From: Closterium sp. NIES-65
Lineage: Eukaryota > Streptophyta > Zygnematophyceae > Desmidiales > Closteriaceae
DNA length: 64,000 bases
Assembly: GCA_948144175.1 (NCBI GenBank)
Contig: CANXME010002486.1
Span: 4,588,001-4,652,000, forward strand
Direction of reading: 5' to 3'
Part shown: piece after piece, positions 1 through 64,000 of the stretch
How the letters are laid out: each line of letters begins with the position of its first letter
How positions within the stretch are numbered: position 1 is the first letter of the stretch
Position numbers and translations under genes: made by a program
Notes under the pieces: model-generated
Told to the model about the DNA's origin: nothing
Seen by the model: the letters and a program-made list of their open reading frames with translations, nothing else
Database searches by the model: none

Positions 1-249
1 ACCCCCCTTCTCGACCTGCCTCTCTCGACCGATGAACAACGACGGCGGCGTCGACGTGGGCGTCAACGCCGGTGGAGGTCAGGTCGGCAGCAGTGCGGGA
101 GGCACGTCGAGGCAGAGAGGTGTGATACACGCCGGTGAAGTCGGCGGCGTTCAGGGGCAAGGGATGCAGTCGTCGGCGGGTGCAGGCTCTTCGCAGTGTG
201 ACGTCGGAGGTCGACGGAGTGGGCTGTCGCCGATGTCGGCGACCCAGGT

Positions 250-1545
250 GACGGCGGGCGGGATTGCACCGAGCTACGGCTACTTCAAGTTTACGCCGGA
301 CAGGATCTCGTTCACCCCGCCGCAGCGCCGCTCGTTGGTCGACCCGACATTCTCACCTGGAAGGAGGCTATCGAGCCCCAGCTGGAGATGGCCGGGATGA
401 TCGGCTTCGCCCGAGGGACCGTGGCGACGCCGGATGAGCACCACCCCGACTTGCGGGCGGAGTTTCGCGCTGTGCAGCTGTTGACCTTCACGGTCATCTC
501 GCGGTGCTGCTCGCCGGGCGTGCACATCGCCTTGAAGTGGTGCCGGGAGTACATCGACGCCGGCCACCGGGCGTAGCACTTCATTGAGTCGACGTACCAG
601 GTCACCGACGACCTGTTCATCGCCCAGCTGGAGGGACAGCTGACGCACCTGCGTATGGGTGACGAGGAGACAGCGACTGACTACTGCAACCGAGCCCGGC
701 AAATTCTCGCCACTATCAGGATGGCCGGCGCGCAGTACTCCATGGCGTCGTACATCACCCATGTCATGCAGGGACTCTCTAGCAGCTACAACATGCAGAA
801 GCGGCTGTCTATGGCGCCGAGCACAAGGGCGACGCTCAACGAGGACAACCTGACCTCGTACATCCTGCAGGACGAGGCGATGCAGGAGGCTGAGCGGTCA
901 CAGGAACTCTTGACGCAGGCCAACTTCGTCGCCCCGGCGAAGCAAGGAGGCCAACCAGGACAGCGTGGGCAGTTGGGCGGCGGCAGTAGCAGTGGCTGGA
1001 AGCCGAGCAAGGACGCCGACAAGAAGAAGTCGGCTAAGGATAGTGGTCGTGGAGGCAGAGGCCGACGCCGGGAATGCTGGCTTTGCGGCGACCCCGACCA
1101 CCTCTCCTTCGAGTGTCCCAACCGCAGTGACTCCGACGACGACGACGCTAAGGGAGGCCGTGGGAGGTCTGGCAGCCGTCGTCCTCGTCGTGGAGGAAAC
1201 CAGCCGCGCAAGGAGAAGCAGTCAACCAAGACAACGACTTCGGCGAAGGACGCCGACTCCGCTGCAGGCGGCAAGGGGCGAGACAACAAGACGGCGTCGT
1301 GCTCGCTGGTCGGCGTTGTGGAGCCGACCATCTCTCTGGCGCCGGAGGCCGGAGAGGACTTCCAGGCGGTGGCAGCAGCTGTGCAGGCGAACCCGGCGGT
1401 GGTCCTGCTCGACAGCGGTTGCTCCCACAACCTGATGGGGACGAAGGAAGCCTTCGTCGACCTGCAACCGAGCGACGCCATCAGGCATGTGCGCGGCTTC
1501 AATGGGGCGCTGCAGGACGTCCAGCGGTTGCTGCCAAGGATGGCA
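250..1545 (+). pseudogene. gag: Copia-I gag and start of protease (frameshifted)
   Basis: Capsid-like sequence runs from about 340 to 950 across two frames, with a stop at 574. A zinc knuckle follows at about 1,075-1,120 (C-x2-C-x4-H-x4-C, read as CWLCGDPDHLSFEC), in a basic Ser/Arg/Lys-rich stretch. The aspartic protease active site LLDSGCSHNLMG is at about 1,406-1,440. In the family Gag packages RNA and protease cuts the polyprotein. The protease frame ends abruptly near 1,540, where sequence jumps into the middle of integrase; the rest of protease and the integrase zinc finger are missing. Confidence 0.75.
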
Positions 1546-2755
1546 GCCTGTACTTCTTGCTGCTAAAGGACCGCAAGACCCGTTATGTGTGGGTGAAGCC
1601 GGTCGCCAAGAAGTCCGATGCGTTGCAGGCGTTCGTGCAGTGGCTGGCGGTGGCTGAGCGGCAAACGAAGAAGTCGGTGTTGATGCTGCGCTCCGACCGG
1701 GGAGGGGAGTTCCTCGGGAAGCAGTTCACCGACTTCGTGAACGGAAAGGGGATCGTCCACGACCTGACCTGCCCATACACCCCGCAGCAGAACGGCATGG
1801 CGGAGCGGGAGATGAGGGCGGTGGTGGAGTCGGTGCGGACAATGCTGTTGCACATGGGCGTGCAGCACCACTGGTGGCACCTCGCTCTTCGGCAGGCCAT
1901 CTGGGTCCGCAACTGCCTTGAGAGGTCGGCGCTGCCGCCGGGGACGACGCCGTACCAGCTGCTGACCGGGAAGAAGCCCGACTTGTCGCTGGCGCGGGTG
2001 TGGGGCTGCATGGCGCAGTTCCTTGTCCCTGAGCAGCAGCGAGGTGGGAAGCTGAAGCCGAAGGCCAGGTGGGGCCTGCACCTTGGCGTGTCGGCGGCGA
2101 GCAAGGGCTGGGAGACCCTCGACGTTGACACCGACCGGGTGGTCACCACGTCGGACGCGGTGTTCTACGAGGAGATGTCGCTGGCCGAGAGGAAGACGGA
2201 GCATGGGCCGGTGTCCGGCCGCTCGTCGTCCACCCCGCCCTCTGACACCTCGTCGGCGACGCCGCCGCTGCTTGCCGAGGTAGGTGAGCTTGCTATTGAG
2301 GACGCCGAAGGCGTCCGCTCCTCTACCCCTCCCCCTCCGACCCCTGCCCCTCCCCTCGTGGCCGACCTGCGTGGGCTGACCACGGTGTCGGCCTCCGGCG
2401 ATGAGGGGAGTAGTGGGACGCCGCCTTCGGCGCCGGCCAAGTGCATCGCCGGTGGCCGACGTGACGAGCGGCAAATCGACGTGGGGTTGCAGTCGACGTC
2501 GACAGGGGAGGAGCAGGTCGAGGAGCAGCAGCCGACAGGGGAGCAGGCAGCAGCGACGCCGACCAAGGAGCAGTCGGCGACCGGGTCGTTGGCAGGAGAG
2601 CCGACCACAGGGGAGCAGTCGGCTGGACGCCGGCTGAGGAGCAGCAGGACGCCAAGAGCAGCGATGGAGGGGACGCCGAGGAGGTCCAGCCGGGACCACG
2701 GCGTTCAGGCCGACTTCGGAGGCCGCCTGACTTCTTCGTCCCCGCTGCCTTCACC
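1545..2755 (+). pseudogene. pol: Copia-I integrase, N-terminally deleted
   Basis: The frame resembles copia integrase from inside the catalytic core onward. LRSDRGGEF at about 1,687 supplies the second catalytic Asp, and TPQQNGMAERE around 1,780-1,812 supplies the glutamate block. The HHCC zinc finger and the first catalytic Asp, which should lie upstream, are absent, so the protein cannot be a functional integrase. A Ser/Thr/Pro-rich linker follows (2,200-2,750), as is usual between integrase and RT in copia elements. The frame breaks near 2,755. Confidence 0.75.
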
Positions 2756-3300
2756 ACGGTGTACGACGTGGACGATGATGACGACGACCTGCTGTACGAC
2801 GACGCCGAGGAGGATGAGGAGTTTCCGGAGCTCGACCCCGACATGCTAGCCGACCCCGAGCACCGTTGGGACATCTCGACGATGACAGTGAAAGAGGCAT
2901 TGGCGAGCTGGAAGGGCCTGGCTGTGAAGACCGCCATGGAGGAGGAGATTCGCAGCCTCATCAACATGGGCACTTGGGAGCTGGTCGAACGCCCGCCGGG
3001 GGTGAACGTCATGAAGAACCGGTGGGTATTGACGACGAAGTACTACGTCGACGACACCGTCGAGCGCGAGAAGGCGAGGCTGGTCGTGAAGGGCTTCACA
3101 CAGGTGTACGGCGCCGACTACGACGAGACGTTTGCTCCGGTGAGCAGCTACGTCACGCTGAGGATCTTCCTCAGCATCGTCGCCGTCCTCAACCTCAACC
3201 TCATGCAGCTCGACATGAAGAACGCCTTCCTGCAGAGCAAGCTCGATCGGGTGCTGTACATGTCCTAGCCGGACTACTTCAACGACGGAACCGGCCGGGT
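2756..3300 (+). pseudogene. pol: Copia-I reverse transcriptase, N-terminal half
   Basis: An acidic linker (2,760-2,850) leads into the RT fingers. Typical copia blocks are seen: a lysine-rich RLVVKGFTQ block near 3,090, ETFAPV near 3,128 and QLDMKNAFLQ near 3,208. A TAG at 3,266-3,268 interrupts the frame. RT is then cut at 3,308 by a 725-bp transposon; RT resumes at 4,034 in a frame that joins exactly once one copy of the 8-bp target duplication is removed. Confidence 0.8.
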
Positions 3301-3308
3301 GTGCAAGC

Positions 3309-4033
3309 CTATGATGCGAAAGACGCGTCCTGCGTCCTGGACGCATGCGTCCAGACGCATGCGTCCGGACGCAGGACGCTTCACTAGGACCAGAAAGACG
3401 CACCAAAAGACGCAGTCACGGGCAGGCAAAAAAAACCCCCGGGCAGGCAAAAAAACTTGTTATAAGGCATGGGATGAGGGGGGGTGGGAGGGGGGGGGGG
3501 GGGGGGGGACGTTCCACACTTTCAAGGCAAACTTGGCCCCAACATCTAATTTTCCCCCAAATCTCAAGATTAAGGTGAGTCACGTATTGTCACACACATG
3601 TCCCAAGGTCACATACACAGTTTATCGTATCACTGAAGAACACAGTCTAAAACCTCTAGGGTTTTCGAAAGAGAATTGGTTGGGTGGGTGAAATGAGAAA
3701 TGACTTGGTTGGATTGCTAAATGGGCTTGGTGGTAGGCACCTTGGTTGGGTTTTCTAGATGTGAAGTGGTTGAGAGGTATTTGGAATTCAATTGTTGCAT
3801 GGGGGGTTATGAAATGTTGGGGGGGAGCTGTTTTTCAATGTCGAATTGGGCAATGGGGGGTCTGTCGAAATCGCGAGATTGAAATTCGTAATTTGGAAAA
3901 AAAAAAAATTCGGGGCAGCCCAAAATTTTTTCAATCTGCGTCCTGTGTCTGGACGCGCGTCTTGCGTCCTAGCGTCCAGACGCTGCGTCCAGACGCAGGA
4001 CGCAGCGTCCTCTGAGCGTCTTTCGCATCATAG
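3309..4033 (+). mobile_element. MITE-A1: hAT-like non-autonomous element with GACGC terminal repeats
   Basis: Perfect 8-bp target duplication GTGCAAGC (3,301-3,308 and 4,034-4,041). Terminal inverted repeats begin CTATGATGCGAAAGACGC and end with its complement. Both ends are packed with GACGCAGGACGC-type subterminal motifs in both orientations. No transposase frame is present. An 8-bp duplication fits the hAT superfamily, but these termini are not a textbook hAT match. It is related to 10,343-10,844 and 27,556-28,035. Strand is arbitrary. Confidence 0.85.
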
Positions 4034-4708
4034 GTGCAAGCTGCTGAAGAGCCTGTACGGGCTGAAGCAGTCGCCGCTATTGTGGTACTTGGCGCTCAAC
4101 GATGTACTCGTCGGCGCCGGGTGGAAGAAGAGCCAGGTCGACGAGGCTCTCTACTTCAAGGTCGGCGAGGGTGGAGTGGCCTGCTGGGTGCTGGGCTACG
4201 TCGACGACCTGCTTGCCGCCAGCAGCAGCGCCGCGATGCTGAAGGAGCTGAAGGAGCTGCTGGAAGCCGCCTTCGAGCTGCGCGAGATCTCGCCGGTGCA
4301 GAAGTACCTCGGGCTGGAGATCGTGCGCGACAGGTCGGCGGGGAAGCTGTGGCTACACCAGCAGGGCTACGCCGACAAGCTGCGTAGGCGCTTTATCGAC
4401 GAGGAGCAGACCGGGCGCACCCCGAAGACGCCGGTCTCGGTTGGGGCCTACGCCGAGCACACCTTCGACGATGAGGAGGCGCAGGAACGGCAGGAGGAGG
4501 AGTACCGGCAGAAGTTCGGCTCGCTGCAGTTCGCGGCGACGACGACGAGGCCGGACATCGCCTTCGCCTGCAGCAAGCTGGGGAGCGGCCTCACGGTGAG
4601 GAGCGACCAGCACTGGCGCGAGGTCGACCGCTGCCTCGTCTACCTCGCCAACGCGCGTGACACCGCCCTGGAGTTTGGCGGTGGACCTGAGTCGCTCGAG
4701 CTTGTCGG
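4034..4708 (+). pseudogene. pol: Copia-I RT palm/thumb and connection region
   Basis: This continues the RT interrupted at 3,308. It contains LYGLKQSP (about 4,052), the catalytic GYVDDLLAA block (about 4,195) and the YLGLEI block (about 4,305). The active-site YVDD is intact here. RNase H starts at about 4,690 (SLELVG) and is interrupted at 4,708 by a second small transposon. The frame is open across this segment. Confidence 0.8.
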
Positions 4709-5489
4709 TAGGGATGAGCATAGGGACCCGGCGGGTCGGGTCGACCCGACCCGACCCGGGTTTTGACCCAGGTCGGGTCAGGAGTTCTGAACCACTGACC
4801 CGGCCGGGTCGGGTCGTGTATACCCGGCCAGGTCGGGTCGACCCGTGACCCGATTCCGGGTCGGGTCGGGTTTTGACCCGATTATGGACTCGACCCGGTT
4901 TCGGGTACCGCGCCCTATCTCGGGTTGGGTATCTGGCCCAACCCGAGGGTTTCCTCTCGACAATGTTATCCAGATCGCAATCGCGCTTGCTTGTTTTCCC
5001 AGCAACTAGCATTTCGATCTGGATTAAGTTAGGTTAACTAGCTAGTGACGCCAGCAGCCACCCACCAAGCAACATTGGCGTACTAATCTACCCTAGAACC
5101 CACGATAATGTTTAGTTAATACTCAGCCAATCGCACTTCGCACTTCGCGCCATCCATCCTAGGGTTTCTTTTAAATCCGAAATTTACAGGTCGCGCTCCC
5201 ACCCTAGGCGCGCGCATTGCAGGCCCGCGTTTTGGGGCATCTTGGCGCGCCGTGCACGCGCAGGTCGCTAGACCCGCGCCCCTACACATTATTAAGGAGA
5301 ACCCCTAACCCTGCCTATGGGAGTCGGCCCGACCCGACCCGACCCGACTCGGGGGCGGGCCAAGCCTGACCCGGCACCCGATACCCGGGTCGGGCCAGAG
5401 ATCTCAAAAGTTCCGACCCGACCCGGAACCCGGCTGGCCCGCCAAAGTCGGGTCGGGTCGGGTCGGGTCGGGTCATTTGATCATACCTA
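4709..5489 (+). mobile_element. MITE-B1: hAT-like element with CCCGACCCG subterminal repeats
   Basis: It interrupts Copia-I RNase H. Flanks are CTTGTCGG (4,701-4,708) and CTGGTCGG (5,490-5,497), an 8-bp duplication with one mismatch. Ends are TAGGGATGAGCATAGGGACC on the left and the complement of TAGGTATGATCAAATGACCC on the right. The subterminal regions are long runs of GGGTCGGGTCGGGT and its complement, a signature known in plant hAT-type non-autonomous elements. No coding capacity. The internal region is shared, in opposite orientation, with 22,758-23,656. Confidence 0.85.
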
Positions 5490-5962
5490 CTGGTCGGCTA
5501 CGTGGACGCCGATGACGCCGGTGACAAGCAGAACATGACGAGCACGGGCGGCTACGTGTTCGTCTACGGAGGGGCCACAGTCTCCTGGTCGACCCAGCGC
5601 ATCAAGTGCTGGCCACCAAAGCCGGGAAGGAGGGGCGCCGACTTCGCTTCCTTCTTGCAGAGTTCCGGCAGCTGGACGCCGGGAAGCCGACTGTCCTGCG
5701 AGTGGACAACAAGTCGGCTATCACGGTCGCCGAGGGCATGGGGTTGACGGGCAACCTCAAGCACATGGAGCGGCGTCAGGCCTGGCTGCAGCACATGGTG
5801 AAGCGCGGGAAGTTCTCGGTGCAGTACATCCCAACCGCTGAGCAGCCGGCCGACTTCCTGACGAAGGCGCTGCACTATCCGGCGTTCAACTGGTGCTCCG
5901 TCACTATCGGCCAGGTGCGCTTGGCCGACGTGGGCGACGGCGACAACGACGTGCAGCAGTAG
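5490..5962 (+). pseudogene. pol: Copia-I RNase H, C-terminal part
   Basis: RNase H resumes after the inserted element with VGYVDADDAG, in two overlapping frames (a frameshift near 5,610). LRVDNKSAI near 5,697 and AEQPADFLTKAL near 5,840 are the conserved copia RNase H C-terminal blocks. Translation ends at the stop at 5,960. RNase H degrades the RNA of the RNA-DNA hybrid in the reverse-transcribing particle. Confidence 0.8.
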
Positions 5963-6088
5963 GTGCCATGCCCTCTTGCATGGCTGGTGCGGTGATCGGC
6001 GTGCTGTGTGTTGTGTGCACGCCGCTGAGCTTTTCTCCGAGGAGTACTGCCGTGTGGGCTAGGGGGCCCAAGCGTGAACGCGGCAGGG

Positions 6089-7230
6089 GAGTGTCAACGG
6101 GAGCGTTGTAAGGCCCCGTCCACGCTTGGGCGGAGCCAACCTTGTGGTCGGATGTGCGGGGGCTGCAGCCGACCTGCAGCAGTGGGCATGGGGGCCACTG
6201 CAAGGGCGCCGAGCAGGAGGACGCCACCCTGGACGCCTGGTTCGCGTCCCGGAAAGCTGGACGCCGAGCTGGGCGTCGCCACGACTACCCGGGCGCCTGG
6301 TCGACGTCGTCGGCGCCTGCACGACCCTCTGGAAGGCCAGACGCCGACCTAGGCGTCTACACGGCGTCCTGGGAGGAGGGACGCCGCTCTCGAGGTTTGG
6401 TCGGCGTCCTGGGCGTCTGGACGCCAACCTGGGGGTTCGGAAGGCGACGCCGACTTGGACGCCGACCTGGGACATGCGTGGCCGGCTGCGGACTGCGTGG
6501 GTAGACCAGGCGTGGTTGCCCTGTCGATCGGGATACCCGGGCGACGTGCGCGGGTGTCGCCAGGGTGGAGTCTGCGAGGCCGACCTCGGGGGTGGTATCC
6601 CGAGGTCGACGTGGCTGGTGGGCGCGGTCGCTGGCGTGGAGTCTGCGAGGCGTCTGCGCTGTGCACGTGACAGGGACGTGCACACCAACTAGCTGCGCGC
6701 ACCTGTGAAGCAGGTGCACCGCTGTCCTGCGGGTGCAGCGCTGTACAGCCGACTTGCTGCAGCGCTGGCACACCTAGGGTTGAGCAAAAAAACGAACAAC
6801 TATTCGGTTCGCCTCGGACACGTTCGAGGCGAACCGAACAGGTTTTTTTTTGGCTTAAAATGTTCGCCGAACAGTGTTCGATGTTCGCCCGAACACGTTC
6901 GTGTTCGGGCCGCTGCTGCAATTTGCCCGCGACGAACACGAACAGTGTTCGAGGTTCGCCCGAACACGCCTTCACAGGCGAACGGCGAACACCATTTTTT
7001 GCTCAAAGTGTTCGCCGAACCGAACAGTGTTCGGTTCGGCAAACGAATGTGTTCATGTAGGGGCGAACACGAACACGTTCGTGTTCGCCACTTGCTCATC
7101 CCTAGGCACACCGTGGACTTGCAACGTTGGCGAACCGCTACTCTGCAACGCTGGAGCGGTACGAGCGCTGCTGCGCTGGAGCGCGGTCGACCGTGCTGCG
7201 CTGGAGGTCGACCAGCCGCCTAGCTAGCAC
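6089..7230 (+). repeat. Probable 3' LTR of Copia-I
   Basis: The segment starts TGTCAACGGGAGCGTTG after a purine-rich tract, just beyond the RNase H stop. It has no coding signal. From about 6,190 to 6,660 it is a degenerate array of GACGCC and CTGGGCGTC words. MITE-C is inserted at 6,775. The 5' partner LTR is outside the window, so neither identity nor the right end can be confirmed. Confidence 0.5.
6775..7104 (+). mobile_element. MITE-C: hAT-like element with GTTCG/CGAAC repeats
   Basis: Perfect 8-bp target duplication GGCACACC (6,767-6,774 and 7,105-7,112). Ends are TAGGGTTGAGCA and the complement of TAGGGATGAGCA, the same terminal word as MITE-B. The interior consists of GTTCGCCGAACAC-type repeats in both orientations, so it can fold strongly. 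No coding capacity. Confidence 0.85.
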
Positions 7231-7289
7231 TGATGTAGTATGTGATGCCAATGTTGTTGCTATCATTGTTGTCATGTTTTCCTAGTGAA

Positions 7290-9316
7290 ACTCTTGCCAA
7301 TTCTCCCCGTGAACTAGCAAGCAGCGTGAACACAAGGAAACGACTAAGTGAACGAACGCAGAGATCACACGAGCACACGTGCCTAGCCCGTAGCCTAGCT
7401 CCCGTTGCTGCAGTTTTCTCCGCATATCCGTCATACCTTCACTCTTCCAGACAGTCCCCAACAGAACGGTGTTGCTAAGAGTCGGAACCGCATCTTAGTG
7501 CAGATTGGTCGCTACCTCCTCACTCACGCTTGCGCCCCTCCCTCTCTTTGGGGGGTACGACATGCTCCACGCTGCCGCCCTCCACAATCTCCATCCTCAT
7601 CCTCATCACACCCACACCACTCCCGCTGAGATGTGGACGGGTCAAAAGCCATCTGTCCTTCCTCTGCGTGCATGGGGGTGCACTTCCTATGTTCTCCTCA
7701 ACTCCCGAGCCCGTCAAGCAGCTGGCGGCAAACTTGCTCCCAAACAATGACGTGCGTATACCTCGGGCACAACTCAGATTCGCCAGACTATCTCTTCCTC
7801 CATCCTTCCACCAACAAACTTGTTGTTAGGTACTTATTTTCCTTTAATTATGCTGAAGGTTAGTTCACTAGTTTGTTTTATGGTTTGTACGTATTTGCTT
7901 ACATTATAATAGTGTAGACAATAGGGGTTGGGTTATATTAGTTATAGGGTGCCCCTTGAGTGACTTTATCAATTGCTAGGCACCCCAAATTCGGCTTTGG
8001 GGCACCCCAGCACGTTTCCCATCCTTGGGGACGCGGCTCCAGCCTGGACCCACGAATTTCAACATTGGAAACGCGGCTCCAGCTTGGAATTCGCGTTTCC
8101 AATTCGTGGAATCGCGGTTCCACTAGAGGGGGCGCTTCCAGGCCCACTTTGAGGGTCCCTCACGTCCCCATCTTGACTGTGGGCGACTTGAGCACCCATT
8201 TGGCCACCCCAAGTCCCTTGGGTACCAAATTCCTCACCTGGACGAGCCCAAGTCGCCTCCAAGCTAGCTCTCTTCACTTTCTGCCTATTTTAGCTTTTGT
8301 TTTGCTTGTATTCATTACTTCAGTTAACTTTCTGTTTGTAGACCTTTTTCAACATCTCAGAACCAGCTTCTCCTTGTGCACACTGTGCACATAGGTCTGA
8401 TTTTCTACAAAACTTTACCGCAGCCGAGACGTGTTGTTTTATGAGTCTCTCTCGCCCATTCTATCCCTCCTCCAAGGCTTCCCCCTCTCCTCCACCTCCT
8501 CTTACTTGGGCTGACTTTGACAGTCTTCCTCCTCCCGCCACTCCTCCTCTTCCTGCTCCCTCCACCGTCTCTGACCCGCCACCACCCACTTCCCCCTCCA
8601 GCACCACGCAGTCTCATCCGCTCCTTCCCTCCCCCTCCCCTCCCCCACCGGCTCCCCCTCTTTCCTCTCCTCCTGCTCTGGATCCTGCTCCTGCTCCCGC
8701 TCCTCCTTCCGAGCCTCCTCCTCTCAAAACCTACCACCGCCGTCCTCCGGCTCCTGCTCCTGTTCCTACTCTAGCTCCTGATCCTGCTCCAGCTCCTGCT
8801 CATGATCCTGCTCCAGCTCCTGCTCATGATCCTGCTCTTGCTCCCACAACCACCTCAGATATCGATACTACTCCTCCATCTCCGCCTCCCTCCCCCATCG
8901 ATTCTCGCACACACTCTCATACAGCCTCGAAGCCACTCTCCCTTTCCGTTCGCATCTTTTTCAATCCTCCTCCTGTCGAGGGTGATTATTCTCTCGTGCC
9001 CTCCCTCCTTAAAGCAGACAAGAGGAGTTGATTGATATCGACCCAGCCATCCACGCGCTCTGCTTCCTCTTTCCACATCTCGCAGACTCTCCCACCCTCA
9101 ATTTCTCAGACAACCCCTCCATCCCCACGCCTCCCACCTATGCTGAAGTAGTCTCTAGTCCTCACGCCGCCAAGTGGTTGGGAGCCATTGTCGCAGAATG
9201 TGAGGCCTTCATTCACACAGGAACATTCACAGATGTCTCTCCTCCCTCCGACGTCAACATTGTGAAGGGAATATAGGTTTTTCAGGTGAAACAACTTCCA
9301 GGCAAATTTCCTCAAA
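7290..9316 (+). mobile_element. Copia-II fragment, first copy (integrase end, Pro-rich linker, RT start)
   Basis: Copia integrase C-terminal sequence (SPQQNGVAKSRNR near 7,455; AEMWTGQKPS near 7,630; CVYLGHNS near 7,752) continues after a solo LTR into a long Pro/Ser/Ala-rich linker (8,441-9,030) and the start of RT (TYAEVVSSPHAAKW near 9,140). It stops at 9,316, where the last bases of another LTR and a primer-binding site begin. It is nearly identical to 14,930-16,970. Several frameshifts and a TAG at 9,274 make it dead. Confidence 0.75.
7821..8409 (+). repeat. Solo LTR in Copia-II, copy 1
   Basis: 589 bp, starting TGTTGTTAGG and ending TTTTCTACA, flanked by the perfect 5-bp duplication AAACT (7,816-7,820 and 8,410-8,414). 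Removing it and one duplication joins the copia frame as NKLYRSRDVLFYE. Its last 17 bases match the sequence just before the primer-binding site of Copia-III at 9,317-9,333, so it is probably a Copia-III-family LTR. Confidence 0.85.
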
Positions 9317-9494
9317 GGTCTGATTTTCTACATGATATCAGAGCTATAGCTGAGCCTCCGTTGGTCAGCCTCTACTGCACTACAATAGACCTTTTAGAAA
9401 CATTGCTGGTTTTCCTCCATATTTATGGACCATTGGCTGTACTTCGTTTCCAACGCTTAGCCATCAAATAGCCGTTTTTTTGTTGATCTTAACT

Positions 9495-10152
9495 ATGGCT
9501 ACAGTGGACAGTCATTTGGGGAGGCTCACTTTGCCCTCCCTCCTCCCCGATGGCTCCAACTTCAATCATTGGAAGCGGATGGTGGTCCTCACCTTCCAAA
9601 TTGTGGGCATCGTCGACGCTCTTGGTGATTCCGCGCTCACATCCTCATCCGCCTCTTCCTCTACCAATGCTCCGGCCTCCACGTCAGATGCTGCGCCGGC
9701 AGCTCCATCCAACCCGGCTCGCCCGGCTGCTACTACCCCTGCCCTTGCAGCAGCAGAACAAGAACAGCGTGCCTTGCTGTACCTTCTCTCCACGCTTCCC
9801 ACGCAGCTCTCGATGTCTATTTCTCCAACTGCGACCGCTGCCGGGTTGTGGGCTCTTCTCAACAAGAAATTTGCCAAACCGGCAATCAAGCTCAATTCGG
9901 CCTGCTGCGTCAGCTCTTCTCTGTCCGCATGGACCCTGGCCAGCCTGTCCGTGCCTACTTTGACCACGTTCGCGGTCTTGACCTGCAACTCTAGACCAGC
10001 AGCTACAGTCTACCATCTTGGGTGACCTGTCTATCCTTTTGGGTCTTCCTCGGTCTTACGACACGCTTACTGAAACGCTTTGCTCGGTCAAAGAAATAAA
10101 GGATATGACCCTTGAGTGGCTCGAGGGACGTCTCGTGGATGCTGAGTGGGAC
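9495..10152 (+). pseudogene. gag: Copia-III gag, first part
   Basis: The start ATGGCTACAGTGG at 9,495 opens a UBN2/copia-type Gag with LPDGSNFNHWKRM and ALLYLLSTLP blocks. A frameshift occurs near 9,890: the 9,480 frame loses homology while the expected capsid continues in another frame (VRAYFDHVRGL, about 9,945). The gene is split at 10,152 by MITE-B2 and resumes at 11,478. Confidence 0.7.
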
Positions 10153-11477
10153 CAGGCATGATCATTAGGCCCGACCCGACCCGACCCGACCCGACTTGGG
10201 CGGGCCAGCCGGGTTCCGGGTCGGGTCGGGTCGGAACTTCTAGGAATCCTGGCCAGACCCGGGTATCGGGTGCCGGGTCAGGCGTGACCCGCCCCCGGGT
10301 CGGGTCGGGTAGGGGCCGGGTCGGGTCGGGTCGGGCCAGAACCTGAGTGGAGAAAGACGCACGCGTCCTGCTACGTCCTGCATCTGGACGCTGCGTCCAG
10401 ACGCAGAGACGCAAGACGCGCGTCCAGACGCAGGACGCACCCTGTATATTTTTCCGGGCTGACCGGAAAAAAATTTGTTGCCCCAGCACGAATTGACCCT
10501 AACGATTTCGACGCGACGTCAATTTCGCGTCATGTCGACCCCCCCTAACCCATTTCGACCATCAAAAACACCCTAGAGGGTTTACCAAGACAATTCTCCT
10601 TCGTAAACCCTAAACCCTGGAAATTTGAAGAGGACGATTTTGCCTCAAATGTGTGCATCGTCCTCCCCCCCCCCCTTCCCATACCCTACAACATCATTTT
10701 TCGGCTACCCGGGGGTTTTTTTTTGCCCTGCCCGGGCATGCGTCTTTTCATGCGTCCTAAAGGCCCTCCTCTAGCGTCCTGCGTCTAAGACGCTGCGTCT
10801 GGACGCATGCGTCCTAGATGCAGGACGCGTATTTCTCCACTCAGGCCAGAACCCCATATGCAGTGTAAGAGGTTCTCCTCACTACTGTCCAGTGTTGCAA
10901 AGATTGAACGTTTGCTTAAAGTGGAGTCGCGACGTTAGAGGAAGTGCGCAGCCCTAGACTATGGGGGTCGCGTCCCTATTGATGCGGGCCTGGTAGGCGC
11001 GCAGGGGGCGATTAGAACGCGGGGCCAGAATTTAGTCGCTTGTGAGAGCTAAGAATAACTACTACTATAAAATCGAACATCTAGGCCTGGTCGCGCTAGG
11101 TTAAAAACCCTTACGCCAACATGGAAACATTAGTATTGGTGTTCCTAAACATTGGCGCAGGTTTAGAGAGTAGTAGTGCTTGAGAAATATTGCTTGCTAG
11201 CTACCTAGGTATTGCAGATCGATGTCAATGTCGAGGGAACAAAGAAACCCTAGACATTGACTTCGCGATCTGCTTTTCTTCAATTTGTTGAGAGGGGAAA
11301 TGTCGGGTCGGGCCAATTACTCGACCCGACTTAGGGCGCGATATCCGAAACCGAGTCGGGTGCAACGTCGGGTCGGAATCCGACCCGACCCGACCCGACC
11401 CGGCCGGGTCAGCGCGTCAAAATCCCTGACCCGACCCGGGTCAAAACCCGGGTCGGGTCGCACTATGATCATGCCTA
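10153..11477 (+). mobile_element. MITE-B2: hAT-like element in Copia-III gag, carrying a nested MITE
   Basis: Perfect 8-bp duplication AGTGGGAC (10,145-10,152 and 11,478-11,485). Ends are CAGGCATGATCA and the complement of TAGGCATGATCA, with GGGTCGGGTC subterminal repeats. 1,325 bp includes MITE-A2 at 10,343-10,844. No coding capacity. Same family as 4,709-5,489 and 22,758-23,656. Confidence 0.85.
10343..10844 (+). mobile_element. MITE-A2: GACGC-type element nested in MITE-B2
   Basis: Perfect 8-bp duplication GCCAGAAC (10,335-10,342 and 10,845-10,852). Ends are CTGAGTGGAGAAAGACGC and the complement of CTGAGTGGAGAAATACGC. Subterminal GCGTCCTGCGTC motifs and the interior match 27,556-28,035 in opposite orientation. 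Confidence 0.85.
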
Positions 11478-13552
11478 AGTGGGACCGTGCAACAAAGAAT
11501 TCGTCGCTCCCTGCTGATGGTGCTTATGTCGTTCAACCTGGACTCTCCAAGCCTCATTCCAGCACCTCTACCACTTCCTGCCGCTATTGCAAGGCTGCTG
11601 GTCATGCCATCACCACTTGCCCTCAACTCGAAAAGAAGAAGCGCAGGCAGCAACTACAGCAACAACACCAATCGCCATACCTGCCGCAGTCTACATACCA
11701 GCCACAGTCGCAACCGTACCAGCCCCAACAGCCACAGCAGATGCCGTTCCGTTCCCTCTCTCAAAGCTCGCCCAACAAGGCAGCTGCACACACCGCCCTC
11801 CCACCTCTGGCATATCCTGCCCACCTGGCCCAACCTCTCCTTCCCTCTCCTACCTCTGACGTTACCTCACCAGCACTCGCGGCTTCTCATTTGTCATCCA
11901 CGCCACTGTCATCTTCGATTGATTCTCGCTATGCCGATGTCGCCGCCGCGCACTTACTCCCTACCTCTTGGCTGCCGTCCCTCCCATCGCTACTACTCCT
12001 CACCTCCTTTCTCCTCTGCCTTTTCTCCATCCTGCTCCAGCGGCCTCTCGCCTCCGTCCTCACCAGCTCTCCTTCTTCCTCCTCCTGGCTCCTTGACTCC
12101 GGCGCATCCTCGCATCTCTGCAATGATCCTCATCTATTTTCCTCCCTCCGTCAACCATTTCCTGGTAGTGGCGTCCGGTTTGGTGGTGGGGAGCAGTACC
12201 CTGCCCACGGCATTGGGGACATTCTTGTCTACGCCCGTCACAACAACCATACCCATCCTATCACCCTGAAGGATGTCCTATACATTCCCCAGACTGTTCA
12301 TAATATCATCTCTGTTCGTAAGCTGAAAGACGAAGGACTCACTACCCACTTCCCTCTTCATGCTCCTGCCCAAGTGTTCCGAGGCTCCACGGTTCTTGCT
12401 GTCGCCCATGAGCACATGAAGCTATTCTTCGTTTCTCTCAGCCCTGCCTCATCTTCGCAGCCGGCCACGGTCTCAACTGCATCAGCACCTCCTCCTCTTG
12501 TTCCCGCATCCTGCTCTGCAGCTTCATCTCTTCTTTGGCATCGGCGATTCGGGCATCTCAGCGGACACAGCTTGCAGCAGCTTCATTCCAAACAGATGGT
12601 CGGCGGCATCAGCCTCAACGGTTCCCTACCTTCCACCTGCATTTCGTGCCTTCGTGGGAAGCAAACCCGCCAGCCATTTCCAGACTCTACCTCGTCCAGC
12701 TCAGCCCCACTTGACCTGGTTCACACTGATGTCGCTGGACCATTTCCCATCGGCACCACGTTTGGCGGCGCCACCTATCTCCTCACATTCATTGACGATT
12801 ACAGCCGCTATACCACTGTCTACCTTCTCAAATCCCGCTCTGAAGTCTTTAGCACATTTCAGCGCTATCTCGCCCAAGCCGAAAGCCACTGCAAGACACA
12901 TCTCAAGGTCTTGCACTCCAATGGCGCCCCGGAATATCTTTCCAACGCTTTTCAAGCTTTCCTCGCTTCGCGTGGCATCACCCGACAGGTCTCTACACCA
13001 TACAACCCGCAACAAAATGGTGTCGCTGAGCGGATGAATCGCACCATCCTTGACATGGTGCGGTGCATGTTACATGACAACGGTCTTCCTCGTGGGTGGT
13101 GGGGAGAAGAAGCCCTTACTGCTGCATATATTCGCAATCACTCTCCTTCTCGCTCACTCTCTCGCGATGTCACGCCTATGGAATTATGGACAGGTCAGCG
13201 GCCGGACGTCACCCATTTTCGCGTGTTTGGATGCCCTGTCTCCGTGCTTCTACCTACTCTTTATCGAGAATCCAAGTTACATGACCGCAGTGCTCCCGGC
13301 ATCTTCCTCGGCTATGGTCTTCTTGATAGTTACAAAGCATATCGCGCTTATATCCCCTCCATCCGCCGGGTTGTCTACTCTCGGGATGTCACATTCCTTG
13401 AAACCTCCCCCTCAACTCCCCCTCACCCGCCACCACCTCTACCATCACCCCCTACTCCCGCACCTGTCACTTTGTCACTTCACCCGCCTTCCCAACCTAC
13501 TTCCTCCTCTTCCAACCCCGACTGCCCAAGACTTTCAGCTCAACTTCTCTGA
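11478..13552 (+). pseudogene. pol: Copia-III gag end, protease and integrase
   Basis: One open frame of about 690 codons after the MITE. It contains a zinc knuckle (CRYCKAAGHAITTC, about 11,580), a Gln/Pro/Ser-rich region, a hydrophobic stretch (about 11,990-12,060), the protease site WLLDSGASSHLC (about 12,087), the integrase HHCC finger (12,538-12,675) and the core HTDVAGPF (about 12,723). The second catalytic block reads LHSNGAPEY where copia integrases have a Ser-Asp-Asn-Gly-type motif, so the catalytic Asp is missing and strand transfer should fail. The frame ends in a Pro-rich linker at 13,552. Confidence 0.8.
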
Positions 13553-14935
13553 CCCCTCTGTTAACACCATCCTTGACGAAGATCGCGAGTCAGCCCATTT
13601 TTTTCACGACTTTGCCTACATTGCTCTTCATTCCCACTACGAGCCACCTACAATTACTGCTGCCCGCTCTTGCCCCGCTGCTCCCCAATGGCTTGCTGCT
13701 GCTGACGCTGAAATTACTGCACTCCTGGCCAACCGCACTTACAGCGTTGTGCCCAAACCGCCCGGCTGCACTCCTATCCCTTGCAAATGGGTTTTCAAGG
13801 TCAAAGAGAACCCAGATGGGTCCATCGAGCGCTATAAAGCCCGTTTGGTCATTAAAGGCTTCAAGCAACATGAGGGCATTGACTACACTGAGACATTTGC
13901 ACCCACCATTCGCTTTGCTACGCTTCGCTTGCTCCTCACCCTTGCTGCTGCCCTTGATCTTGAGATGCATCAACTCGACATCTCCAATGCCTTTCTCAAT
14001 GGCGACCTTGACGAGATTATTTACATGACCCAAGCCACCCGGTTTTGAACTCCCTCCTGCCAACGGCTCTCCTCAAGTTTGCCTCCTGCACAAGCCCTTG
14101 TACGGCCTCAAGCAGGCTCCTCGGTGTTGGTACAAAAAACTGAAATCGGAGCTTCTCACATTTGGCCTTCACACCTCCGCTGCGGACCCCGGACTTTTCA
14201 TTGCTGCACCCTCCTCACCTCTTCTTCCACATCCTTCCCACTTCTTCCTTGTCCTAGTCTATGTCGACGATCTCATCATCCTTTCCACCACCATCACTCC
14301 CCTTACCACCTTCAAGACTTCTCTGTCCACTCGCTTCAAACTTCGTGACCTTGGCCCATTAACTTATTACCTTGGCCTCCACTTAGACCGCGACCGCTCT
14401 TCTCGGACCCTCCTCATCCACCAGTCCAAATTTATTACTGCACTCCTCTCTACCTTCAATCTCAGCCACGCCAACCCCAGCCACACCCCCATGGACTCTA
14501 AGCTCCTCCTTCCAACACGCTCCTTATTGCCACCCTCTGAACCCTTCCCATATCCCTCTTTGGTCGGCTCTCTCATGTACGCAATGGTTGCCACTCGCCC
14601 TGACATAGCCCATTCTATTGGACTCCTTTCACGTCACCTCCATTCTTGGTCGGATCCTCATTGGCTGGCTGCTAGACGTGTTCTCCGTTACCTCAACGGG
14701 ACTTCTTCCCATGGGCTGCTTCTTGGTGGCAATCCCGCCTCCCTCCAGCTGGTCGGGTATTGTGATGCCTCATGGGCTTCCGAAAGTGAGGTTCGTCGTT
14801 CCCTCACTGCATACCTGTTTTTTCTGGGACCTTCTCTGATTTCTTGGCAATCCAAGCGGCAATGTGTAATTGCGACATCCTCTTGTGAAGCTGAATACTA
14901 CGCGCTCGGTGCGGCAACCCACGAAGCCCTTGCCG
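13553..14935 (+). pseudogene. pol: Copia-III reverse transcriptase and partial RNase H
   Basis: The linker is followed by the RT fingers (KWVFKVKENPDG, about 13,790) and QLDISNAFLNGDL (about 13,972), with a stop at 14,046-14,048. RT then continues one frame over with YGLKQAPRCWYKK (14,101) and the catalytic LVYVDDLIIL (about 14,255). RNase H follows (LVGYCDASWASE near 14,750; SSCEAEYYALG near 14,880) and is cut off at about 14,935, where sequence switches to the second Copia-II copy. Confidence 0.8.
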
Positions 14936-15456
14936 ATTCTCCCCGTGAACTAGCAAGCAGCGTGAACACAAGGAAACGACTAAGTGAACGAACGCAGATA
15001 TCACACGAGCACACGTGCCTAGCCCGTAGCCTAGCTCCCGTTGCTGCAGTTATCTCCGCATATCCGTCATACCTTCACTCTTCCAGACAGTCCCCAACAG
15101 AACGGTGTTGCTAAGAGTCGGAACCGCATCTTAGTGCAGATTGGTCGCTGCCTCCTCACTCACGCTTGCGCCCCTCCCTCTCTTTGGGGGGTACGACATG
15201 CTCCACGCTGCCGCCCTCCACAATCTCCATCCTCATCCTCATCACACCCACACCACTCCCGCTGAGATGTGGACGGGTCAAAAGCCATCTGTCCTTCCTC
15301 TGCGTGCATGGGGGTGCACTTCCTATGTCCTCCTCAACTCCCGAGCCCGTCAAGCAGCTGGCGGCAAACTTGCTCCCAAACAATGACGTGCGTATACCTC
15401 GGGCACAACTCAGATTCGCCAGACTATCTCTTCCTCCATCCTTCCACCAACAAACT

Positions 15457-16045
15457 TGTTGTTAGGTACTTATTTTCCTTTAATTATGCTGAAGGTTAGT
15501 TCACTAGTTTGTTTTATGGTTTGTATGTATTTGCTTACATTATAATAGTGTAGACAATAGGGGTTGGGTTATATTAGTTATAGGGTGCCCCCTGAGTGAC
15601 TTTATCAAGTGCTAGGCACCCCAAATTCGGCTTTGGGGCACCCCAGCACGTTTCCCATCCTTGGGGACGCGGCTCCAGCCTGGACCCACGAATTTCAACA
15701 TTGGAAACGCGGCTCCAGCTTGGAATTCGCGTTTCCAATTCGTGGAATCGCGGTTCCACTAGAGGGGGCGCTTCCAGGCCCACTTTGAGGGTCCCTCACG
15801 TCCCCATCTTGACTGTGGGCGACTTGAGCACCCATTTGGCCACCCCAAGTCCCTTGGGTACCAAATTCCTCACCTGGACGAGCCCAAGTCGCCTCCAAGC
15901 TAGCTCTCTTCACTTTCTGCCTATTTTAGCTTTTGTTTTGCTTGTATTCATTACTTCAGTTAACTTTCTGTTTGTAGACCTTTTTCAACATCTCAGAACC
16001 AGCTTCTCCTTGTGCACACTGTGCACATAGGTCTGATTTTCTACA
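15457..16045 (+). repeat. Solo LTR in Copia-II, copy 2
   Basis: 589 bp with the same boundaries and AAACT flanks (15,452-15,456 and 16,046-16,050) as 7,821-8,409. It was copied with its host sequence by the tandem duplication rather than inserted independently. Confidence 0.85.
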
Positions 16046-16973
16046 AAACTTTACCGCAGCCGAGACGTGTTGTTTTATGAGTCTCTCTCGCCCATTCTAT
16101 CCCTCCTCCAAGGCTTCCCCCTCTCCTCCACCTCCTTCTCTTACTTGGGCTGACTTTGACAGTCTTCCTCCTCCCGCCACTCCTCCTCTTCCTGCTCCCT
16201 CCACCGTCTCTGACCCGCCACCACCCACTTCCCCCTCCAGCACCACGCAGTCTCATCCGCTCCTTCCCTCCCCCTCCCCTCCCCCACCGGCTCCCCCTCT
16301 TTCCTCTCCTCCTGCTCTGGATCCTGCTCCTGCTCCCGCTCCTCCTTCCGAGCCTCCTCCTCTCAAAACCTACCACCGCCGTCCTCCGGCTCCTGCTCCT
16401 GTTCCTACTCTAGCTCCTGATCCTGCTCCAGCTCCTGCTCATGATCCCGCTCCAGCTCCTGCTCATGATCCTGCTCCAGCTCCTGCTCATGATCCTGCTC
16501 TTGCTCCCACAACCACCTCAGATATCGATACTACTCCTCCATCTCCGCCTCCCTCCCCCATCGATTCTCGCACACACTCTCATACAGCCTCGAAGCCACT
16601 CTCCCTTTCCGTTCGCATCTTTTTCAATCCTCCTCCTGTCGAGGGTGATTATTCTCTCGTGCCCTCCCTCCTTAAAGCAGACATGAGGAGTTGATTGATA
16701 TCGACCCAGCCATCCACGCGCTCTGCTTCCTCTTTCCACATCTCGCAGACTCTCCCACCCTCAATTTCTCAGACAACCCCTCCATCCCCACGCCTCCCAC
16801 CTATGCTGAAGTAGTCTCTGGTCCTCACGCCGCCAAGTGGTTGGGAGCCATTGTCGCAGAATGTGAGGCCTTCATTCACACAGGAACATTCACAGATGTC
16901 TCTCCTCCCTCCGACGTCAACATTGTGAAGGGAATATAGGTTTTTCAGGTGAAACAACTTCCAGGCAAATTTC

Positions 16974-17712
16974 TTGTCTTTAAAGCCTGGTACTGTGCCG
17001 AGGGATTTACCCAAAAGCATGGACTGGACTTTTTTAAGACATTCTCTCTCACCGCCAAGCCTCCCACACTACGCACCCTTCTCGACTGTTGCTGCTCGAG
17101 ATGACACGGAGGTTTACTGCATGGATGTGTCTTTTGCGTTTCTGCAAGGGATCCTTCGAGAAGAAATCTATATGGAGCGGCCCGAAGGATTTCCAGCTCC
17201 ATTTCCAACAGGCACCGTATGGAAGCTGAATCGGCCAGTGTATGGCCTCAAGCAAGCACTCCGGGAATGGCACAACAAGCTCAAGAGCACCTTAGGGTCC
17301 CTCAACTTTCACCCATCCACCTCTAACCGCAGCCTCTTCATCCGAGCAACACCATCCCGCTTCTTCATCCTAGTTTATGTCGGTGACATGATTCTTGTCA
17401 CCAAGGATCAGACTGAGCTGGCAGCACTCAAAACCGCACTTGGTGAGAAGTTGGCCATGAAGGATCTTGGGAAGCTGACGAACAATCTGGGCATGGAAAC
17501 CACACGTGATCGCACGGCCCGCACCATCACCCTCTCGCAGAAGTTTTACATCAACAACGTTCTGACGAGGTTCAAGATGCAGGAAGCAGCATCAATGCCT
17601 ACCCCACTCTCTCTGCAGCACCAACCCACTGCACCATCTGCTCCCTCACCTGAGCCCTGTGATGAGCCTTACCTCGAGCTCGTTGGATCCCTCATGTACG
17701 CAATGATGTGTA
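16974..17712 (+). pseudogene. pol: Copia-II reverse transcriptase
   Basis: RT continues with GFTQKHGLDFF (about 17,003), CMDVSFAFLQGIL (about 17,117) and VYGLKQALREWH (about 17,237). The catalytic box reads YVGD (about 17,380) instead of YVDD, which removes one of the two metal-binding aspartates. LVGSLMYAMM at about 17,680 marks the RT/RNase H boundary, where foreign sequence begins at about 17,713. Confidence 0.8.
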
Positions 17713-18110
17713 CTCTATCAGAAACTTCCCACAGGATGGTTGCCCACAGTGGCGTAGTCACCTAGCTAGAGTAGCCTTGTTGCGATTGCGTTATCCACTA
17801 TATGAGGCAAACAATCGAGAGAACGAGTTTGTGTTGCATGTTCCTAGGCTACTTGAATTACCTACCCGTGTCGCCAAGTTTCCAAGAGCCACATCGAGCT
17901 CTACTTACTCGGCTTCCCGGATTGGTTCCTCAAATTGCCAAGGCCCAATGTCCCTTGAGATCTTCCTCGTTGCTCCTCGCTACCAACACCCTCGCGTCAC
18001 TCCCTAAGAACCCAACCCCAACCCAACTTCTACAGTAAATATAATGATTCACCTACACCTCACAAGCGAGTCACTGAATGTATTGCTAACACCAATAAAT
18101 TCGGTGACAA
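17713..18110 (+). other. Unidentified insertion of about 400 bp in Copia-II
   Basis: Copia sequence stops after ATGATGTGTACT and resumes with the conserved RPDLAY block after about 400 bp; the flanks share only ACT. The insert has weak open frames on the plus strand that I do not recognise. A CAGTGGCGTAG motif near 17,750 and CACTG near 18,075 are faintly transposon-like, but no target duplication was found. Confidence 0.5.
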
Positions 18111-18770
18111 CTCGACAAGACTTGGCCTATCTAGTCAGTGTACTGTCTCGCTACGTTGCACCTGGTCGCTTCACTCGCCACCACTGGTCTGCCACCAAGC
18201 GGGTCTTTCGCTATCTCAAAGGCACACAGGATTATGAGCTCGCACTTGGCGGCTCTTCCCCTGTTCGCCTTGAGGGGTACAGTGACTCATCCTATGCTGA
18301 TGACCAGAGTGATCGGCGCTCTTCCTAAGGGTATTGGTTTACCCTTGGCAGTGGGGTTGTAAGTTGGCGCTCCACTCAGTCGTCCTCAGTCTCACTGTCA
18401 ACTTGTAAGGCAGAGCTGTATGCCGGGACCATGGTTGCCCAGAAGGCTCGTTGGCTCTCCTTCCTACTGACAGAATTGGGGTATCTTCAACCAACCCTAA
18501 CGCTTTGGTGTGACAACGAGAGCACTATTCGTCTCACCAAGGACCCCGTTTTCCACGGCCGCACCTGGCACATTGAAGTCCGTCACTACTTTTTTCGTGA
18601 GCTGGTGCAGCGCGAGCAGCTGAAGACTGAACGCATTGCCCCCGACTGCAACCTTGCTGACTTGTTTACCAAGTCGTTTGTTCGCCAGGACCATTACCGC
18701 CTCCTCCGGCCATGGGTGTTTGGCTTCCTAGTGACTCATGTGTTGCAGCCTAGGGGGTGTGTTAGAAATA
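18111..18770 (+). pseudogene. pol: Copia-II RNase H
   Basis: RNase H blocks are present: the RYVAPG stretch (about 18,150), GYSDSSYADD (about 18,277), STCKAELYAG (about 18,405), LWCDNESTI (about 18,505) and CNLADLFTKSF (about 18,650). A TAA at 18,326 interrupts the frame; the later part is open to 18,830, past the expected end. Confidence 0.75.
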
Positions 18771-19017
18771 GGCTGTCAACACTTTGTGTACTATATTCTA
18801 TATCGCGTAGGTTATTTGCGGGTTGGGTGTAGTTTGTGATCCCAACCTTATCTGGTTGGGATTCCCTCATAATCCTGCACATCTGCCAACTCACCAATTG
18901 GAGATTTGCTAAGATACCCATCCCATCCTTTCCTTAGCTTAGCTCAACCCAACTTTTTTTGTACTTAAGGCCTAGTGCCTTCTCTACTAATCAATCAGTT
19001 CAGCTCCTTTTCTATCA
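18760..19017 (+). repeat. Probable 3' LTR of Copia-II
   Basis: It begins TGTTAGAAATAGG just after a purine-rich tract and appears to end at CTATCA near 19,017. TG and CA ends are seen but no partner LTR is in the window, so the right end is approximate. Confidence 0.55.
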
Positions 19018-19049
19018 ATATGGGTGTGCATTAATCTAGCCTTAACTAA

Positions 19050-19368
19050 TAAGGGCGTGCACGGATCTACCCCCACCTGTTTAAAGGTGTGCACAGATCT
19101 ACCCCCACCTGTTTAAGGGTTTGCACGGATCTACCCCCACCTGTTTAAGGGTTTGCACGGATCTACCCCCACCTGTTTAAGGGTTTGCTTGCACGGATCT
19201 ACCCCCACCTGTTTAAGAGTTTGCATGGATCTACCCCCACCTGTTTAAGGGTTTGTACGGATCTACCCCCACCTGTTTAAGGGTTTGCACGGATCTACCC
19301 CCACCTGTTTAAGAGTTTGCACGGATCTACCCCCACCTGTTTAAGGGTTTGCACGGATCTACCCCCAC
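19050..19368 (-). repeat. 32-bp minisatellite starting at the exon 13 5' splice site
   Basis: About ten units. On the gene strand each begins GTGGGGGTAGATCC and ends CTTAAACAG, so each unit junction reads CAG|GTGGGG, the same as the exon 13 donor (CTGCTGCAG|GTGGGGG). The first unit abuts the exon with no spacer. Confidence 0.9.
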
Positions 19369-19455
19369 CTGCAGCAGATTGTCCACCATGCGGCGGCCAT
19401 CCACGATGAAGAGAGATGTGACTAAAGAGAGGGACTGGCGGTCGATGCGCAGCAC
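19369..19455 (-). CDS. Channel exon 13: end of cyclic-nucleotide-binding domain
   Basis: 29 codons, phase 0 at both ends. Acceptor TTACAG|GTGCTGCGC and donor CTGCAG|GTGGGG. It encodes [11 protein letters not shown]...[12 protein letters not shown], matching the last helices of the SKOR-type domain. Translation stays open through the donor. It is the last exon I can find. Confidence 0.8.
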
Positions 19456-22400
19456 CTGTAAGCACCCATGCATGCACCCACCCAAGGATGCACACATGCA
19501 TGAATACATACATTCAGGGGAAGCAAACATGCATGGAGTGAGCACACATGGTTTTTTTGGTGTTGTTGTTTGTGCTGTTTTTTGTTTTTGTTAATAATTA
19601 TTATAATTGCTAGCAATTTTCCAGTTGCAGTCACTGTTCAACCTCAGCTCAGCTCACAGCAGGCACAGCACGACCTACTTCTATCGCAGTTCAGTTCCTA
19701 TCTGTCACATTTCAGCAAATGACAGCCAAATTCCACCGGTTACTGTCACATTCCATCTGTTGCAGTCAAGGAGGGTGGTTCACCTGGCTCCTCACCTGGC
19801 ACAGCTCCTCACCTGGCACAGCTCCTCACCTGGCACAGCTCCTCACCTGGCACAGCTCCTCACCTGGCACAGCTCCTCACCTGGCACAGCTCCTCACCTG
19901 GGTGAGCTCCTCACCTGGGTGAGCTCCTTGGCGGTGACTGTGAAGGGCTGCAGTATGTTGCACAGCAGCGCCACCTCCCCACACATCTGGGTAATGGGTA
20001 CGAGGAGCGAGGAAGAAGGGGGAGAGGGAGGGAAGAGAAATGGATACACATGGAGACACGAGGAGAGTGCACAGAGAGAAACAAGGAGAAGAAGGAATGA
20101 CGGTGAGAAACAACACAGGACAGGGGAGGAAGGGGAGAGACGCCAACCCATGGTGGAAAAGCAGCAGAACTACCACTTGAACAGGGCGGACACTCACATG
20201 CCCCACCAGACCACACATCCCTGTACATCCCAGAACATCCCAGCACGTCCCAGCATATCCCATCCCAGCACATCCCATCCCAGCACATCTCAGCACATCC
20301 CCAGCTATAAACCGCCACTCTCAAACACAGCAGGTCCTCGCGACCCACATTGCCGGCTGTGAGGGTCGCCCAGTGCTCGTCGTCCGTCCCCTCGCCGTAC
20401 ACACAGGAAGCTTCCTGGACGGTGCCGGAGCAGACGATGAACATGTGCTCTGCGGCATCGTTCTTCTGAATGAGCACCTCCAACGGATAGTAGTACTCGG
20501 GCACCGCACGCGCTACCTGTTGGGACGGGTGAAAGAGCAGGGAAAAGGGGGTGCATTGCTGTTCTTCTGAATGAGCACCTCCAACGGATAGTAGTACTCG
20601 GGCACGGCGCGCGCAACCTGTTGGGACCGCGCAGCACCGCACACAATGGGCAGAGCGCGAGACAGGGATTACAAGGCGGTTCTTCTGAATGAGCACCTCC
20701 AGCGGGCGGGTAGCAGTACTCGGGCACGGCGCGCGCTACCTGTTGGGACAGCACGGCACCACACAGCACCGCACAGCACAATACACAATGGTAAGAGCAT
20801 TAGACAGGGGGCATAGTGTCGTTCTTCTGAATGAGCCCCTCCAGCAGGCACAGCACTCACCACCTGCATGCACCGCACAGCACCGTCTGATTGATGCATA
20901 CACGAAAATGTGAAAGAGGTAGCAGGAATCAAGCGAGCACTGGTAGACATTGTCTCCGAATCCAAAATAATCAACTCTATCCCCCACAGCACGACTCACG
21001 ATCTGGTTAATGCATTCTCCCGAGCACCCGTCGAAGAGGTAGCAGGCCTCCACAGCGCGTTGGTAGAGGGCACGCGCCACCTTGTGGCGGATGCTCAGCG
21101 GAAACTCCTCCATCACCTCGTCCTCCACCTGCTCCGTCTCAAACTGCAGCCTCACGTGCTGCGGTGTGATGCGATGCACCAAAGGGGTGGTGGATGGGGA
21201 ATGTGCGGAGGGTGAGGGTGGTGAGTGTGAAGCCCCTCCATCTCCTCCATCACCTTCTCCTCCACTTGCTCCATCTCAAACTGCAGCCTCACGTGCTGGT
21301 GTGACGCATGAAAGGTGGGAACAGATAGATGGAGGGTGGTGAGACATAGGCTCCAAGCCTCCTCCATCACCTCGTCCTCCACCTGCTCCGTCTCAAACTG
21401 CAGCCTCACGTGCTGGTGTGGCCAAAGGTGGGTGCGTGGGGTGACGTGACGTATGGGAGGGGTGGTGGGGAGGTTGAGGGTGGTGAGTGTGAAGCCCCTC
21501 GATCTCCTCCCTCACCTCCTCCTCCACCTGCTCCGTCTCAAACTGCAGCCGTGCGTCCCGGTGTGGGCACGGGTGGATGGGACAAGATAGATGGAGGGTG
21601 GTGATAGTGGGTGGTGAAAGAGCATGGTAAGACGAATGACCCAAACCTCCTCCACCTGCTCCGTCATAAACTGCAGCCGCACATGCTGGTGGGTGGTGCG
21701 GTGCATGGGTGGGTGGTGCGGTGCATGGGTGGCTGGTGCGGTGCATGGGTGGGTGGTGCGGTGCATGGGTGGCTGGTGCGGTGCATGGGTGGCTGGTGCG
21801 GTGCATGGGTGGCTGGTGCGGTGCATGGGTGGCTGGTGCGGTGCATGGGTGGGTGGTGCGGTGCATGGGTGGGTGGTGCGGTGCATGGGTGGCTGGTGTG
21901 GTGCTTGGGAGGAACCAGATGGATGGAGTGGTGGATGGGACATATGAGAAGAGAGATGGTGAGAGGAAACATGCTCATCTTCTCATCCTCAACCCGCTCT
22001 GCAATAAAGGAGACGCGGGCGCGGCTGGGGTGAAAGAGGAGAAGGCATTTTTCTTCAAGCTCACTCTCTCACCTCCACCCACAGCCCTCTCACCTCCACT
22101 CACAGCCCTCTCACCTCCACTCACAGCCCTCTCACCTCCACTCACAGCCCTCTCACCTCCACTCACAGCCCTCTCCCATCCACCAGCACCCCTCCCTCGC
22201 ACCTGCCTCATCTGCTGCCTGAGGAAGTGTGGCAGGTGGTTGCGGTTCATGTACTTGATCATTGCCGACACCTCCTCACTCCTTCCCATCCACACACACA
22301 CACACTCCCATCCACCCCCACCCCTCTCACCTGCCTCATCTGCTGGCGCAAAGAGTGTGGCAGGTGGTTGCGGTTCATGTACTTGATCAGAGCTGACATC

Positions 22401-25400
22401 TTCTCACTCCTTCCCGTTTACTCTAGCGCACTCACCTCCACTCCTTCCCACCCATCTCACCTGCCTCATCTGCTGCCTGAGCGAGTGGGGCAGGTGGTTG
22501 CGGTTCATGTACTTGATCAGAGCGGACATCTTCTCCCGGTACCGCGTTGTGTTGGACCCCTTCACCACCATCGCCGTGATGTTGCCTGCGAGGGGCATAG
22601 GGCACAGAGCACAGGACACAGCGGGCAATACGCAAGGAGATAAGGGGCAGCTTGGGCAGCATAAGAACCCTTCATCACCATCGCCATGATGTTGCCTGCA
22701 CGCGTTGCAACGGGGTGCAACATGGTGCAACGAGGTGTGAGGCGCATGGTACGGGGCTAGGTATGATCAAATGGCCCGACCCGACCCGACTTGGGCGGGC
22801 CAGCCGGGTTCCGGGTCGGGTCGGGTCGGGTCGGAACTTTTGAGATCTCTGGCCCGACCCGGGCATCGGGTGCCAGGTCAGGCTTGACCCGCCCCCGGGT
22901 CGGGTCGGGTCGGGTCGGGTCAGGTCGGGGCAACTCCCATAGGCAGGGTTAGAGGTTCTCCTTAATACTATGCAGTGTCGCCCCTAGGATCGCGCGACTG
23001 CTATCCTCCCCTCCTTCCATTCTCGCCTCCGTTAAACTCACTAACGCGGATTCAGCGCAGGGACCTTGGCGAATGACGTTTCCCAAAGCCTTCAGCAGGG
23101 GCGCAGCTCTAGCGACCTGCGCCTGCACGGCGCGCCGAGATGCCCTAAAACGCGGGCCTGCAATGCGCACGCCTAGGGTGGGAGCGCGACCTGTAAATTT
23201 CGGATTTAATGGAAACCCTAGGATGATTGGCGCGAAGTGCGAATAACTTATAAAAAAAACGATTTGCTGAGTACTAACATGATCGTTGGTTATAGGGTAG
23301 ATTAGTATGCCAATGTTGCTTGGTGGGTGGCTGCTGGCGTCACTAGCTAGTTAACCTAAGGCAAGCAAGCACGATTACGATCTGGATAACATTGTCGAGA
23401 GGAAACCCTCGGGTCGGGCCAGATACCCGACCCGAGATAGGGCGCGGTACCCGAAACCGGGTCGAGTCCATAATCGGGTCAAAACCCGACCCGACCCGAC
23501 CCGACCCGGAATCGGGTCACGAGTCAACCCGACCCGGACCGGGTATACCCGACCCGACCTGGCCGATCAGCGGTTCAGAACTCCTGACCCGACCCAGGTC
23601 AAAACCCGGGTCGGGTCGGGTCGAACCGACCCGCCGGGTCCCTATGCTCATCCCTATACGGGGCAATGGTGGCAGCATAAGCACCCCCTTCACCACCATT
23701 GCCGTGTGTTGCCTGGCCAGGGCGCGTCATGGTGTGAGATGAGCGCACAACGAGGTGTAAGACGATGGTGAGGGCACAGTGGTGTGTAAGCTCAGGGCAA
23801 GGGACAATGACAGCAGCATACAGACCTCCCTGGGTCCTTGAAGGGGCATTGGCGGCAGCACAACGGACCCTTGAAGGGGCATTGGCGGCAGCACAACGGA
23901 CCCTATGATGTGCACCAGGAGAGGGCGGAGTCCCCCCCCCGACAAGGTTCAAGAGGATGAGGTGGGGTGAAGAGAGTAAGGCATGGCATGGCACAGCATG
24001 GAAGAGCATGGAATGGGATGGCTCACCGACGAGGTAGGCGGAGAGCACAAGGTCGAAGGAGATGTAGGCCATGGCGAACACCATCTCGCGCGGGTTCACT
24101 GGATGCACGTCGCCATACCCTGAGAGGGAAGTATGAGGCAGAGGCAGCAGAAGGGAGCAAATGAGTCGGACGAGCAATTGTTGTGGTTCAAGGAATGCGT
24201 ACACATCGCAATGATTTGGACAGACGAAAGGCGGATGGGGCGACATGCAGCAAGAAACGGGTGGGAAGACCAACCGAAGCTCCTGGAGCGAGGACAGCTG
24301 GGGGGGACACTGTTGTCCTCTATGGTCTTGCCACCGTCACAGAAATCTGTGAAGGTGCATGTTCAGGGGGAAGGAGTGGCTGGCGGGTCGAAAGAGGGTC
24401 ATCGGCGGTTGATTAGCAAGAAGGAACACCAGAAGCGGTGCGAGTGCGTGGCTGATTACCTGGTGCAGGCTGGGTATGACGACAGCAGCGGGCGCGTAAT
24501 TGCAGAGGTGCTGACCATGCTTAACGTCAAGGATTTTTTTCGCATGGCAAATTTCCACTCAGGTCGATGTGCTTGAGAAAGAACTTTGTCATGCGCAAGA
24601 AATCCTTGCCGTTGAGCATGGTCAGCACCTCTACGATCATGCGCCCGCTGTTGTTGTCATAACCAGCCTGCACCAGGTAATCAGTCACGCACTTGCACCA
24701 CTTCTTGTACTCCTTGCTAATCAACCGCAAATGGCTCTCTTCCGACCCTCAAGGTCTTCATACGGGCGTATGAGTACTCAACTCAAGCTGCACTCACCGA
24801 TGGTGGCCATGGTGATGACTCAAGCTGCACTCACTGATCGTGGCCATGGTGATGACTCAAGCTGTTCTCACCGATGGTGGCCATGGTGATGACTCAAGCT
24901 GCACTCACCGATGGTGGCCATGGTGATGACTCAAGCTGCACTCACCGATGGTGGCCATGGTGATGACTCAAGCTGCACTCATCGATGGTGGCCATGGTGA
25001 TGACTCAAGCTGCACTCACCGATGGTGGCCAGGTGACATTTGAGTCGACTCGATAGTCACCTCCTTTGCACTCACCGATGGTGGCCATGGTGATGACTCA
25101 AGCTGCACTCACCGATGGTGGCCATGGTGATGACTCAAGCTGCACTCACCGATGGTGGCCATGGTGATGACTCAAGCTGCACTCATCGATGGTGGCCATG
25201 GTGATGACTCAAGCTGCACACTCACCGATGGTGGCCAGGTGACATTTGATTCGACTCGATAGTCACCTCCTTTGCACTCACCGATGGTGGCCATGGTGAT
25301 GACTCAAGCTGCACTCACCGATGGTGGCCATGGTGATGACTCAAGCTGCACTCACCGATGGTGGCCATAGTGATGACTCAAGCTGCACTCATCGATGGTG

Positions 25401-28400
25401 GCCATGGTGATGACTCAAGCTGCACTCACCGATGGTGGCCATGGTGATGACTCAAGCTGCACTCACCGATGGTGGCCATGGTGATGACTCAAGCTGCACT
25501 CACCGATGGTGGCCATGGTGATGACTCAAGCTGCACTCACCGATGGTGGCCATGGTGATGACTCAAGCTGCACTCACCGATGGTGGCCATGGTGATGACT
25601 CAAGCTGCACTCACCGATGGTGGCCATGGTGATGACTCAAGCTGCACTCACCGATGGTGGCCATGGTGATGACTCAAGCTGCACTCACCGATGGTGGCCA
25701 TGGTGATGACTCAAGCTGCACTCACCGATGGTGGCCATGGTGATGACTCAAGCTGCACTCACCGATGGTGGCCATGGTGATGACTCAAGCTGCACTCACC
25801 GATGGTGGCCATGGTGATGACTCAAGCTGCACTCACCGATGGTGGCCATGGTGATGACTCAAGCTGCACTCACCGATGGTGGCCATGGTGATGACTCAAG
25901 CTGCACTCACCGATGGTGGCCATGGTGATGACTCAAGCTGCACTCACCGATGGTGGCCATGGTGATGACTCAAGCTGCACTCACCGATGGTGGCCATGGT
26001 GATGACTCAAGCTGCACTCACCGATGGTGGCCATGGTGATGACTCAAGCTGCACTCACCGATGGTGGCCATGGTGATGACTCAAGCTGCACTCACCGATG
26101 GTGGCCATGGTGATGACTCAAGCTGCACTCACCGATGGTGGCCATGGTGATGACTCAAGCTGCACTCACCGATGGTGGCCATGGTGATGACAGACCAGTA
26201 GAGCGACGTGAAGTAGCGCGTGTACAGGTCCATCTCCCGAAAGTTGGTGTACGTCAGGTCACCCAGCGTCAGACTGCCTATCCATGTGCTGCCCTCCTGC
26301 AAGGCCATCCAAATGCAAGGCCATCCAAATGCAAGGGGCGAGGATTGGCAGGCGTAGGCAAGTGCGCGAAAGATAAAGGTAGAGTTTGATTGTACAACAA
26401 CTCAAGTTGCAATTTGCAGCATTCAAAAAGGGACATGAAGGCTCGCATGTGGTCCACTGGTGGCTTGGAGCTGGTTACCTAGTCGGGTCGGTAGGTGGTA
26501 ACCCAAAAGCCCACCCACCTTGTCGGGCGGGTAGGTGGTAACTCTAAATCCCACCCACCTCGTCCGGAGGGTAGGTGGTGGCGAGGAAGTAGAAAAAGCA
26601 GCCAGCTACGTGAGTGATGTAGAGCTCGATGAAAATGAGCTTCGCCACTCGCACTGCGAAGTAGCTCACATGGATGTCCCTCTGTAACCTGGGTGATGGC
26701 GAGAGAGGAGGGAGTACGCAGGGGGGATAAGGCAGCGTGCACCGTAGTGTGCGAAACAAAGATGTGCTTCACCCCGCCACTCGCACTGCGAAGTAGCTCA
26801 CATGGACGTCCCTCTGCAACCTGGGTGGTGGGGGGAGAGGAGTGAAAGTGAGGTTGCAGATAGGGGATGAGAGTTGCAGGTACGGGAAATAGGGCAGTGT
26901 GTACTTTTGGAATCGCTCGATAAGGATAGGCTTCGCTTTGCCACACGCACTGAGAAGTAGCTCACATGGATGTCGCACTGCAACCTGGGTTGTGGGGGAA
27001 GACGGACGGGTAGTGTGGAGAGTCGTAATGTGGAGGCTAAGAAATGCACGATGGGCGGGAGATACGCGAGCGGTGTGGAAACTCGATCCGACAGCTGCGC
27101 TGCATGACCCACAACTAATGTAGGCGACCCAATGCAGCCTGGGGTTGGAAGGTGGGGCCCGCAGAAGGTGGGGCCCGCAGAAGGAACCATGTACAATGCC
27201 GCACGCAGGACACACCTGTGGAAGTAGTTCATGATGTGGCGCGTCCTCACAACGCGAGTCCACAGAAACCACCTCAACAGGTTGTCGCCCGCCTCCCCCC
27301 CTGCCAGCTGGCAAACCCGACAAGTGGACAAACAGTGAAACATGGGAAACAAAAAATGACAGCTCTGTAAGGGAAGGATGCTTCCAGGATGCATAGGTGT
27401 GTACATTGAAACTTTCACAGCAAATGGAAGGGTTGCCTCAACCTCTGTAACCCACTCAGGACACTTGCTGCTGTTATGTTGCAACCATGCTGTTTTTTTG
27501 TGCTTTCACAAATCTTTACTATTATGTATACATATATCTACAGAGAGAGAGAGACCTGGGTGGAGAAAGACGCGTCCTGCGTCTAGGACGCTTGCGTCCA
27601 GACGCAGCGTCTTAGACGCAGGACGCAAGAAGAGGGCCTTTAGGACGCATGAAAAGACGCATGCCCGGGTAGGGCAAAAAAACCCCCCGGGCAGCCGAAA
27701 AATGATGTTATAGGGTATGGGAAGGGGGGGGGGGACGACGATGCACACATTTGAGGCAAAATCGTCCCCTTCTTATTTTCAGGGTTTAGGGTTTACGAAG
27801 TAGAATTGTCTTGGTAAATCCTCTAGGGTGTTTATGATGGTCGAAATGGGTTAGGGGGGGTCGACACGACGCGAAATTGACAGTCGCGTCAAAACCCTCT
27901 AAGTCAATTTCACGCTGAGGCAATTTTTTTTCCGGTCAGCCCGAAAAAAAAACAGGGTGCGTCCTGCGTCTCTGCGTCTGGACGATGTGTCCAGACGCAG
28001 GACGCAGCAGGACGCGTGCGTCTTTCTCCACCCAGAGAGAGACACAGACATATATCCTTTCAAGCGACTCAAACAGAAATGGATAGCAGTCACTGCGAGT
28101 TACATGATAACAATGACGCTACATGATAACAATGACGTTACATGATAACAATGACGTTACATGATAACAACAACGTTACATGATAACAACGACGTTACAT
28201 GATAACAATGACGTTACATCATAACAATGACGTTACATCATAACAATGACGTTACATGATAACAGTGACGTTACATGATGACAATGACGTTACATGATAA
28301 CAATGACGTTACATCATAACAATGGCGTTCCTGGATAACAATGACGGTACTGGATAACAATGACGTTACATGATAACAATGACGTTACATGATAACAATG

Positions 28401-31400
28401 ACGTTACATGATAACAACAACGTTACATGATAACAACGACGTTACATGATAACAATGACGTTACATCATAACAATGACGTTACATCATAACAATGACGTT
28501 ACATGATAACAGTGACGTTACATGATGACAATGACGTTACATGATAACAATGACGTTACATCATAACAATGGCGTTCCTGGATAACAATGACGGTACTGG
28601 ATAACAATGACGTTACTGGATAACAATAACGTTACTGGATAACAATGACGTTACATGATAACAACAACGTTACATGATAACAACGACGTTACATGATAAC
28701 AATGACGTTACATCATAACAATGACGTTACATGATAACAATGACGTTACATGATAACAATGACGTTACATGATAACAATGACGTTACATGATAACAATGA
28801 CGTGACATGATAGCAACGACGTTACATGATAACAATGACGTTACAGGATAACAATGACGTTACATGATAACAATGACGTTTCCAAGAGGGGCAACGCTAC
28901 TGTCCATGGATTCGGACATTCACCTTGTGTTGCTTGGTTGGAATTCTTTTATCCCACCCGGGCTGGGCTCGCATTCTTAATTCAACACCGGAAGAAATGT
29001 TTCCCCTGGTACCTGGAAGAAGGTGTCCCAGGGGAAGAGTGCGAGCAGGTCCACTATAAAAAACGTGCACAGGTACCTGCCAGCCACGCGATGCGATGCG
29101 GTGGCCCGAGGGGGGGTGTTGGGGGGGAGTGAGTTGAGCAGGGGGCGGGTAGGGGGGTGGTTGGTTAATGGTATGAAGCAAAGAAAGCAAGCCAAAGAAC
29201 AAGCAAAAATACCTGAGAGAACAATGGGGACAGGGAGGGAGGGAGTGGCGACACACAAAAGCGAGGCGGCACACAGGTGCACTAGAGCTGGTGGTGATTT
29301 CATTCAGGGGAGATGCCAAATTGTGCATACGGCATGAAGCACAACCATGATCCATCTGACTTCACCACACATTGCCTCACCACCACACCATGACCCTGAC
29401 TAGTTACACATCTCTACAACAGTACTTGAGTTTCTAAAACAAAACGTCTCTTTAATCCAATGTTTATGCACCGCACTGCATTGCACTTCGCCACCCTCCA
29501 GCGCACGTCACCTGGTGACAGAGCTCCAGTGGTTGCAGACATGGCTGTGAATCTACCTGTCCTTGAAGGCGAATTACAAAGGTGACCAACAGGTTGTCGA
29601 GGAAGAGAGAGTTCACATCGCCTCACCTCGCTGCACTCAAAAAGGTTCTTCGATCCAACATTTACCCACTGCACCGCACTGCACGCACTGCCCCACCCTC
29701 CGGCGCGTAAGATGCTCGCACTTCACCTCACCTCAACCTCACAGCATGCTCGCCCAATCACCGCACTCAACCACACCTTACCTAGTCTCAATTCTCCAGC
29801 AAATATTGTTAGAACTTGAGCTTAGAATTCATGCATTAGTAATGAGCTCAAGGCTCTTTAAGTACATTGGAAATGGGCAAGGTAAGGGTGGGGAGAGAAT
29901 CGGGGGCAATCCTAGGGAATTGGGGGTAATCTCAAGGCAATCTCCAATTGGTGGGTTGGAGATTGCTTGGAGATCACATTTGGGTTTGGTTGGGATGTGG
30001 GTGTACACCCAACCAAACACAAAGTGCAAACTACACTAAACTGTGATATAAAAATTACAAGTACAAATGTGAGATTGAGGGCTAACATTAACAAATATAG
30101 CTCTGGGTCTTGCGGTCCTTGAAGGCAACGAAGAAGGTGAGCAGCAGGTCAGCAAGGAAGAAGAGACGTCACCTCACCTCACCACACCTCACCGCACTCA
30201 ACCGCACCTCACCTAGTGGCAATGCTCCAGTGGTCACAGACGTATCTCTGCGTCTTCTGGTCTTTGTATGCCACGAAGAATGTGAGAATGAGGTCGGACA
30301 GGAAGAAGATGCTGACGACACCGTCCGCTATGGCGAGGCCGGGCGGCAGCATGGGCAGGAAGGAGAACTCGAGCGGCGTGATGAACGCGGAGTAGAAGGA
30401 GAGAGCCAGGATGAGCTGCTGCCACAACAACAGGTAGCTGGGAGTTGTGCGGGGAGGGGAAGGGGGGAAGAGAACGAGAGGGAAGAACGGATTGAGGCAT
30501 TGAAACACCTCAAAGTTGGGAGAATTCGAGCGGCGTGATGAACGCGGAGTAGAAGGAGAGAGCTAGGATGAGCTGCTGCCACAGCAGCAGGTAGCTGAGA
30601 GGAGGGAGGGGGGAGGGGGGGAGAGAAAGAGAAGGGCAGAAATATGGAGGAGAATTTGAGCGTAAGGAGGGGGGAGAGAGAACGAGAGGGAGGAACGGAT
30701 TGAGGGATTGAAACGGCTCAAGATGCGAGAGACGGGTGAGATGGGGCGAGCTGTGAAGGGTGAGATGGGGCGAGCTGTGAAGGGTGAGATGGGGCGAGCT
30801 GTGAAGGGTGAGATGGGGCGAGCTGTGAAGGGTGAGATGGGGCGAGCTGTGAAGGGTGAGATGGGGCGAGCTGTGAAGGGTGAGACGCAGCACCCATCAC
30901 CCCTCACTCACCCATCATCACCCTCACATCATCACCCCTCACTCACCCTCATCACCCCTCACTCACCCATCATCACCCCTCACTCACCCATCATCACCCC
31001 TCATCACTCACCCGTTATCAAACGCCACCACGCCCCCCCCAAGCAGCTCTGTTGTCCGCATCGCCCGCAGGAAGAGGGACGATAGGAAGGCACCCATCTC
31101 CGAGGATAGCAAGGTACTGCGGCCGCATCTCCGTTCACACACCCAATGTCGTCGGCACTCACCCATCCTCACCGCTCACCAACCCTCATCACTCCTCATC
31201 ACTCACCCATTATCAGGCGCCACCACGGCCCTCCCCAGCAGCTCAGACGTCCGCATCTCCCGCAGGAAAAACGTGTCGGACCGGGCAAACGTGGGCCTGC
31301 CCCCTGCTCCCGAGCCTACGGCGCTGGCTCGGGAGTCAGAGGGGGCGAGGCCTGGGGCGGTCTGGGAGGCCATGCGGGAGATGGCGAAGGCAGAGTGCGT

Positions 31401-34400
31401 AGAGCCCCTTGAGGGGCGCCCCAGCAGCGTGTGGGACACCCAGTTCAGAAGCTGGGGGGAGGGGGAGTGGAGGGGGTGTGGGGGGTTTTGCTGGTACACG
31501 CTGAGAGAAGAACAAGCAAAGGCGAAGGCAGAGTGCGTGGAGACCCTGGAGGGGCGGCCCAGCAGCGTGTGAGACACCCAGTTGAGAAGCTGGGGAGAGG
31601 GGGGAAGGAGGGAGGGAAGGAGGGGAAGGTTGGGTTCTTTGTGTGCGCACTGAGAGCTCATGCCAGGGCGAGTGTGTGGAGCCCCTTAAAGGGCAGCCCA
31701 GTAGTGTGTGCAAGACCCAGTTCAGCAAGCGAGGGGGGGGGGGGGGGAGGAAGGGGGAGTGGGTGGGTATGGGGGGTTTGTTGGTACATACACACTGGGA
31801 GTTCATGCAAAGGCGGAGGAAGAGTGCGTGAAGCGCTTGGAGGGATGGCCCAGGAGCGTCTGGGAGACCCAGCTCAGAAACTAGGAGAGGGGGGGGGGTT
31901 GGGGACGGGGATGGGAAGGGGATGGGGAAGAGCGAGGCGAAGGTCAACGCAAAGGCGGAGTGGGGGAGATCTCTTGAGGGACGGCCAAGCAGCGAGTGTG
32001 GGAGACCCAGTGCAGAAAATGGGAGGGGGGAGGGGGGAAGGGGGGGAAGGGGGGGAGGGGGGGAAGGGGGGCGGACGGGGGAAAGGGGGGTTGTTAGTAC
32101 ACGCTGGGAGGTGTAGGTAAAGGGGCGGAGAGGGTGGAGACACTTAAGGTTCGGCCCAGTAGCATTTTGAGCGGCCATGGCGAGGGTAGGTGCGTGAAGC
32201 TATGCCGAAAAACATGCTTAGGCTAGAGAGAATATCACGTTGCAAAGGGCAAGTACTTACCGCCACCAACGATCGTCCTGGGGGAGGAACTGTTTTATGA
32301 AGTCGAACGAGTGCTAATGCATCGTGATCGACAACGCGGCCGCAAGACAGTACGAGAGTTCCTCATCAAGTGGAAAGGCTATGGGCCTGAACACAACTCA
32401 TGTGAGCCAGAAGAGCATCTGACTGAAACTGCAGTTCAGTCATACATGACAGACCTGGCTCGACGAGCTGCCGCACAACCAGTGGAGGGCGTTGACCTTG
32501 GTCGTAATGTGACACGGCGTACTCGAAGCGCTCGTCCTCAGAAGCACCCTGAGGCAACGGGGACGTTGCCACCTAGGGGGGGAGGAGTGTAACGCATAAC
32601 CTACTCTGCCTCATCTACCGCTAACTTCCTAAGTCAACATCGAGAGACTTCCTCGATGAGAAATGACGTGAAGGCAATCGGGAAGGTTGAGTTGGAGAAG
32701 AACATTGGTTTGGTTTTCCCAACCCTCAACCTTGAGGCTTGGAAACTTCCAACCCATCAAAGTGAAGATTGGAAACTTCCAACCCATCAAAGTGAAGATT
32801 GGAAAGGTTGGATTTCCAACCAATCAAGTTGTGTCAGTTGTTGTTACAATCCACACAAACTTAAAACAGCCATACAATTGTGCTAAGTTGGGTTTTTCCC
32901 AACCAAACTAAACTAAATTGCCACCTAAGCTCCAAGCCTATTAGCTCCCCAACCATGGAAACCATGGTTGGGAAAAGCCTCAAGGGGTATGATGGAAGGG
33001 GTTGGAGCTCTCGAGCTCATTCCCACTTCCCAACTCCAACAATCTAACTTGGAAATGGGATTTTCACTCTAAGTCTTTTGGGTTCTCCTAATAAGCTCCC
33101 CTACACAACTAGACTTGTGATTTTTCAAGGACAAGCTCTACAAGAAGCTCCTACCTACTTATTAAAGCTTCATCAATCTTCTTCAAGCTCCCTTTCTCAT
33201 CTCAAGCTTGAGGAGTACTATCAAGGCTAAATTACCCCTTCGTGGGATTAGTTAATCTTGAAAGCCTTGTATCTTGATTTTATAAATGTTGTCAATGGTG
33301 ATTTATATTTAACACACGGTTGCCCGTTGTTATAAGGGCCGTGATTGTTACATTGGTATCTAGAGCTAGGGTTATCCTAAGCCTAGTGGGGATTTTGCCC
33401 CTAGAGAATTTTTTTTTTTTTTTAAGATCTTGGAGTTGTGGTTTCTATTTAAGAGAACACTCAAGATCTGGAAGCTTGAAGAGTTCAAGATCTACAAGAT
33501 CTACAACTGCAATTTCAAGCTAAAAAGAGAGATTTATCTCTCTTGCCCACCTTTTGGTGGAAGACTCTCTACTGTTGAGTAGTGGAGTATAAACTTGGAT
33601 CTGGAGGATTTGTTGAGGGTTATACAACTTCTCTTCATTGAGATTTGGATAGACCCTACCCTTTCATTTAGGAGATTGGGAGTGCTTGACAACAAATCTG
33701 TTACCTTGGGTAACTTGGATTATTTTGTAGAAGAAATTTTTTTTATAAGAATTTCTTGCTTTACCATTGAGGTGGTAAAAAGACTTTAACAGAATCAACC
33801 CAGATCTTACAAGCTCCTTTAATCTTTATGGCATCTGGCCAAGAGAAGGATATGGCAAGGGAGGAAGGGCCCTGCTGCACCTAATGAGGTGGTGAACAAT
33901 GCTGCTGAGATTGACCTCAATCAAGATGAGGCAATGGCTGACATTGAGTTAGATGATATTGAGGACTTGGACCTGGACCTTGGAGATGAGCATAACCATG
34001 GTGAAGCTGAGAACCATGATGAAGCTGAGCACCATGGTGAAGTTGAGAACCATGGTGGAGCTGACAACCTTGGGGAAGAGGATAACAACGGTAGGAAAGG
34101 AGGCCACTGGTGATAAAAATGACTTCACTGAGAGTGAAGGCACGACTTATCCTATCTCCGAGGAGATTGTCCAACTCCAGGCTAAGGTGGCAACTCAGAA
34201 TATCACCATCCTGCAGCAGCAGACGTCCATTGATGGACTCAAGAAGCACACTCAGAACCTCGAGGCTAGACTGAGCATTACCATGAAGGAGGTTACAGAC
34301 TTCCGTCGCAGCCTGGGCACTAAAAAACGCCAAATTGAGTGGCTTCAGAAGACTTGTAAGAATCTGCAAGCATCGTTCAACAAGTTCAATGAGCAGTTGA

Positions 34401-37400
34401 CACATCTTAGGAGGGAGGGTATTTACGAACCTCCTCCTGGGCTTAGGTCCGCTCCTGCTGCTCAGCCGGCACCCGCTCCGCCCGCACCCCCGGCGGTAGG
34501 TGCTGCGACGGCTATGCATCAGCCACCTCCAACTGAGACCTCGCCCTTAGGGTGTCTCTCGGCGCCTCTGCCTGAATTTAACCATAACAAGACGGAGATG
34601 CAGCCTTGGCTCGACCAGGTGGATTCCACCATGATCTTTGCAAATGTGCGCCCCGAGGCTCGCGTCACTGCAGCTACTCGTGCGTTGGACGAGGTGGCCC
34701 GCAGGGCCGTGTATGGTGCTAAGAAGCAGGCACAGGGACCGTTTGAATGGCCGGAGTTCTGCACCGCGCTGAAAGAGGCATTCATGGTCAAAAAGTCCGA
34801 CCAAGAACTGCGCGGACGCCTTGAGCGTATCAAGTGTCATGACCGTTCGGTGCAGGAATATGCGGTCGAGTTTGAGGCCGCAGCACGCTTGCTCCAAAAG
34901 CCCTTGGCTGAGGAGGAGATGATGCACATCTTCATGAAGGGCCTCCCTGTCAACCTGCAGGAGGCACACATGACCGGCGGCATGACCAATTGGACGACTT
35001 ACAAGGAGATGAAGGAGCAGGTGATCAAAACCGACAACATCATTCGCACGTACATTTTTTGCCCCGAAAAGACAGGCCTGCAGCCCTGTGCTGAGGGCTC
35101 TGGTGGTCATGGGAACCGGCCCCAGAATGCGAAAGGTGGAAGCGGTTGGAACAAAAGGTCTTTCCAGCAGCGTGATCACCAGCCTGGCCCACAGGCCAAG
35201 AGGCCTAACGGAGGGGGGTTCATGGACCTAACAAGCCGGACTTCTCCGACAAGCAGTGCAGAGGCTGTGGAAGGATGGGGCACATCCAAAAGCACTTCCG
35301 TGATAAGAATGTTATCAAGTATTCTGGGAAGCCTAAGCCAGGCGGAGCTGGACCTTCTGGAAAGAAGGATTTTCAGAAGCCCAACTAGGGTGTGGGTACC
35401 AATTTGGAGGAGTAGATCGAGTGGATGAAGCATATGTGCTATGTGATGATGATATATTAAAGCTAGAGAAGCTTGCTGATTGCAAAATCTCTTGTTTGTT
35501 TGCCTCTTCTTTTAATAAAAACTCTGTTTTTTATCCTCGATCGTACCCACTTGAGAAAATTTCCATGGAAGCAATGCAAGATAAATTTTCAATTATTTTC
35601 TGTGGCTTGGACATTCTGCGTTCTGTCATTGAGATTGTGAGTCGTTGCACTCAAGAGCACCCCCTGACTTCGGTTGCGTTGGTGACTCGCACAGTGAAAG
35701 GCGAATTGTTCCATGTGCTTCGTGGATGGCCGGTCCTAGCGGCGTGGGACAAAGGACACCATGTGTGGTGGACCAAATCTCAGTCACATGGACGCGCTCG
35801 TCACAACGTCAAGGTGTACTTCAAATATTTGACGAGTATTGTGGCATGTCCTATTCGCCCAAAGCATCAACAAAATTTGTTGCTTGCGGGTAGCGTGAAC
35901 GGGGATAATGCAAAAATCCTTGTTGACACGGGTGCAACTGTTTCCCTCTTTGACGAAAAGTGGGTCACAGCACGCACGATCCTAGTTGAAGGACTGTCTT
36001 GCCCCATTCGTCTTGGTGACGATAGCATCATCCCAAGCAAAGGGCAGACACGGATCAACATGGAGATCGAGGGTTATCACGAAAAGATCCGCGCGTATGT
36101 TTTACCCCTTCTCGCAGGTGTCGACCTTGTCCTTGGAATGGATTGGCTTCGAGCGAATGAAGTCAGGCTCGATTTCCAGGACAATACCGTCTCATTCGTA
36201 AAGAATGGTGACACAGTCCAATGGCAAGTGCCTAAGGACTTGATCACGAACGAACAGCAAACGTCGAAGCGTTCCGATGTGAGTTTTGCGCTCGCAAACG
36301 AGTTCGCACAGCATGTTCGACAAGCCGATACCTTCTTTGTGGTACAGCTTGAGAATGCTCAACTACGAGATGCCTGGGGTCGAGGATTTCCCGCCTCAGA
36401 TGAAACCACTGGCGGACGAGTTTGCAGAGGTTTTTGAGCCCATCCCAGATGGCCTTCCTCCGGACCGTGCTGTCGGTCACACCATTCCAGTGGAGCCTGG
36501 AAAACTCCCACCTTTTAGACCTATGTATCGCCTCAGTCCAGCTGAGTACGAGGAGGCTAAACAGCAAATTGAGGAGTATCTCAAAAAGGGATAGATTGAA
36601 CCAAGCGCATCACCTAACGGAGCGCCGATCTTGTTCGTGAACAAAAAGGGCGGAGGGTTACGCATGTGCGTAGACTACCGTGCTTTGAACAAGATAACGG
36701 TGAAGAACAGGTTTCCCCTACCGAGAATAGAGGACCTGTTCGACAAACTCCAGGGTGCCCAGTGGTTCAGCGCATTGGACCTCGCGCAGGGGTATCACCA
36801 ATTGAGCATCACCGAAGAAGATGTACCCAAGACGGCTTTCCGATCGCCGTTTGGTCATTTTCAGTGGCGAGTGCTGAGCTTTGGCTTGACCAATGCTCCT
36901 GCATCTTTTCAGAGAGCTATGAATGATGTCTTTCGCTAGGCGATTGGACAGTTCGTTTTAGTCTATCTGGATGACATCTTGGTTTACTCCAGGACGGAAG
37001 AGGAGCACACGCGACACCTTAAGTGGGTGTTAGGGAAACTTCGAGAGCATAAGTTTTATGCTCGTCTGTGGAAGTGTCATTTCTACAAACGCGAGTTGGA
37101 ATATCTTGGCCATCTCGTAGGAAATGATGGTCTCAAAGCAGACCCAAAGAAAGTTGTCGCAGTCCAGAACTGGCCGGTACCACAAGATGTGGGTCAAATC
37201 AGGTCGTTTTTGGGACTGGCAAACTATTTTCGTCGATTCTTGCAGAATTATTCTACCGTTGTTGCCCCATTGACGGCCCTCACTCGCAAGAGTAGTGCTT
37301 GGCAATGGACACAACAATGCCAACAGGCATTCGACGAGGTCAAGCGATTGCTGACCAATGCTCCGGTTCTGGTTTTACCAGATCCGACACAGCCCTATGA

Positions 37401-40400
37401 GGTTGTTACTGACGCTTCATTGATTGGGATTGGGGCGGTCCTCTTGCAAGAAGGGAGACCAGTGGCATTTGAGAGTCGAAAGCTCTCCCCGGCAGAGCAG
37501 CGCTATACGACGTCCGAACAAGAACTGTTGGCGGTCGTTCATGCGCTACGAACATGGCGATGTTATCTAGAGGGTGTGGACTTTGTGGTTACGACTGATC
37601 ACTGTCCAAACACCTACTTCTCCACCCAAGCCACGCTTACTCGACGTCAAGCCCGATGGGCGGAACTCCTTAGTGGGTTCACCTTCGATAATCGATATCG
37701 AGCAGGTTCGACGAACCTGGCTGACCCCCTCAGCAGACAGCCGATAGGGGCAGCAACACGTCTAGACGACACAGAGAATGCGGCAGTATTTTCTGCTTGC
37801 TTCAGTGTCCTAGCAACGGCTCGAGTGAGTGAGATTACCTTCAGTGGTTTCCTGAAACGCATCCGCACAGGGTATCAAATTGACTCCTGGTTTCAGGACC
37901 CACGAAACACGAAGGAACTCAAGTGGGAGCATGAGCTCTGGTGGCGTAAGGAGATCGTTGTACCTCACGTAGGTTGCCTGCAGAACGATATTCTGGAAGA
38001 AGTGCATGCCACTAAGTACGGAGGGCACCTAGGGGTCAAAAAGACCAGGTGGGCCTTGAGTGATGTATACTGGTGGCCGGGATTGGGCACTGAGGTCCAG
38101 CAATTCGTGGCGCACTGCGACGCATGCGCACGAAATAAAACGGACACAAAGAAGCCTGGTGGTTTGCTTCAACCACTCGAGATCCCGAATCAACCTTGGG
38201 AGAGCGTATCCTTGGATTTTATCACGGACCTTCCTAAGACTCGTGATGGCCATACAGCGATCCTAGTGTTTGTGGATCGTCTGACAAAAATGGTGCATTT
38301 CGTGGCTACTACAACTGACGTATCCGCGGAAGATATGGCCAAATTGTTTGTGGCGCACGTTTTCCGCTTACACGGGTTACCACGTGTATTGGTGTCCGAC
38401 CGGGATCCGCGCTTCACAAGCCGGTTCTGGCAAAAAGTCACACGGACACTAGAAACGAAGCTTAAGCTGTCATCGGCGTTCCACCCACAAACCGATGGGC
38501 AGACGGAACGAACAAACCGGACACTTGAGCAGATGCTTCGTTCATTCATTGGCCCAACTCAGGATGATTGGGACGAGTTGTTGCCTGTCGTTGAATTCGC
38601 AGTGAACAATTCAGTTCATGAAGGTACACGTGAGAAACCTTTCATTCTGAACTATGGTCGGCATCCCACAACGCCTGCTACGCATGGGATCGGCGGATTG
38701 AAAATTCCAGCCGCTAAAGACTTTGTTGGCAAGCAGCAAGAAGCGCTTAAGTCTGCTCACCATTGGCTACAACTCTCTCAGCAGCGACAAAAGTCTTACG
38801 CTGACATGAAACGCCGGGAAGTCTCGTTTGAGGTTGGAGACAAAGTTTTGTTAAGCACGAAGAACATTCGTTTCAAAATCCCTGGAGCACGAAAGCTGTT
38901 CCCTCCATGGATTGGGCCTTTCGAGGTGATCAAGCGTGTTGGTGTGGTAGCTTACAAGCTTAAGCTACCTGACACTTTACAGATTCACAACGTCTTCCAT
39001 GTGTCTCTGTTGAACAAGTACGTTGCAAAGGGCAAGTACTTACCGCCACCAACGATCGTCCTGGGGGAGGAACTGTTTTATGAAGTCGAACGAGTGCTAA
39101 TGCATCGTGATCGACAATGCGGCCGCAAGACAGTACGAGAGTTCCTCATCAAGTGGAAAGGCTATGGGCCTGAACACAACTCATGTGAGCCAGAAGAGCA
39201 TCTGACTGAAACTGCAGTTCAGTCATACATGACAGACCTGGCTCGACGAGCTGCCGCACAACCAGTGGAGGGCGTTGACCTTGGTCGTAATGTGACACGG
39301 CGTACTCGAAGCGCTCGTCCTCAGAAGCACCCTGAGGCAACGGGGACGTTGCCACCTAGGGGGGGAGGAGTGTAACGCATAACCTACTCTGCCTCATCTA
39401 CCGCTAACTTCCTAAGTCAACATCGAGAGACTTCCTCGATGAGAAATGACGTGAAGGCAATCGGGAAGGTTGAGTTGGAGAAGAACATTGGTTTGGTTTT
39501 CCCAACCCTCAACCTTGAGGCTTGGAAACTTCCAACCCATCAAAGTGAAGATTGGAAAGGTTGGATTTCCAACCAATCAAGTTGTGCCAGTTGTTGTTAC
39601 AATCCACACAAACTTAAAACAGCCATACAATTGTGCTAAGTTGGGTTTTTCCCAACCAAACTAAATTGTCACCTAGGCTCCAAGCCTATTAGCTCCCCAA
39701 CCATGGAAACCATGGTTGGGAAAAAGCCCCAAGGGGTATGATGGAAGGGGTTGGAGCTCTCAAGCTCATTCCCACTTCCTAACTCCAACAATCTAACTTG
39801 GAAATGGGATTTTCACTCTAAGTCTTTTGGGTTCTCCTAATAAGCTCCCCTACACAACTAGACTTGTGATTTTTCAAGGACAAGCTCTACAAGAAGCTCC
39901 TACCTACTTATTAAAGCTTCATCAACCTTTTTCAAGCTCCTTTTCTCCTCTCAAGCTTGAGGAGTACTATCAAGGCTAAATTACCCCTTGGTGGGATTAG
40001 TTAATCTTGAAAGCCTTGTATCTTGATTTTATAAATGTTGTCAAGGGTGATTTATATTTAACACACGGTTGCCCGTTGTTATAAGGGCCGTGATTGTTAC
40101 AGCTACAGTGCAATAATCACCCGTAGGTTCACTGTAGTAACGAACATGAGACATCACCTGTTGTAGCGGCGACAGCCAGGCGCTCACCTGCTGTAGCGCT
40201 CACCTGCTGTAGCGCTCACCTGCTGTAGCGCTCACCTGCTGTAGCGCTCACCTGCTGTAGCGCTCACCTGCTGTAGCGCTCACCTGCTGTAGCGCTCACC
40301 TGCTGTAGTGCTCACCTGCTGTAGCTAGCGCTCACCTGCTGTAGCGCTCACCTGCTGTAGCGCTCACCTGCTGTAGCGCTCACCTGCTGTAGCGCTCACC

Positions 40401-41048
40401 TGCTGTAGCGCTCACCTGCTGTAGTGCTCACCTGCTGTAGCTAGCGCTCACCTGCTGTAGCGCTCACCTGCTGTAGCGCTCACCTGCTGTAGCGCTCACC
40501 TGCTGCAGCGGCGAGAGGTCATGGTCGCCGCGGAACCGCTGCTTGTGAGGTAGCTCGTACATGTTCTGCTCCTCCGCATTCCCCGCTTCCGCCATTTCCC
40601 CTCCCGCATCCCCTTCCGCTTCCCCTTCCCCTTCCCCTCGTTGCCTTCTTTCCCGCCTCCCGTTCGTCCACCCTTGAGGCGCGCAGGCCTCTTCCCCCCA
40701 TTCCCTGCGCGCGCGCGCCTCGTCCCACGCCTCGCGGCCCCCTGGCTCGTTCTCGGCTCCTGAGCTTATCGCGCTGACGTCAGAAAGCGTCAGCCACGTG
40801 GGCATCTCATTCGCCTCGTGCTGACGTGTCGAATTACCGGAGCTGTTCAGACGGTCCAGATCGTCCCATCGGACGGCGGAGACGCGGCTCCTATTCGAAG
40901 CCACGCTCGCGACGGGTTTCGCAGCGTCGCTGCCGTGCGACGGAATCGTCGCCAGCGACGTCGCGTGCGACGTCGTCTGCCCTGATGGCCGCTGCTTGAG
41001 AGAAGTCTTGAGGGAAGGATGGAGAGGCGAGTCCTCATCGTCTCCCAT
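19369..41048 (-). CDS. SKOR/GORK-like Shaker potassium channel gene, thirteen exons, 3' end open
   Basis: Thirteen exons were assembled by homology and by GT-AG sites whose phases all agree. They give 2,127 coding bases, or 709 codons. Order: hydrophilic N-terminus (residues 1-265), S1-S2 (266-340), S3 (341-361), S4 (362-392), S5 (393-432), pore helix (433-474), filter and S6 (475-505), C-linker (506-600) and cyclic-nucleotide-binding domain (601-709). The filter reads TIGYGD, the K+ signature. S6 ([20 protein letters not shown]) and the linker (IKYMNRNHL) resemble plant outward rectifiers, which release K+ across the plasma membrane on depolarisation. Plant members continue into ankyrin repeats and a KHA domain; none is seen here. 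That part may lie left of the window beyond the copia nest, or be lost. Introns total about 19.5 kb. Outward rectification is inferred. Confidence 0.85.
19797..19914 (-). repeat. 17-bp minisatellite starting at the exon 12 5' splice site
   Basis: About seven units directly behind exon 12. The first unit is GTGAGGAGCTCACCCAG, an exact copy of exon end plus donor; later ones read GTGAGGAGCTGTGCCAG. Every unit junction is CCAG|GTGAGG. Confidence 0.9.
19915..19986 (-). CDS. Channel exon 12: cyclic-nucleotide-binding domain core
   Basis: 24 codons, phase 0 at both ends, from acceptor TTACCCAG to donor ACCCAG|GTGAGG. It reads [12 protein letters not shown]...AKELTQ, matching the phosphate-binding cassette region (GE-x-LLCN) of plant Shaker channels. 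The preceding donor (AAT|GTGGGT) is less certain than the others. Confidence 0.8.
20349..20516 (-). CDS. Channel exon 11: start of cyclic-nucleotide-binding domain
   Basis: 56 codons, phase 0. Acceptor CCAACAG|GTAGCGCG, donor AAT|GTGGGT. It encodes [20 protein letters not shown], then [12 protein letters not shown], matching the beta-roll of SKOR-type channels (GE-V-I-x-x-Q-G and Y-F-V-C-x-G blocks). Upstream, the acceptor and exon start are repeated three more times in decayed form. Confidence 0.85.
20562..20872 (-). repeat. Ladder of three decayed copies of the exon 11 acceptor and exon start
   Basis: Copies at about 20,562-20,623 ([18 protein letters not shown] still readable), 20,681-20,743 ([13 protein letters not shown]) and 20,823-20,872 (shortest). 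Each carries CCCAACAG-like acceptor sequence. Spacing is roughly 105-130 bp and decay grows with distance from the real exon. Confidence 0.8.
21000..21158 (-). CDS. Channel exon 10: C-linker
   Basis: 53 codons, phase 0. Acceptor ACCGCAG|CACGTGAGG, donor CAGATC|GTGAGT. It encodes [15 protein letters not shown], then [13 protein letters not shown] and [13 protein letters not shown], corresponding to the SKOR C-linker. A decayed copy of its 3' part lies at about 20,910-20,960. Confidence 0.85.
21228..21692 (-). repeat. Ladder of four copies of the exon 10 acceptor and exon start
   Basis: Copies at about 21,228-21,297, 21,352-21,416, 21,489-21,556 and 21,643-21,692 still read [22 protein letters not shown] peptides. 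Spacing is about 120-140 bp. Intronic sequence between copies is also related (T/C/A-rich CACCAACC words). Confidence 0.85.
21685..21905 (-). repeat. 20-bp minisatellite next to the outermost exon 10 copy
   Basis: About eleven 20-bp units. On the gene strand each contains CACCGCACCAG, the same pyrimidine/A-rich tract plus CAG that precedes the adjacent exon 10 copy (CACCCACCAG|CATGTG). It therefore looks like an amplified acceptor region. Confidence 0.8.
22060..22175 (-). repeat. 21-bp intronic minisatellite
   Basis: About five units; on the gene strand each contains GGAGGTGAGAGGG, a donor-like word (GAG|GTGAGA). It lies just downstream of the outermost exon 9 copy. It is open in several frames, so frames called here are not genes. 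Confidence 0.75.
22203..22399 (-). repeat. Two extra copies of the exon 9 3' end with its donor
   Basis: 22,203-22,269 and 22,331-22,399 repeat the end of exon 9 ([20 protein letters not shown]) followed by GTGCGA and GTGAGA. They are nearly identical to 22,461-22,527, with spacings of about 130 bp. Both are alternative 3' exon ends if spliced. Confidence 0.85.
22461..22585 (-). CDS. Channel exon 9: end of S6 and start of C-linker
   Basis: 125 bp, starting in phase 1 and ending in phase 0. Acceptor CTCGCAG|GCAACATC, donor AGGCAG|GTGAGA. It encodes (G)[18 protein letters not shown] and [10 protein letters not shown], close to the plant outward-rectifier linker. A copy of the acceptor and start ([11 protein letters not shown]) lies at about 22,660-22,700. 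Confidence 0.9.
22758..23656 (-). mobile_element. MITE-B3: hAT-like element in channel intron 8
   Basis: Perfect 8-bp duplication TACGGGGC (22,750-22,757 and 23,657-23,664). Ends are TAGGTATGATCA and the complement of TAGGGATGAGCA. GGGTCGGGTC subterminal runs and an interior are shared with 4,709-5,489. It lies within a region of exon 9-start copies. No coding capacity. Confidence 0.85.
24027..24119 (-). CDS. Channel exon 8: selectivity filter end and S6
   Basis: 93 bp, starting and ending in phase 1. Acceptor CCTCTCAG|GGTATGGC, donor CGTCG|GTGAGC. It encodes [15 protein letters not shown], then [14 protein letters not shown]. With exon 7 it gives TIGYGD. The Phe-Asp-Leu-Val in S6 corresponds to the position where SKOR/GORK have a gating-related Asp-Met-Ile/Val motif. 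Confidence 0.9.
24404..24735. repeat. Inverted repeat of a coding-like fragment (hairpin)
   Basis: Plus-strand 24,404-24,565 and minus-strand 24,735-24,575 encode similar peptides: [20 protein letters not shown] on one arm, [20 protein letters not shown] on the other. Arms are about 155 bp with a short loop near 24,570. I do not recognise the protein. The RNA of intron 7 could form a long imperfect hairpin. Confidence 0.75.
24795..26169 (-). repeat. 37-bp minisatellite made of the pore exon end plus its 5' splice site
   Basis: About 37 units occupy most of intron 7. On the gene strand each unit has 21 bases copied from the end of exon 7 (TCATCACCATGGCCACCATC and G) followed by 16 intron bases (GTGAGTGCAGCTTGAG). 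Every unit therefore shows a good 5' splice site. Two short interruptions (about 25,028-25,075 and 25,225-25,275) contain a GTCGACTCGATAGTCACC-like segment, hinting at a higher-order unit of about 200 bp. Confidence 0.95.
26170..26296 (-). CDS. Channel exon 7: pore helix
   Basis: 127 bp, from phase 0 to phase 1. Acceptor CTTGCAG|GAGGGC, donor CCATCG|GTGAGT. It encodes [12 protein letters not shown], then [20 protein letters not shown] and ATI, the pore helix before the GYGD filter. Its last 21 bases are the seed of the adjacent 37-bp array. Confidence 0.9.
26465..26558 (-). repeat. Two extra copies of the exon 6 3' end and donor (40-bp unit)
   Basis: Behind exon 6 the block ACCACCTACCCTCCGGACGA plus GGTGGGTGGG recurs twice at 40-bp spacing. 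Readings change from TTYPPDE to TTYPPDK to TTYRPD-stop. Both copies retain a GT after the exon-like part. Confidence 0.85.
26559..26679 (-). CDS. Channel exon 6: S5
   Basis: 121 bp, entered in phase 2 and leaving in phase 0. Acceptor TTACAGAG|GGACATCC, donor GACGAG|GTGGGT. It encodes [20 protein letters not shown] and [20 protein letters not shown], matching S4-S5 linker and S5 of plant outward rectifiers. The acceptor was chosen because only it fits the phase of exon 5. Confidence 0.85.
26766..26993 (-). repeat. Two extra copies of the exon 6 acceptor and exon start
   Basis: Copies at about 26,766-26,823 ([14 protein letters not shown]) and 26,922-26,993 ([14 protein letters not shown]), each preceded by CCCAGGTTGCAG-like sequence, at spacings of about 140-165 bp. 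Confidence 0.85.
27216..27307 (-). CDS. Channel exon 5: S4 voltage sensor
   Basis: 92 bp, phase 0 to phase 2. Acceptor TTTGCCAG|CTGGCAG, donor CCACAG|GTGTGT. It encodes [20 protein letters not shown] and [10 protein letters not shown]. The Arg residues of [15 protein letters not shown] fit the S4 pattern. A nearer acceptor (GGCAG|GGGGG) exists but would break the frame. Confidence 0.85.
27556..28035 (+). mobile_element. MITE-A3: GACGC-type hAT-like element in channel intron 4
   Basis: Perfect 8-bp duplication AGAGAGAC (27,548-27,555 and 28,036-28,043). Inverted ends CTGGGTGGAGAAAGACGC are followed by GCGTCCTGCGTC-type subterminal repeats. The interior matches MITE-A2 in opposite orientation. 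No coding capacity. Confidence 0.9.
28095..28880. repeat. 19-bp minisatellite, about 40 units, each with a TGACGT word
   Basis: The unit reads ACATGATAACAATGACGTT with point variants (CATCATAAC, CTGGATAAC, AACAACGTT) arranged in a repeated higher-order pattern. It fills most of intron 4. TGACGTTA resembles the core recognised by plant TGA/CREB-type bZIP factors; a regulatory role is only a possibility. Confidence 0.9.
29013..29076 (-). CDS. Channel exon 4: S3
   Basis: 64 bp, entered in phase 2 and leaving in phase 0. Acceptor GCTGGCAG|GTACCTGTG, donor TTCCAG|GTACCA. With the previous exon it encodes (R)[20 protein letters not shown] and Q, the conserved S3 block FIVD-x-L-x-x-x-PWD of plant Shaker channels. 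Confidence 0.9.
29505..30170 (-). repeat. Two extra copies of the exon 3 3' part
   Basis: At about 30,098-30,170 the copy reads [20 protein letters not shown] before a stop. At about 29,505-29,605 a more decayed copy reads DNLLVTFVI, then after a frame slip KDR and VCNHWSSVT, ending CACCAG|GTGACG, still with a donor. Each is 500-600 bp or less from the next. Confidence 0.75.
30213..30437 (-). CDS. Channel exon 3: S1 and S2
   Basis: 225 bp, entered in phase 2 and leaving in phase 2. Acceptor CTCCCAG|CTACCTG, donor GCCACTAG|GTGAGG. It encodes [20 protein letters not shown] then PLEFSFLP, the conserved Y-S-x-F-x-T-P-x-E-F signature at S1, and [19 protein letters not shown] for S2. Confidence 0.9.
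30521..30600 (-). repeat. Extra copy of exon 3 acceptor and 5' part
   Basis: It reads [25 protein letters not shown] after a CTCTCAG acceptor, then diverges. It is nearly identical to the first 75 bases of exon 3 and lies about 160 bp upstream on the gene strand. Confidence 0.85.
30724..30888 (-). repeat. 24-bp minisatellite in channel intron 2
   Basis: About seven near-identical 24-bp units. On the gene strand each contains CACCCTTCACAGCTCG, a pyrimidine-rich stretch plus CAG resembling an acceptor. Because 24 is a multiple of three, several meaningless frames stay open through it. Confidence 0.85.
30893..31076 (-). repeat. Copy of the exon 2 3' end followed by a GGTGAGTGA array
   Basis: 31,007-31,076 repeats the end of exon 2 ([12 protein letters not shown] and AFDNG) with its GGGTGAGTGATG donor. 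Behind it, units of about 18-21 bp based on GGGTGAGTGAGGGGTGATGA continue to 30,893, each repeating the donor word. Confidence 0.85.
31207..31451 (-). CDS. Channel exon 2: N-terminal region before S1
   Basis: 245 bp, phase 0 to phase 2. Acceptor CCCCCCAG|CTTCTGAAC, donor GATAATGG|GTGAGT. It encodes a hydrophilic segment starting [13 protein letters not shown] and ending [13 protein letters not shown]; the last part matches the conserved PDN-R/G-W/Y stretch before S1. The first half has no clear family match, so its use is less certain. Confidence 0.7.
31521..32170 (-). repeat. Ladder of five decayed copies of the exon 2 acceptor and exon start
   Basis: Copies at about 31,521-31,594, 31,670-31,728, 31,810-31,885, 31,945-32,020 and 32,110-32,170 match 31,385-31,455. 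Peptides run from [20 protein letters not shown] to [18 protein letters not shown], with increasing decay. Spacing is about 140 bp. Confidence 0.85.
32233..32587 (+). mobile_element. Truncated chromovirus 3' end (chromodomain)
   Basis: This repeats 39,020-39,370 almost exactly: the C-terminus of the gypsy polyprotein, including chromodomain-type sequence ([21 protein letters not shown]) and the terminal stop. It directly precedes the 5' LTR of the complete element, so two elements share that LTR. The left edge at about 32,233 meets channel intron sequence. Confidence 0.85.
32588..33352 (+). repeat. Gypsy 5' LTR
   Basis: 765 bp. It is 34 bp longer than the 3' LTR, mainly through a 30-bp tandem duplication (CTTCCAACCCATCAAAGTGA unit, about 32,748-32,807) and a 4-5 bp ACTAA repeat. 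Confidence 0.95.
33889..35400 (+). pseudogene. gag: Gypsy gag
   Basis: An acidic His/Glu/Asn-rich repeat region (33,900-34,090) leads to a coiled-coil-like segment (34,150-34,410), a Pro-rich linker and a retrotransposon Gag domain ([19 protein letters not shown], about 34,567, onward to 35,050). Frames change near 34,090 and again near 35,215 (a GGGGGG run). The zinc knuckle in the new frame ([14 protein letters not shown], about 35,258) has Phe where the fourth ligand Cys should be. Confidence 0.8.
35421..36591 (+). pseudogene. pol: Gypsy protease and start of reverse transcriptase
   Basis: The protease site [12 protein letters not shown] is at about 35,912, with the family's second block [13 protein letters not shown] near 36,130. 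A frame shift near 36,290 leads into the RT N-terminus ([31 protein letters not shown]). TAG at 36,591-36,593 interrupts. Confidence 0.8.
36592..39375 (+). pseudogene. pol: Gypsy RT, RNase H, integrase and chromodomain
   Basis: [21 protein letters not shown] (36,637), [13 protein letters not shown] (36,767), a TAG at 36,937-36,939, then [11 protein letters not shown] (36,958) with intact YLDD. RNase [17 protein letters not shown] (37,402) and [17 protein letters not shown] (37,507). Integrase: HHCC finger (about 38,005-38,130), then core residues in DFITDLPKT (38,216) and SDRDPRF (38,395) and the E of [14 protein letters not shown] (38,491). The C-terminus has a chromodomain (about 39,085-39,230), which in plants guides integration by binding histone marks. 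The stretch 36,940-39,375 is one open frame. Confidence 0.9.
39371..40101 (+). repeat. Gypsy 3' LTR
   Basis: 731 bp, very similar to the 5' LTR but with one copy of the 30-bp unit and scattered substitutions. GCTAC follows its CA end. Confidence 0.95.
40175..40499 (-). repeat. 16-bp minisatellite starting at the exon 1 5' splice site
   Basis: About 20 units. On the gene strand the first unit abuts exon 1: CTGCAGCAG|GTGAGCGC, and each unit is GTGAGCGCTACAGCAG, so every junction reads AGCAG|GTGAGC. Two units carry a 4-bp CTAG insertion. The array ends near the gypsy 3' LTR. Confidence 0.9.
40500..41048 (-). CDS. Channel exon 1: N-terminal cytoplasmic region
   Basis: 183 codons from ATG at 41,048 to donor CAGCAG|GTGAGC, phase 0. 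The peptide is hydrophilic, Ser/Arg/Glu-rich ([17 protein letters not shown] start; ends [20 protein letters not shown]). It has no family match by eye. It is assigned to the channel because strand, phase and position fit, and because its donor shows the same splice-junction array as other channel exons. It could also be a separate gene. Confidence 0.55.
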
Positions 41049-41809
41049 GACGGGTAAATCTAGGACGCGCGTGGAGCCGAGAGCGAACAGCTGGAGATCT
41101 AGGCGTACATAAACTGCATGCTTCCACAGCGTTACTCGGCATTCCGCTGCTTTCCTGGGCTGTTGAGCTTACCTTTTCTAATCCGCTAATCCCAAGGCTC
41201 GAACAAGTCATGTGGCACTCCCAAGAGTTCCTGTGAAGCAAGCTCAGTGAGCTTGCTGTTGAACAATTTTCGGAGAGGTTGGGTACGGTACGGGGTCAAG
41301 GATGTTTGGGATACTCCTAGCGGAGTCGCGGTGAGTGGAGTGCAAAAAATATCTTCGATACATCAGCACTCGTTAACAACGCTAAGTGTTCCAGAAACCT
41401 GCAATTCCAGTTTCACAAGTTCATATCAGAAAACAATATTACTCGTTTCTTCACCAACTCTGTAACCGCAATTCCGTGTTGTAATATTATGCTGGAAATA
41501 GGCGGTTCTACGTGTGAAAAACGGTTTTCAGGAGCATATGATCGTTCACTGAGATGTATATGGAGGAAATTGAATTTCTCTTTAAAATCCGTATTTACGA
41601 ACATGTAGTGTTGATTATTGCTGCTATTAATGTAAAAACGCGTCTTCGCAGCAATTCCTCTCCAGAACTAAGGTGCCAGACTGTTCGAATCGCGTGGTAA
41701 ACGCGACTCATTCTGACACAAACATTTTGAGATTGCGAGTCGCGTGGGGAAACTTGGATGTGGTGTGGGCTCGGGGGGGGAACCTGCCCACGGACGGACT
41801 GCACGCACG
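41049..41809. promoter_or_regulatory. Upstream region of the channel gene, shared head-to-head with the F-box/LRR gene
   Basis: About 760 bp without a convincing gene or repeat. Before Copia-IV inserted at 41,810, only about 0.96 kb separated the two start codons (41,048 minus and 49,456 plus), so this would have been a divergent promoter. No TATA box or factor site could be assigned. Confidence 0.4.
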
Positions 41810-42253
41810 TGAGAAACTTAGAACAAGAATGAATGACTAAGGAATGGAAGTGATACAAATATGCAACCCTAGAAATGTGTATCCCATATAGGCTACCCCA
41901 CTATAGCCTACACAATATTATAATTTGACACACCCCCATAGACAAAGTGGGGGAGAACAAGGGGTCACAAGACCAGTCAAGCAAAGCAGACAAAGCTCAG
42001 GGTGGATCACAACGTCACCACACAGTCCGAGCACAAGGTCAAGGCCACAAGGCCAGTTCACATGCAGAAGTACACACATATATAAGGCTAAACAAGTAAG
42101 AACAGGTAGATATATGTAAGAGTACAAGCAAGGTCAAGGGGTGAGCAAGTGAGACAAGACAGGCACAAGACCCAGCTGAGTGCAGAAGCGCTGATAATCA
42201 CAAGGCGGAAGTGCCTTGGTGAAGACATCAGCAGTGTTGGCCTCAGAGGCCAC

Positions 42254-43400
42254 CTACGCAAGTCGCAACTGACCACGCTGTTGCAACTCACGAGCAAGAA
42301 AGTAGCGGAGAGCAATGTGCTTCGTTCTGTGCTCCACTCTGTGCTCCCGACACAAGGCCAGCATGGCCTTGTTGTCTACGTACAGCACTGGAGGACAACG
42401 AGGCGGCTCTCCGAGGTCAGTCAGCAGGTAGGTGAGCCCGCAAAGCTCCTGTGCAGCCATGGCCCCGGCGTAGATCTCAGCCTCACAACTGGAGCCGAGA
42501 ACAGAAGACAAGCGAGTAGCCCGCCACGAAACAGAGCCGGAACCAAGACTGAAGGTGTAACCCTGTGACGACCGCTGCGTAGCCTGGTCATCAGCCCAAG
42601 AAGTGTCCGCGTGCCCAGTGAGGACCACTGGACTCCGCCCTCCAAGCACTAGCCCCATGCCCGACGTACTGCACAAGTAGCGCAACACCCTCTTCTCTGC
42701 AGCCATGTGCTCTGGTCTGTGTCTCCGAGGAGCAACATAGCGTGCAAGAATGCTAAGAGGGTATGCAAGGTCAGGTCGTGTGCAGGTCATCAGGTACATG
42801 AGGCAGCCAACAAGCTCTGGGTACGGGCCACTCGACTCTACGGACTCATCCGAAGGCAGAGCTGAGAGCGAGTGGCGAGTAGGCAGAGGAGTGGCCTGAG
42901 GCGAGAAGTACGTGAAGCCGAAGCGCTGAAGGACCTGCTGCACCATGTGTGACTGAGTCAGGGTAATGGTGCGGCGTGCTCTGTTCCGGGTGATCTGCAA
43001 GCGAAGGTAGCTGCGCATTTCACCCAGGTCTGTGCACGTGTGTCTCTTCTGCAGCTCAGACTTCACGTGGGCGAGTCCAGCAGTGTCAGCAGTGGCAAAG
43101 ACCAAGTCGTCGACGTACACGAGGATGTAGAACGGCGGCAGAGAGGTGTCGGTGCGTAGAAACAGCGACGGGTCAGCAGTAGAGGGAGCAAACCCAAGAG
43201 CCGCAAGCGTAGTCCTCAGTGTGTCGTGCCACTCACGCGGTGCCTGGCGGAGACCGTAGACTGGCCGTCGGAGGCTCCACTGGGTGCCAGGAGGAAAAGT
43301 CCCAGTGAAGCCAGGTGGACGGCGAAGCCAGATCTCCTCGTGCAGGCTACCCTGCAAGAACGCAGTGCTGAAGTAGAGGAGAGTGAAGCTCGTAGTCGCG
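42254..43400 (-). pseudogene. pol: Copia-IV RT C-terminal half and RNase H
   Basis: Open frame from LQGSLHEEIWLRRPPGF through VYGLRQAPREWHD, the catalytic LVYVDDLVFATAD and RNase H blocks (HADTSWADDQA, SSCEAEIYAGAM, LYVDNKAMLAL). A frame break near 43,370 separates it from the RT N-terminus: the DFSTAF block is damaged by a small deletion. Confidence 0.85.
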
Positions 43401-44300
43401 CTGAGCGGCTATGTGCAGCAGCACCCGAAGAGTAGTCATCTTCGGGGTGGGAGAGAAGGTCTGAAAGTAGTCAACTCCCTGCCGCTGACTGAAGCCACGA
43501 GCAACGTACCGTGCCTTGAAGACAGGTGGAGAGCCCGGCGGCCGCTTCACCCTGAAGATCCTCATGCCACTGACGATGTTCGCCCCAGGAGGGGGAACCG
43601 CGTCAACGTAGGTGCCTGTGGACTTCCAGGAAGCCATCTCTGCATCCATAGCTGCCTGCCACTGAGAGGAGTAGGGACCCTCTACGGCCTCCGCGTAAGA
43701 GCGCGGAGTCAGGATGTCAAGTGCATCCGGGTCTCCCTTAGGGGTAAGTAGTACGGACGCGAGATGAGGTGAAGCAGCAGCCAGACACTGGAACTCCTCC
43801 TGCCTGTCTTCAAGGACGTCCGTGCCAAGAGCACACTCACCCCCGACGGACGGAGGACAGACAGACGCAGACTCAGCAACGAGACTAGCAGCGTAGTCTA
43901 GACGACAGCGAGCAGCAAAGTCGACGAGCTCAGCCATTAGGGCAGACGCAGCAGCGGACTCGAAAGAGGGGTCAGTGACGTCAGTAGCAAGGAGACGCGT
44001 GACAGTAGGACTGGCAGCACGAAGAGAGTTGGACTCCGGGTCGGCAAGGGCAGGAAGAGAGGACTCAGGAGGAGAGGGCAAAGGGGCACGCAGAGGAGCA
44101 GTGGATGGACGCAGAGACATCCGGTGTGTGCCAGGGACAGGAGGAGGATGCTGACGCGAACCGCTACCACTAGTGCAGGTAGCACGAACAGGCGATGCAG
44201 GGCAAGACACTCAGCAAGACCTCCAGTAGGACCAGTGTAGGGAGAAGGAGCAGGTAGTGGGCACTCTAAGGGAGGAGGAAGACCAAGAACCTGCTGAAGG
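43347..44300 (-). pseudogene. pol: Copia-IV linker and RT N-terminal half
   Basis: It reads through a Ser/Pro-rich linker, then SYAEAVEGPYSSQWQAAMDA, RVKRPPGSPPVFKARYVARG and FQTFSPTPKMTTLRVLLH. The last residues diverge where the frame breaks. The preceding Ala/Gly-rich linker runs in another frame to about 44,905. Confidence 0.8.
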
Positions 44301-45990
44301 AGCGGAACGAAGTACGGCCGAGGCCGCGCGGCGACTCCAGACACAGCAGGGACAGCACCAGCACCTCCAGCGGCAGCACCAGCGCCAACAGCACCTCCAG
44401 CTCCAGGACCTCCAGCAGCACGAGCAGCACCCACAACAGGACCGCCGCCAGGACTGACAGCAGTAGCCTTAGCGCCAACACCCTCAGCTGCCCCGACTCC
44501 AGTCGCACTTGCAGGCCCAGCAGCTCCAGCACTCCCAGGACTAGCACCTCCGAGACCGGCGGCACCAGCACCCTCAGCAGCCGGAGAAGCACCAGCTTCA
44601 GAAGTACGCCCTGAGCGTCGGGCATACCACTCGCGCAGCTCCTGTGGAGAGAGTGGCTCCCGCCAAGACGAAGCACTCGGAGAACCACCAGGCATAGCAC
44701 CGCCAGACGCCACACGAGTAGGTCCAGCGGCCGCGGGCTCCGCACCACCAGGCTCAGCAGCTCCAGACTCAGCACCCCAAGGCTCAACAGCTCCAGAAGC
44801 AGCTCCCCCAGGCTCAGCAGCTCCAGACGCAGCACCCCCAGGCAAAGGACCCCCAGGCTCAGCACCCCCAGTCGTAGCACCCCCAGGCTCAGCACCCCCC
44901 GACACAGCACCCCAGGCTCAGCACCCACTTGTGTAGCACCCCCTGAGTCAGCACCCCCAAGCTCAGCACCCGCAGCAGTACCAGAGTCACCAGCAACCTC
45001 GACCAGCTCGACTGCGTCTACCTGGGACACACCTGAAGGGGCAGGACCCTGAGGAGGGAGGGGGTCTACCTGGGGGGGACCTAGCACAAGGAAGTGCAGC
45101 GGTGGGGGGAGGGAAGGAGTGCGGTAGGGGAAGAGACGGTAGTAGGGGACTGACTTGTCAAACGTGACGTCCTGAGAGGACAGAACACGACGAGAGGAGG
45201 GGTGGTAGAACTGCCACCCTGGTGTGTCAGGGGGGAAGCCAAGGAAGACACAAGGAGCAGCACGAGGGGACAGCTTGTCCGCAGACAAGTCGCGGACAAA
45301 CGCCCGAGATCCCCAGACACGGAACGCAGACGCATCGCCTACCTTCCCGGTCCACAACAGAGCTGGGGAGGTCTCCGGCATGGAGACCCTGGGGTGAAGG
45401 TTGATCTGATGCGCCGCGTACCGAACCGCAAACGGCCACAGAAAGTGGGGGGCAGCCGCATGCATCATGGACGTACGAGCGACGTCCATGACCATGCCAA
45501 TGCGGCGCTCTGCAATCCTTTTTTGCTGTGGAGAGTCCGGAAGCGTAAAGGTCTGGCGGATGCCTCGCGCATAGCAGTAGGCTCGCAGAAGGCCAGAGGA
45601 GAACTCTCCGCCTCGGTCAGAGTGCAGACGCAAAACAGGAAAGTCCGAGCCGAAGCTCCTCCTGAGCTGGAGACGAGCTGCGCGGATCCAGTCGATCAAC
45701 ACCTCAATGACATCACCCTTGCTGTGCAAGGGGAAGACTGAGGTGTAACGCGAGTAGTCGTCAACCACCAGCAGGAAGTAGCGCTCGTGACCCTGTCCAC
45801 GGACGCAGGCCGGGCCCCACACGTCCATGTGAAGCATCTGCAGCGGGGCCTCTGTCGGGGGAAACTGAGAGGAGTGAGGGGCAGCCCGGAGCCGTCCCTC
45901 GACACAGGGAACACAGGAAGGACCAGGCCCTAGAGGAAGGGGAGGGACGGACCGGGGGAGACCAGAGACAAGGACACGGTAAGCCATGCC
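44300..45990 (-). pseudogene. pol: Copia-IV integrase
   Basis: Contains CVEGRLRAAPHSSQFP (end of the zinc finger), then LHMDVWGPACV, FPVLRLHSDRGGEFSSG and TLPDSPQQKRIAERRIGM, so all three catalytic residues are visible. QQKRIAERR replaces the usual QQNGIAERR. After the core (KLSPRAAPCVFLGFPPD, about 45,240) it enters the linker. One open frame. Confidence 0.85.
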
Positions 45991-48041
45991 TCAGAGACGA
46001 GGCAGGGAGGGGTGACCAAGACGGTGGTGCCACAGGAGAGTCTCGTGAGACAGGAGGCGACACGAGCAGGGGGCAGACTTAGGACCAGACTTGGACGCTG
46101 CAGCAAACACCTGACCCGATGCAGCTACCTGGCTAGACGCAGGGACAGGAGGAGACCCAGTGGTCAGGGTGTAGAGGCTCGACCCCGGCCGACGCGTAAA
46201 CGTGGCCAGGTGCTGGCCTGTGCGAGCGTCCGAGCAGTGGGTCACCCGCTGACTCGCAGGAGTAAACTGGTGAACCCCCGCATCCTGCAGGTCAGCACCA
46301 CTCACCAAGTTCGTAGAGAACGAGGGGAGGTAAAGACCAGACAATGTGCCAGAGGGGGCAACCGGACACGGGAGAACAGTGGAGAAGTGAGAGAGGACAG
46401 GACCCCCAGAGGGGTCTGCCAGGGAGACTGCAACTGGCCGACCAAGCGGCGTGAGTGTGGTGCGGCCTCGAAAGAAGGAGCGAGAAGCCCCTAAGTCAAG
46501 TGTGAAGGTGAGGGAGGCCGAAGCCGACGCAGTACCTGACAGCGCAGACTCACCAGCACCTAAGGACGCGGACGCACTGGCACCTAGAGCAGCAGCCTCA
46601 ATGGCACCTAGAGCAGCAGCCTCACCAGTACCTAGAGCAGCAGTCTCAATGCCCGGGTCGGGCGGGAAACACCGGTAACAGTCACCCTCATCACTAATAG
46701 TCACAGCATACATGGCAGCAAGGATAGCATCAAAGTCAAGATCATAGATAGCTACACCTGCCCTAGACAGCTCTCCCCAGCGGGGGATCTCACTAGCCTC
46801 CGGGAACTGCTGACGCCAAGCGTCCGTCAGGCGGCCAAAGCAGCGCTGAGTGGGGTGGGCTCCCCCACACTGCTCACCCGCGCGGTCGCCGGAGCGAAGG
46901 ACGTAGGTGCACGGACCAAAACCCCCACCACGCTGACGCTGCGTGTACCACTCACGGAGCTGCTGCGGAGAGGGGATGTCCCGAGAACGCTGCTGCTGCT
47001 GCTGCTGCTGGCGCTGACCACCACCGGAGCCGCTCCGCTGCAAAGCACCACCCCGACCAGCACCACCGCCTCCACCACCGCCGCCTCCACCTCCGCCACC
47101 ACCACCGCCTCCGCTACCACCGCTATCGCCTCCGCGCCTCCGCCTCCACTGCTGCAACCGACACCTCCACCCCCGCCACCACTCCCACCGCCACCCCCAC
47201 TCCCTCCACCTCCTCCACCGCCACCTCCACCGCCCCCACTAGCTCCACCCGCGCCCTTGCCCCCCTTGCCCTTGCCAGAGCGGCGTCTCCCGCTAGGGGC
47301 AGACGCCGCACCGACCGACTCAAGACCAACGAGGTCGGCCGCAGCGGCAGAGGCGACAGAGGGCAAAAGGGGGGAAGGGGAACACCCCTCAAAGATGGGG
47401 GTGCGAGGGTCACCACGAGAGGCTCCTATAGCGACTATGCTCTTCTCCGCTGCTAGGAGGGCCTTCTCCAGGAGGTCAACAGTGAGAGTGGTGGGATAGA
47501 CTGAGAGGAAGTGGTCCCTGACTACACGAAGGGAGGCGGGTGACTATATAATAGAGCGTGATGTACATGGGGGGGGGGTTCTTGGCGCAGAACTCAGCAG
47601 GAAGCGCGGCGCGGTAGCGAGTGTCACTAGTGCGGAGGTGCGTAATGAGGTCGGCGACTGTGGGAAAGGCAGCAAGGTCAGGGAAGAGGTACGGTAGCAT
47701 GAGGCGGCTCAGTGCAGCAGTGGCAGGGGAAGAGTAGCGCGCAACTACAGCGTCGTACAAGGTCTGAGCACTCTTGTACTGACTAAAGTGCGCACGCTCA
47801 GTGGTAGGCAGGTAGCGACGCACAGCAAGACGTGCAGCAGCATCGCGGGTGGCCCACTGGGAGCGAACAGTGGGGTCAGCATCAGTAGTAGGGGCAGGAG
47901 AGGCGCCAGAGGTGAGGTCAAAGAGAGAGAGAGACCGTCTGCCCTATCCCACTGTAATAACAGCTGCAGGTCGTCGACCCAGACCTCAAAGTCGATGGCT
48001 CGACCCTCAACGTCAAAAGTGAGGACACTAGGGGTAGCCAT
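45991..48041 (-). pseudogene. gag: Copia-IV gag and protease
   Basis: Gag begins MATPSVLTFDVEGRAIDFEV at 48,041, with frame breaks near 47,940, 47,500 and 47,150. A long Gly/Ser-rich tract (about 47,050-47,280) precedes a variant zinc knuckle: C-x13-C-x3-H-x4-C (CTYVL...EQCGGAHPTQRC, about 46,830-46,910). Protease reads TFTLDLGASRSFF, with Leu in place of the second residue of the D-S-G triad. The GAG-pre-integrase region follows to 45,991. Confidence 0.8.
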
Positions 48042-48099
48042 GACAACAGTAGACTGGCAGTGCAAGCAGTAGGGAAAGGGGCAGTGCAGTGACAGAGGC

Positions 48100-49060
48100 G
48101 CTGTGCTCACCGGACAGGGCTGCTCGGGCGACTCGGCGGTAGGGCGGCTCGGCGGCTCGGCTGCTGGGCGGCTCGGCGGCTCGGCTGCTCGGTTGCTCTG
48201 CTGCCAGGCGGCTCGGTTGTGCTGCTGCAGGACGGCGCGGCGGACGGCGGCTCGGCTGGGTGAGGTGGCTCGGGCGGCTCGGGCGACGGGCGGCGCTGCA
48301 GTAGTGAAGGCGGCGGGGCCGCAACTGAGGGCGGCGGGGCCGTAAGTGAGGGCGGCGGGGCCGCAAGTGAGGGCGCCGGGCCGCAGGTGAGGGCGGGGAC
48401 GGGCCGCAACTGAAGGCGGCGGGGCCGCAGGTGAGGGCGGCAAAGCCGCAAGTGAGGGCGGCGGGGCCGCAGGTGAGGGCGGCGACGGGGCCGCAGCTGA
48501 GGGCGGCGTCGGGGCCGCAGGTGAGGGCGGCGACGAGGCCGCAGCTGAGGGCGGCGTCGGGGCCGCAGGTGAGGGCGGCAACGGGGCCGCAGCTGAGGGC
48601 GGCGTCGGGGCCGCAGGTGAGGGCGGCGACGAGCCACAGGTGAGGGTGGCGGCGGGGCCGCAGCTGAGGGCGGCGACGAGGCCGCAAGTGAGGGCGGCGA
48701 CGGGCCGCAGGTGAGGGCGGCGACGGGGCCGCAGCTGAGGGCAGCGTCGGGGCCGCAGGTGAGTGCGGCGACGGGCCGCAGGTGAGGGCGACGACGGGGC
48801 CGCAGCTGAGGGTGGCTCCGAGGCCGCAGGTGAGGGCGGGGGGGGGGGGGGGGGGGGGGGGCGCAACAGAGGGTGGCGGGGCCGCAAGGGAGGGCGGCGA
48901 CGGGCCGCAGGTGAGGGCGGCGATTGGGCCGCAATCGAGGGCGGCGACGTGCCGCAAGGGAGGGTGGCGGGGCCGCAAGCTAGGGCGGTGGGGCCGCAAG
49001 GGAGGCCGCCAGGGCGGCTCGACGAGTGTAGAGAGGGGAGCGCGACTCGGGGAGCGCGCT
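48100..49060 (-). repeat. GC-rich tandem-repeat leader of Copia-IV
   Basis: Between primer-binding site and gag start lies about 950 bp of units based on GGGGCCGCAGGTGAGGGCGG (plus-strand reading), with a 21-base G run near 48,840. It is open in many frames on both strands, giving spurious Pro/Ala/Arg-rich proteins. Copia-VI has an analogous leader of different sequence. Confidence 0.85.
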
Positions 49061-49455
49061 CCGGGCAGGAAAAAAAATGTTCGATGTGGTGGGCCCTAGG
49101 CACAGTTCCCACGAGGGAACCTGCTCGATACCATGAGAAACTTAGAACAAGAATGAATGACTAAGAAATGGAAGTGATACAAATATGCAACCCTAGAAAT
49201 GTGTACCCCATATAGGCTACCCCACTATAGCCTACACAATATTATAATTTGACAGCACGGACTGCCCGTACGGAGTGCACGCACGGACTACCCTGCCCAT
49301 CTGCTTCATTCGTCTCTTCCACTCCCATCCATCACCCTTCCGTGCACAATTTTCCTTGTCGTGCTTCCAACTACTCCTCATCCCAGACCATAGGCATAGC
49401 TTCCTTCGTCTGCAGCAGCCCCACATCGCGTGGAAGCGTGCTTTACGCAGAAGCC

Positions 49456-50643
49456 ATGGACGCCACGACCACACCGCCTGATGCCCACGTGACAGAAGAG
49501 CCGCGAGATCTGGAATCAGTGAAAGGCGCGCTCTAGCCGGGCGAGGATATCATCAACGGTCTGCCCGACGACGTACTCTCCGCAATTCTCGAGCGAGCCT
49601 CTTCCAGCAATGCGATACGCCACGCGCTCGTGTGCTGCCGGTGGTTGCGCCTGGCGCAATATACGCAGCAAGGGCGTCCATGTCAGCGCCGAGCACAACC
49701 TCCACGCGGGCAAGCTGCTGCGCGGCTTGGTGAGACTCCCCAACGTGACCACGCTCACGCTATAATATAAAAGCGTAGACTTTCTGAACGACGAGTTCCT
49801 GATGGCGCAGCCCTCCGCCTGCCCGCAGCTCTCCCGCCTGCGCCTGGACGAGCCGCGCTACACCGGGGTGCCGCACTTCCGCATCACCCCCACGTGCCTC
49901 GGCCGCTTCTTCCTCCGCGCTTCGCGTCTCGAGCAGTTCACTCTCGACCAAAGCCTCGGCAACATGACAAAGCTTCCCTCCTCGCTCACGTCACTCTCGT
50001 CGCTTCGCGTGCTCACCCTCAGCGTGTCGCGACTTACCATTCTTCCCGACGAGTTCGGCGCGCTGCGCGCGCTGGAAGAGCTCCGCGTGCGTCATCTGCC
50101 CCGAGCTGCGGAGCCTCCCCGTGTCCGTCACGCAGCTCACGCGGCTGTCCCGCCTCTGCCTAGCAGATTGCCGCGTGATGCACCGGCTGCCCGCGCAGCT
50201 CTGCGCGATGAGCGTGCTGACGGCGCTGAAAATACACGGGGAGGGCATTCCGGAGAGCATCAGCGCGCTCAAGAAGCTGCGCCGCCTGAACCTGTGCAAC
50301 ATCAGCTGCGCGCACCCCGACGTGGGGGAGGAGTGGCGCAAGCTGGAGGAGTTGCGCCTGGAGAACGTCAGCCGGGGGTGGGGCCGCTTTCCGCCCATCT
50401 CCCTCGAGTCCCTTGCGCTCCTCACCATCCGCCACTGCCGCAGCCTCCGCGCGCTCCCCGACGACATCGGCGCGGCGCCAGCGCTCCGCGAGGTCGAGAT
50501 CGTCGACACGCCGATCGCCGAGCTGCCCACGTCGATTGCGACGCTGACGTCACTGGAGCGGCTGGTGTTGGCGCCGTCCAAGTCGATGAGAGGACTGCCG
50601 CCCACACTGCTGGCACTGCCGCGAGTGGCGAACGTGATGGTGA
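49456..50643 (+). pseudogene. F-box/LRR gene, first segment (disrupted)
   Basis: ATG at 49,456 opens a short leader, a TAG at 49,534, then an F-box-like motif in the same frame (INGLPDDVLSAILERASSSN, then HALVCCRWLRLAQ, about 49,549-49,665). A frameshift follows near 49,680, a TAA at 49,763 and another frameshift near 50,095. LRRs begin around 49,830 (LSRLRLDE; LPSSLTSLSSLRVLTLSVS; LPDEFGALRALEELRV; ALPDDIGAAPALREVEIVDT). F-box proteins recruit targets to SCF ubiquitin ligases and the LRRs would select the target. Copia-V interrupts at 50,643. The stops could instead mean unrecognised introns, but no convincing splice pair was seen. Confidence 0.75.
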
Positions 50644-50696
50644 TGTCAAACATTATATATGTTGTGTTAGTTTAGGCTACAGTCGGTTAAACACTT

Positions 50697-53600
50697 TTGA
50701 CGAGTCCGTCCCCTACTACTGCCTCTTCCCCTACCGCACTGCCCCGCTCCCCCCCCCGCCTCTCTTCCTCGCGACAGGTGCTGTTGTTGCAGACCCCCTC
50801 CCCCCTCAGGGTGCCGCTCCCTCAGGTGTGTCTCAGGTAGACCCGGTTGAGCCTGTTGAGGTAGCTGTCGACTCTCGTCCTGCTGGGGGTGCTGAGCCTG
50901 GGGGTGCTGAGCCTGGGGGTGTGGAGCCTGGGGGTGTGGAGCCTGGGGGTGTGGAGCCTGGGGATGTGGAGCCTGGGGGTGTGGAGCTTGAGGGTGCTGA
51001 GCTTGGGGGTGTGGAGCCTTGTGGTGCTGAGCTGCGGAGTCCGAAGTCTGGGGGTTATGAGTCTGGAGGTACTAGGCCTGGGAGTCCTGCACCTGGAGGA
51101 GCCCTCTCCTCGGAGCAGCCGCGTGCGTGGTACTTAGAGTACTGCAGCCTCCGGAGAGGTACCGCTCGAGCCGGACGTACTACTAGGACTGGTGCTAGTG
51201 CTTCTTCTCCCGTTCGGGAGCTCCCCTCCCGCGAGCGGATCCGTGAGTGGTACGAGCGGCGCTGCACTCTTCGGAGTGGCGTGCCTCGTGTTACGGACCC
51301 CGCTGCTGTTGAAGCTGCTGCTGGTGCTGAGGACCCGGGCGTTGGAGCTGCTGCTGGTGCTGAGGACCCGGGCGTTGGAGCTGCTGCTGGTGCTGAGGAC
51401 CCGGGCGCTGGAGCCGCTGCTGGTGCTGAGGACCCGGGCGTTGGAGCTGCTGCTGGTGCTGAGGACCCACGCGTTGGAGCTGCCGCTGGTGTTGCGGACC
51501 CGGGCGTTGGAGCTGCTACTGGTGCTAAGGACCCGGGCGTTGGAGCTGCCGCTGGTGCTGAGGACGTGGGCGCTGGAGCTGCTGCTGGTGCTGCGGACCC
51601 TGGTGCGGGTGTCCCTGCTGGCTCTGGTGTCGCTGCTCGGTCTCGGCCGTACTTTGTTCCGCTCCTTCAGCATCCTCCTCCTTTTCCTCCTCCCTCCTTA
51701 GCGTGTCCTCCGCCTGTCCAGTCGGCGTTACCGTCTGCCTCCTCTCTCCCTGGTCCTGCTCCTTACACTGGTCCGACTGGAGGTCTTACTGAGCGGCGTG
51801 AGCCTGCGTCTCGTCCTGCGTCGCCTGAGTCTTGTCCGCAGTTGCCTGTCCGCACTGCTCTCTCTAGTAGTCGAGTCCAGCGTCAGCGTCTTCCTGCTGT
51901 CCCAGGCACTCACCGGATGGCGCTTTGTCCGTCCACTGCTCCACAGCGTGTCCCACTGCCCTCTCCTCCTGCTTCCTCTCTTCCTGCTCTTGCTGACCCT
52001 GGGTCAGACTCTCTTCGTGCTACCAGTCCTACTGTCACGCGTCTCCTGGCTACTGTTGTCACTGACCCTTCCTTTGAGTCTGCTGCTGCGTCTGCCTTAG
52101 TTGCTGAGCTTGTCGACTTTGCTGCTCGTTGTCGTCTAGACTACGCTGCTAGCCTAGTTGCTGAGTCTGAGTTTGTCTGTCCTCCGTCCATCGGGGGTGA
52201 GTGTGCTCTTGGCACTGACGTCCTTGAGGACAGGCAGGAGGAGTTTGAGTGCTTTGCTGCCGCTTTGCCCCATCTCGTGTCCATGCTTGTTGCCCCTGAG
52301 GGAGACCCGGATGCACCAGACATCCCGACCCCACGCTCTTACGCAGAGGCGATGGCCGGTCCCTACTCCTCTCAGTGGCAGTCAGCCATGGACACAGAGA
52401 TGGCTTCCTGGAAGTCCACAGGCACCTACGTCGACGAGGTTCCCCCACCTGGGGCGAACATCGTCAGTGGCATGTGGATTTTCAGGGTGAAGCGGCCGCC
52501 GGGCTCTCCGCCTGTCTTCAAGGCGCGTTACGTTGCACGAGGCTTCAGTCAGCGAGAGGGAGTTGACTTCTTCCAGACCTTCTCCCCGACCCCGAAGATG
52601 ACCACTCTTCGGGTTCTGCTGCACGTCGCCGCTCAGCGTGACCACGAGCTCCACTCGCTTGACTTCAGCACTGCTTTCCTGCAGGGCAGCCTGCACGAGG
52701 AGATCTGGCTGCGCCGTCTACCTGGCTTCACTGGGTCTTTCCCTCCTGGTACCCAGTGGAGCCTCCGACGGCCAGTCTACGGTCTCCGCCAGGCACCTCG
52801 TGAGTGGCACGACACACTGAGGACTACGCTTGCGGCTCTTGGGTTGGCGCCTTCTACTGCTGACCCGTCGCTGTTTCTACGCACCGACACCTCACTGCCG
52901 CCATTCTACGTCCTTGTGTACGTCGACGACTTGGTCTTTGCTACTGCTGACACTGTGGCACTCGCCCACGTGAAGTCGGAGCTGCAGAAGAGACACACGT
53001 GCACAGATCTGGGTGAACTGACAAGCTATCTTGGCTTGCGGATCACCCGGGACAGAGCACGCCGCACCATCACCTTGACTCAATCACACATGGTGCAGCA
53101 TGTCCTTCAGCGCTTCCGCTTCACGTACTCCTCGCCTCAGCCCACTCCTCTGCCTACCGGTCACTCGCTCTCAGCTCTGCCTTCGGATGAGTCTGTAGAG
53201 CCGAGTGGCCCGTATCCAAAGCTTGTGGGTTGCCTCATGTACCTGATGACCTGCACTCGACCAGACCTTGCATACCCTCTCAGCATTCTTGCACGCTATG
53301 TCGCTCCCGGCCGTCACCGGAAGGAGCACATGGATGCAGCTAAGAGGGTGTTGCGCTACTTGTGCAGTACGTCGGGCATGCGGCTAGTGCTTGGAGGGCG
53401 AGTCCCAGTTGTTCTCACTGGGCACTCAGACGCTTCTTGGGCAGACGACCAGGCTACTCAGCGGTCGTCTCAGAGTTACTCCTTCAGTCTTGGCTCTGGT
53501 TCTGTTTCTTGGCGTTCTACTCGCTCTTCTTCTGTTCTCAGCTCCAGTTGTAAGGCTGAGATCTACGCCACAGCCATGGCGGCCCAGGAGCTACGCTGGC

Positions 53601-53902
53601 TCACCAACTTGCAGACCGACCTTGGAGAGCAGCCTCGTTCTCCTCCAGTGTTGTACGTCGACAACAAGGCAGCCATTGCCTTGTGTGAGGAGCACAGACT
53701 GGAGCACAGAACGAAGCACATTGCTCTTCGTTACTTCCTTGCTCGAGAGCTGCAGCAGCGTGGTCAGCTTTGCCTGCGCCACGTGGCCTCTGAGGCCAAC
53801 ACTGCTGATGTGTTCACCAAGGCGCTTCAGCCTTGTGACCATCAGCGCTTTTGCACTCTTCTAGGCCTTGTGCCTACTGGACCTCACTTGCTTACTTTTT
53901 GA
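50697..53902 (+). pseudogene. pol: Copia-V linker, RT and RNase H (open frame)
   Basis: It reads FDESVPYYCLFPYRTAPLPP, then a linker with EPGGVEPGGVEPGG repeats and a GAEDPGVGAAA repeat block (about 51,320-51,600). RT follows: SYAEAMAGPYSSQWQSAMDT, SLDFSTAFLQGSLHEEIWL, LVYVDDLVFATAD. RNase H ends with ANTADVFTKALQ. No stop interrupts it over about 1,068 codons. An apparent ATG at 49,802 reading into it is an artefact of fusion with the LRR gene. Confidence 0.85.
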
Positions 53903-54135
53903 GTCTGTTTGTACTGTGATCTCTATATATATACCAGCATGTTTACTCTTGTTAGGTTGTGATCATTGTACCTTTTGCTTTATTATAAACCTGCATGTGA
54001 ACTGGTCTTGTGACCACTTGCTTGTGCTCGGAATTTGTGTGGTATCCTTGAGATCCACCCTGAGCTTCTTTTGCCTTGCTTTGCCTTGACTGGTCTTGTG
54101 ACCCCTAGTTCTCCCCCACTTTGCCTATGGGGGTG

Positions 54136-54267
54136 TGTCAAACATAATATATGTTGTGTTAGTTTAGGCTATAGTGGGTTAGCCTATAGGGGGTACACAA
54201 TTCTAAGGTTAGGTACTTATACTCATTTCACTGCTAGTTCATCCATTCCTGTTCAGTGATTCCAACA
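54136..54267 (+). repeat. Copia-V 3' LTR
   Basis: 132 bp following a GGGGGTG purine tract. It is related to the Copia-IV and VI LTRs (TGTCA start, TAGGCTATAGTGGG core). Confidence 0.9.
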
Positions 54268-54716
54268 GGTGAAGAACGTGTCGGCCCTTGCTTCGCTGAT
54301 CAGAAGCGGCGCGCGCGAGGAGGCGGAGGGACGTCGCCAGCCAGTCGCGCGCCTCGCGCTAGTGCAGTCTTTCTCCCTCGAATGCTGCTACTTCTTCACC
54401 CATTTATCCCCCGCCCTCCCCGCGCTCGCGCCCTCGTTGCGCGCGCTCACGCTCGCCGACCTCGCCGCGCTCTACTCCTTGCCCGCCGAAGTCTTCCGCC
54501 TCACCGCGCTCACCTCCCTCTCGCTCCTCCTCCTGCAGCACGTCAACTGCCTCCCCCCCGCGCTCTTCACGCTCTCCGCCCTCCGCGCGCTCAGAATCAC
54601 CTCCGCGTCTGAGCTCGCGGCGCTTCTCGAATCGCTGGGCCAGCTGGCGGCGCTTGAGTCGCTCGAGCTCGACGACTGCCCCGCGCTGCGGAGCCTGCCC
54701 GCGTCGCTGGGCCAAC
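54268..54716 (+). pseudogene. F-box/LRR gene, second segment
   Basis: Open frame continuing the LRR region: VKNVSALASLIRSG, then LRALTLADLAALYSLPAEVF, LRALRITSASELAALLESLG and LESLELDDCPALRSLPASLG. Repeats follow a roughly 24-residue pattern, L-x-x-L-x-L-x-x-C-x-x-L-x-x-L-P. Removing Copia-V with one GGTGA joins it in frame to the first segment. Confidence 0.8.
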
Positions 54717-55179
54717 TGAGAAGAAGTGAACGAGAATGAAATGACTATGAACGAAGTGAGTACAAATAGGAAACCCTAATTGTGTTGTACCCCCTATGGG
54801 ATACCCCACTATAGCCTACACAAGTAAGTAAGCTATATGTCCTGACACACCCCCATAGGCAAAGTGGGGGAGAACAAGGGGTCACAAGACCAGTCAAGCA
54901 AAGCAAAGCAAAGCTCAGGGTGGATCACAAAGTCACCACACATTCCGAGCACAAGTTCAAAGGCCACAAGGCCAGTTCACATGCAAGATCATATATAGAG
55001 ATATACAAGAGTCAAGCAAGCAAGAGCAAGAGTATATATAGGTGAAGGTACAAGCAAGGTCAAGAAGTGAGTAAGTGAGGCAAGACAGGCACAAGACCCA
55101 GCTGCGTGCAACAACGCTGATGATCACAAGGCGCAAGTGCCTTGGTGAAGACATCAGCAATGTTGGCCTCAGAGGCCAC

Positions 55180-56586
55180 CTACGCAAGTCGCAACTGTCC
55201 ACGCTGCTGTAGCTCACGAGCAAGAAAGTAGCGTAGAGCAATGAGCTTTGTCCTGTGCTCCAGTCGCTGCTCTCGACACAAGGCCAGCATGGCCTTGTTG
55301 TCTACGTACAAGACTAGAGGAGAACGAGGCGGCTCTCCAAGGTCGGTCAGCAGGAAGGTGAGCCAGCGAAGCTCCTGAGCAGCCATAGCCCCGGTGTAGA
55401 TCTCAGCCTCACAACTGGAGCCAAGAACAGAAGACGAGCGAGTAGCCCGCCACAAAACAGAGCCGGAACCAAGGCCGAAGGTGTAACCCTGTGACGACCG
55501 CTGCGTAGCCTGGTCGTCAGCCCAAGAAGCGTCCGCGTGCCCAGTGAGGACCACTGGACTCCGCCCTCCAAGCACTAGCCCCATGCCCGACGTACTGCAC
55601 AATTAGCGCAACACCCTCTTCGCTGCAGCCATGTGCTCTGGTCGGTGTCTCCCAGGAGCAACATAGCGTGCGAGAATGCTAAGAGGGTATGCAAGGTCAG
55701 GTCGAGTGCAGGTCATCAGGTATATGAGGCAGCCAACAAGCTCTGCATACGGGCCACTTGACTCTACGAACTCATCCGAAGGCAGAGCTGAGAGCGAGTG
55801 GCGAGTAGGCAGAGGAGTGGCCTGAGGCGAGGAGTACGTGAAGCCGAAGCGCTGAAGGACCTGCTGCACCATGTGTGACTGAGTCAGGGTAATGGTGCGG
55901 CGTGCTCTGTCCCGAGTGATCTGCAAGCCAAGGTAGCTGCGCAGTTCACCCAGGTCTGTGCACGTGTGTCTCTTCTGCAGCTCGGACTTCACGTAGGCGA
56001 GTCCAGCAGTGTCAGCTGTGGCAAAGACCAAGTCGTCGACGTACACGAGGATGTAGAACGGCGGCAGAGAGGTGTCGGCGCGCAGAAACAGCAACGGGTC
56101 GGCAGTAGAAGGAGCAAACCCAAGTGCCGCAAGCGTAGTCCTCAGTGTGTCGTGCCACTCACGTGGCGCCTGGCGGAGACCGTAGACTGGACGCCGGAGA
56201 CTCCACTGGGTACCAGGAGGGAAAGACCCAGTGAAGCCAGGTGGGCGATGCAGCCAGATCTCCTCGTGCAGGCTGCCCTGCAAGAAAGCTGTGCTGAAGT
56301 CGAGAGAGTGGAGCTCGTAGTCACGGTGAGCAGCAACGTGCAGCAGAACCCGAAGAGTGGTCATCTTTGGGGTGGGGGAGAAGGTCTGAAAGTAGTCAAC
56401 TCCCTGCCGCTGGCTGAAGCCACGAGCCACGTAACGCGCCTTGAAGACAGGCGGAGAACCCGGCGGCCGCTTCACCCTGAAGATCCACATGCCACTGACG
56501 ATGTTCGCCCCAAGAGGGGGAACAGCGTCAACGTAGGTGCCTGTGTACTTCCAGGAAGCCATCTCTGCATCCATAGCTGCCTGCCA
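55180..56586 (-). pseudogene. pol: Copia-VI RT and RNase H
   Basis: RT reads IVSGMWIFRVKRPPG, HSLDFSTAFLQGSL, LVYVDDLVFATAD; RNase H reads GHADASWADDQA, SSCEAEIYTGAM, LYVDNKAMLAL. Stops are TAG at the QWQ motif (56,586-56,588; Gln in relatives) and TAA within RYLCST (near 55,603; Tyr in relatives). Catalytic residues are otherwise intact. Confidence 0.85.
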
Positions 56587-58335
56587 CTAAGAGGAGTAGG
56601 GACCCTCTATCGCCTCCGCGTAAGAGCGCGGAGTCGGGATGTCTAGTGCATCCGGGTCTCCCTTAGGGGCGAGCAGAACAGACGCGAGATGAGGTGAGGC
56701 GGCAGCCAGACACTGGAACTCCTCCTGCCTGTCCTCAAGGACGTCCGTGCCTAGGGCACACTCACCCCCGACAGACGGAGGACAGGCAGACACAGACTCA
56801 GCGACAAGACTAGCAGCGTAGTCTAGACAACAGCGCGCAGCAAAGTCGACAAGCTCAGTGACAAGGGCAGACGCAGCAGAAGACTCGAAGGAAGGGTCAG
56901 TGACAACAGTAGCAAGGAGACGCGTGACAGTGGGACTGGCAGCACGAAGAGAGTTCGACTCCGGGTCGGCAAGAGCAGGAAGAGAGGACTCAGGAGGAGA
57001 AGGCAAAGGGGCACGCAGAGGAGCAGTGGACGGACGCAGAGACATCCGGTGCGTGCCACGGACAGGAGGAGGACGCTGACGCGAACTGCGACCACTAGTG
57101 CGTGCAGGACGAACAGGCGACGCAGGACGAGACGCAGGCTCACGACGCTCAGTAAATCCTCCAGTCGGACCAGCGTAGGGAGAAGGAGCAGGCAAAGGGG
57201 AGGCAGGCTGTAGCTGTAACTGGGACTGGACAGGCTGTGGACCCTCTAAGGGAGGCGGAGGAGGACCAGGAGAAGGTGTAAGACCAAGAACCTGCTGCAG
57301 GAGCGGAACGAAGTACAGTCGGGGCTGCGTGGCGACGCCAGAAACAGCAGGGACAGCACCAGTACCCCCAGCACGAGTACCCGCTCCAGCAGCACCTCCA
57401 GCAGCACCTCCAGCAGCACCAGGAGCATTACCAGTCGGACCGCCAACAGTAGTCTCAGCGCCAACACCCTCAGCAGCACCAGCTCCAGGAGAACCCTCAA
57501 GCCCAGCAGCTCCAGCACCCACAGCACGAGCACCTCCGGGACGCGCGGCAGCAGCACCCTCTGCAGCCGAAGAACCTTCAGCACCAGCAACACGCCTCAA
57601 GCGCCGGGCAAACCACTCACGCAGCTCCTGTGGGGAGAGTGGCTCTCGGCGAGACGAAGCACCTCCAGGCGGAGAACCTCCAGGCGAAGAACCTCCAGGC
57701 GCTGCACCCTCAGGCAAAGCACCTCCAGGCGGAGCACCCCCAGTCTCAGCACCCCCAGGCTCAGCACCCCCAGACTCAGCACCCCCAGGCTCTGCACCCT
57801 CAGGCTCAGCACCCCCAGACTCCGCACCCCCAGGCTCAGCACCCCCAGGCTCAGCTCCCGCAGCAGCACCAGAGTCACTAGTGACCTCGACAGGCTCGAC
57901 CGCGTCTACCTGGGACACACCTGAAGGGGCAGGACCCTGAGGGGGGAGGGGGTCTACCGGGGGGGGACCTGGTACCAAGAAGAGCGGGGGCGGGGGAAGG
58001 GAAGGAGTGCGGTAGGGGAAGAGGCGGTAGTAGGGTACCGACTCGTCGAACGTGACGTCCTGGGAGGACAGAACACGCCGAGAGGTGGGGTGGTAGAACT
58101 GCCACCCAGGGGCGTCGGGGGGGAACCCCAGGAAGACGCAGGGAGCAGCGCGAGGGGACAGCTTGTCCGCAGACAAGTCACGGACAAACGCCCGAGATCC
58201 CTTGACCCGGAACGCCGACGCATCGCCAACCTTCCCCGTCCACAGCAGGGCTGGGGAGGTCTCCGGCCTGGAGACCCTGGGGTGAAGGTTGATCTGATGC
58301 GCCGCGTACCTGACCGCAAACGGCCACAGAAAATG
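56587..58335 (-). pseudogene. pol: Copia-VI integrase C-terminal region and linker
   Basis: The frame from about 58,335 covers the end of integrase (ADKLSPRAAPCVFLGFPPD) and a long linker of PGGAESGGAEP-type repeats (about 57,660-57,850), Ala/Gly-rich sequence and Ser/Pro-rich sequence up to SYAEAIEGPYSS, then the TAG at 56,586. Confidence 0.8.
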
Positions 58336-58336
58336 G

Positions 58337-59639
58337 GGGCAGCCGCATGCATCATAGACGTATGAGCGACGTCCATGACCATGCCAATGCGGCGCTCTGC
58401 AATCCCATTTTGCTGCGGTGAGTCCGGAAGCGTGAAGGTCTGCCGGATTCCTCGCGCACGACAGAAGGCACGCAGAAGGCCAGAGGAGAACTCTCCGCCT
58501 CTGTCCGAGTGCAGACGCAACACAGGAAAGTCCGAGCCAAAGCTCTGCCTGAGGTGGAGACGAGCCTCGCGGATCCAGTCGATCAGCACCTCAGTGACAT
58601 CACCCTTGCTGCGCAAGGGGAAGACTGTGGTGTAACGCAAGTAGTCGTCAACCACCAACAGGAAGTAGCGCTCGTGACCGAGTCCACGGACGCGGGCAGG
58701 GCCCCACACGTCCATGTGAAGTGTCTGCAACGGAGCCTCTGTCGGAGGAAACTGGGAGGAGTGAGGGGCAGCACGCTGGCGCCCCTCGACACAGGGGACA
58801 CATGCAGGGCCAGGGCCCTGAGGAAGGGGAGGGAGGGACCGGGGGAGACCAGAAACAAGAAGACGGGAGGCCATGCCTCTGAGCCGAAGCAGAGAGGGGT
58901 GGCCAAGGCGGTGGTGCCAGAGGAGAGTCTCGTGAGACAGACGGCGACACGAACAGGGGGCAGACTCAGGACCAGACCTGGACGCTGCAGCAAACACCTG
59001 ACCAGACGAAGGGACTCTACCAGACTCTGCACCGGGAGGAGAAGCAGTGGTCAGTGTGTACAGGCTCGACCCTGGCTGACGTGTAAACGTAGCCAGGTGG
59101 AGACCTGTGCTAGCCTCTGTGCAGTGTGTCACCCGCTGACGAGCAGGAGTGAACTGGTGGACACCCACATCCTGTAGGTCAGCACCACTTACCAGGTTCG
59201 TAGAGAACGAGGGGAGGTAAAGACCAGTCAGGGTGCCAGAGGGAGCCGCCGGACACGGGAGGACTGTGGAGAAATGAGACAGGACAGGACCCCCACAGGG
59301 GTCAGCCAGGGACACCGCAACAGGCCGACTAAGTGGCGTGAGAATGGTGCGGTCCCGAAAGAAGGAGCGAGACGCCCCAGAGTCAAGGGTGAAGGTGTGA
59401 GAGGCAGAAGCCGACACAGTACCTGAGAGGGCAGACTCACTAGCACCTGAGAGCACAGACGCACTGGCACCTAGAGCAGCAGCCTCACTGGCATCTGACA
59501 CTGCAGTACCAATGCCCGGGTCGGGCGGGAAACACCGGTAACAGTCATTATCATCACTAACAGTCACAGCATACATGGCAGCAAGGATAGCATCAAAGTC
59601 AAGATCAAACACAGCTACACCAGCCCTAGACAGCTCTCC
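58337..59639 (-). pseudogene. pol: Copia-VI protease and integrase
   Basis: Protease active site TFTLDSGASRSFFRD (about 59,380), integrase HHCC finger (LLWHHRLGHPS, CVPCVEG), core LHMDVWGPARV, LRLHSDRGGEFSSG, TLPDSPQQNGIAERR. The frame is lost near 58,337: Copia-IV has six G (plus strand) where Copia-VI has five, a one-base deletion. Confidence 0.85.
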
Positions 59640-60938
59640 CTAGCGGGGGATCTGAGAGGCCTCCGGAAACTGCTGGCGCCAAGCGTCGGTCAAGCGGGCA
59701 AAGAAGCGGCGAGCGGTGTGGGTGCCCCCACACTGCTCACCCGCGCGGTCGTCGGTGCGAAGGACGTAGGTGCAGGGACCGAACGCCCCACCACGCTGAC
59801 GCTGCGAGTACCACTCACGGAGCTGCTGAGGGGCGAGGAGGTCGCGAGAGCGCCGCTGCTGCTGCTGCTGCTGGTGCTGTCGCTGACCACCCCCAGTGCT
59901 GCTCCTCTGGGACGAGCCACTCCGACCACCTCCACCACCGCCACCCCCGCCTCCGCCGCTACCGCCGCCACCGCCACCCTCGCCCCCGCCGCTCCCACTG
60001 CCTCCTCCGCCACCACCTCCGCCGCCACCTCCGCCTCCACCGCCGCCACCAGTACCTCCACTCCCACCTCCACCCTCACCGCCACCCCCACTCCCCCCGC
60101 CGCCCCCACCTTCTCCGCCACCGCCCCCGCTAGCTCCACCCGCTCCCTTGCCCCCCTTGCTCCTGCCAGAGCGGCGCCTACCGGTGGGGGCAGACGCCGC
60201 ACCGACCGACTCTAAACCAACGAGGTCGGCCGCAGCAGCAGAGGCGACAGAGGGGAGCAGGGGGGAAGGAGAACACCCCTCAAAGATGGGGGTGCGCGGG
60301 TCACCACGAGAGGCCCCTACAGCGACTATGCTCTTCTCGGCCGCTAGCAGGGACTTCTCGAGGAGGTCGACAGTGAGGGTGGTGGGACAGACAGAGAGAA
60401 ACTGGTCCCTAACAGCACGAAGGGACTCAGGGAGACGGGTGACTAGAAAGTAGAGGGTGATGTACATGGGAGGGGGGTGTTCGGCGAGGAAGGCAGCAGG
60501 AAGCGCAGCTCGGTAGCGAGTGTCGCTAGCGCGAAGGTGGGTAAAGAGGTCAGTGACTGTGGGAAAGGCAGCAAGGTCAGGGAAGAGGTACGGTAGCATG
60601 AGGCGGCTCAGTGTAGCAGTGGAAGGGGAGGAGTAGCGTGCAACTACAGCGTCGTACAAGGCCTGAGCGGACTTGCACTGACTAAAGTGTGCACGCTCGG
60701 AGGAAGGGAGGTGGCGACGCACAGCAAGACGTGCAGCAGCATCGCGTGTGGCCCAGTTGGAGCGAACAGTGGGGTCAGCATCAGCAAGAGGGGCAGGGAC
60801 AGCGCCAGAGACAAAGTCAAAGAGAGAAACATCATCGATCGCATCGCACAGTAAGTACAGCTGCAGGTCCTCAATCCAGACTGCAAAGTCAATGGCGCGA
60901 CCCTCAGCGTCAAAAGCCAGGACACTGGGTGTGGCCAT
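59640..60938 (-). CDS. gag: Copia-VI gag
   Basis: 433 codons, ATG at 60,938 (MATPSVLAFDAEGRAIDFAV) to TAG at 59,640, where Copia-IV reads Trp (IPRWGEL), so the stop is a mutation. It has a UBN2-type capsid (60,430-60,900), a Gly/Ser-rich tract of about 100 residues (59,900-60,150) and the variant knuckle C-x13-C-x3-H-x4-F, whose last ligand Cys has become Phe. The frame is uninterrupted, but knuckle function is doubtful. Confidence 0.8.
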   Translation of the reverse strand: MATPSVLAFDAEGRAIDFAVWIEDLQLYLLCDAIDDVSLFDFVSGAVPAPLADADPTVRSNWATRDAAARLAVRRHLPSSERAHFSQCKSAQALYDAVVARYSSPSTATLSRLMLPYLFPDLAAFPTVTDLFTHLRASDTRYRAALPAAFLAEHPPPMYITLYFLVTRLPESLRAVRDQFLSVCPTTLTVDLLEKSLLAAEKSIVAVGASRGDPRTPIFEGCSPSPLLPSVASAAAADLVGLESVGAASAPTGRRRSGRSKGGKGAGGASGGGGGEGGGGGGSGGGGEGGGGSGGTGGGGGGGGGGGGGGGGGSGSGGGEGGGGGGSGGGGGGGGGGGRSGSSQRSSTGGGQRQHQQQQQQRRSRDLLAPQQLREWYSQRQRGGAFGPCTYVLRTDDRAGEQCGGTHTARRFFARLTDAWRQQFPEASQIPR

Positions 60939-61039
60939 TGTAGTAGCTGACAATCTCACCGGGCAGGAAGAGTCGGGAAGCACAGGGGCATAGCAACACG
61001 ACAGCACAGCAGCTGCGCCGGCCCAGGAGCAGCAGCAGC

Positions 61040-61800
61040 CCCACAGGAGTAGGAGCTCGGTACCTCAGGTTGCTTGGGCGGCTCGGGCGGCTGGGGCGGC
61101 GCGGGCGGCTCGAGCGGCTCGGGCGGCTCGGGCGGCTCGGGCGGCTCGGGCGGCTCGGGCGGCTCGGGCGGGTCTGCTGCACGGGCGGCTCGGGCGGCTC
61201 TGCTGCACGGGCGGCCCGTTCGGCTCGGGTGACGCGGGTGGCACGGGTGGCGCGGGCGTCGCGACGGGCGGCTCGTTGGCGGCTCGCGGGCGGCTGCACG
61301 GGCGGCTCACGGGCGGCTGCGGGCGGCTGCACGGGCGGCTCACGGGCGGCTGCGGGCGGCTGCACGGGCGGATCACGGACGGCGGCCTGGGCGGTCGCGG
61401 GCGGCTCACGCTGGGCGGCTGCACGGGCGGCTGCACGGGCGGCTGCACGGTCGGTTCGTCGGGCGGCGCACAGGCAGCTCACAGGCGGCTGCACGGGCGG
61501 CGCGGCGAGCTGCTGAGGGCGACGCACGGGCGGCGCACGGGCGGTGCGACGGGCGGCTCGCGGGTGTTGGGCGCTAGGGTGCTAGGGCGTTGACGGGCGG
61601 CGCTCAGGCCCTAGGGCGGGCGGCCGTCAGGCTCTAGGGCGGGCCGCGCTCGAGCTCTAGGGCGGGCAGCGCGCGGGCGCTAGGGCGGGCGGCGCTCAGG
61701 CTCTAGGGCGGGCGGCCGTCAGGCTCTAGGGTGGGCCGCGCTCAGGCGCTAGGGCAGGCAGCGCGCGGGCGTAGGGCGGGCGGCGCGCGAGCGTCTAGGG
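61040..61800 (-). repeat. GC-rich tandem-repeat leader of Copia-VI
   Basis: Short units based on GGGCGGCTCGGGCGGCTCGG and, further out, CTCTAGGGCGGGCGGC fill the space between gag and the primer-binding site. The Arg/Pro/Ala-rich frames on both strands here are not genes. Confidence 0.85.
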
Positions 61801-62067
61801 GCCGTTAGGGCAGATCGAAAAAAAAAAAGGAAGTAAGGGGGCCCGGAGCGCGCTCCGGGCAGAAATCAAGTTACGAGGTAGCGGAGGTGGGCCCTAAGAA
61901 CAGTTCCCACAGGGGAACCTGCTCGATACCATGAGAAGAAGTGAACGAGAATGAAATGACTATGAACGAAGTGAGTACAAATAGGAAACCCTAATTGTGT
62001 TGTACCCCCTATGGGATACCCCACTATAGCCTACACAAGTAAGTAAGCTATATGTCCTGACACCAAC

Positions 62068-63110
62068 AGGCGGCGCTCGGTGCTGCGGAGTCTGCTACCG
62101 TACCCGCCGCCACGAGCGGGCTCAGCGCGCTGACGCACCTCAGCATCACCAGGTCCGGTGCGCTCACCGCGCTGCCGGACTCCGTTGGCCAGCTGGGCCG
62201 CTTAAAAACGCTAACTATAGCGAGCGCCGTGTCAGCCGCGTTCCTCTCGTCAAACACTCTCAGCGGGCTGACCCGTCTGGAAGCGCTACGCATCTCCGAC
62301 TGCCCCCTCCTCGCCGCGCTCCCCGCGTCCCTCTGCACCCTTCCCCGCCTCCACACGCTCTCCCTCGCCAAATGCCCCACCCTCCGCACCCTCCCCGACG
62401 CCATAGGCCAGCTGCCCGCCCTCAAGCGCCTCTCCCTGAAAGACTGCTCCACGCTCGCCCGCCTCCCCGCGTCCCTCCCGCGCCTCCCTGCGCTCAAGTC
62501 GCTCGACATTGCTAGCTGCGCGCTGCTCACGCACCTCCCTGACAACTTCCGCCCGCTGCCTCGCCTCGCGCGCCTCTCTGTCCGCAACTGCCGCGCCTTC
62601 TCCCGCCTCCCCGCCTCGCTCTCCCGCCTGCCCGCCCTCCGCGTGCTCAAGCTCTCGTCTTGCTCGTCTCTCTCCGTGCTCCCCCCCGACCTCGCAGCCC
62701 TCCCCGCGCTGCACTCGCTGCTGCTGGACGGGTGCTCCGCGCTGGCGGAGCTGCCCGCAGAGCTGGCGCGCGCGCGGGGGCTGCGCCACGTGGACGTGCA
62801 CGGGTGCGGGGTGGTGTGGGAGGACGCGGAGGTGGGCGTGTGCGGGCGGCGAGTCCACGTGGAGCGGGGTCGACGCGAAGGGGACTTGAATGTGACTTGG
62901 ACGATGGCCAGAGACATTCAAGTTCAGTGCGCGGGGAGGGGGGGCGAGGAGGGAGAGGGCGGGGAGACAGAGGGAGGTGAGGCCGTGGAGGGAGGTCAAG
63001 GGGGGGCAGAAAGGGTAGGTGCGGCGAGAGGCGGGTTGGAGGGAGCAGTGGCAGCCTCACGAAGGGATCGAGAGGGGGTGAGGGAGGAGGAAGGGGAAGG
63101 TGTGGAGTAG
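62068..63110 (+). pseudogene. F-box/LRR gene, third segment and C-terminus
   Basis: Open from the Copia-VI insertion to TAG at 63,108. About nine LRRs of the L-P-x-x-L-x-x-L-x-x-L type (LRTLPDAIGQLPALKRLSLK; ARLPASLPRLPALKSLDIAS; SVLPPDLAALPALHSLLLDG), then a Gly/Glu/Arg-rich tail. Joining at CCAAC restores the frame with segment 2. This LRR type is common in plant resistance-like and F-box proteins. This segment by itself is intact; the pseudogene call rests on the gene as a whole. Confidence 0.8.
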
Positions 63111-63262
63111 GTGTTGTGGGGGAGGACGATAAGGTGGGAGAGGGTGAGATGAGGAAGCAAGGGAAGAGAGGAGGAATGCTAGGAGGGAGGAAAAGAGTGA
63201 GGGAAGGGCGATGGGAATTGGGGAGTTGGCGATGGGGGCATAGGGGGGAACCAGGTTAGGGA

Positions 63263-63609
63263 ATCTCAGAATCCCAACCACTAGACCATTGGGATAAAAG
63301 GGCTTGTTTCAGTAGCGGGTCAGTGCGCCCATAACCCCCCAGGCAAATGTGCCTGTAACCCTTCCCTAGGATCGATCGGGGATCACCAGTGGACCTCTGA
63401 CACCCCCCCGCACTGGGATGCCCGAAGTGCATACACCGGGATTCGAACCCGAGACCTTCGCTCTGATACCATCTCAGAATCCCAACCACTAGACCATTGG
63501 GATAAAGGGCTTGTTTCAGTAGCGGGTCAGTGCGCCCATAACCCCCCAGGCAAATGTGCCTGTAACCCTTCCCTAGGATCGATCGGGGATCACCAGTGGA
63601 CCTCTGACA
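63263..63609 (-). mobile_element. tRNA-derived SINE, tandem 208-bp unit (about 1.7 copies)
   Basis: On the minus strand an A-box-like TGGTCTAGTGGTTGGGATTC (about 63,500-63,480) is followed by a perfect B-box GGTTCGAATCC (about 63,450) and a GGTATCAGAGC stretch between them. A tail of about 110 bp leads to a second A-box at 63,300-63,263. The segment from 63,471 to 63,609 repeats 63,263-63,401. RNA polymerase III promoter elements and the tandem arrangement indicate a SINE. Confidence 0.75.
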
Positions 63610-64000
63610 GGGAAGAGGTCGGGGGAGAGGCTTGGGGAGAGGCTGGGGAGAGGCTGGGGAGAGGCTGGGGGAGAGGTGAAGTGGTGAGTGGGTGAGGGGA
63701 GGAGGGACGGAGTGAGGTGAGGGAGAGAGTGAGGTGAGGGAGGGAGGTTGAGCAGCAAGGGAATAGAATAACAGGGCGGACAGACTGAGATTGGTGAGGA
63801 TTGGGAGGGATGCTGCTGGTACCGTAATCCCCCGTATATAGGACCCCCCCCAGTTGTAGACCCCCGGGTCTATAATATGGACCCGGGTACTCTATTCGAG
63901 TACATCTGAGTTATACCCCCAAAATGGCCCCTAACATTATAAGACCCCCCACATCCTAGAGAAGTGTGGATTTTACAAACAGCCCGCACGAAGCGTGCAT
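63610..64000. other. Right edge: purine-rich repeat and unresolved repeat end
   Basis: 63,610-63,750 is GAGAGGCTGGG-type low-complexity DNA. 63,820-64,000 has a distinct style: TACCGTAATCCCCCGTATAT followed by runs of CCCCC and inverted ACCCGGGT words. It could be the terminal region of a DNA transposon continuing outside the window. No gene is seen. Confidence 0.4.

Follow-up and report, generated by a model that had tools for sequence, protein, structure and literature searches.

Splice junctions in several genes and gene families of Closterium sp. NIES-65, a unicellular zygnematophyte, have been copied in tandem into their own introns. The copies fall into size classes, track intron length, and differ in their units between near-identical copies of a gene. 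The explanation that we favour, at a probability of roughly 0.6, is frequent local tandem duplication in gene bodies, in two size classes and largely blind to the exon border.

The window, the whole 64,000-nt stretch of DNA that we analysed, comes from the 874-Mb assembly of this alga (contig C2188, 4588001–4652000) and holds gene A on its minus strand. We rebuilt gene A as 13 exons (Table 1) that together span 2136 nt, or 712 codons without a stop, with GT-AG at all 12 introns; the exon numbering of a preliminary description of this DNA agrees with ours. The product is a SKOR/GORK-type potassium channel, whose best solved relative is SKOR (E 3.4e-137) and whose nearest proteins, from other strains, are 96–98% identical across 66–80% of the 470 residues searched. 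Downstream of exon 13, window positions 1–19050 did not yield the ankyrin part present in orthologue P0001. Protein models P0004 (NIES-65) and P0002 (NIES-64) likewise stop just past exon 13, and this channel copy may be truncated or may contain a very long intron. Several elements recognized by eye share the window with the gene. Past the exon 13 array, within 1–19050, there is a Copia-type element. Intron 1 holds a Gypsy-type LTR retrotransposon (32200–40101), with LTRs of ~1.1 kb judged from shared end sequences and with its coding strand (+) opposite to the channel gene. In intron 8, a GGGTC-rich stretch whose ends carry GACCCG in inverted orientation (22760–23660) resembles a non-autonomous DNA element. 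Intron 4 carries an element with long inverted ends (GGGTGGAGAAAGACGC...) at 27548–28040, adjoined by a 19-bp × 41 array at 28099–28880.

Table 1 Exons of gene A and copies of its splice junctions, by position in the window
Feature	Positions	Strand	Description
Exon 1	40500..41048	-	Putative start codon; orthologue P0003 likewise starts MG...SPLHPSLK
Exon 1 donor array	40180..40510	-	16-bp unit × ~20, CAG/GTGAGC; unit 1 overlaps ~11 exon bases
Exon 2 acceptor ladder	31521..32053	-	4 copies, ~140 bp spacing, 59–90 exon bases; identity 89, 73, 74, 75%
Exon 2	31207..31451	-	Gene model
Exon 2 donor copies	30895..31073	-	Nearest: 62 exon bases, 86% identity
Exon 3 acceptor copy	30519..30641	-	76 exon bases, 87% identity
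Exon 3	30213..30437	-	Gene model
Exon 3 donor-side copies	29484..30150	-	30098–30150 (exon part only), 29758–29799, 29484–29540
Exon 4	29013..29076	-	Gene model; without junction copies
Exon 5	27216..27307	-	Gene model; without junction copies
Exon 6 acceptor ladder	26775..26990	-	Copies 26775–26845 and 26935–26990; 46–50 exon bases
Exon 6	26559..26688	-	Gene model; acceptor CAG/GTTACAG placed by orthologues
Exon 6 donor copy	26477..26539	-	40-bp period
Exon 7	26170..26296	-	Gene model; final ~22 bases (selectivity filter ...ITMATIG) are array unit 1
Exon 7 donor array	24781..26191	-	37-bp unit × 37, ~20 exon + 17 intron bases
Exon 8	24027..24119	-	Gene model; without junction copies
Exon 9 acceptor copy	22665..22699	-	31 exon bases, p=0.02; second copy 23685–23715
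Exon 9	22461..22585	-	Gene model
Exon 9 donor ladder	22190..22405	-	2 copies, at 130 and 258 bp; 75 exon bases
Exon 10 acceptor ladder	21242..21705	-	4 copies, 38–54 exon bases; identity 90, 80, 88, 84%
Exon 10	21000..21158	-	Gene model
Exon 11 acceptor copies	20561..20843	-	57–59 exon bases
Exon 11	20349..20516	-	Gene model
Exon 12	19915..19986	-	Gene model
Exon 12 donor array	19787..19918	-	17-bp unit × 7.8, CAG/GTGAGG
Exon 13	19369..19455	-	Gene model
Exon 13 donor array	19050..19371	-	32-bp unit × 9.9; only CAG in common with exon

We compared a 24-bp core of each gene A junction (12 exon and 12 intron bases) with its own intron and with 100 dinucleotide shuffles of each. Thirteen of the 25 junctions (13 donors and 12 acceptors) proved to be copied within their own intron at p≤0.01, namely the donors of exons 1, 2, 3, 6, 7, 9, 12 and 13 and the acceptors of exons 2, 3, 6, 10 and 11. 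The exon 9 acceptor follows at p=0.02, and the remaining 11 junctions gave p≥0.069. All 14 sites at which the preliminary description had reported copies are thus real. Its remark that copies always lie on the intron side also holds: a search over 400 bp of exon side returned best edit distances of 8–10 at all 25 junctions, that is, no copy. Since an exon-side copy would alter the protein, this placement needs no special mechanism. The proposed decay of copies with distance stood only in part. In five of nine multi-copy ladders (acceptors of exons 2, 6 and 10; donors of exons 2 and 12) the copy closest to the junction also matches it best; this does not hold for the donors of exons 3 and 9 or the acceptors of exons 9 and 11, and the exon 1 and 7 arrays are near-homogeneous.

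Copies include from 3 exon bases (exon 13, read from the sequence) to at least 90. Intron 7 contains 28 copies identical to the 24-bp exon 7 donor core, and outside the Gypsy-type element the introns hold AGGTGAG 37 times in sense against once in antisense, a count that the arrays inflate. Within gene A alone, however, junctions are not clearly above the intron-interior background: at up to five edits within 400 bp, copies were found at 7 of 13 donors, 4 of 12 acceptors and 38% of intron-interior positions. The same threshold gave 7–13% in exon interiors. In the annotated Naga37s-1 protein P0001, the first 13 residues of exon 11 recur six times in frame; the corresponding place in NIES-65 has two or three rungs that have diverged. 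The sixfold start may represent either six coding repeats in frame or an unspliced ladder taken into the gene model.

Junction copies are not peculiar to this gene. We sampled six loci with an ion-channel domain match, chosen without regard to repeats, together with paralogue B, found in the same way, and built gene models from Closterium proteins with a purpose-written spliced-alignment program. The final sample comprised seven genes (A, B, L029–L031, L033 and L034; two SKOR-type and five PKD2-like) and 60 introns. Introns with local protein identity below 0.7 were left out (2 of 9 in L033, 3 of 10 in L034), and 11 of 13 introns of paralogue B were kept, those on which two proteins agree. The two-pore-channel-like locus L032 was set aside, with one of six candidate introns at a local identity of 0.70 and the others at 0.20–0.53; none of these six holds a junction copy, which counts against generality. 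At up to five edits, 21 of 60 donors and 19 of 60 acceptors in the sample have a copy, and 30 of the 60 introns have at least one; excluding gene A leaves 15 of 48 donors and 15 of 48 acceptors. Shuffled introns gave 0.4% and 0.1%, which excludes a chance origin.

The excess of junction copies over shuffled introns (40 of 120 junctions against 0.1–0.4%) therefore extends over seven genes, and growth by junction copies 'in one gene', as originally proposed, is too narrow: further genes of the sample and three chaperonin loci, which belong to an unrelated family, carry them. Genes are unequal in this respect, from 1 of 22 junctions in L031 to 11 of 22 in B. The longest acceptor ladder that we saw is in the PKD2-like L033 (3394–4335), where a 161-bp unit that includes the exon start VLWRAVEAFDM... 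forms six rungs. A PF00118 chaperonin search returned 93 matches in ~11 genes by our own count, most of them present in two or three copies, and in three genes a partial second match to one exon. At three chaperonin loci, chosen because second exon matches showed and lying outside the 60-intron sample, copies retain an intact AG or GGTGAG on one side or on both. A kinesin search (135 matches) gave second-match pairs at contig C1673 and at C1440 with its twin C2165.

At up to five edits, junctions exceeded the per-intron interior mean for donors (p=0.010) and acceptors (p=0.036), with paired differences of 0.14 and 0.11 whose 95% intervals both lie above 0; the interior rate was 0.21 averaged per intron and 0.30 per base. 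Exact copies were found at only 4 of 120 junctions (3.3%), as against 12.3% of interior positions (7.4% averaged per intron). Moreover, 51 of 120 junctions lie within a duplicated run, compared with 19,870 of 38,567 intron bases (51.5%) in local copies. These figures do not support junctions as the general driver of copying that the first account took them to be. Copying is widespread in the introns themselves: a close copy lies nearby for 40% of intron positions, whereas the median over 16 sampled 10-kb stretches was 10% and two transposon interiors had 8 of 934 and 0 of 617 such positions. The junction excess of looser copies can be explained by constraint on the exon side only. In our reading, the duplications arose mostly without respect to the exon border, and the older ones are better kept where one copy is constrained. 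The copy rate is highest a few bases into the exon rather than at the junction itself (0.42 and 0.40 at 6 bp; 0.25–0.42 over 6–60 bp) and drops, by 96 bp, to 0.06 on the donor side and 0.16 on the acceptor side, the profile predicted by one-sided constraint and ~150-bp units. At exon positions 18–60 bp from the junction, exact copies (7% donor, 11% acceptor) are not rarer than the per-intron interior mean; constraint can explain this rate, and a preference for exon edges could too.

Border-blind duplication would work as follows. Units would be of two classes, minisatellites of 8–60 bp and longer units mostly of 120–180 bp. The short ones could arise by slippage, and the long ones by repair of paired nicks or by replication error at the scale of one nucleosome or an Okazaki fragment. 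A duplication that spans a junction and includes the full splice signal would leave the mRNA unaltered if the exon-proximal site were used, the other copy becoming intron. Such events would be tolerated and pile up as ladders, pushing older rungs inward and lengthening the intron, and the constrained exon half would keep junction copies recognizable for longer than copies in the intron interior. The events are probably neutral.

Unit lengths in the sample are bimodal, with one class at 8–40 bp and another around 150 bp. Because BLAST self-comparison is blind to units below ~50 bp, unit sizes were taken from other counts. Counted by intron and period, 107 events of at least 60 bp include 68 at 100–200 bp, where 24.1 are expected on a log-uniform scale. 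Short units (8–60 bp), whose arrays were prominent in the preliminary description, are scarcer at exon edges than expected (5 of 41, against 12.8). Longer units are not: 39 of 63 units of 100–200 bp lie at exon edges, against 22.0 expected if uniform, and none of 1,000 placements was as high. The corresponding figures are 11 of 16 (5.3 expected) for young events of this class and 22 of 32 (7.8 expected) for units of 200–600 bp, some of which may be pairs of rungs two apart. Likewise, a copy of the terminal 32 bp of the exon is present in the adjoining intron at 46 of the 120 exon ends, 36 of them at 100–200 bp.

These counts favour a different process, in which units of ~150 bp, about one nucleosome, are copied at exon–intron edges and repeated use builds the ladder. 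Intron length would then be set largely by active exon-edge duplication with a unit of 120–180 bp, and repeats in the intron interior would be old rungs. We consider this possible but doubtful. The looser-copy excess at junctions leans towards it; exact junction copies are rare, which speaks against it, and exon constraint inflates the edge counts, those of 'young' pairs included. We simulated the 100–200 bp class under neutrality, exon constraint and the need for a splice signal. The simulated exon-touching share was 28–38% at present intron lengths, 38–47% at 0.7 of these lengths and 49–58% at half. The observed share is 62% (39 of 63, against 18–37 of 63 simulated), so that the neutral model nearly fits if introns were half as long, and a true exon-edge preference of 100–200 bp units may exist. 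Exon-touching events of this class comprise 15 at donors and 24 at acceptors, the reverse of what the simulation predicts with an assumed acceptor need of 45 bp. In acceptor-spanning copies of this class with at least 10 exon bases (23 rows, 22 junctions), the unit minus its exon part is never below 45 bp, as if every kept unit brings a whole 3′ splice signal. The exon share of the unit is 0.32–0.61 (10th–90th percentile, 37 rows), placing the junction mid-unit. We rejected this position as a sign of targeting, since detection limits and the need for a whole signal on the acceptor side predict it about equally well.

Density bears on the same choice. Introns have 1.40 units of 100–200 bp per kb (54 in 38.6 kb) and other DNA has 0.15 (27 in 180 kb); for units of 200–600 bp the values are 0.70 and 0.04 per kb. 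Minisatellites of 8–40 bp differ less (1.01 against 0.67 per kb), and 40–100 bp units are sparser in introns (0.21 against 0.38 per kb). The other DNA consisted of 14 of the 16 sampled stretches and the window flanks, and is transposon-rich. Two satellite stretches were excluded from it, one a 181-bp unit × 55 (L021, 1–10000) and the other a 16-bp unit × 460 (L020, 3–7395). The nine- and ~sixteenfold densities of long units in introns favour edge preference and are unexplained by border-blind duplication unless the comparison DNA is younger, as transposon-rich DNA may be. Among the 60 introns, copies of a 100–300 bp class were found at 3 of 22 junctions of exons below 100 bp, against 39 of 98 for longer exons, a scarcity that may reflect loss of whole-exon duplications.

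The duplicated fraction rises with intron length (Spearman rho 0.67, n=60), as do junction copies (rho 0.50, n=60), and the 13 introns below 300 bp are poor in copies (donor 0.15, acceptor 0.00, interior 0.03). Duplication-driven intron growth thus survives from the preliminary description as real copies that recur across genes and a duplicated fraction that rises with length. The change is ongoing. Two genome copies of gene B, compared over 14 of 15 introns of an earlier B model with mis-split introns, are 98.4–100% identical per intron and differ by tandem units of 56 bp (2 × 28), 12 bp and 5 bp; they also differ by a 48-bp stretch that is not clearly tandem. The loci L004 and L005 (97.3% identical) differ by a ~316-bp array of a 20-bp unit holding AGGTGAG; the L001/L003 pair, 69% identical, is too diverged for unit differences to be judged. 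By our own reading, paralogues A and B have nine intron positions in common, yet their copies are of separate origin at all six homologous junctions compared, so the introns are older than the copies. Accordingly, the A/B comparison yielded no new intron between two exonic copies, and intron birth is not what is seen. Both paralogues carry copies at 5 of 18 homologous junctions, an agreement expected of exon-edge preference that is not significant (Fisher p=0.13).

Splice signals are preserved in the copies, with GT intact in 25 of 26 and AG in 25 of 26. Decoy sites are therefore not being purged, and we rejected selection against them. Conversely, the intact signals in 50 of 52 copies could mean that selection retains copies because additional splice sites aid or regulate splicing. 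This is improbable: neighbouring exon bases are nearly as conserved (0.92–1.00 for the four before donors, 0.88–0.92 for the four after acceptors), as expected if only the original is constrained, and in the five short array units of gene A (16, 17, 32, 37 and 40 bp) use of the next copy would shift the frame. The 712-codon frame stays open when exon-proximal sites are used, which together with the orthologue proteins implies that these are probably the sites in use.

Two further explanations are very unlikely. A mobile repeat or introner that ends at splice sites by chance left no sign when the 13 copy regions were compared with 330 kb of the same genome. Every unit is specific to its own junction, and similar sequence in many unrelated introns, the hallmark of introners, was not found in that comparison. 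Seven regions had no match, and the other six match homologous exons of paralogue B, purine-rich sequence or weak short stretches; not all of the few such matches at other loci (32–47 bp, E 2e-5 to 1e-3) have an explanation. Long-read assemblies can misstate repeat copy number, but they cannot create the divergence of most ladder copies (~73–92% identity), and the NIES-64 protein P0002, from a separate assembly, in places continues through this same intron sequence.

The phenomenon is a known process in a variant form, namely tandem duplication that pervasively crosses splice sites. The donor arrays of exons 1 (16 bp), 7 (37 bp), 12 (17 bp), 13 (32 bp) and 6 (40 bp) are head-to-tail repeats of ~10–60 bp, as in minisatellites, and the ~150-bp ladders are not. 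Those of exons 1, 7, 12 and 13 are ordinary minisatellites in form, unlike them in that the units hold the donor site and the exon end is unit 1. Vaughn and Bennetzen in 2014 and Schiml and colleagues in 2016 reportedly traced short tandem duplications in plants to patch repair of paired nicks, and random local tandem duplications of this kind are said to be a common source of small plant insertions. Patch-mediated duplication with border-blind placement fits the exact copies and short units here, whereas units of at least 100 bp exceed a uniform placement at exon edges. We know of no ~150-bp peak or concentration in introns from the patch-repair papers. Such duplication leaves microhomology at breakpoints; in Closterium, the identity runs are too eroded or too often multi-copy to fix where the breakpoints lie.

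It is already in print that introns can arise by tandem duplication, in one case by a duplication crossing an intron–exon border (PMC3443670, PMC4974935). In the intron gains that these sources relate (Hellsten et al. 2011; Gao & Lynch 2009, via PMC3443670, PMC4974935), a segment with splice sites is likewise duplicated and becomes intron with the protein unchanged, whereas the Closterium introns pre-exist and grow, no new intron is seen to arise and many junctions of one gene are involved. The unit in potato RdRp also crosses an exon–intron border and inherits its splice signals, but that was a single event producing a new intron (PMC4974935), compared with as many as six rungs to a ladder and copies at 40 of the 120 sampled junctions here. 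In fission yeast, introns that span a 24-bp AGGT segment present two or four times are similarly formed by multi-copy tandem segments with splice sites (Zhu & Niu 2013, as cited in PMC4974935). Those cases concern two genes and an exonic unit; the Closterium units are found in several genes, are roughly half exon and half intron and are mostly near 150 bp. The genome paper on four strains of this complex gives mean introns of 485–554 bp and repeats of 47–64%, and the parts of it considered here do not mention junction copies (PMC10407611). Among the titles listed by a literature search that left most subscription journals outside, none dealt with junction-copy ladders as a way in which introns lengthen genome-wide.

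Roughly one in three sampled splice junctions retains a fossil trace of a duplication across it, for which the constrained exon serves as anchor. Such fossils would make the rates, unit sizes and direction of intron growth measurable. Near-identical sites, such as the exact exon 7 donor cores in intron 7, are natural tests of spliceosome choice. They also carry a warning for gene predictors, as the annotated proteins P0002 and P0004 run into ladders and P0001 may do so. Intron growth is usually ascribed to transposon insertion. In this alga, introns lengthen by local duplication while the protein could stay unchanged, leaving a readable record of their growth.
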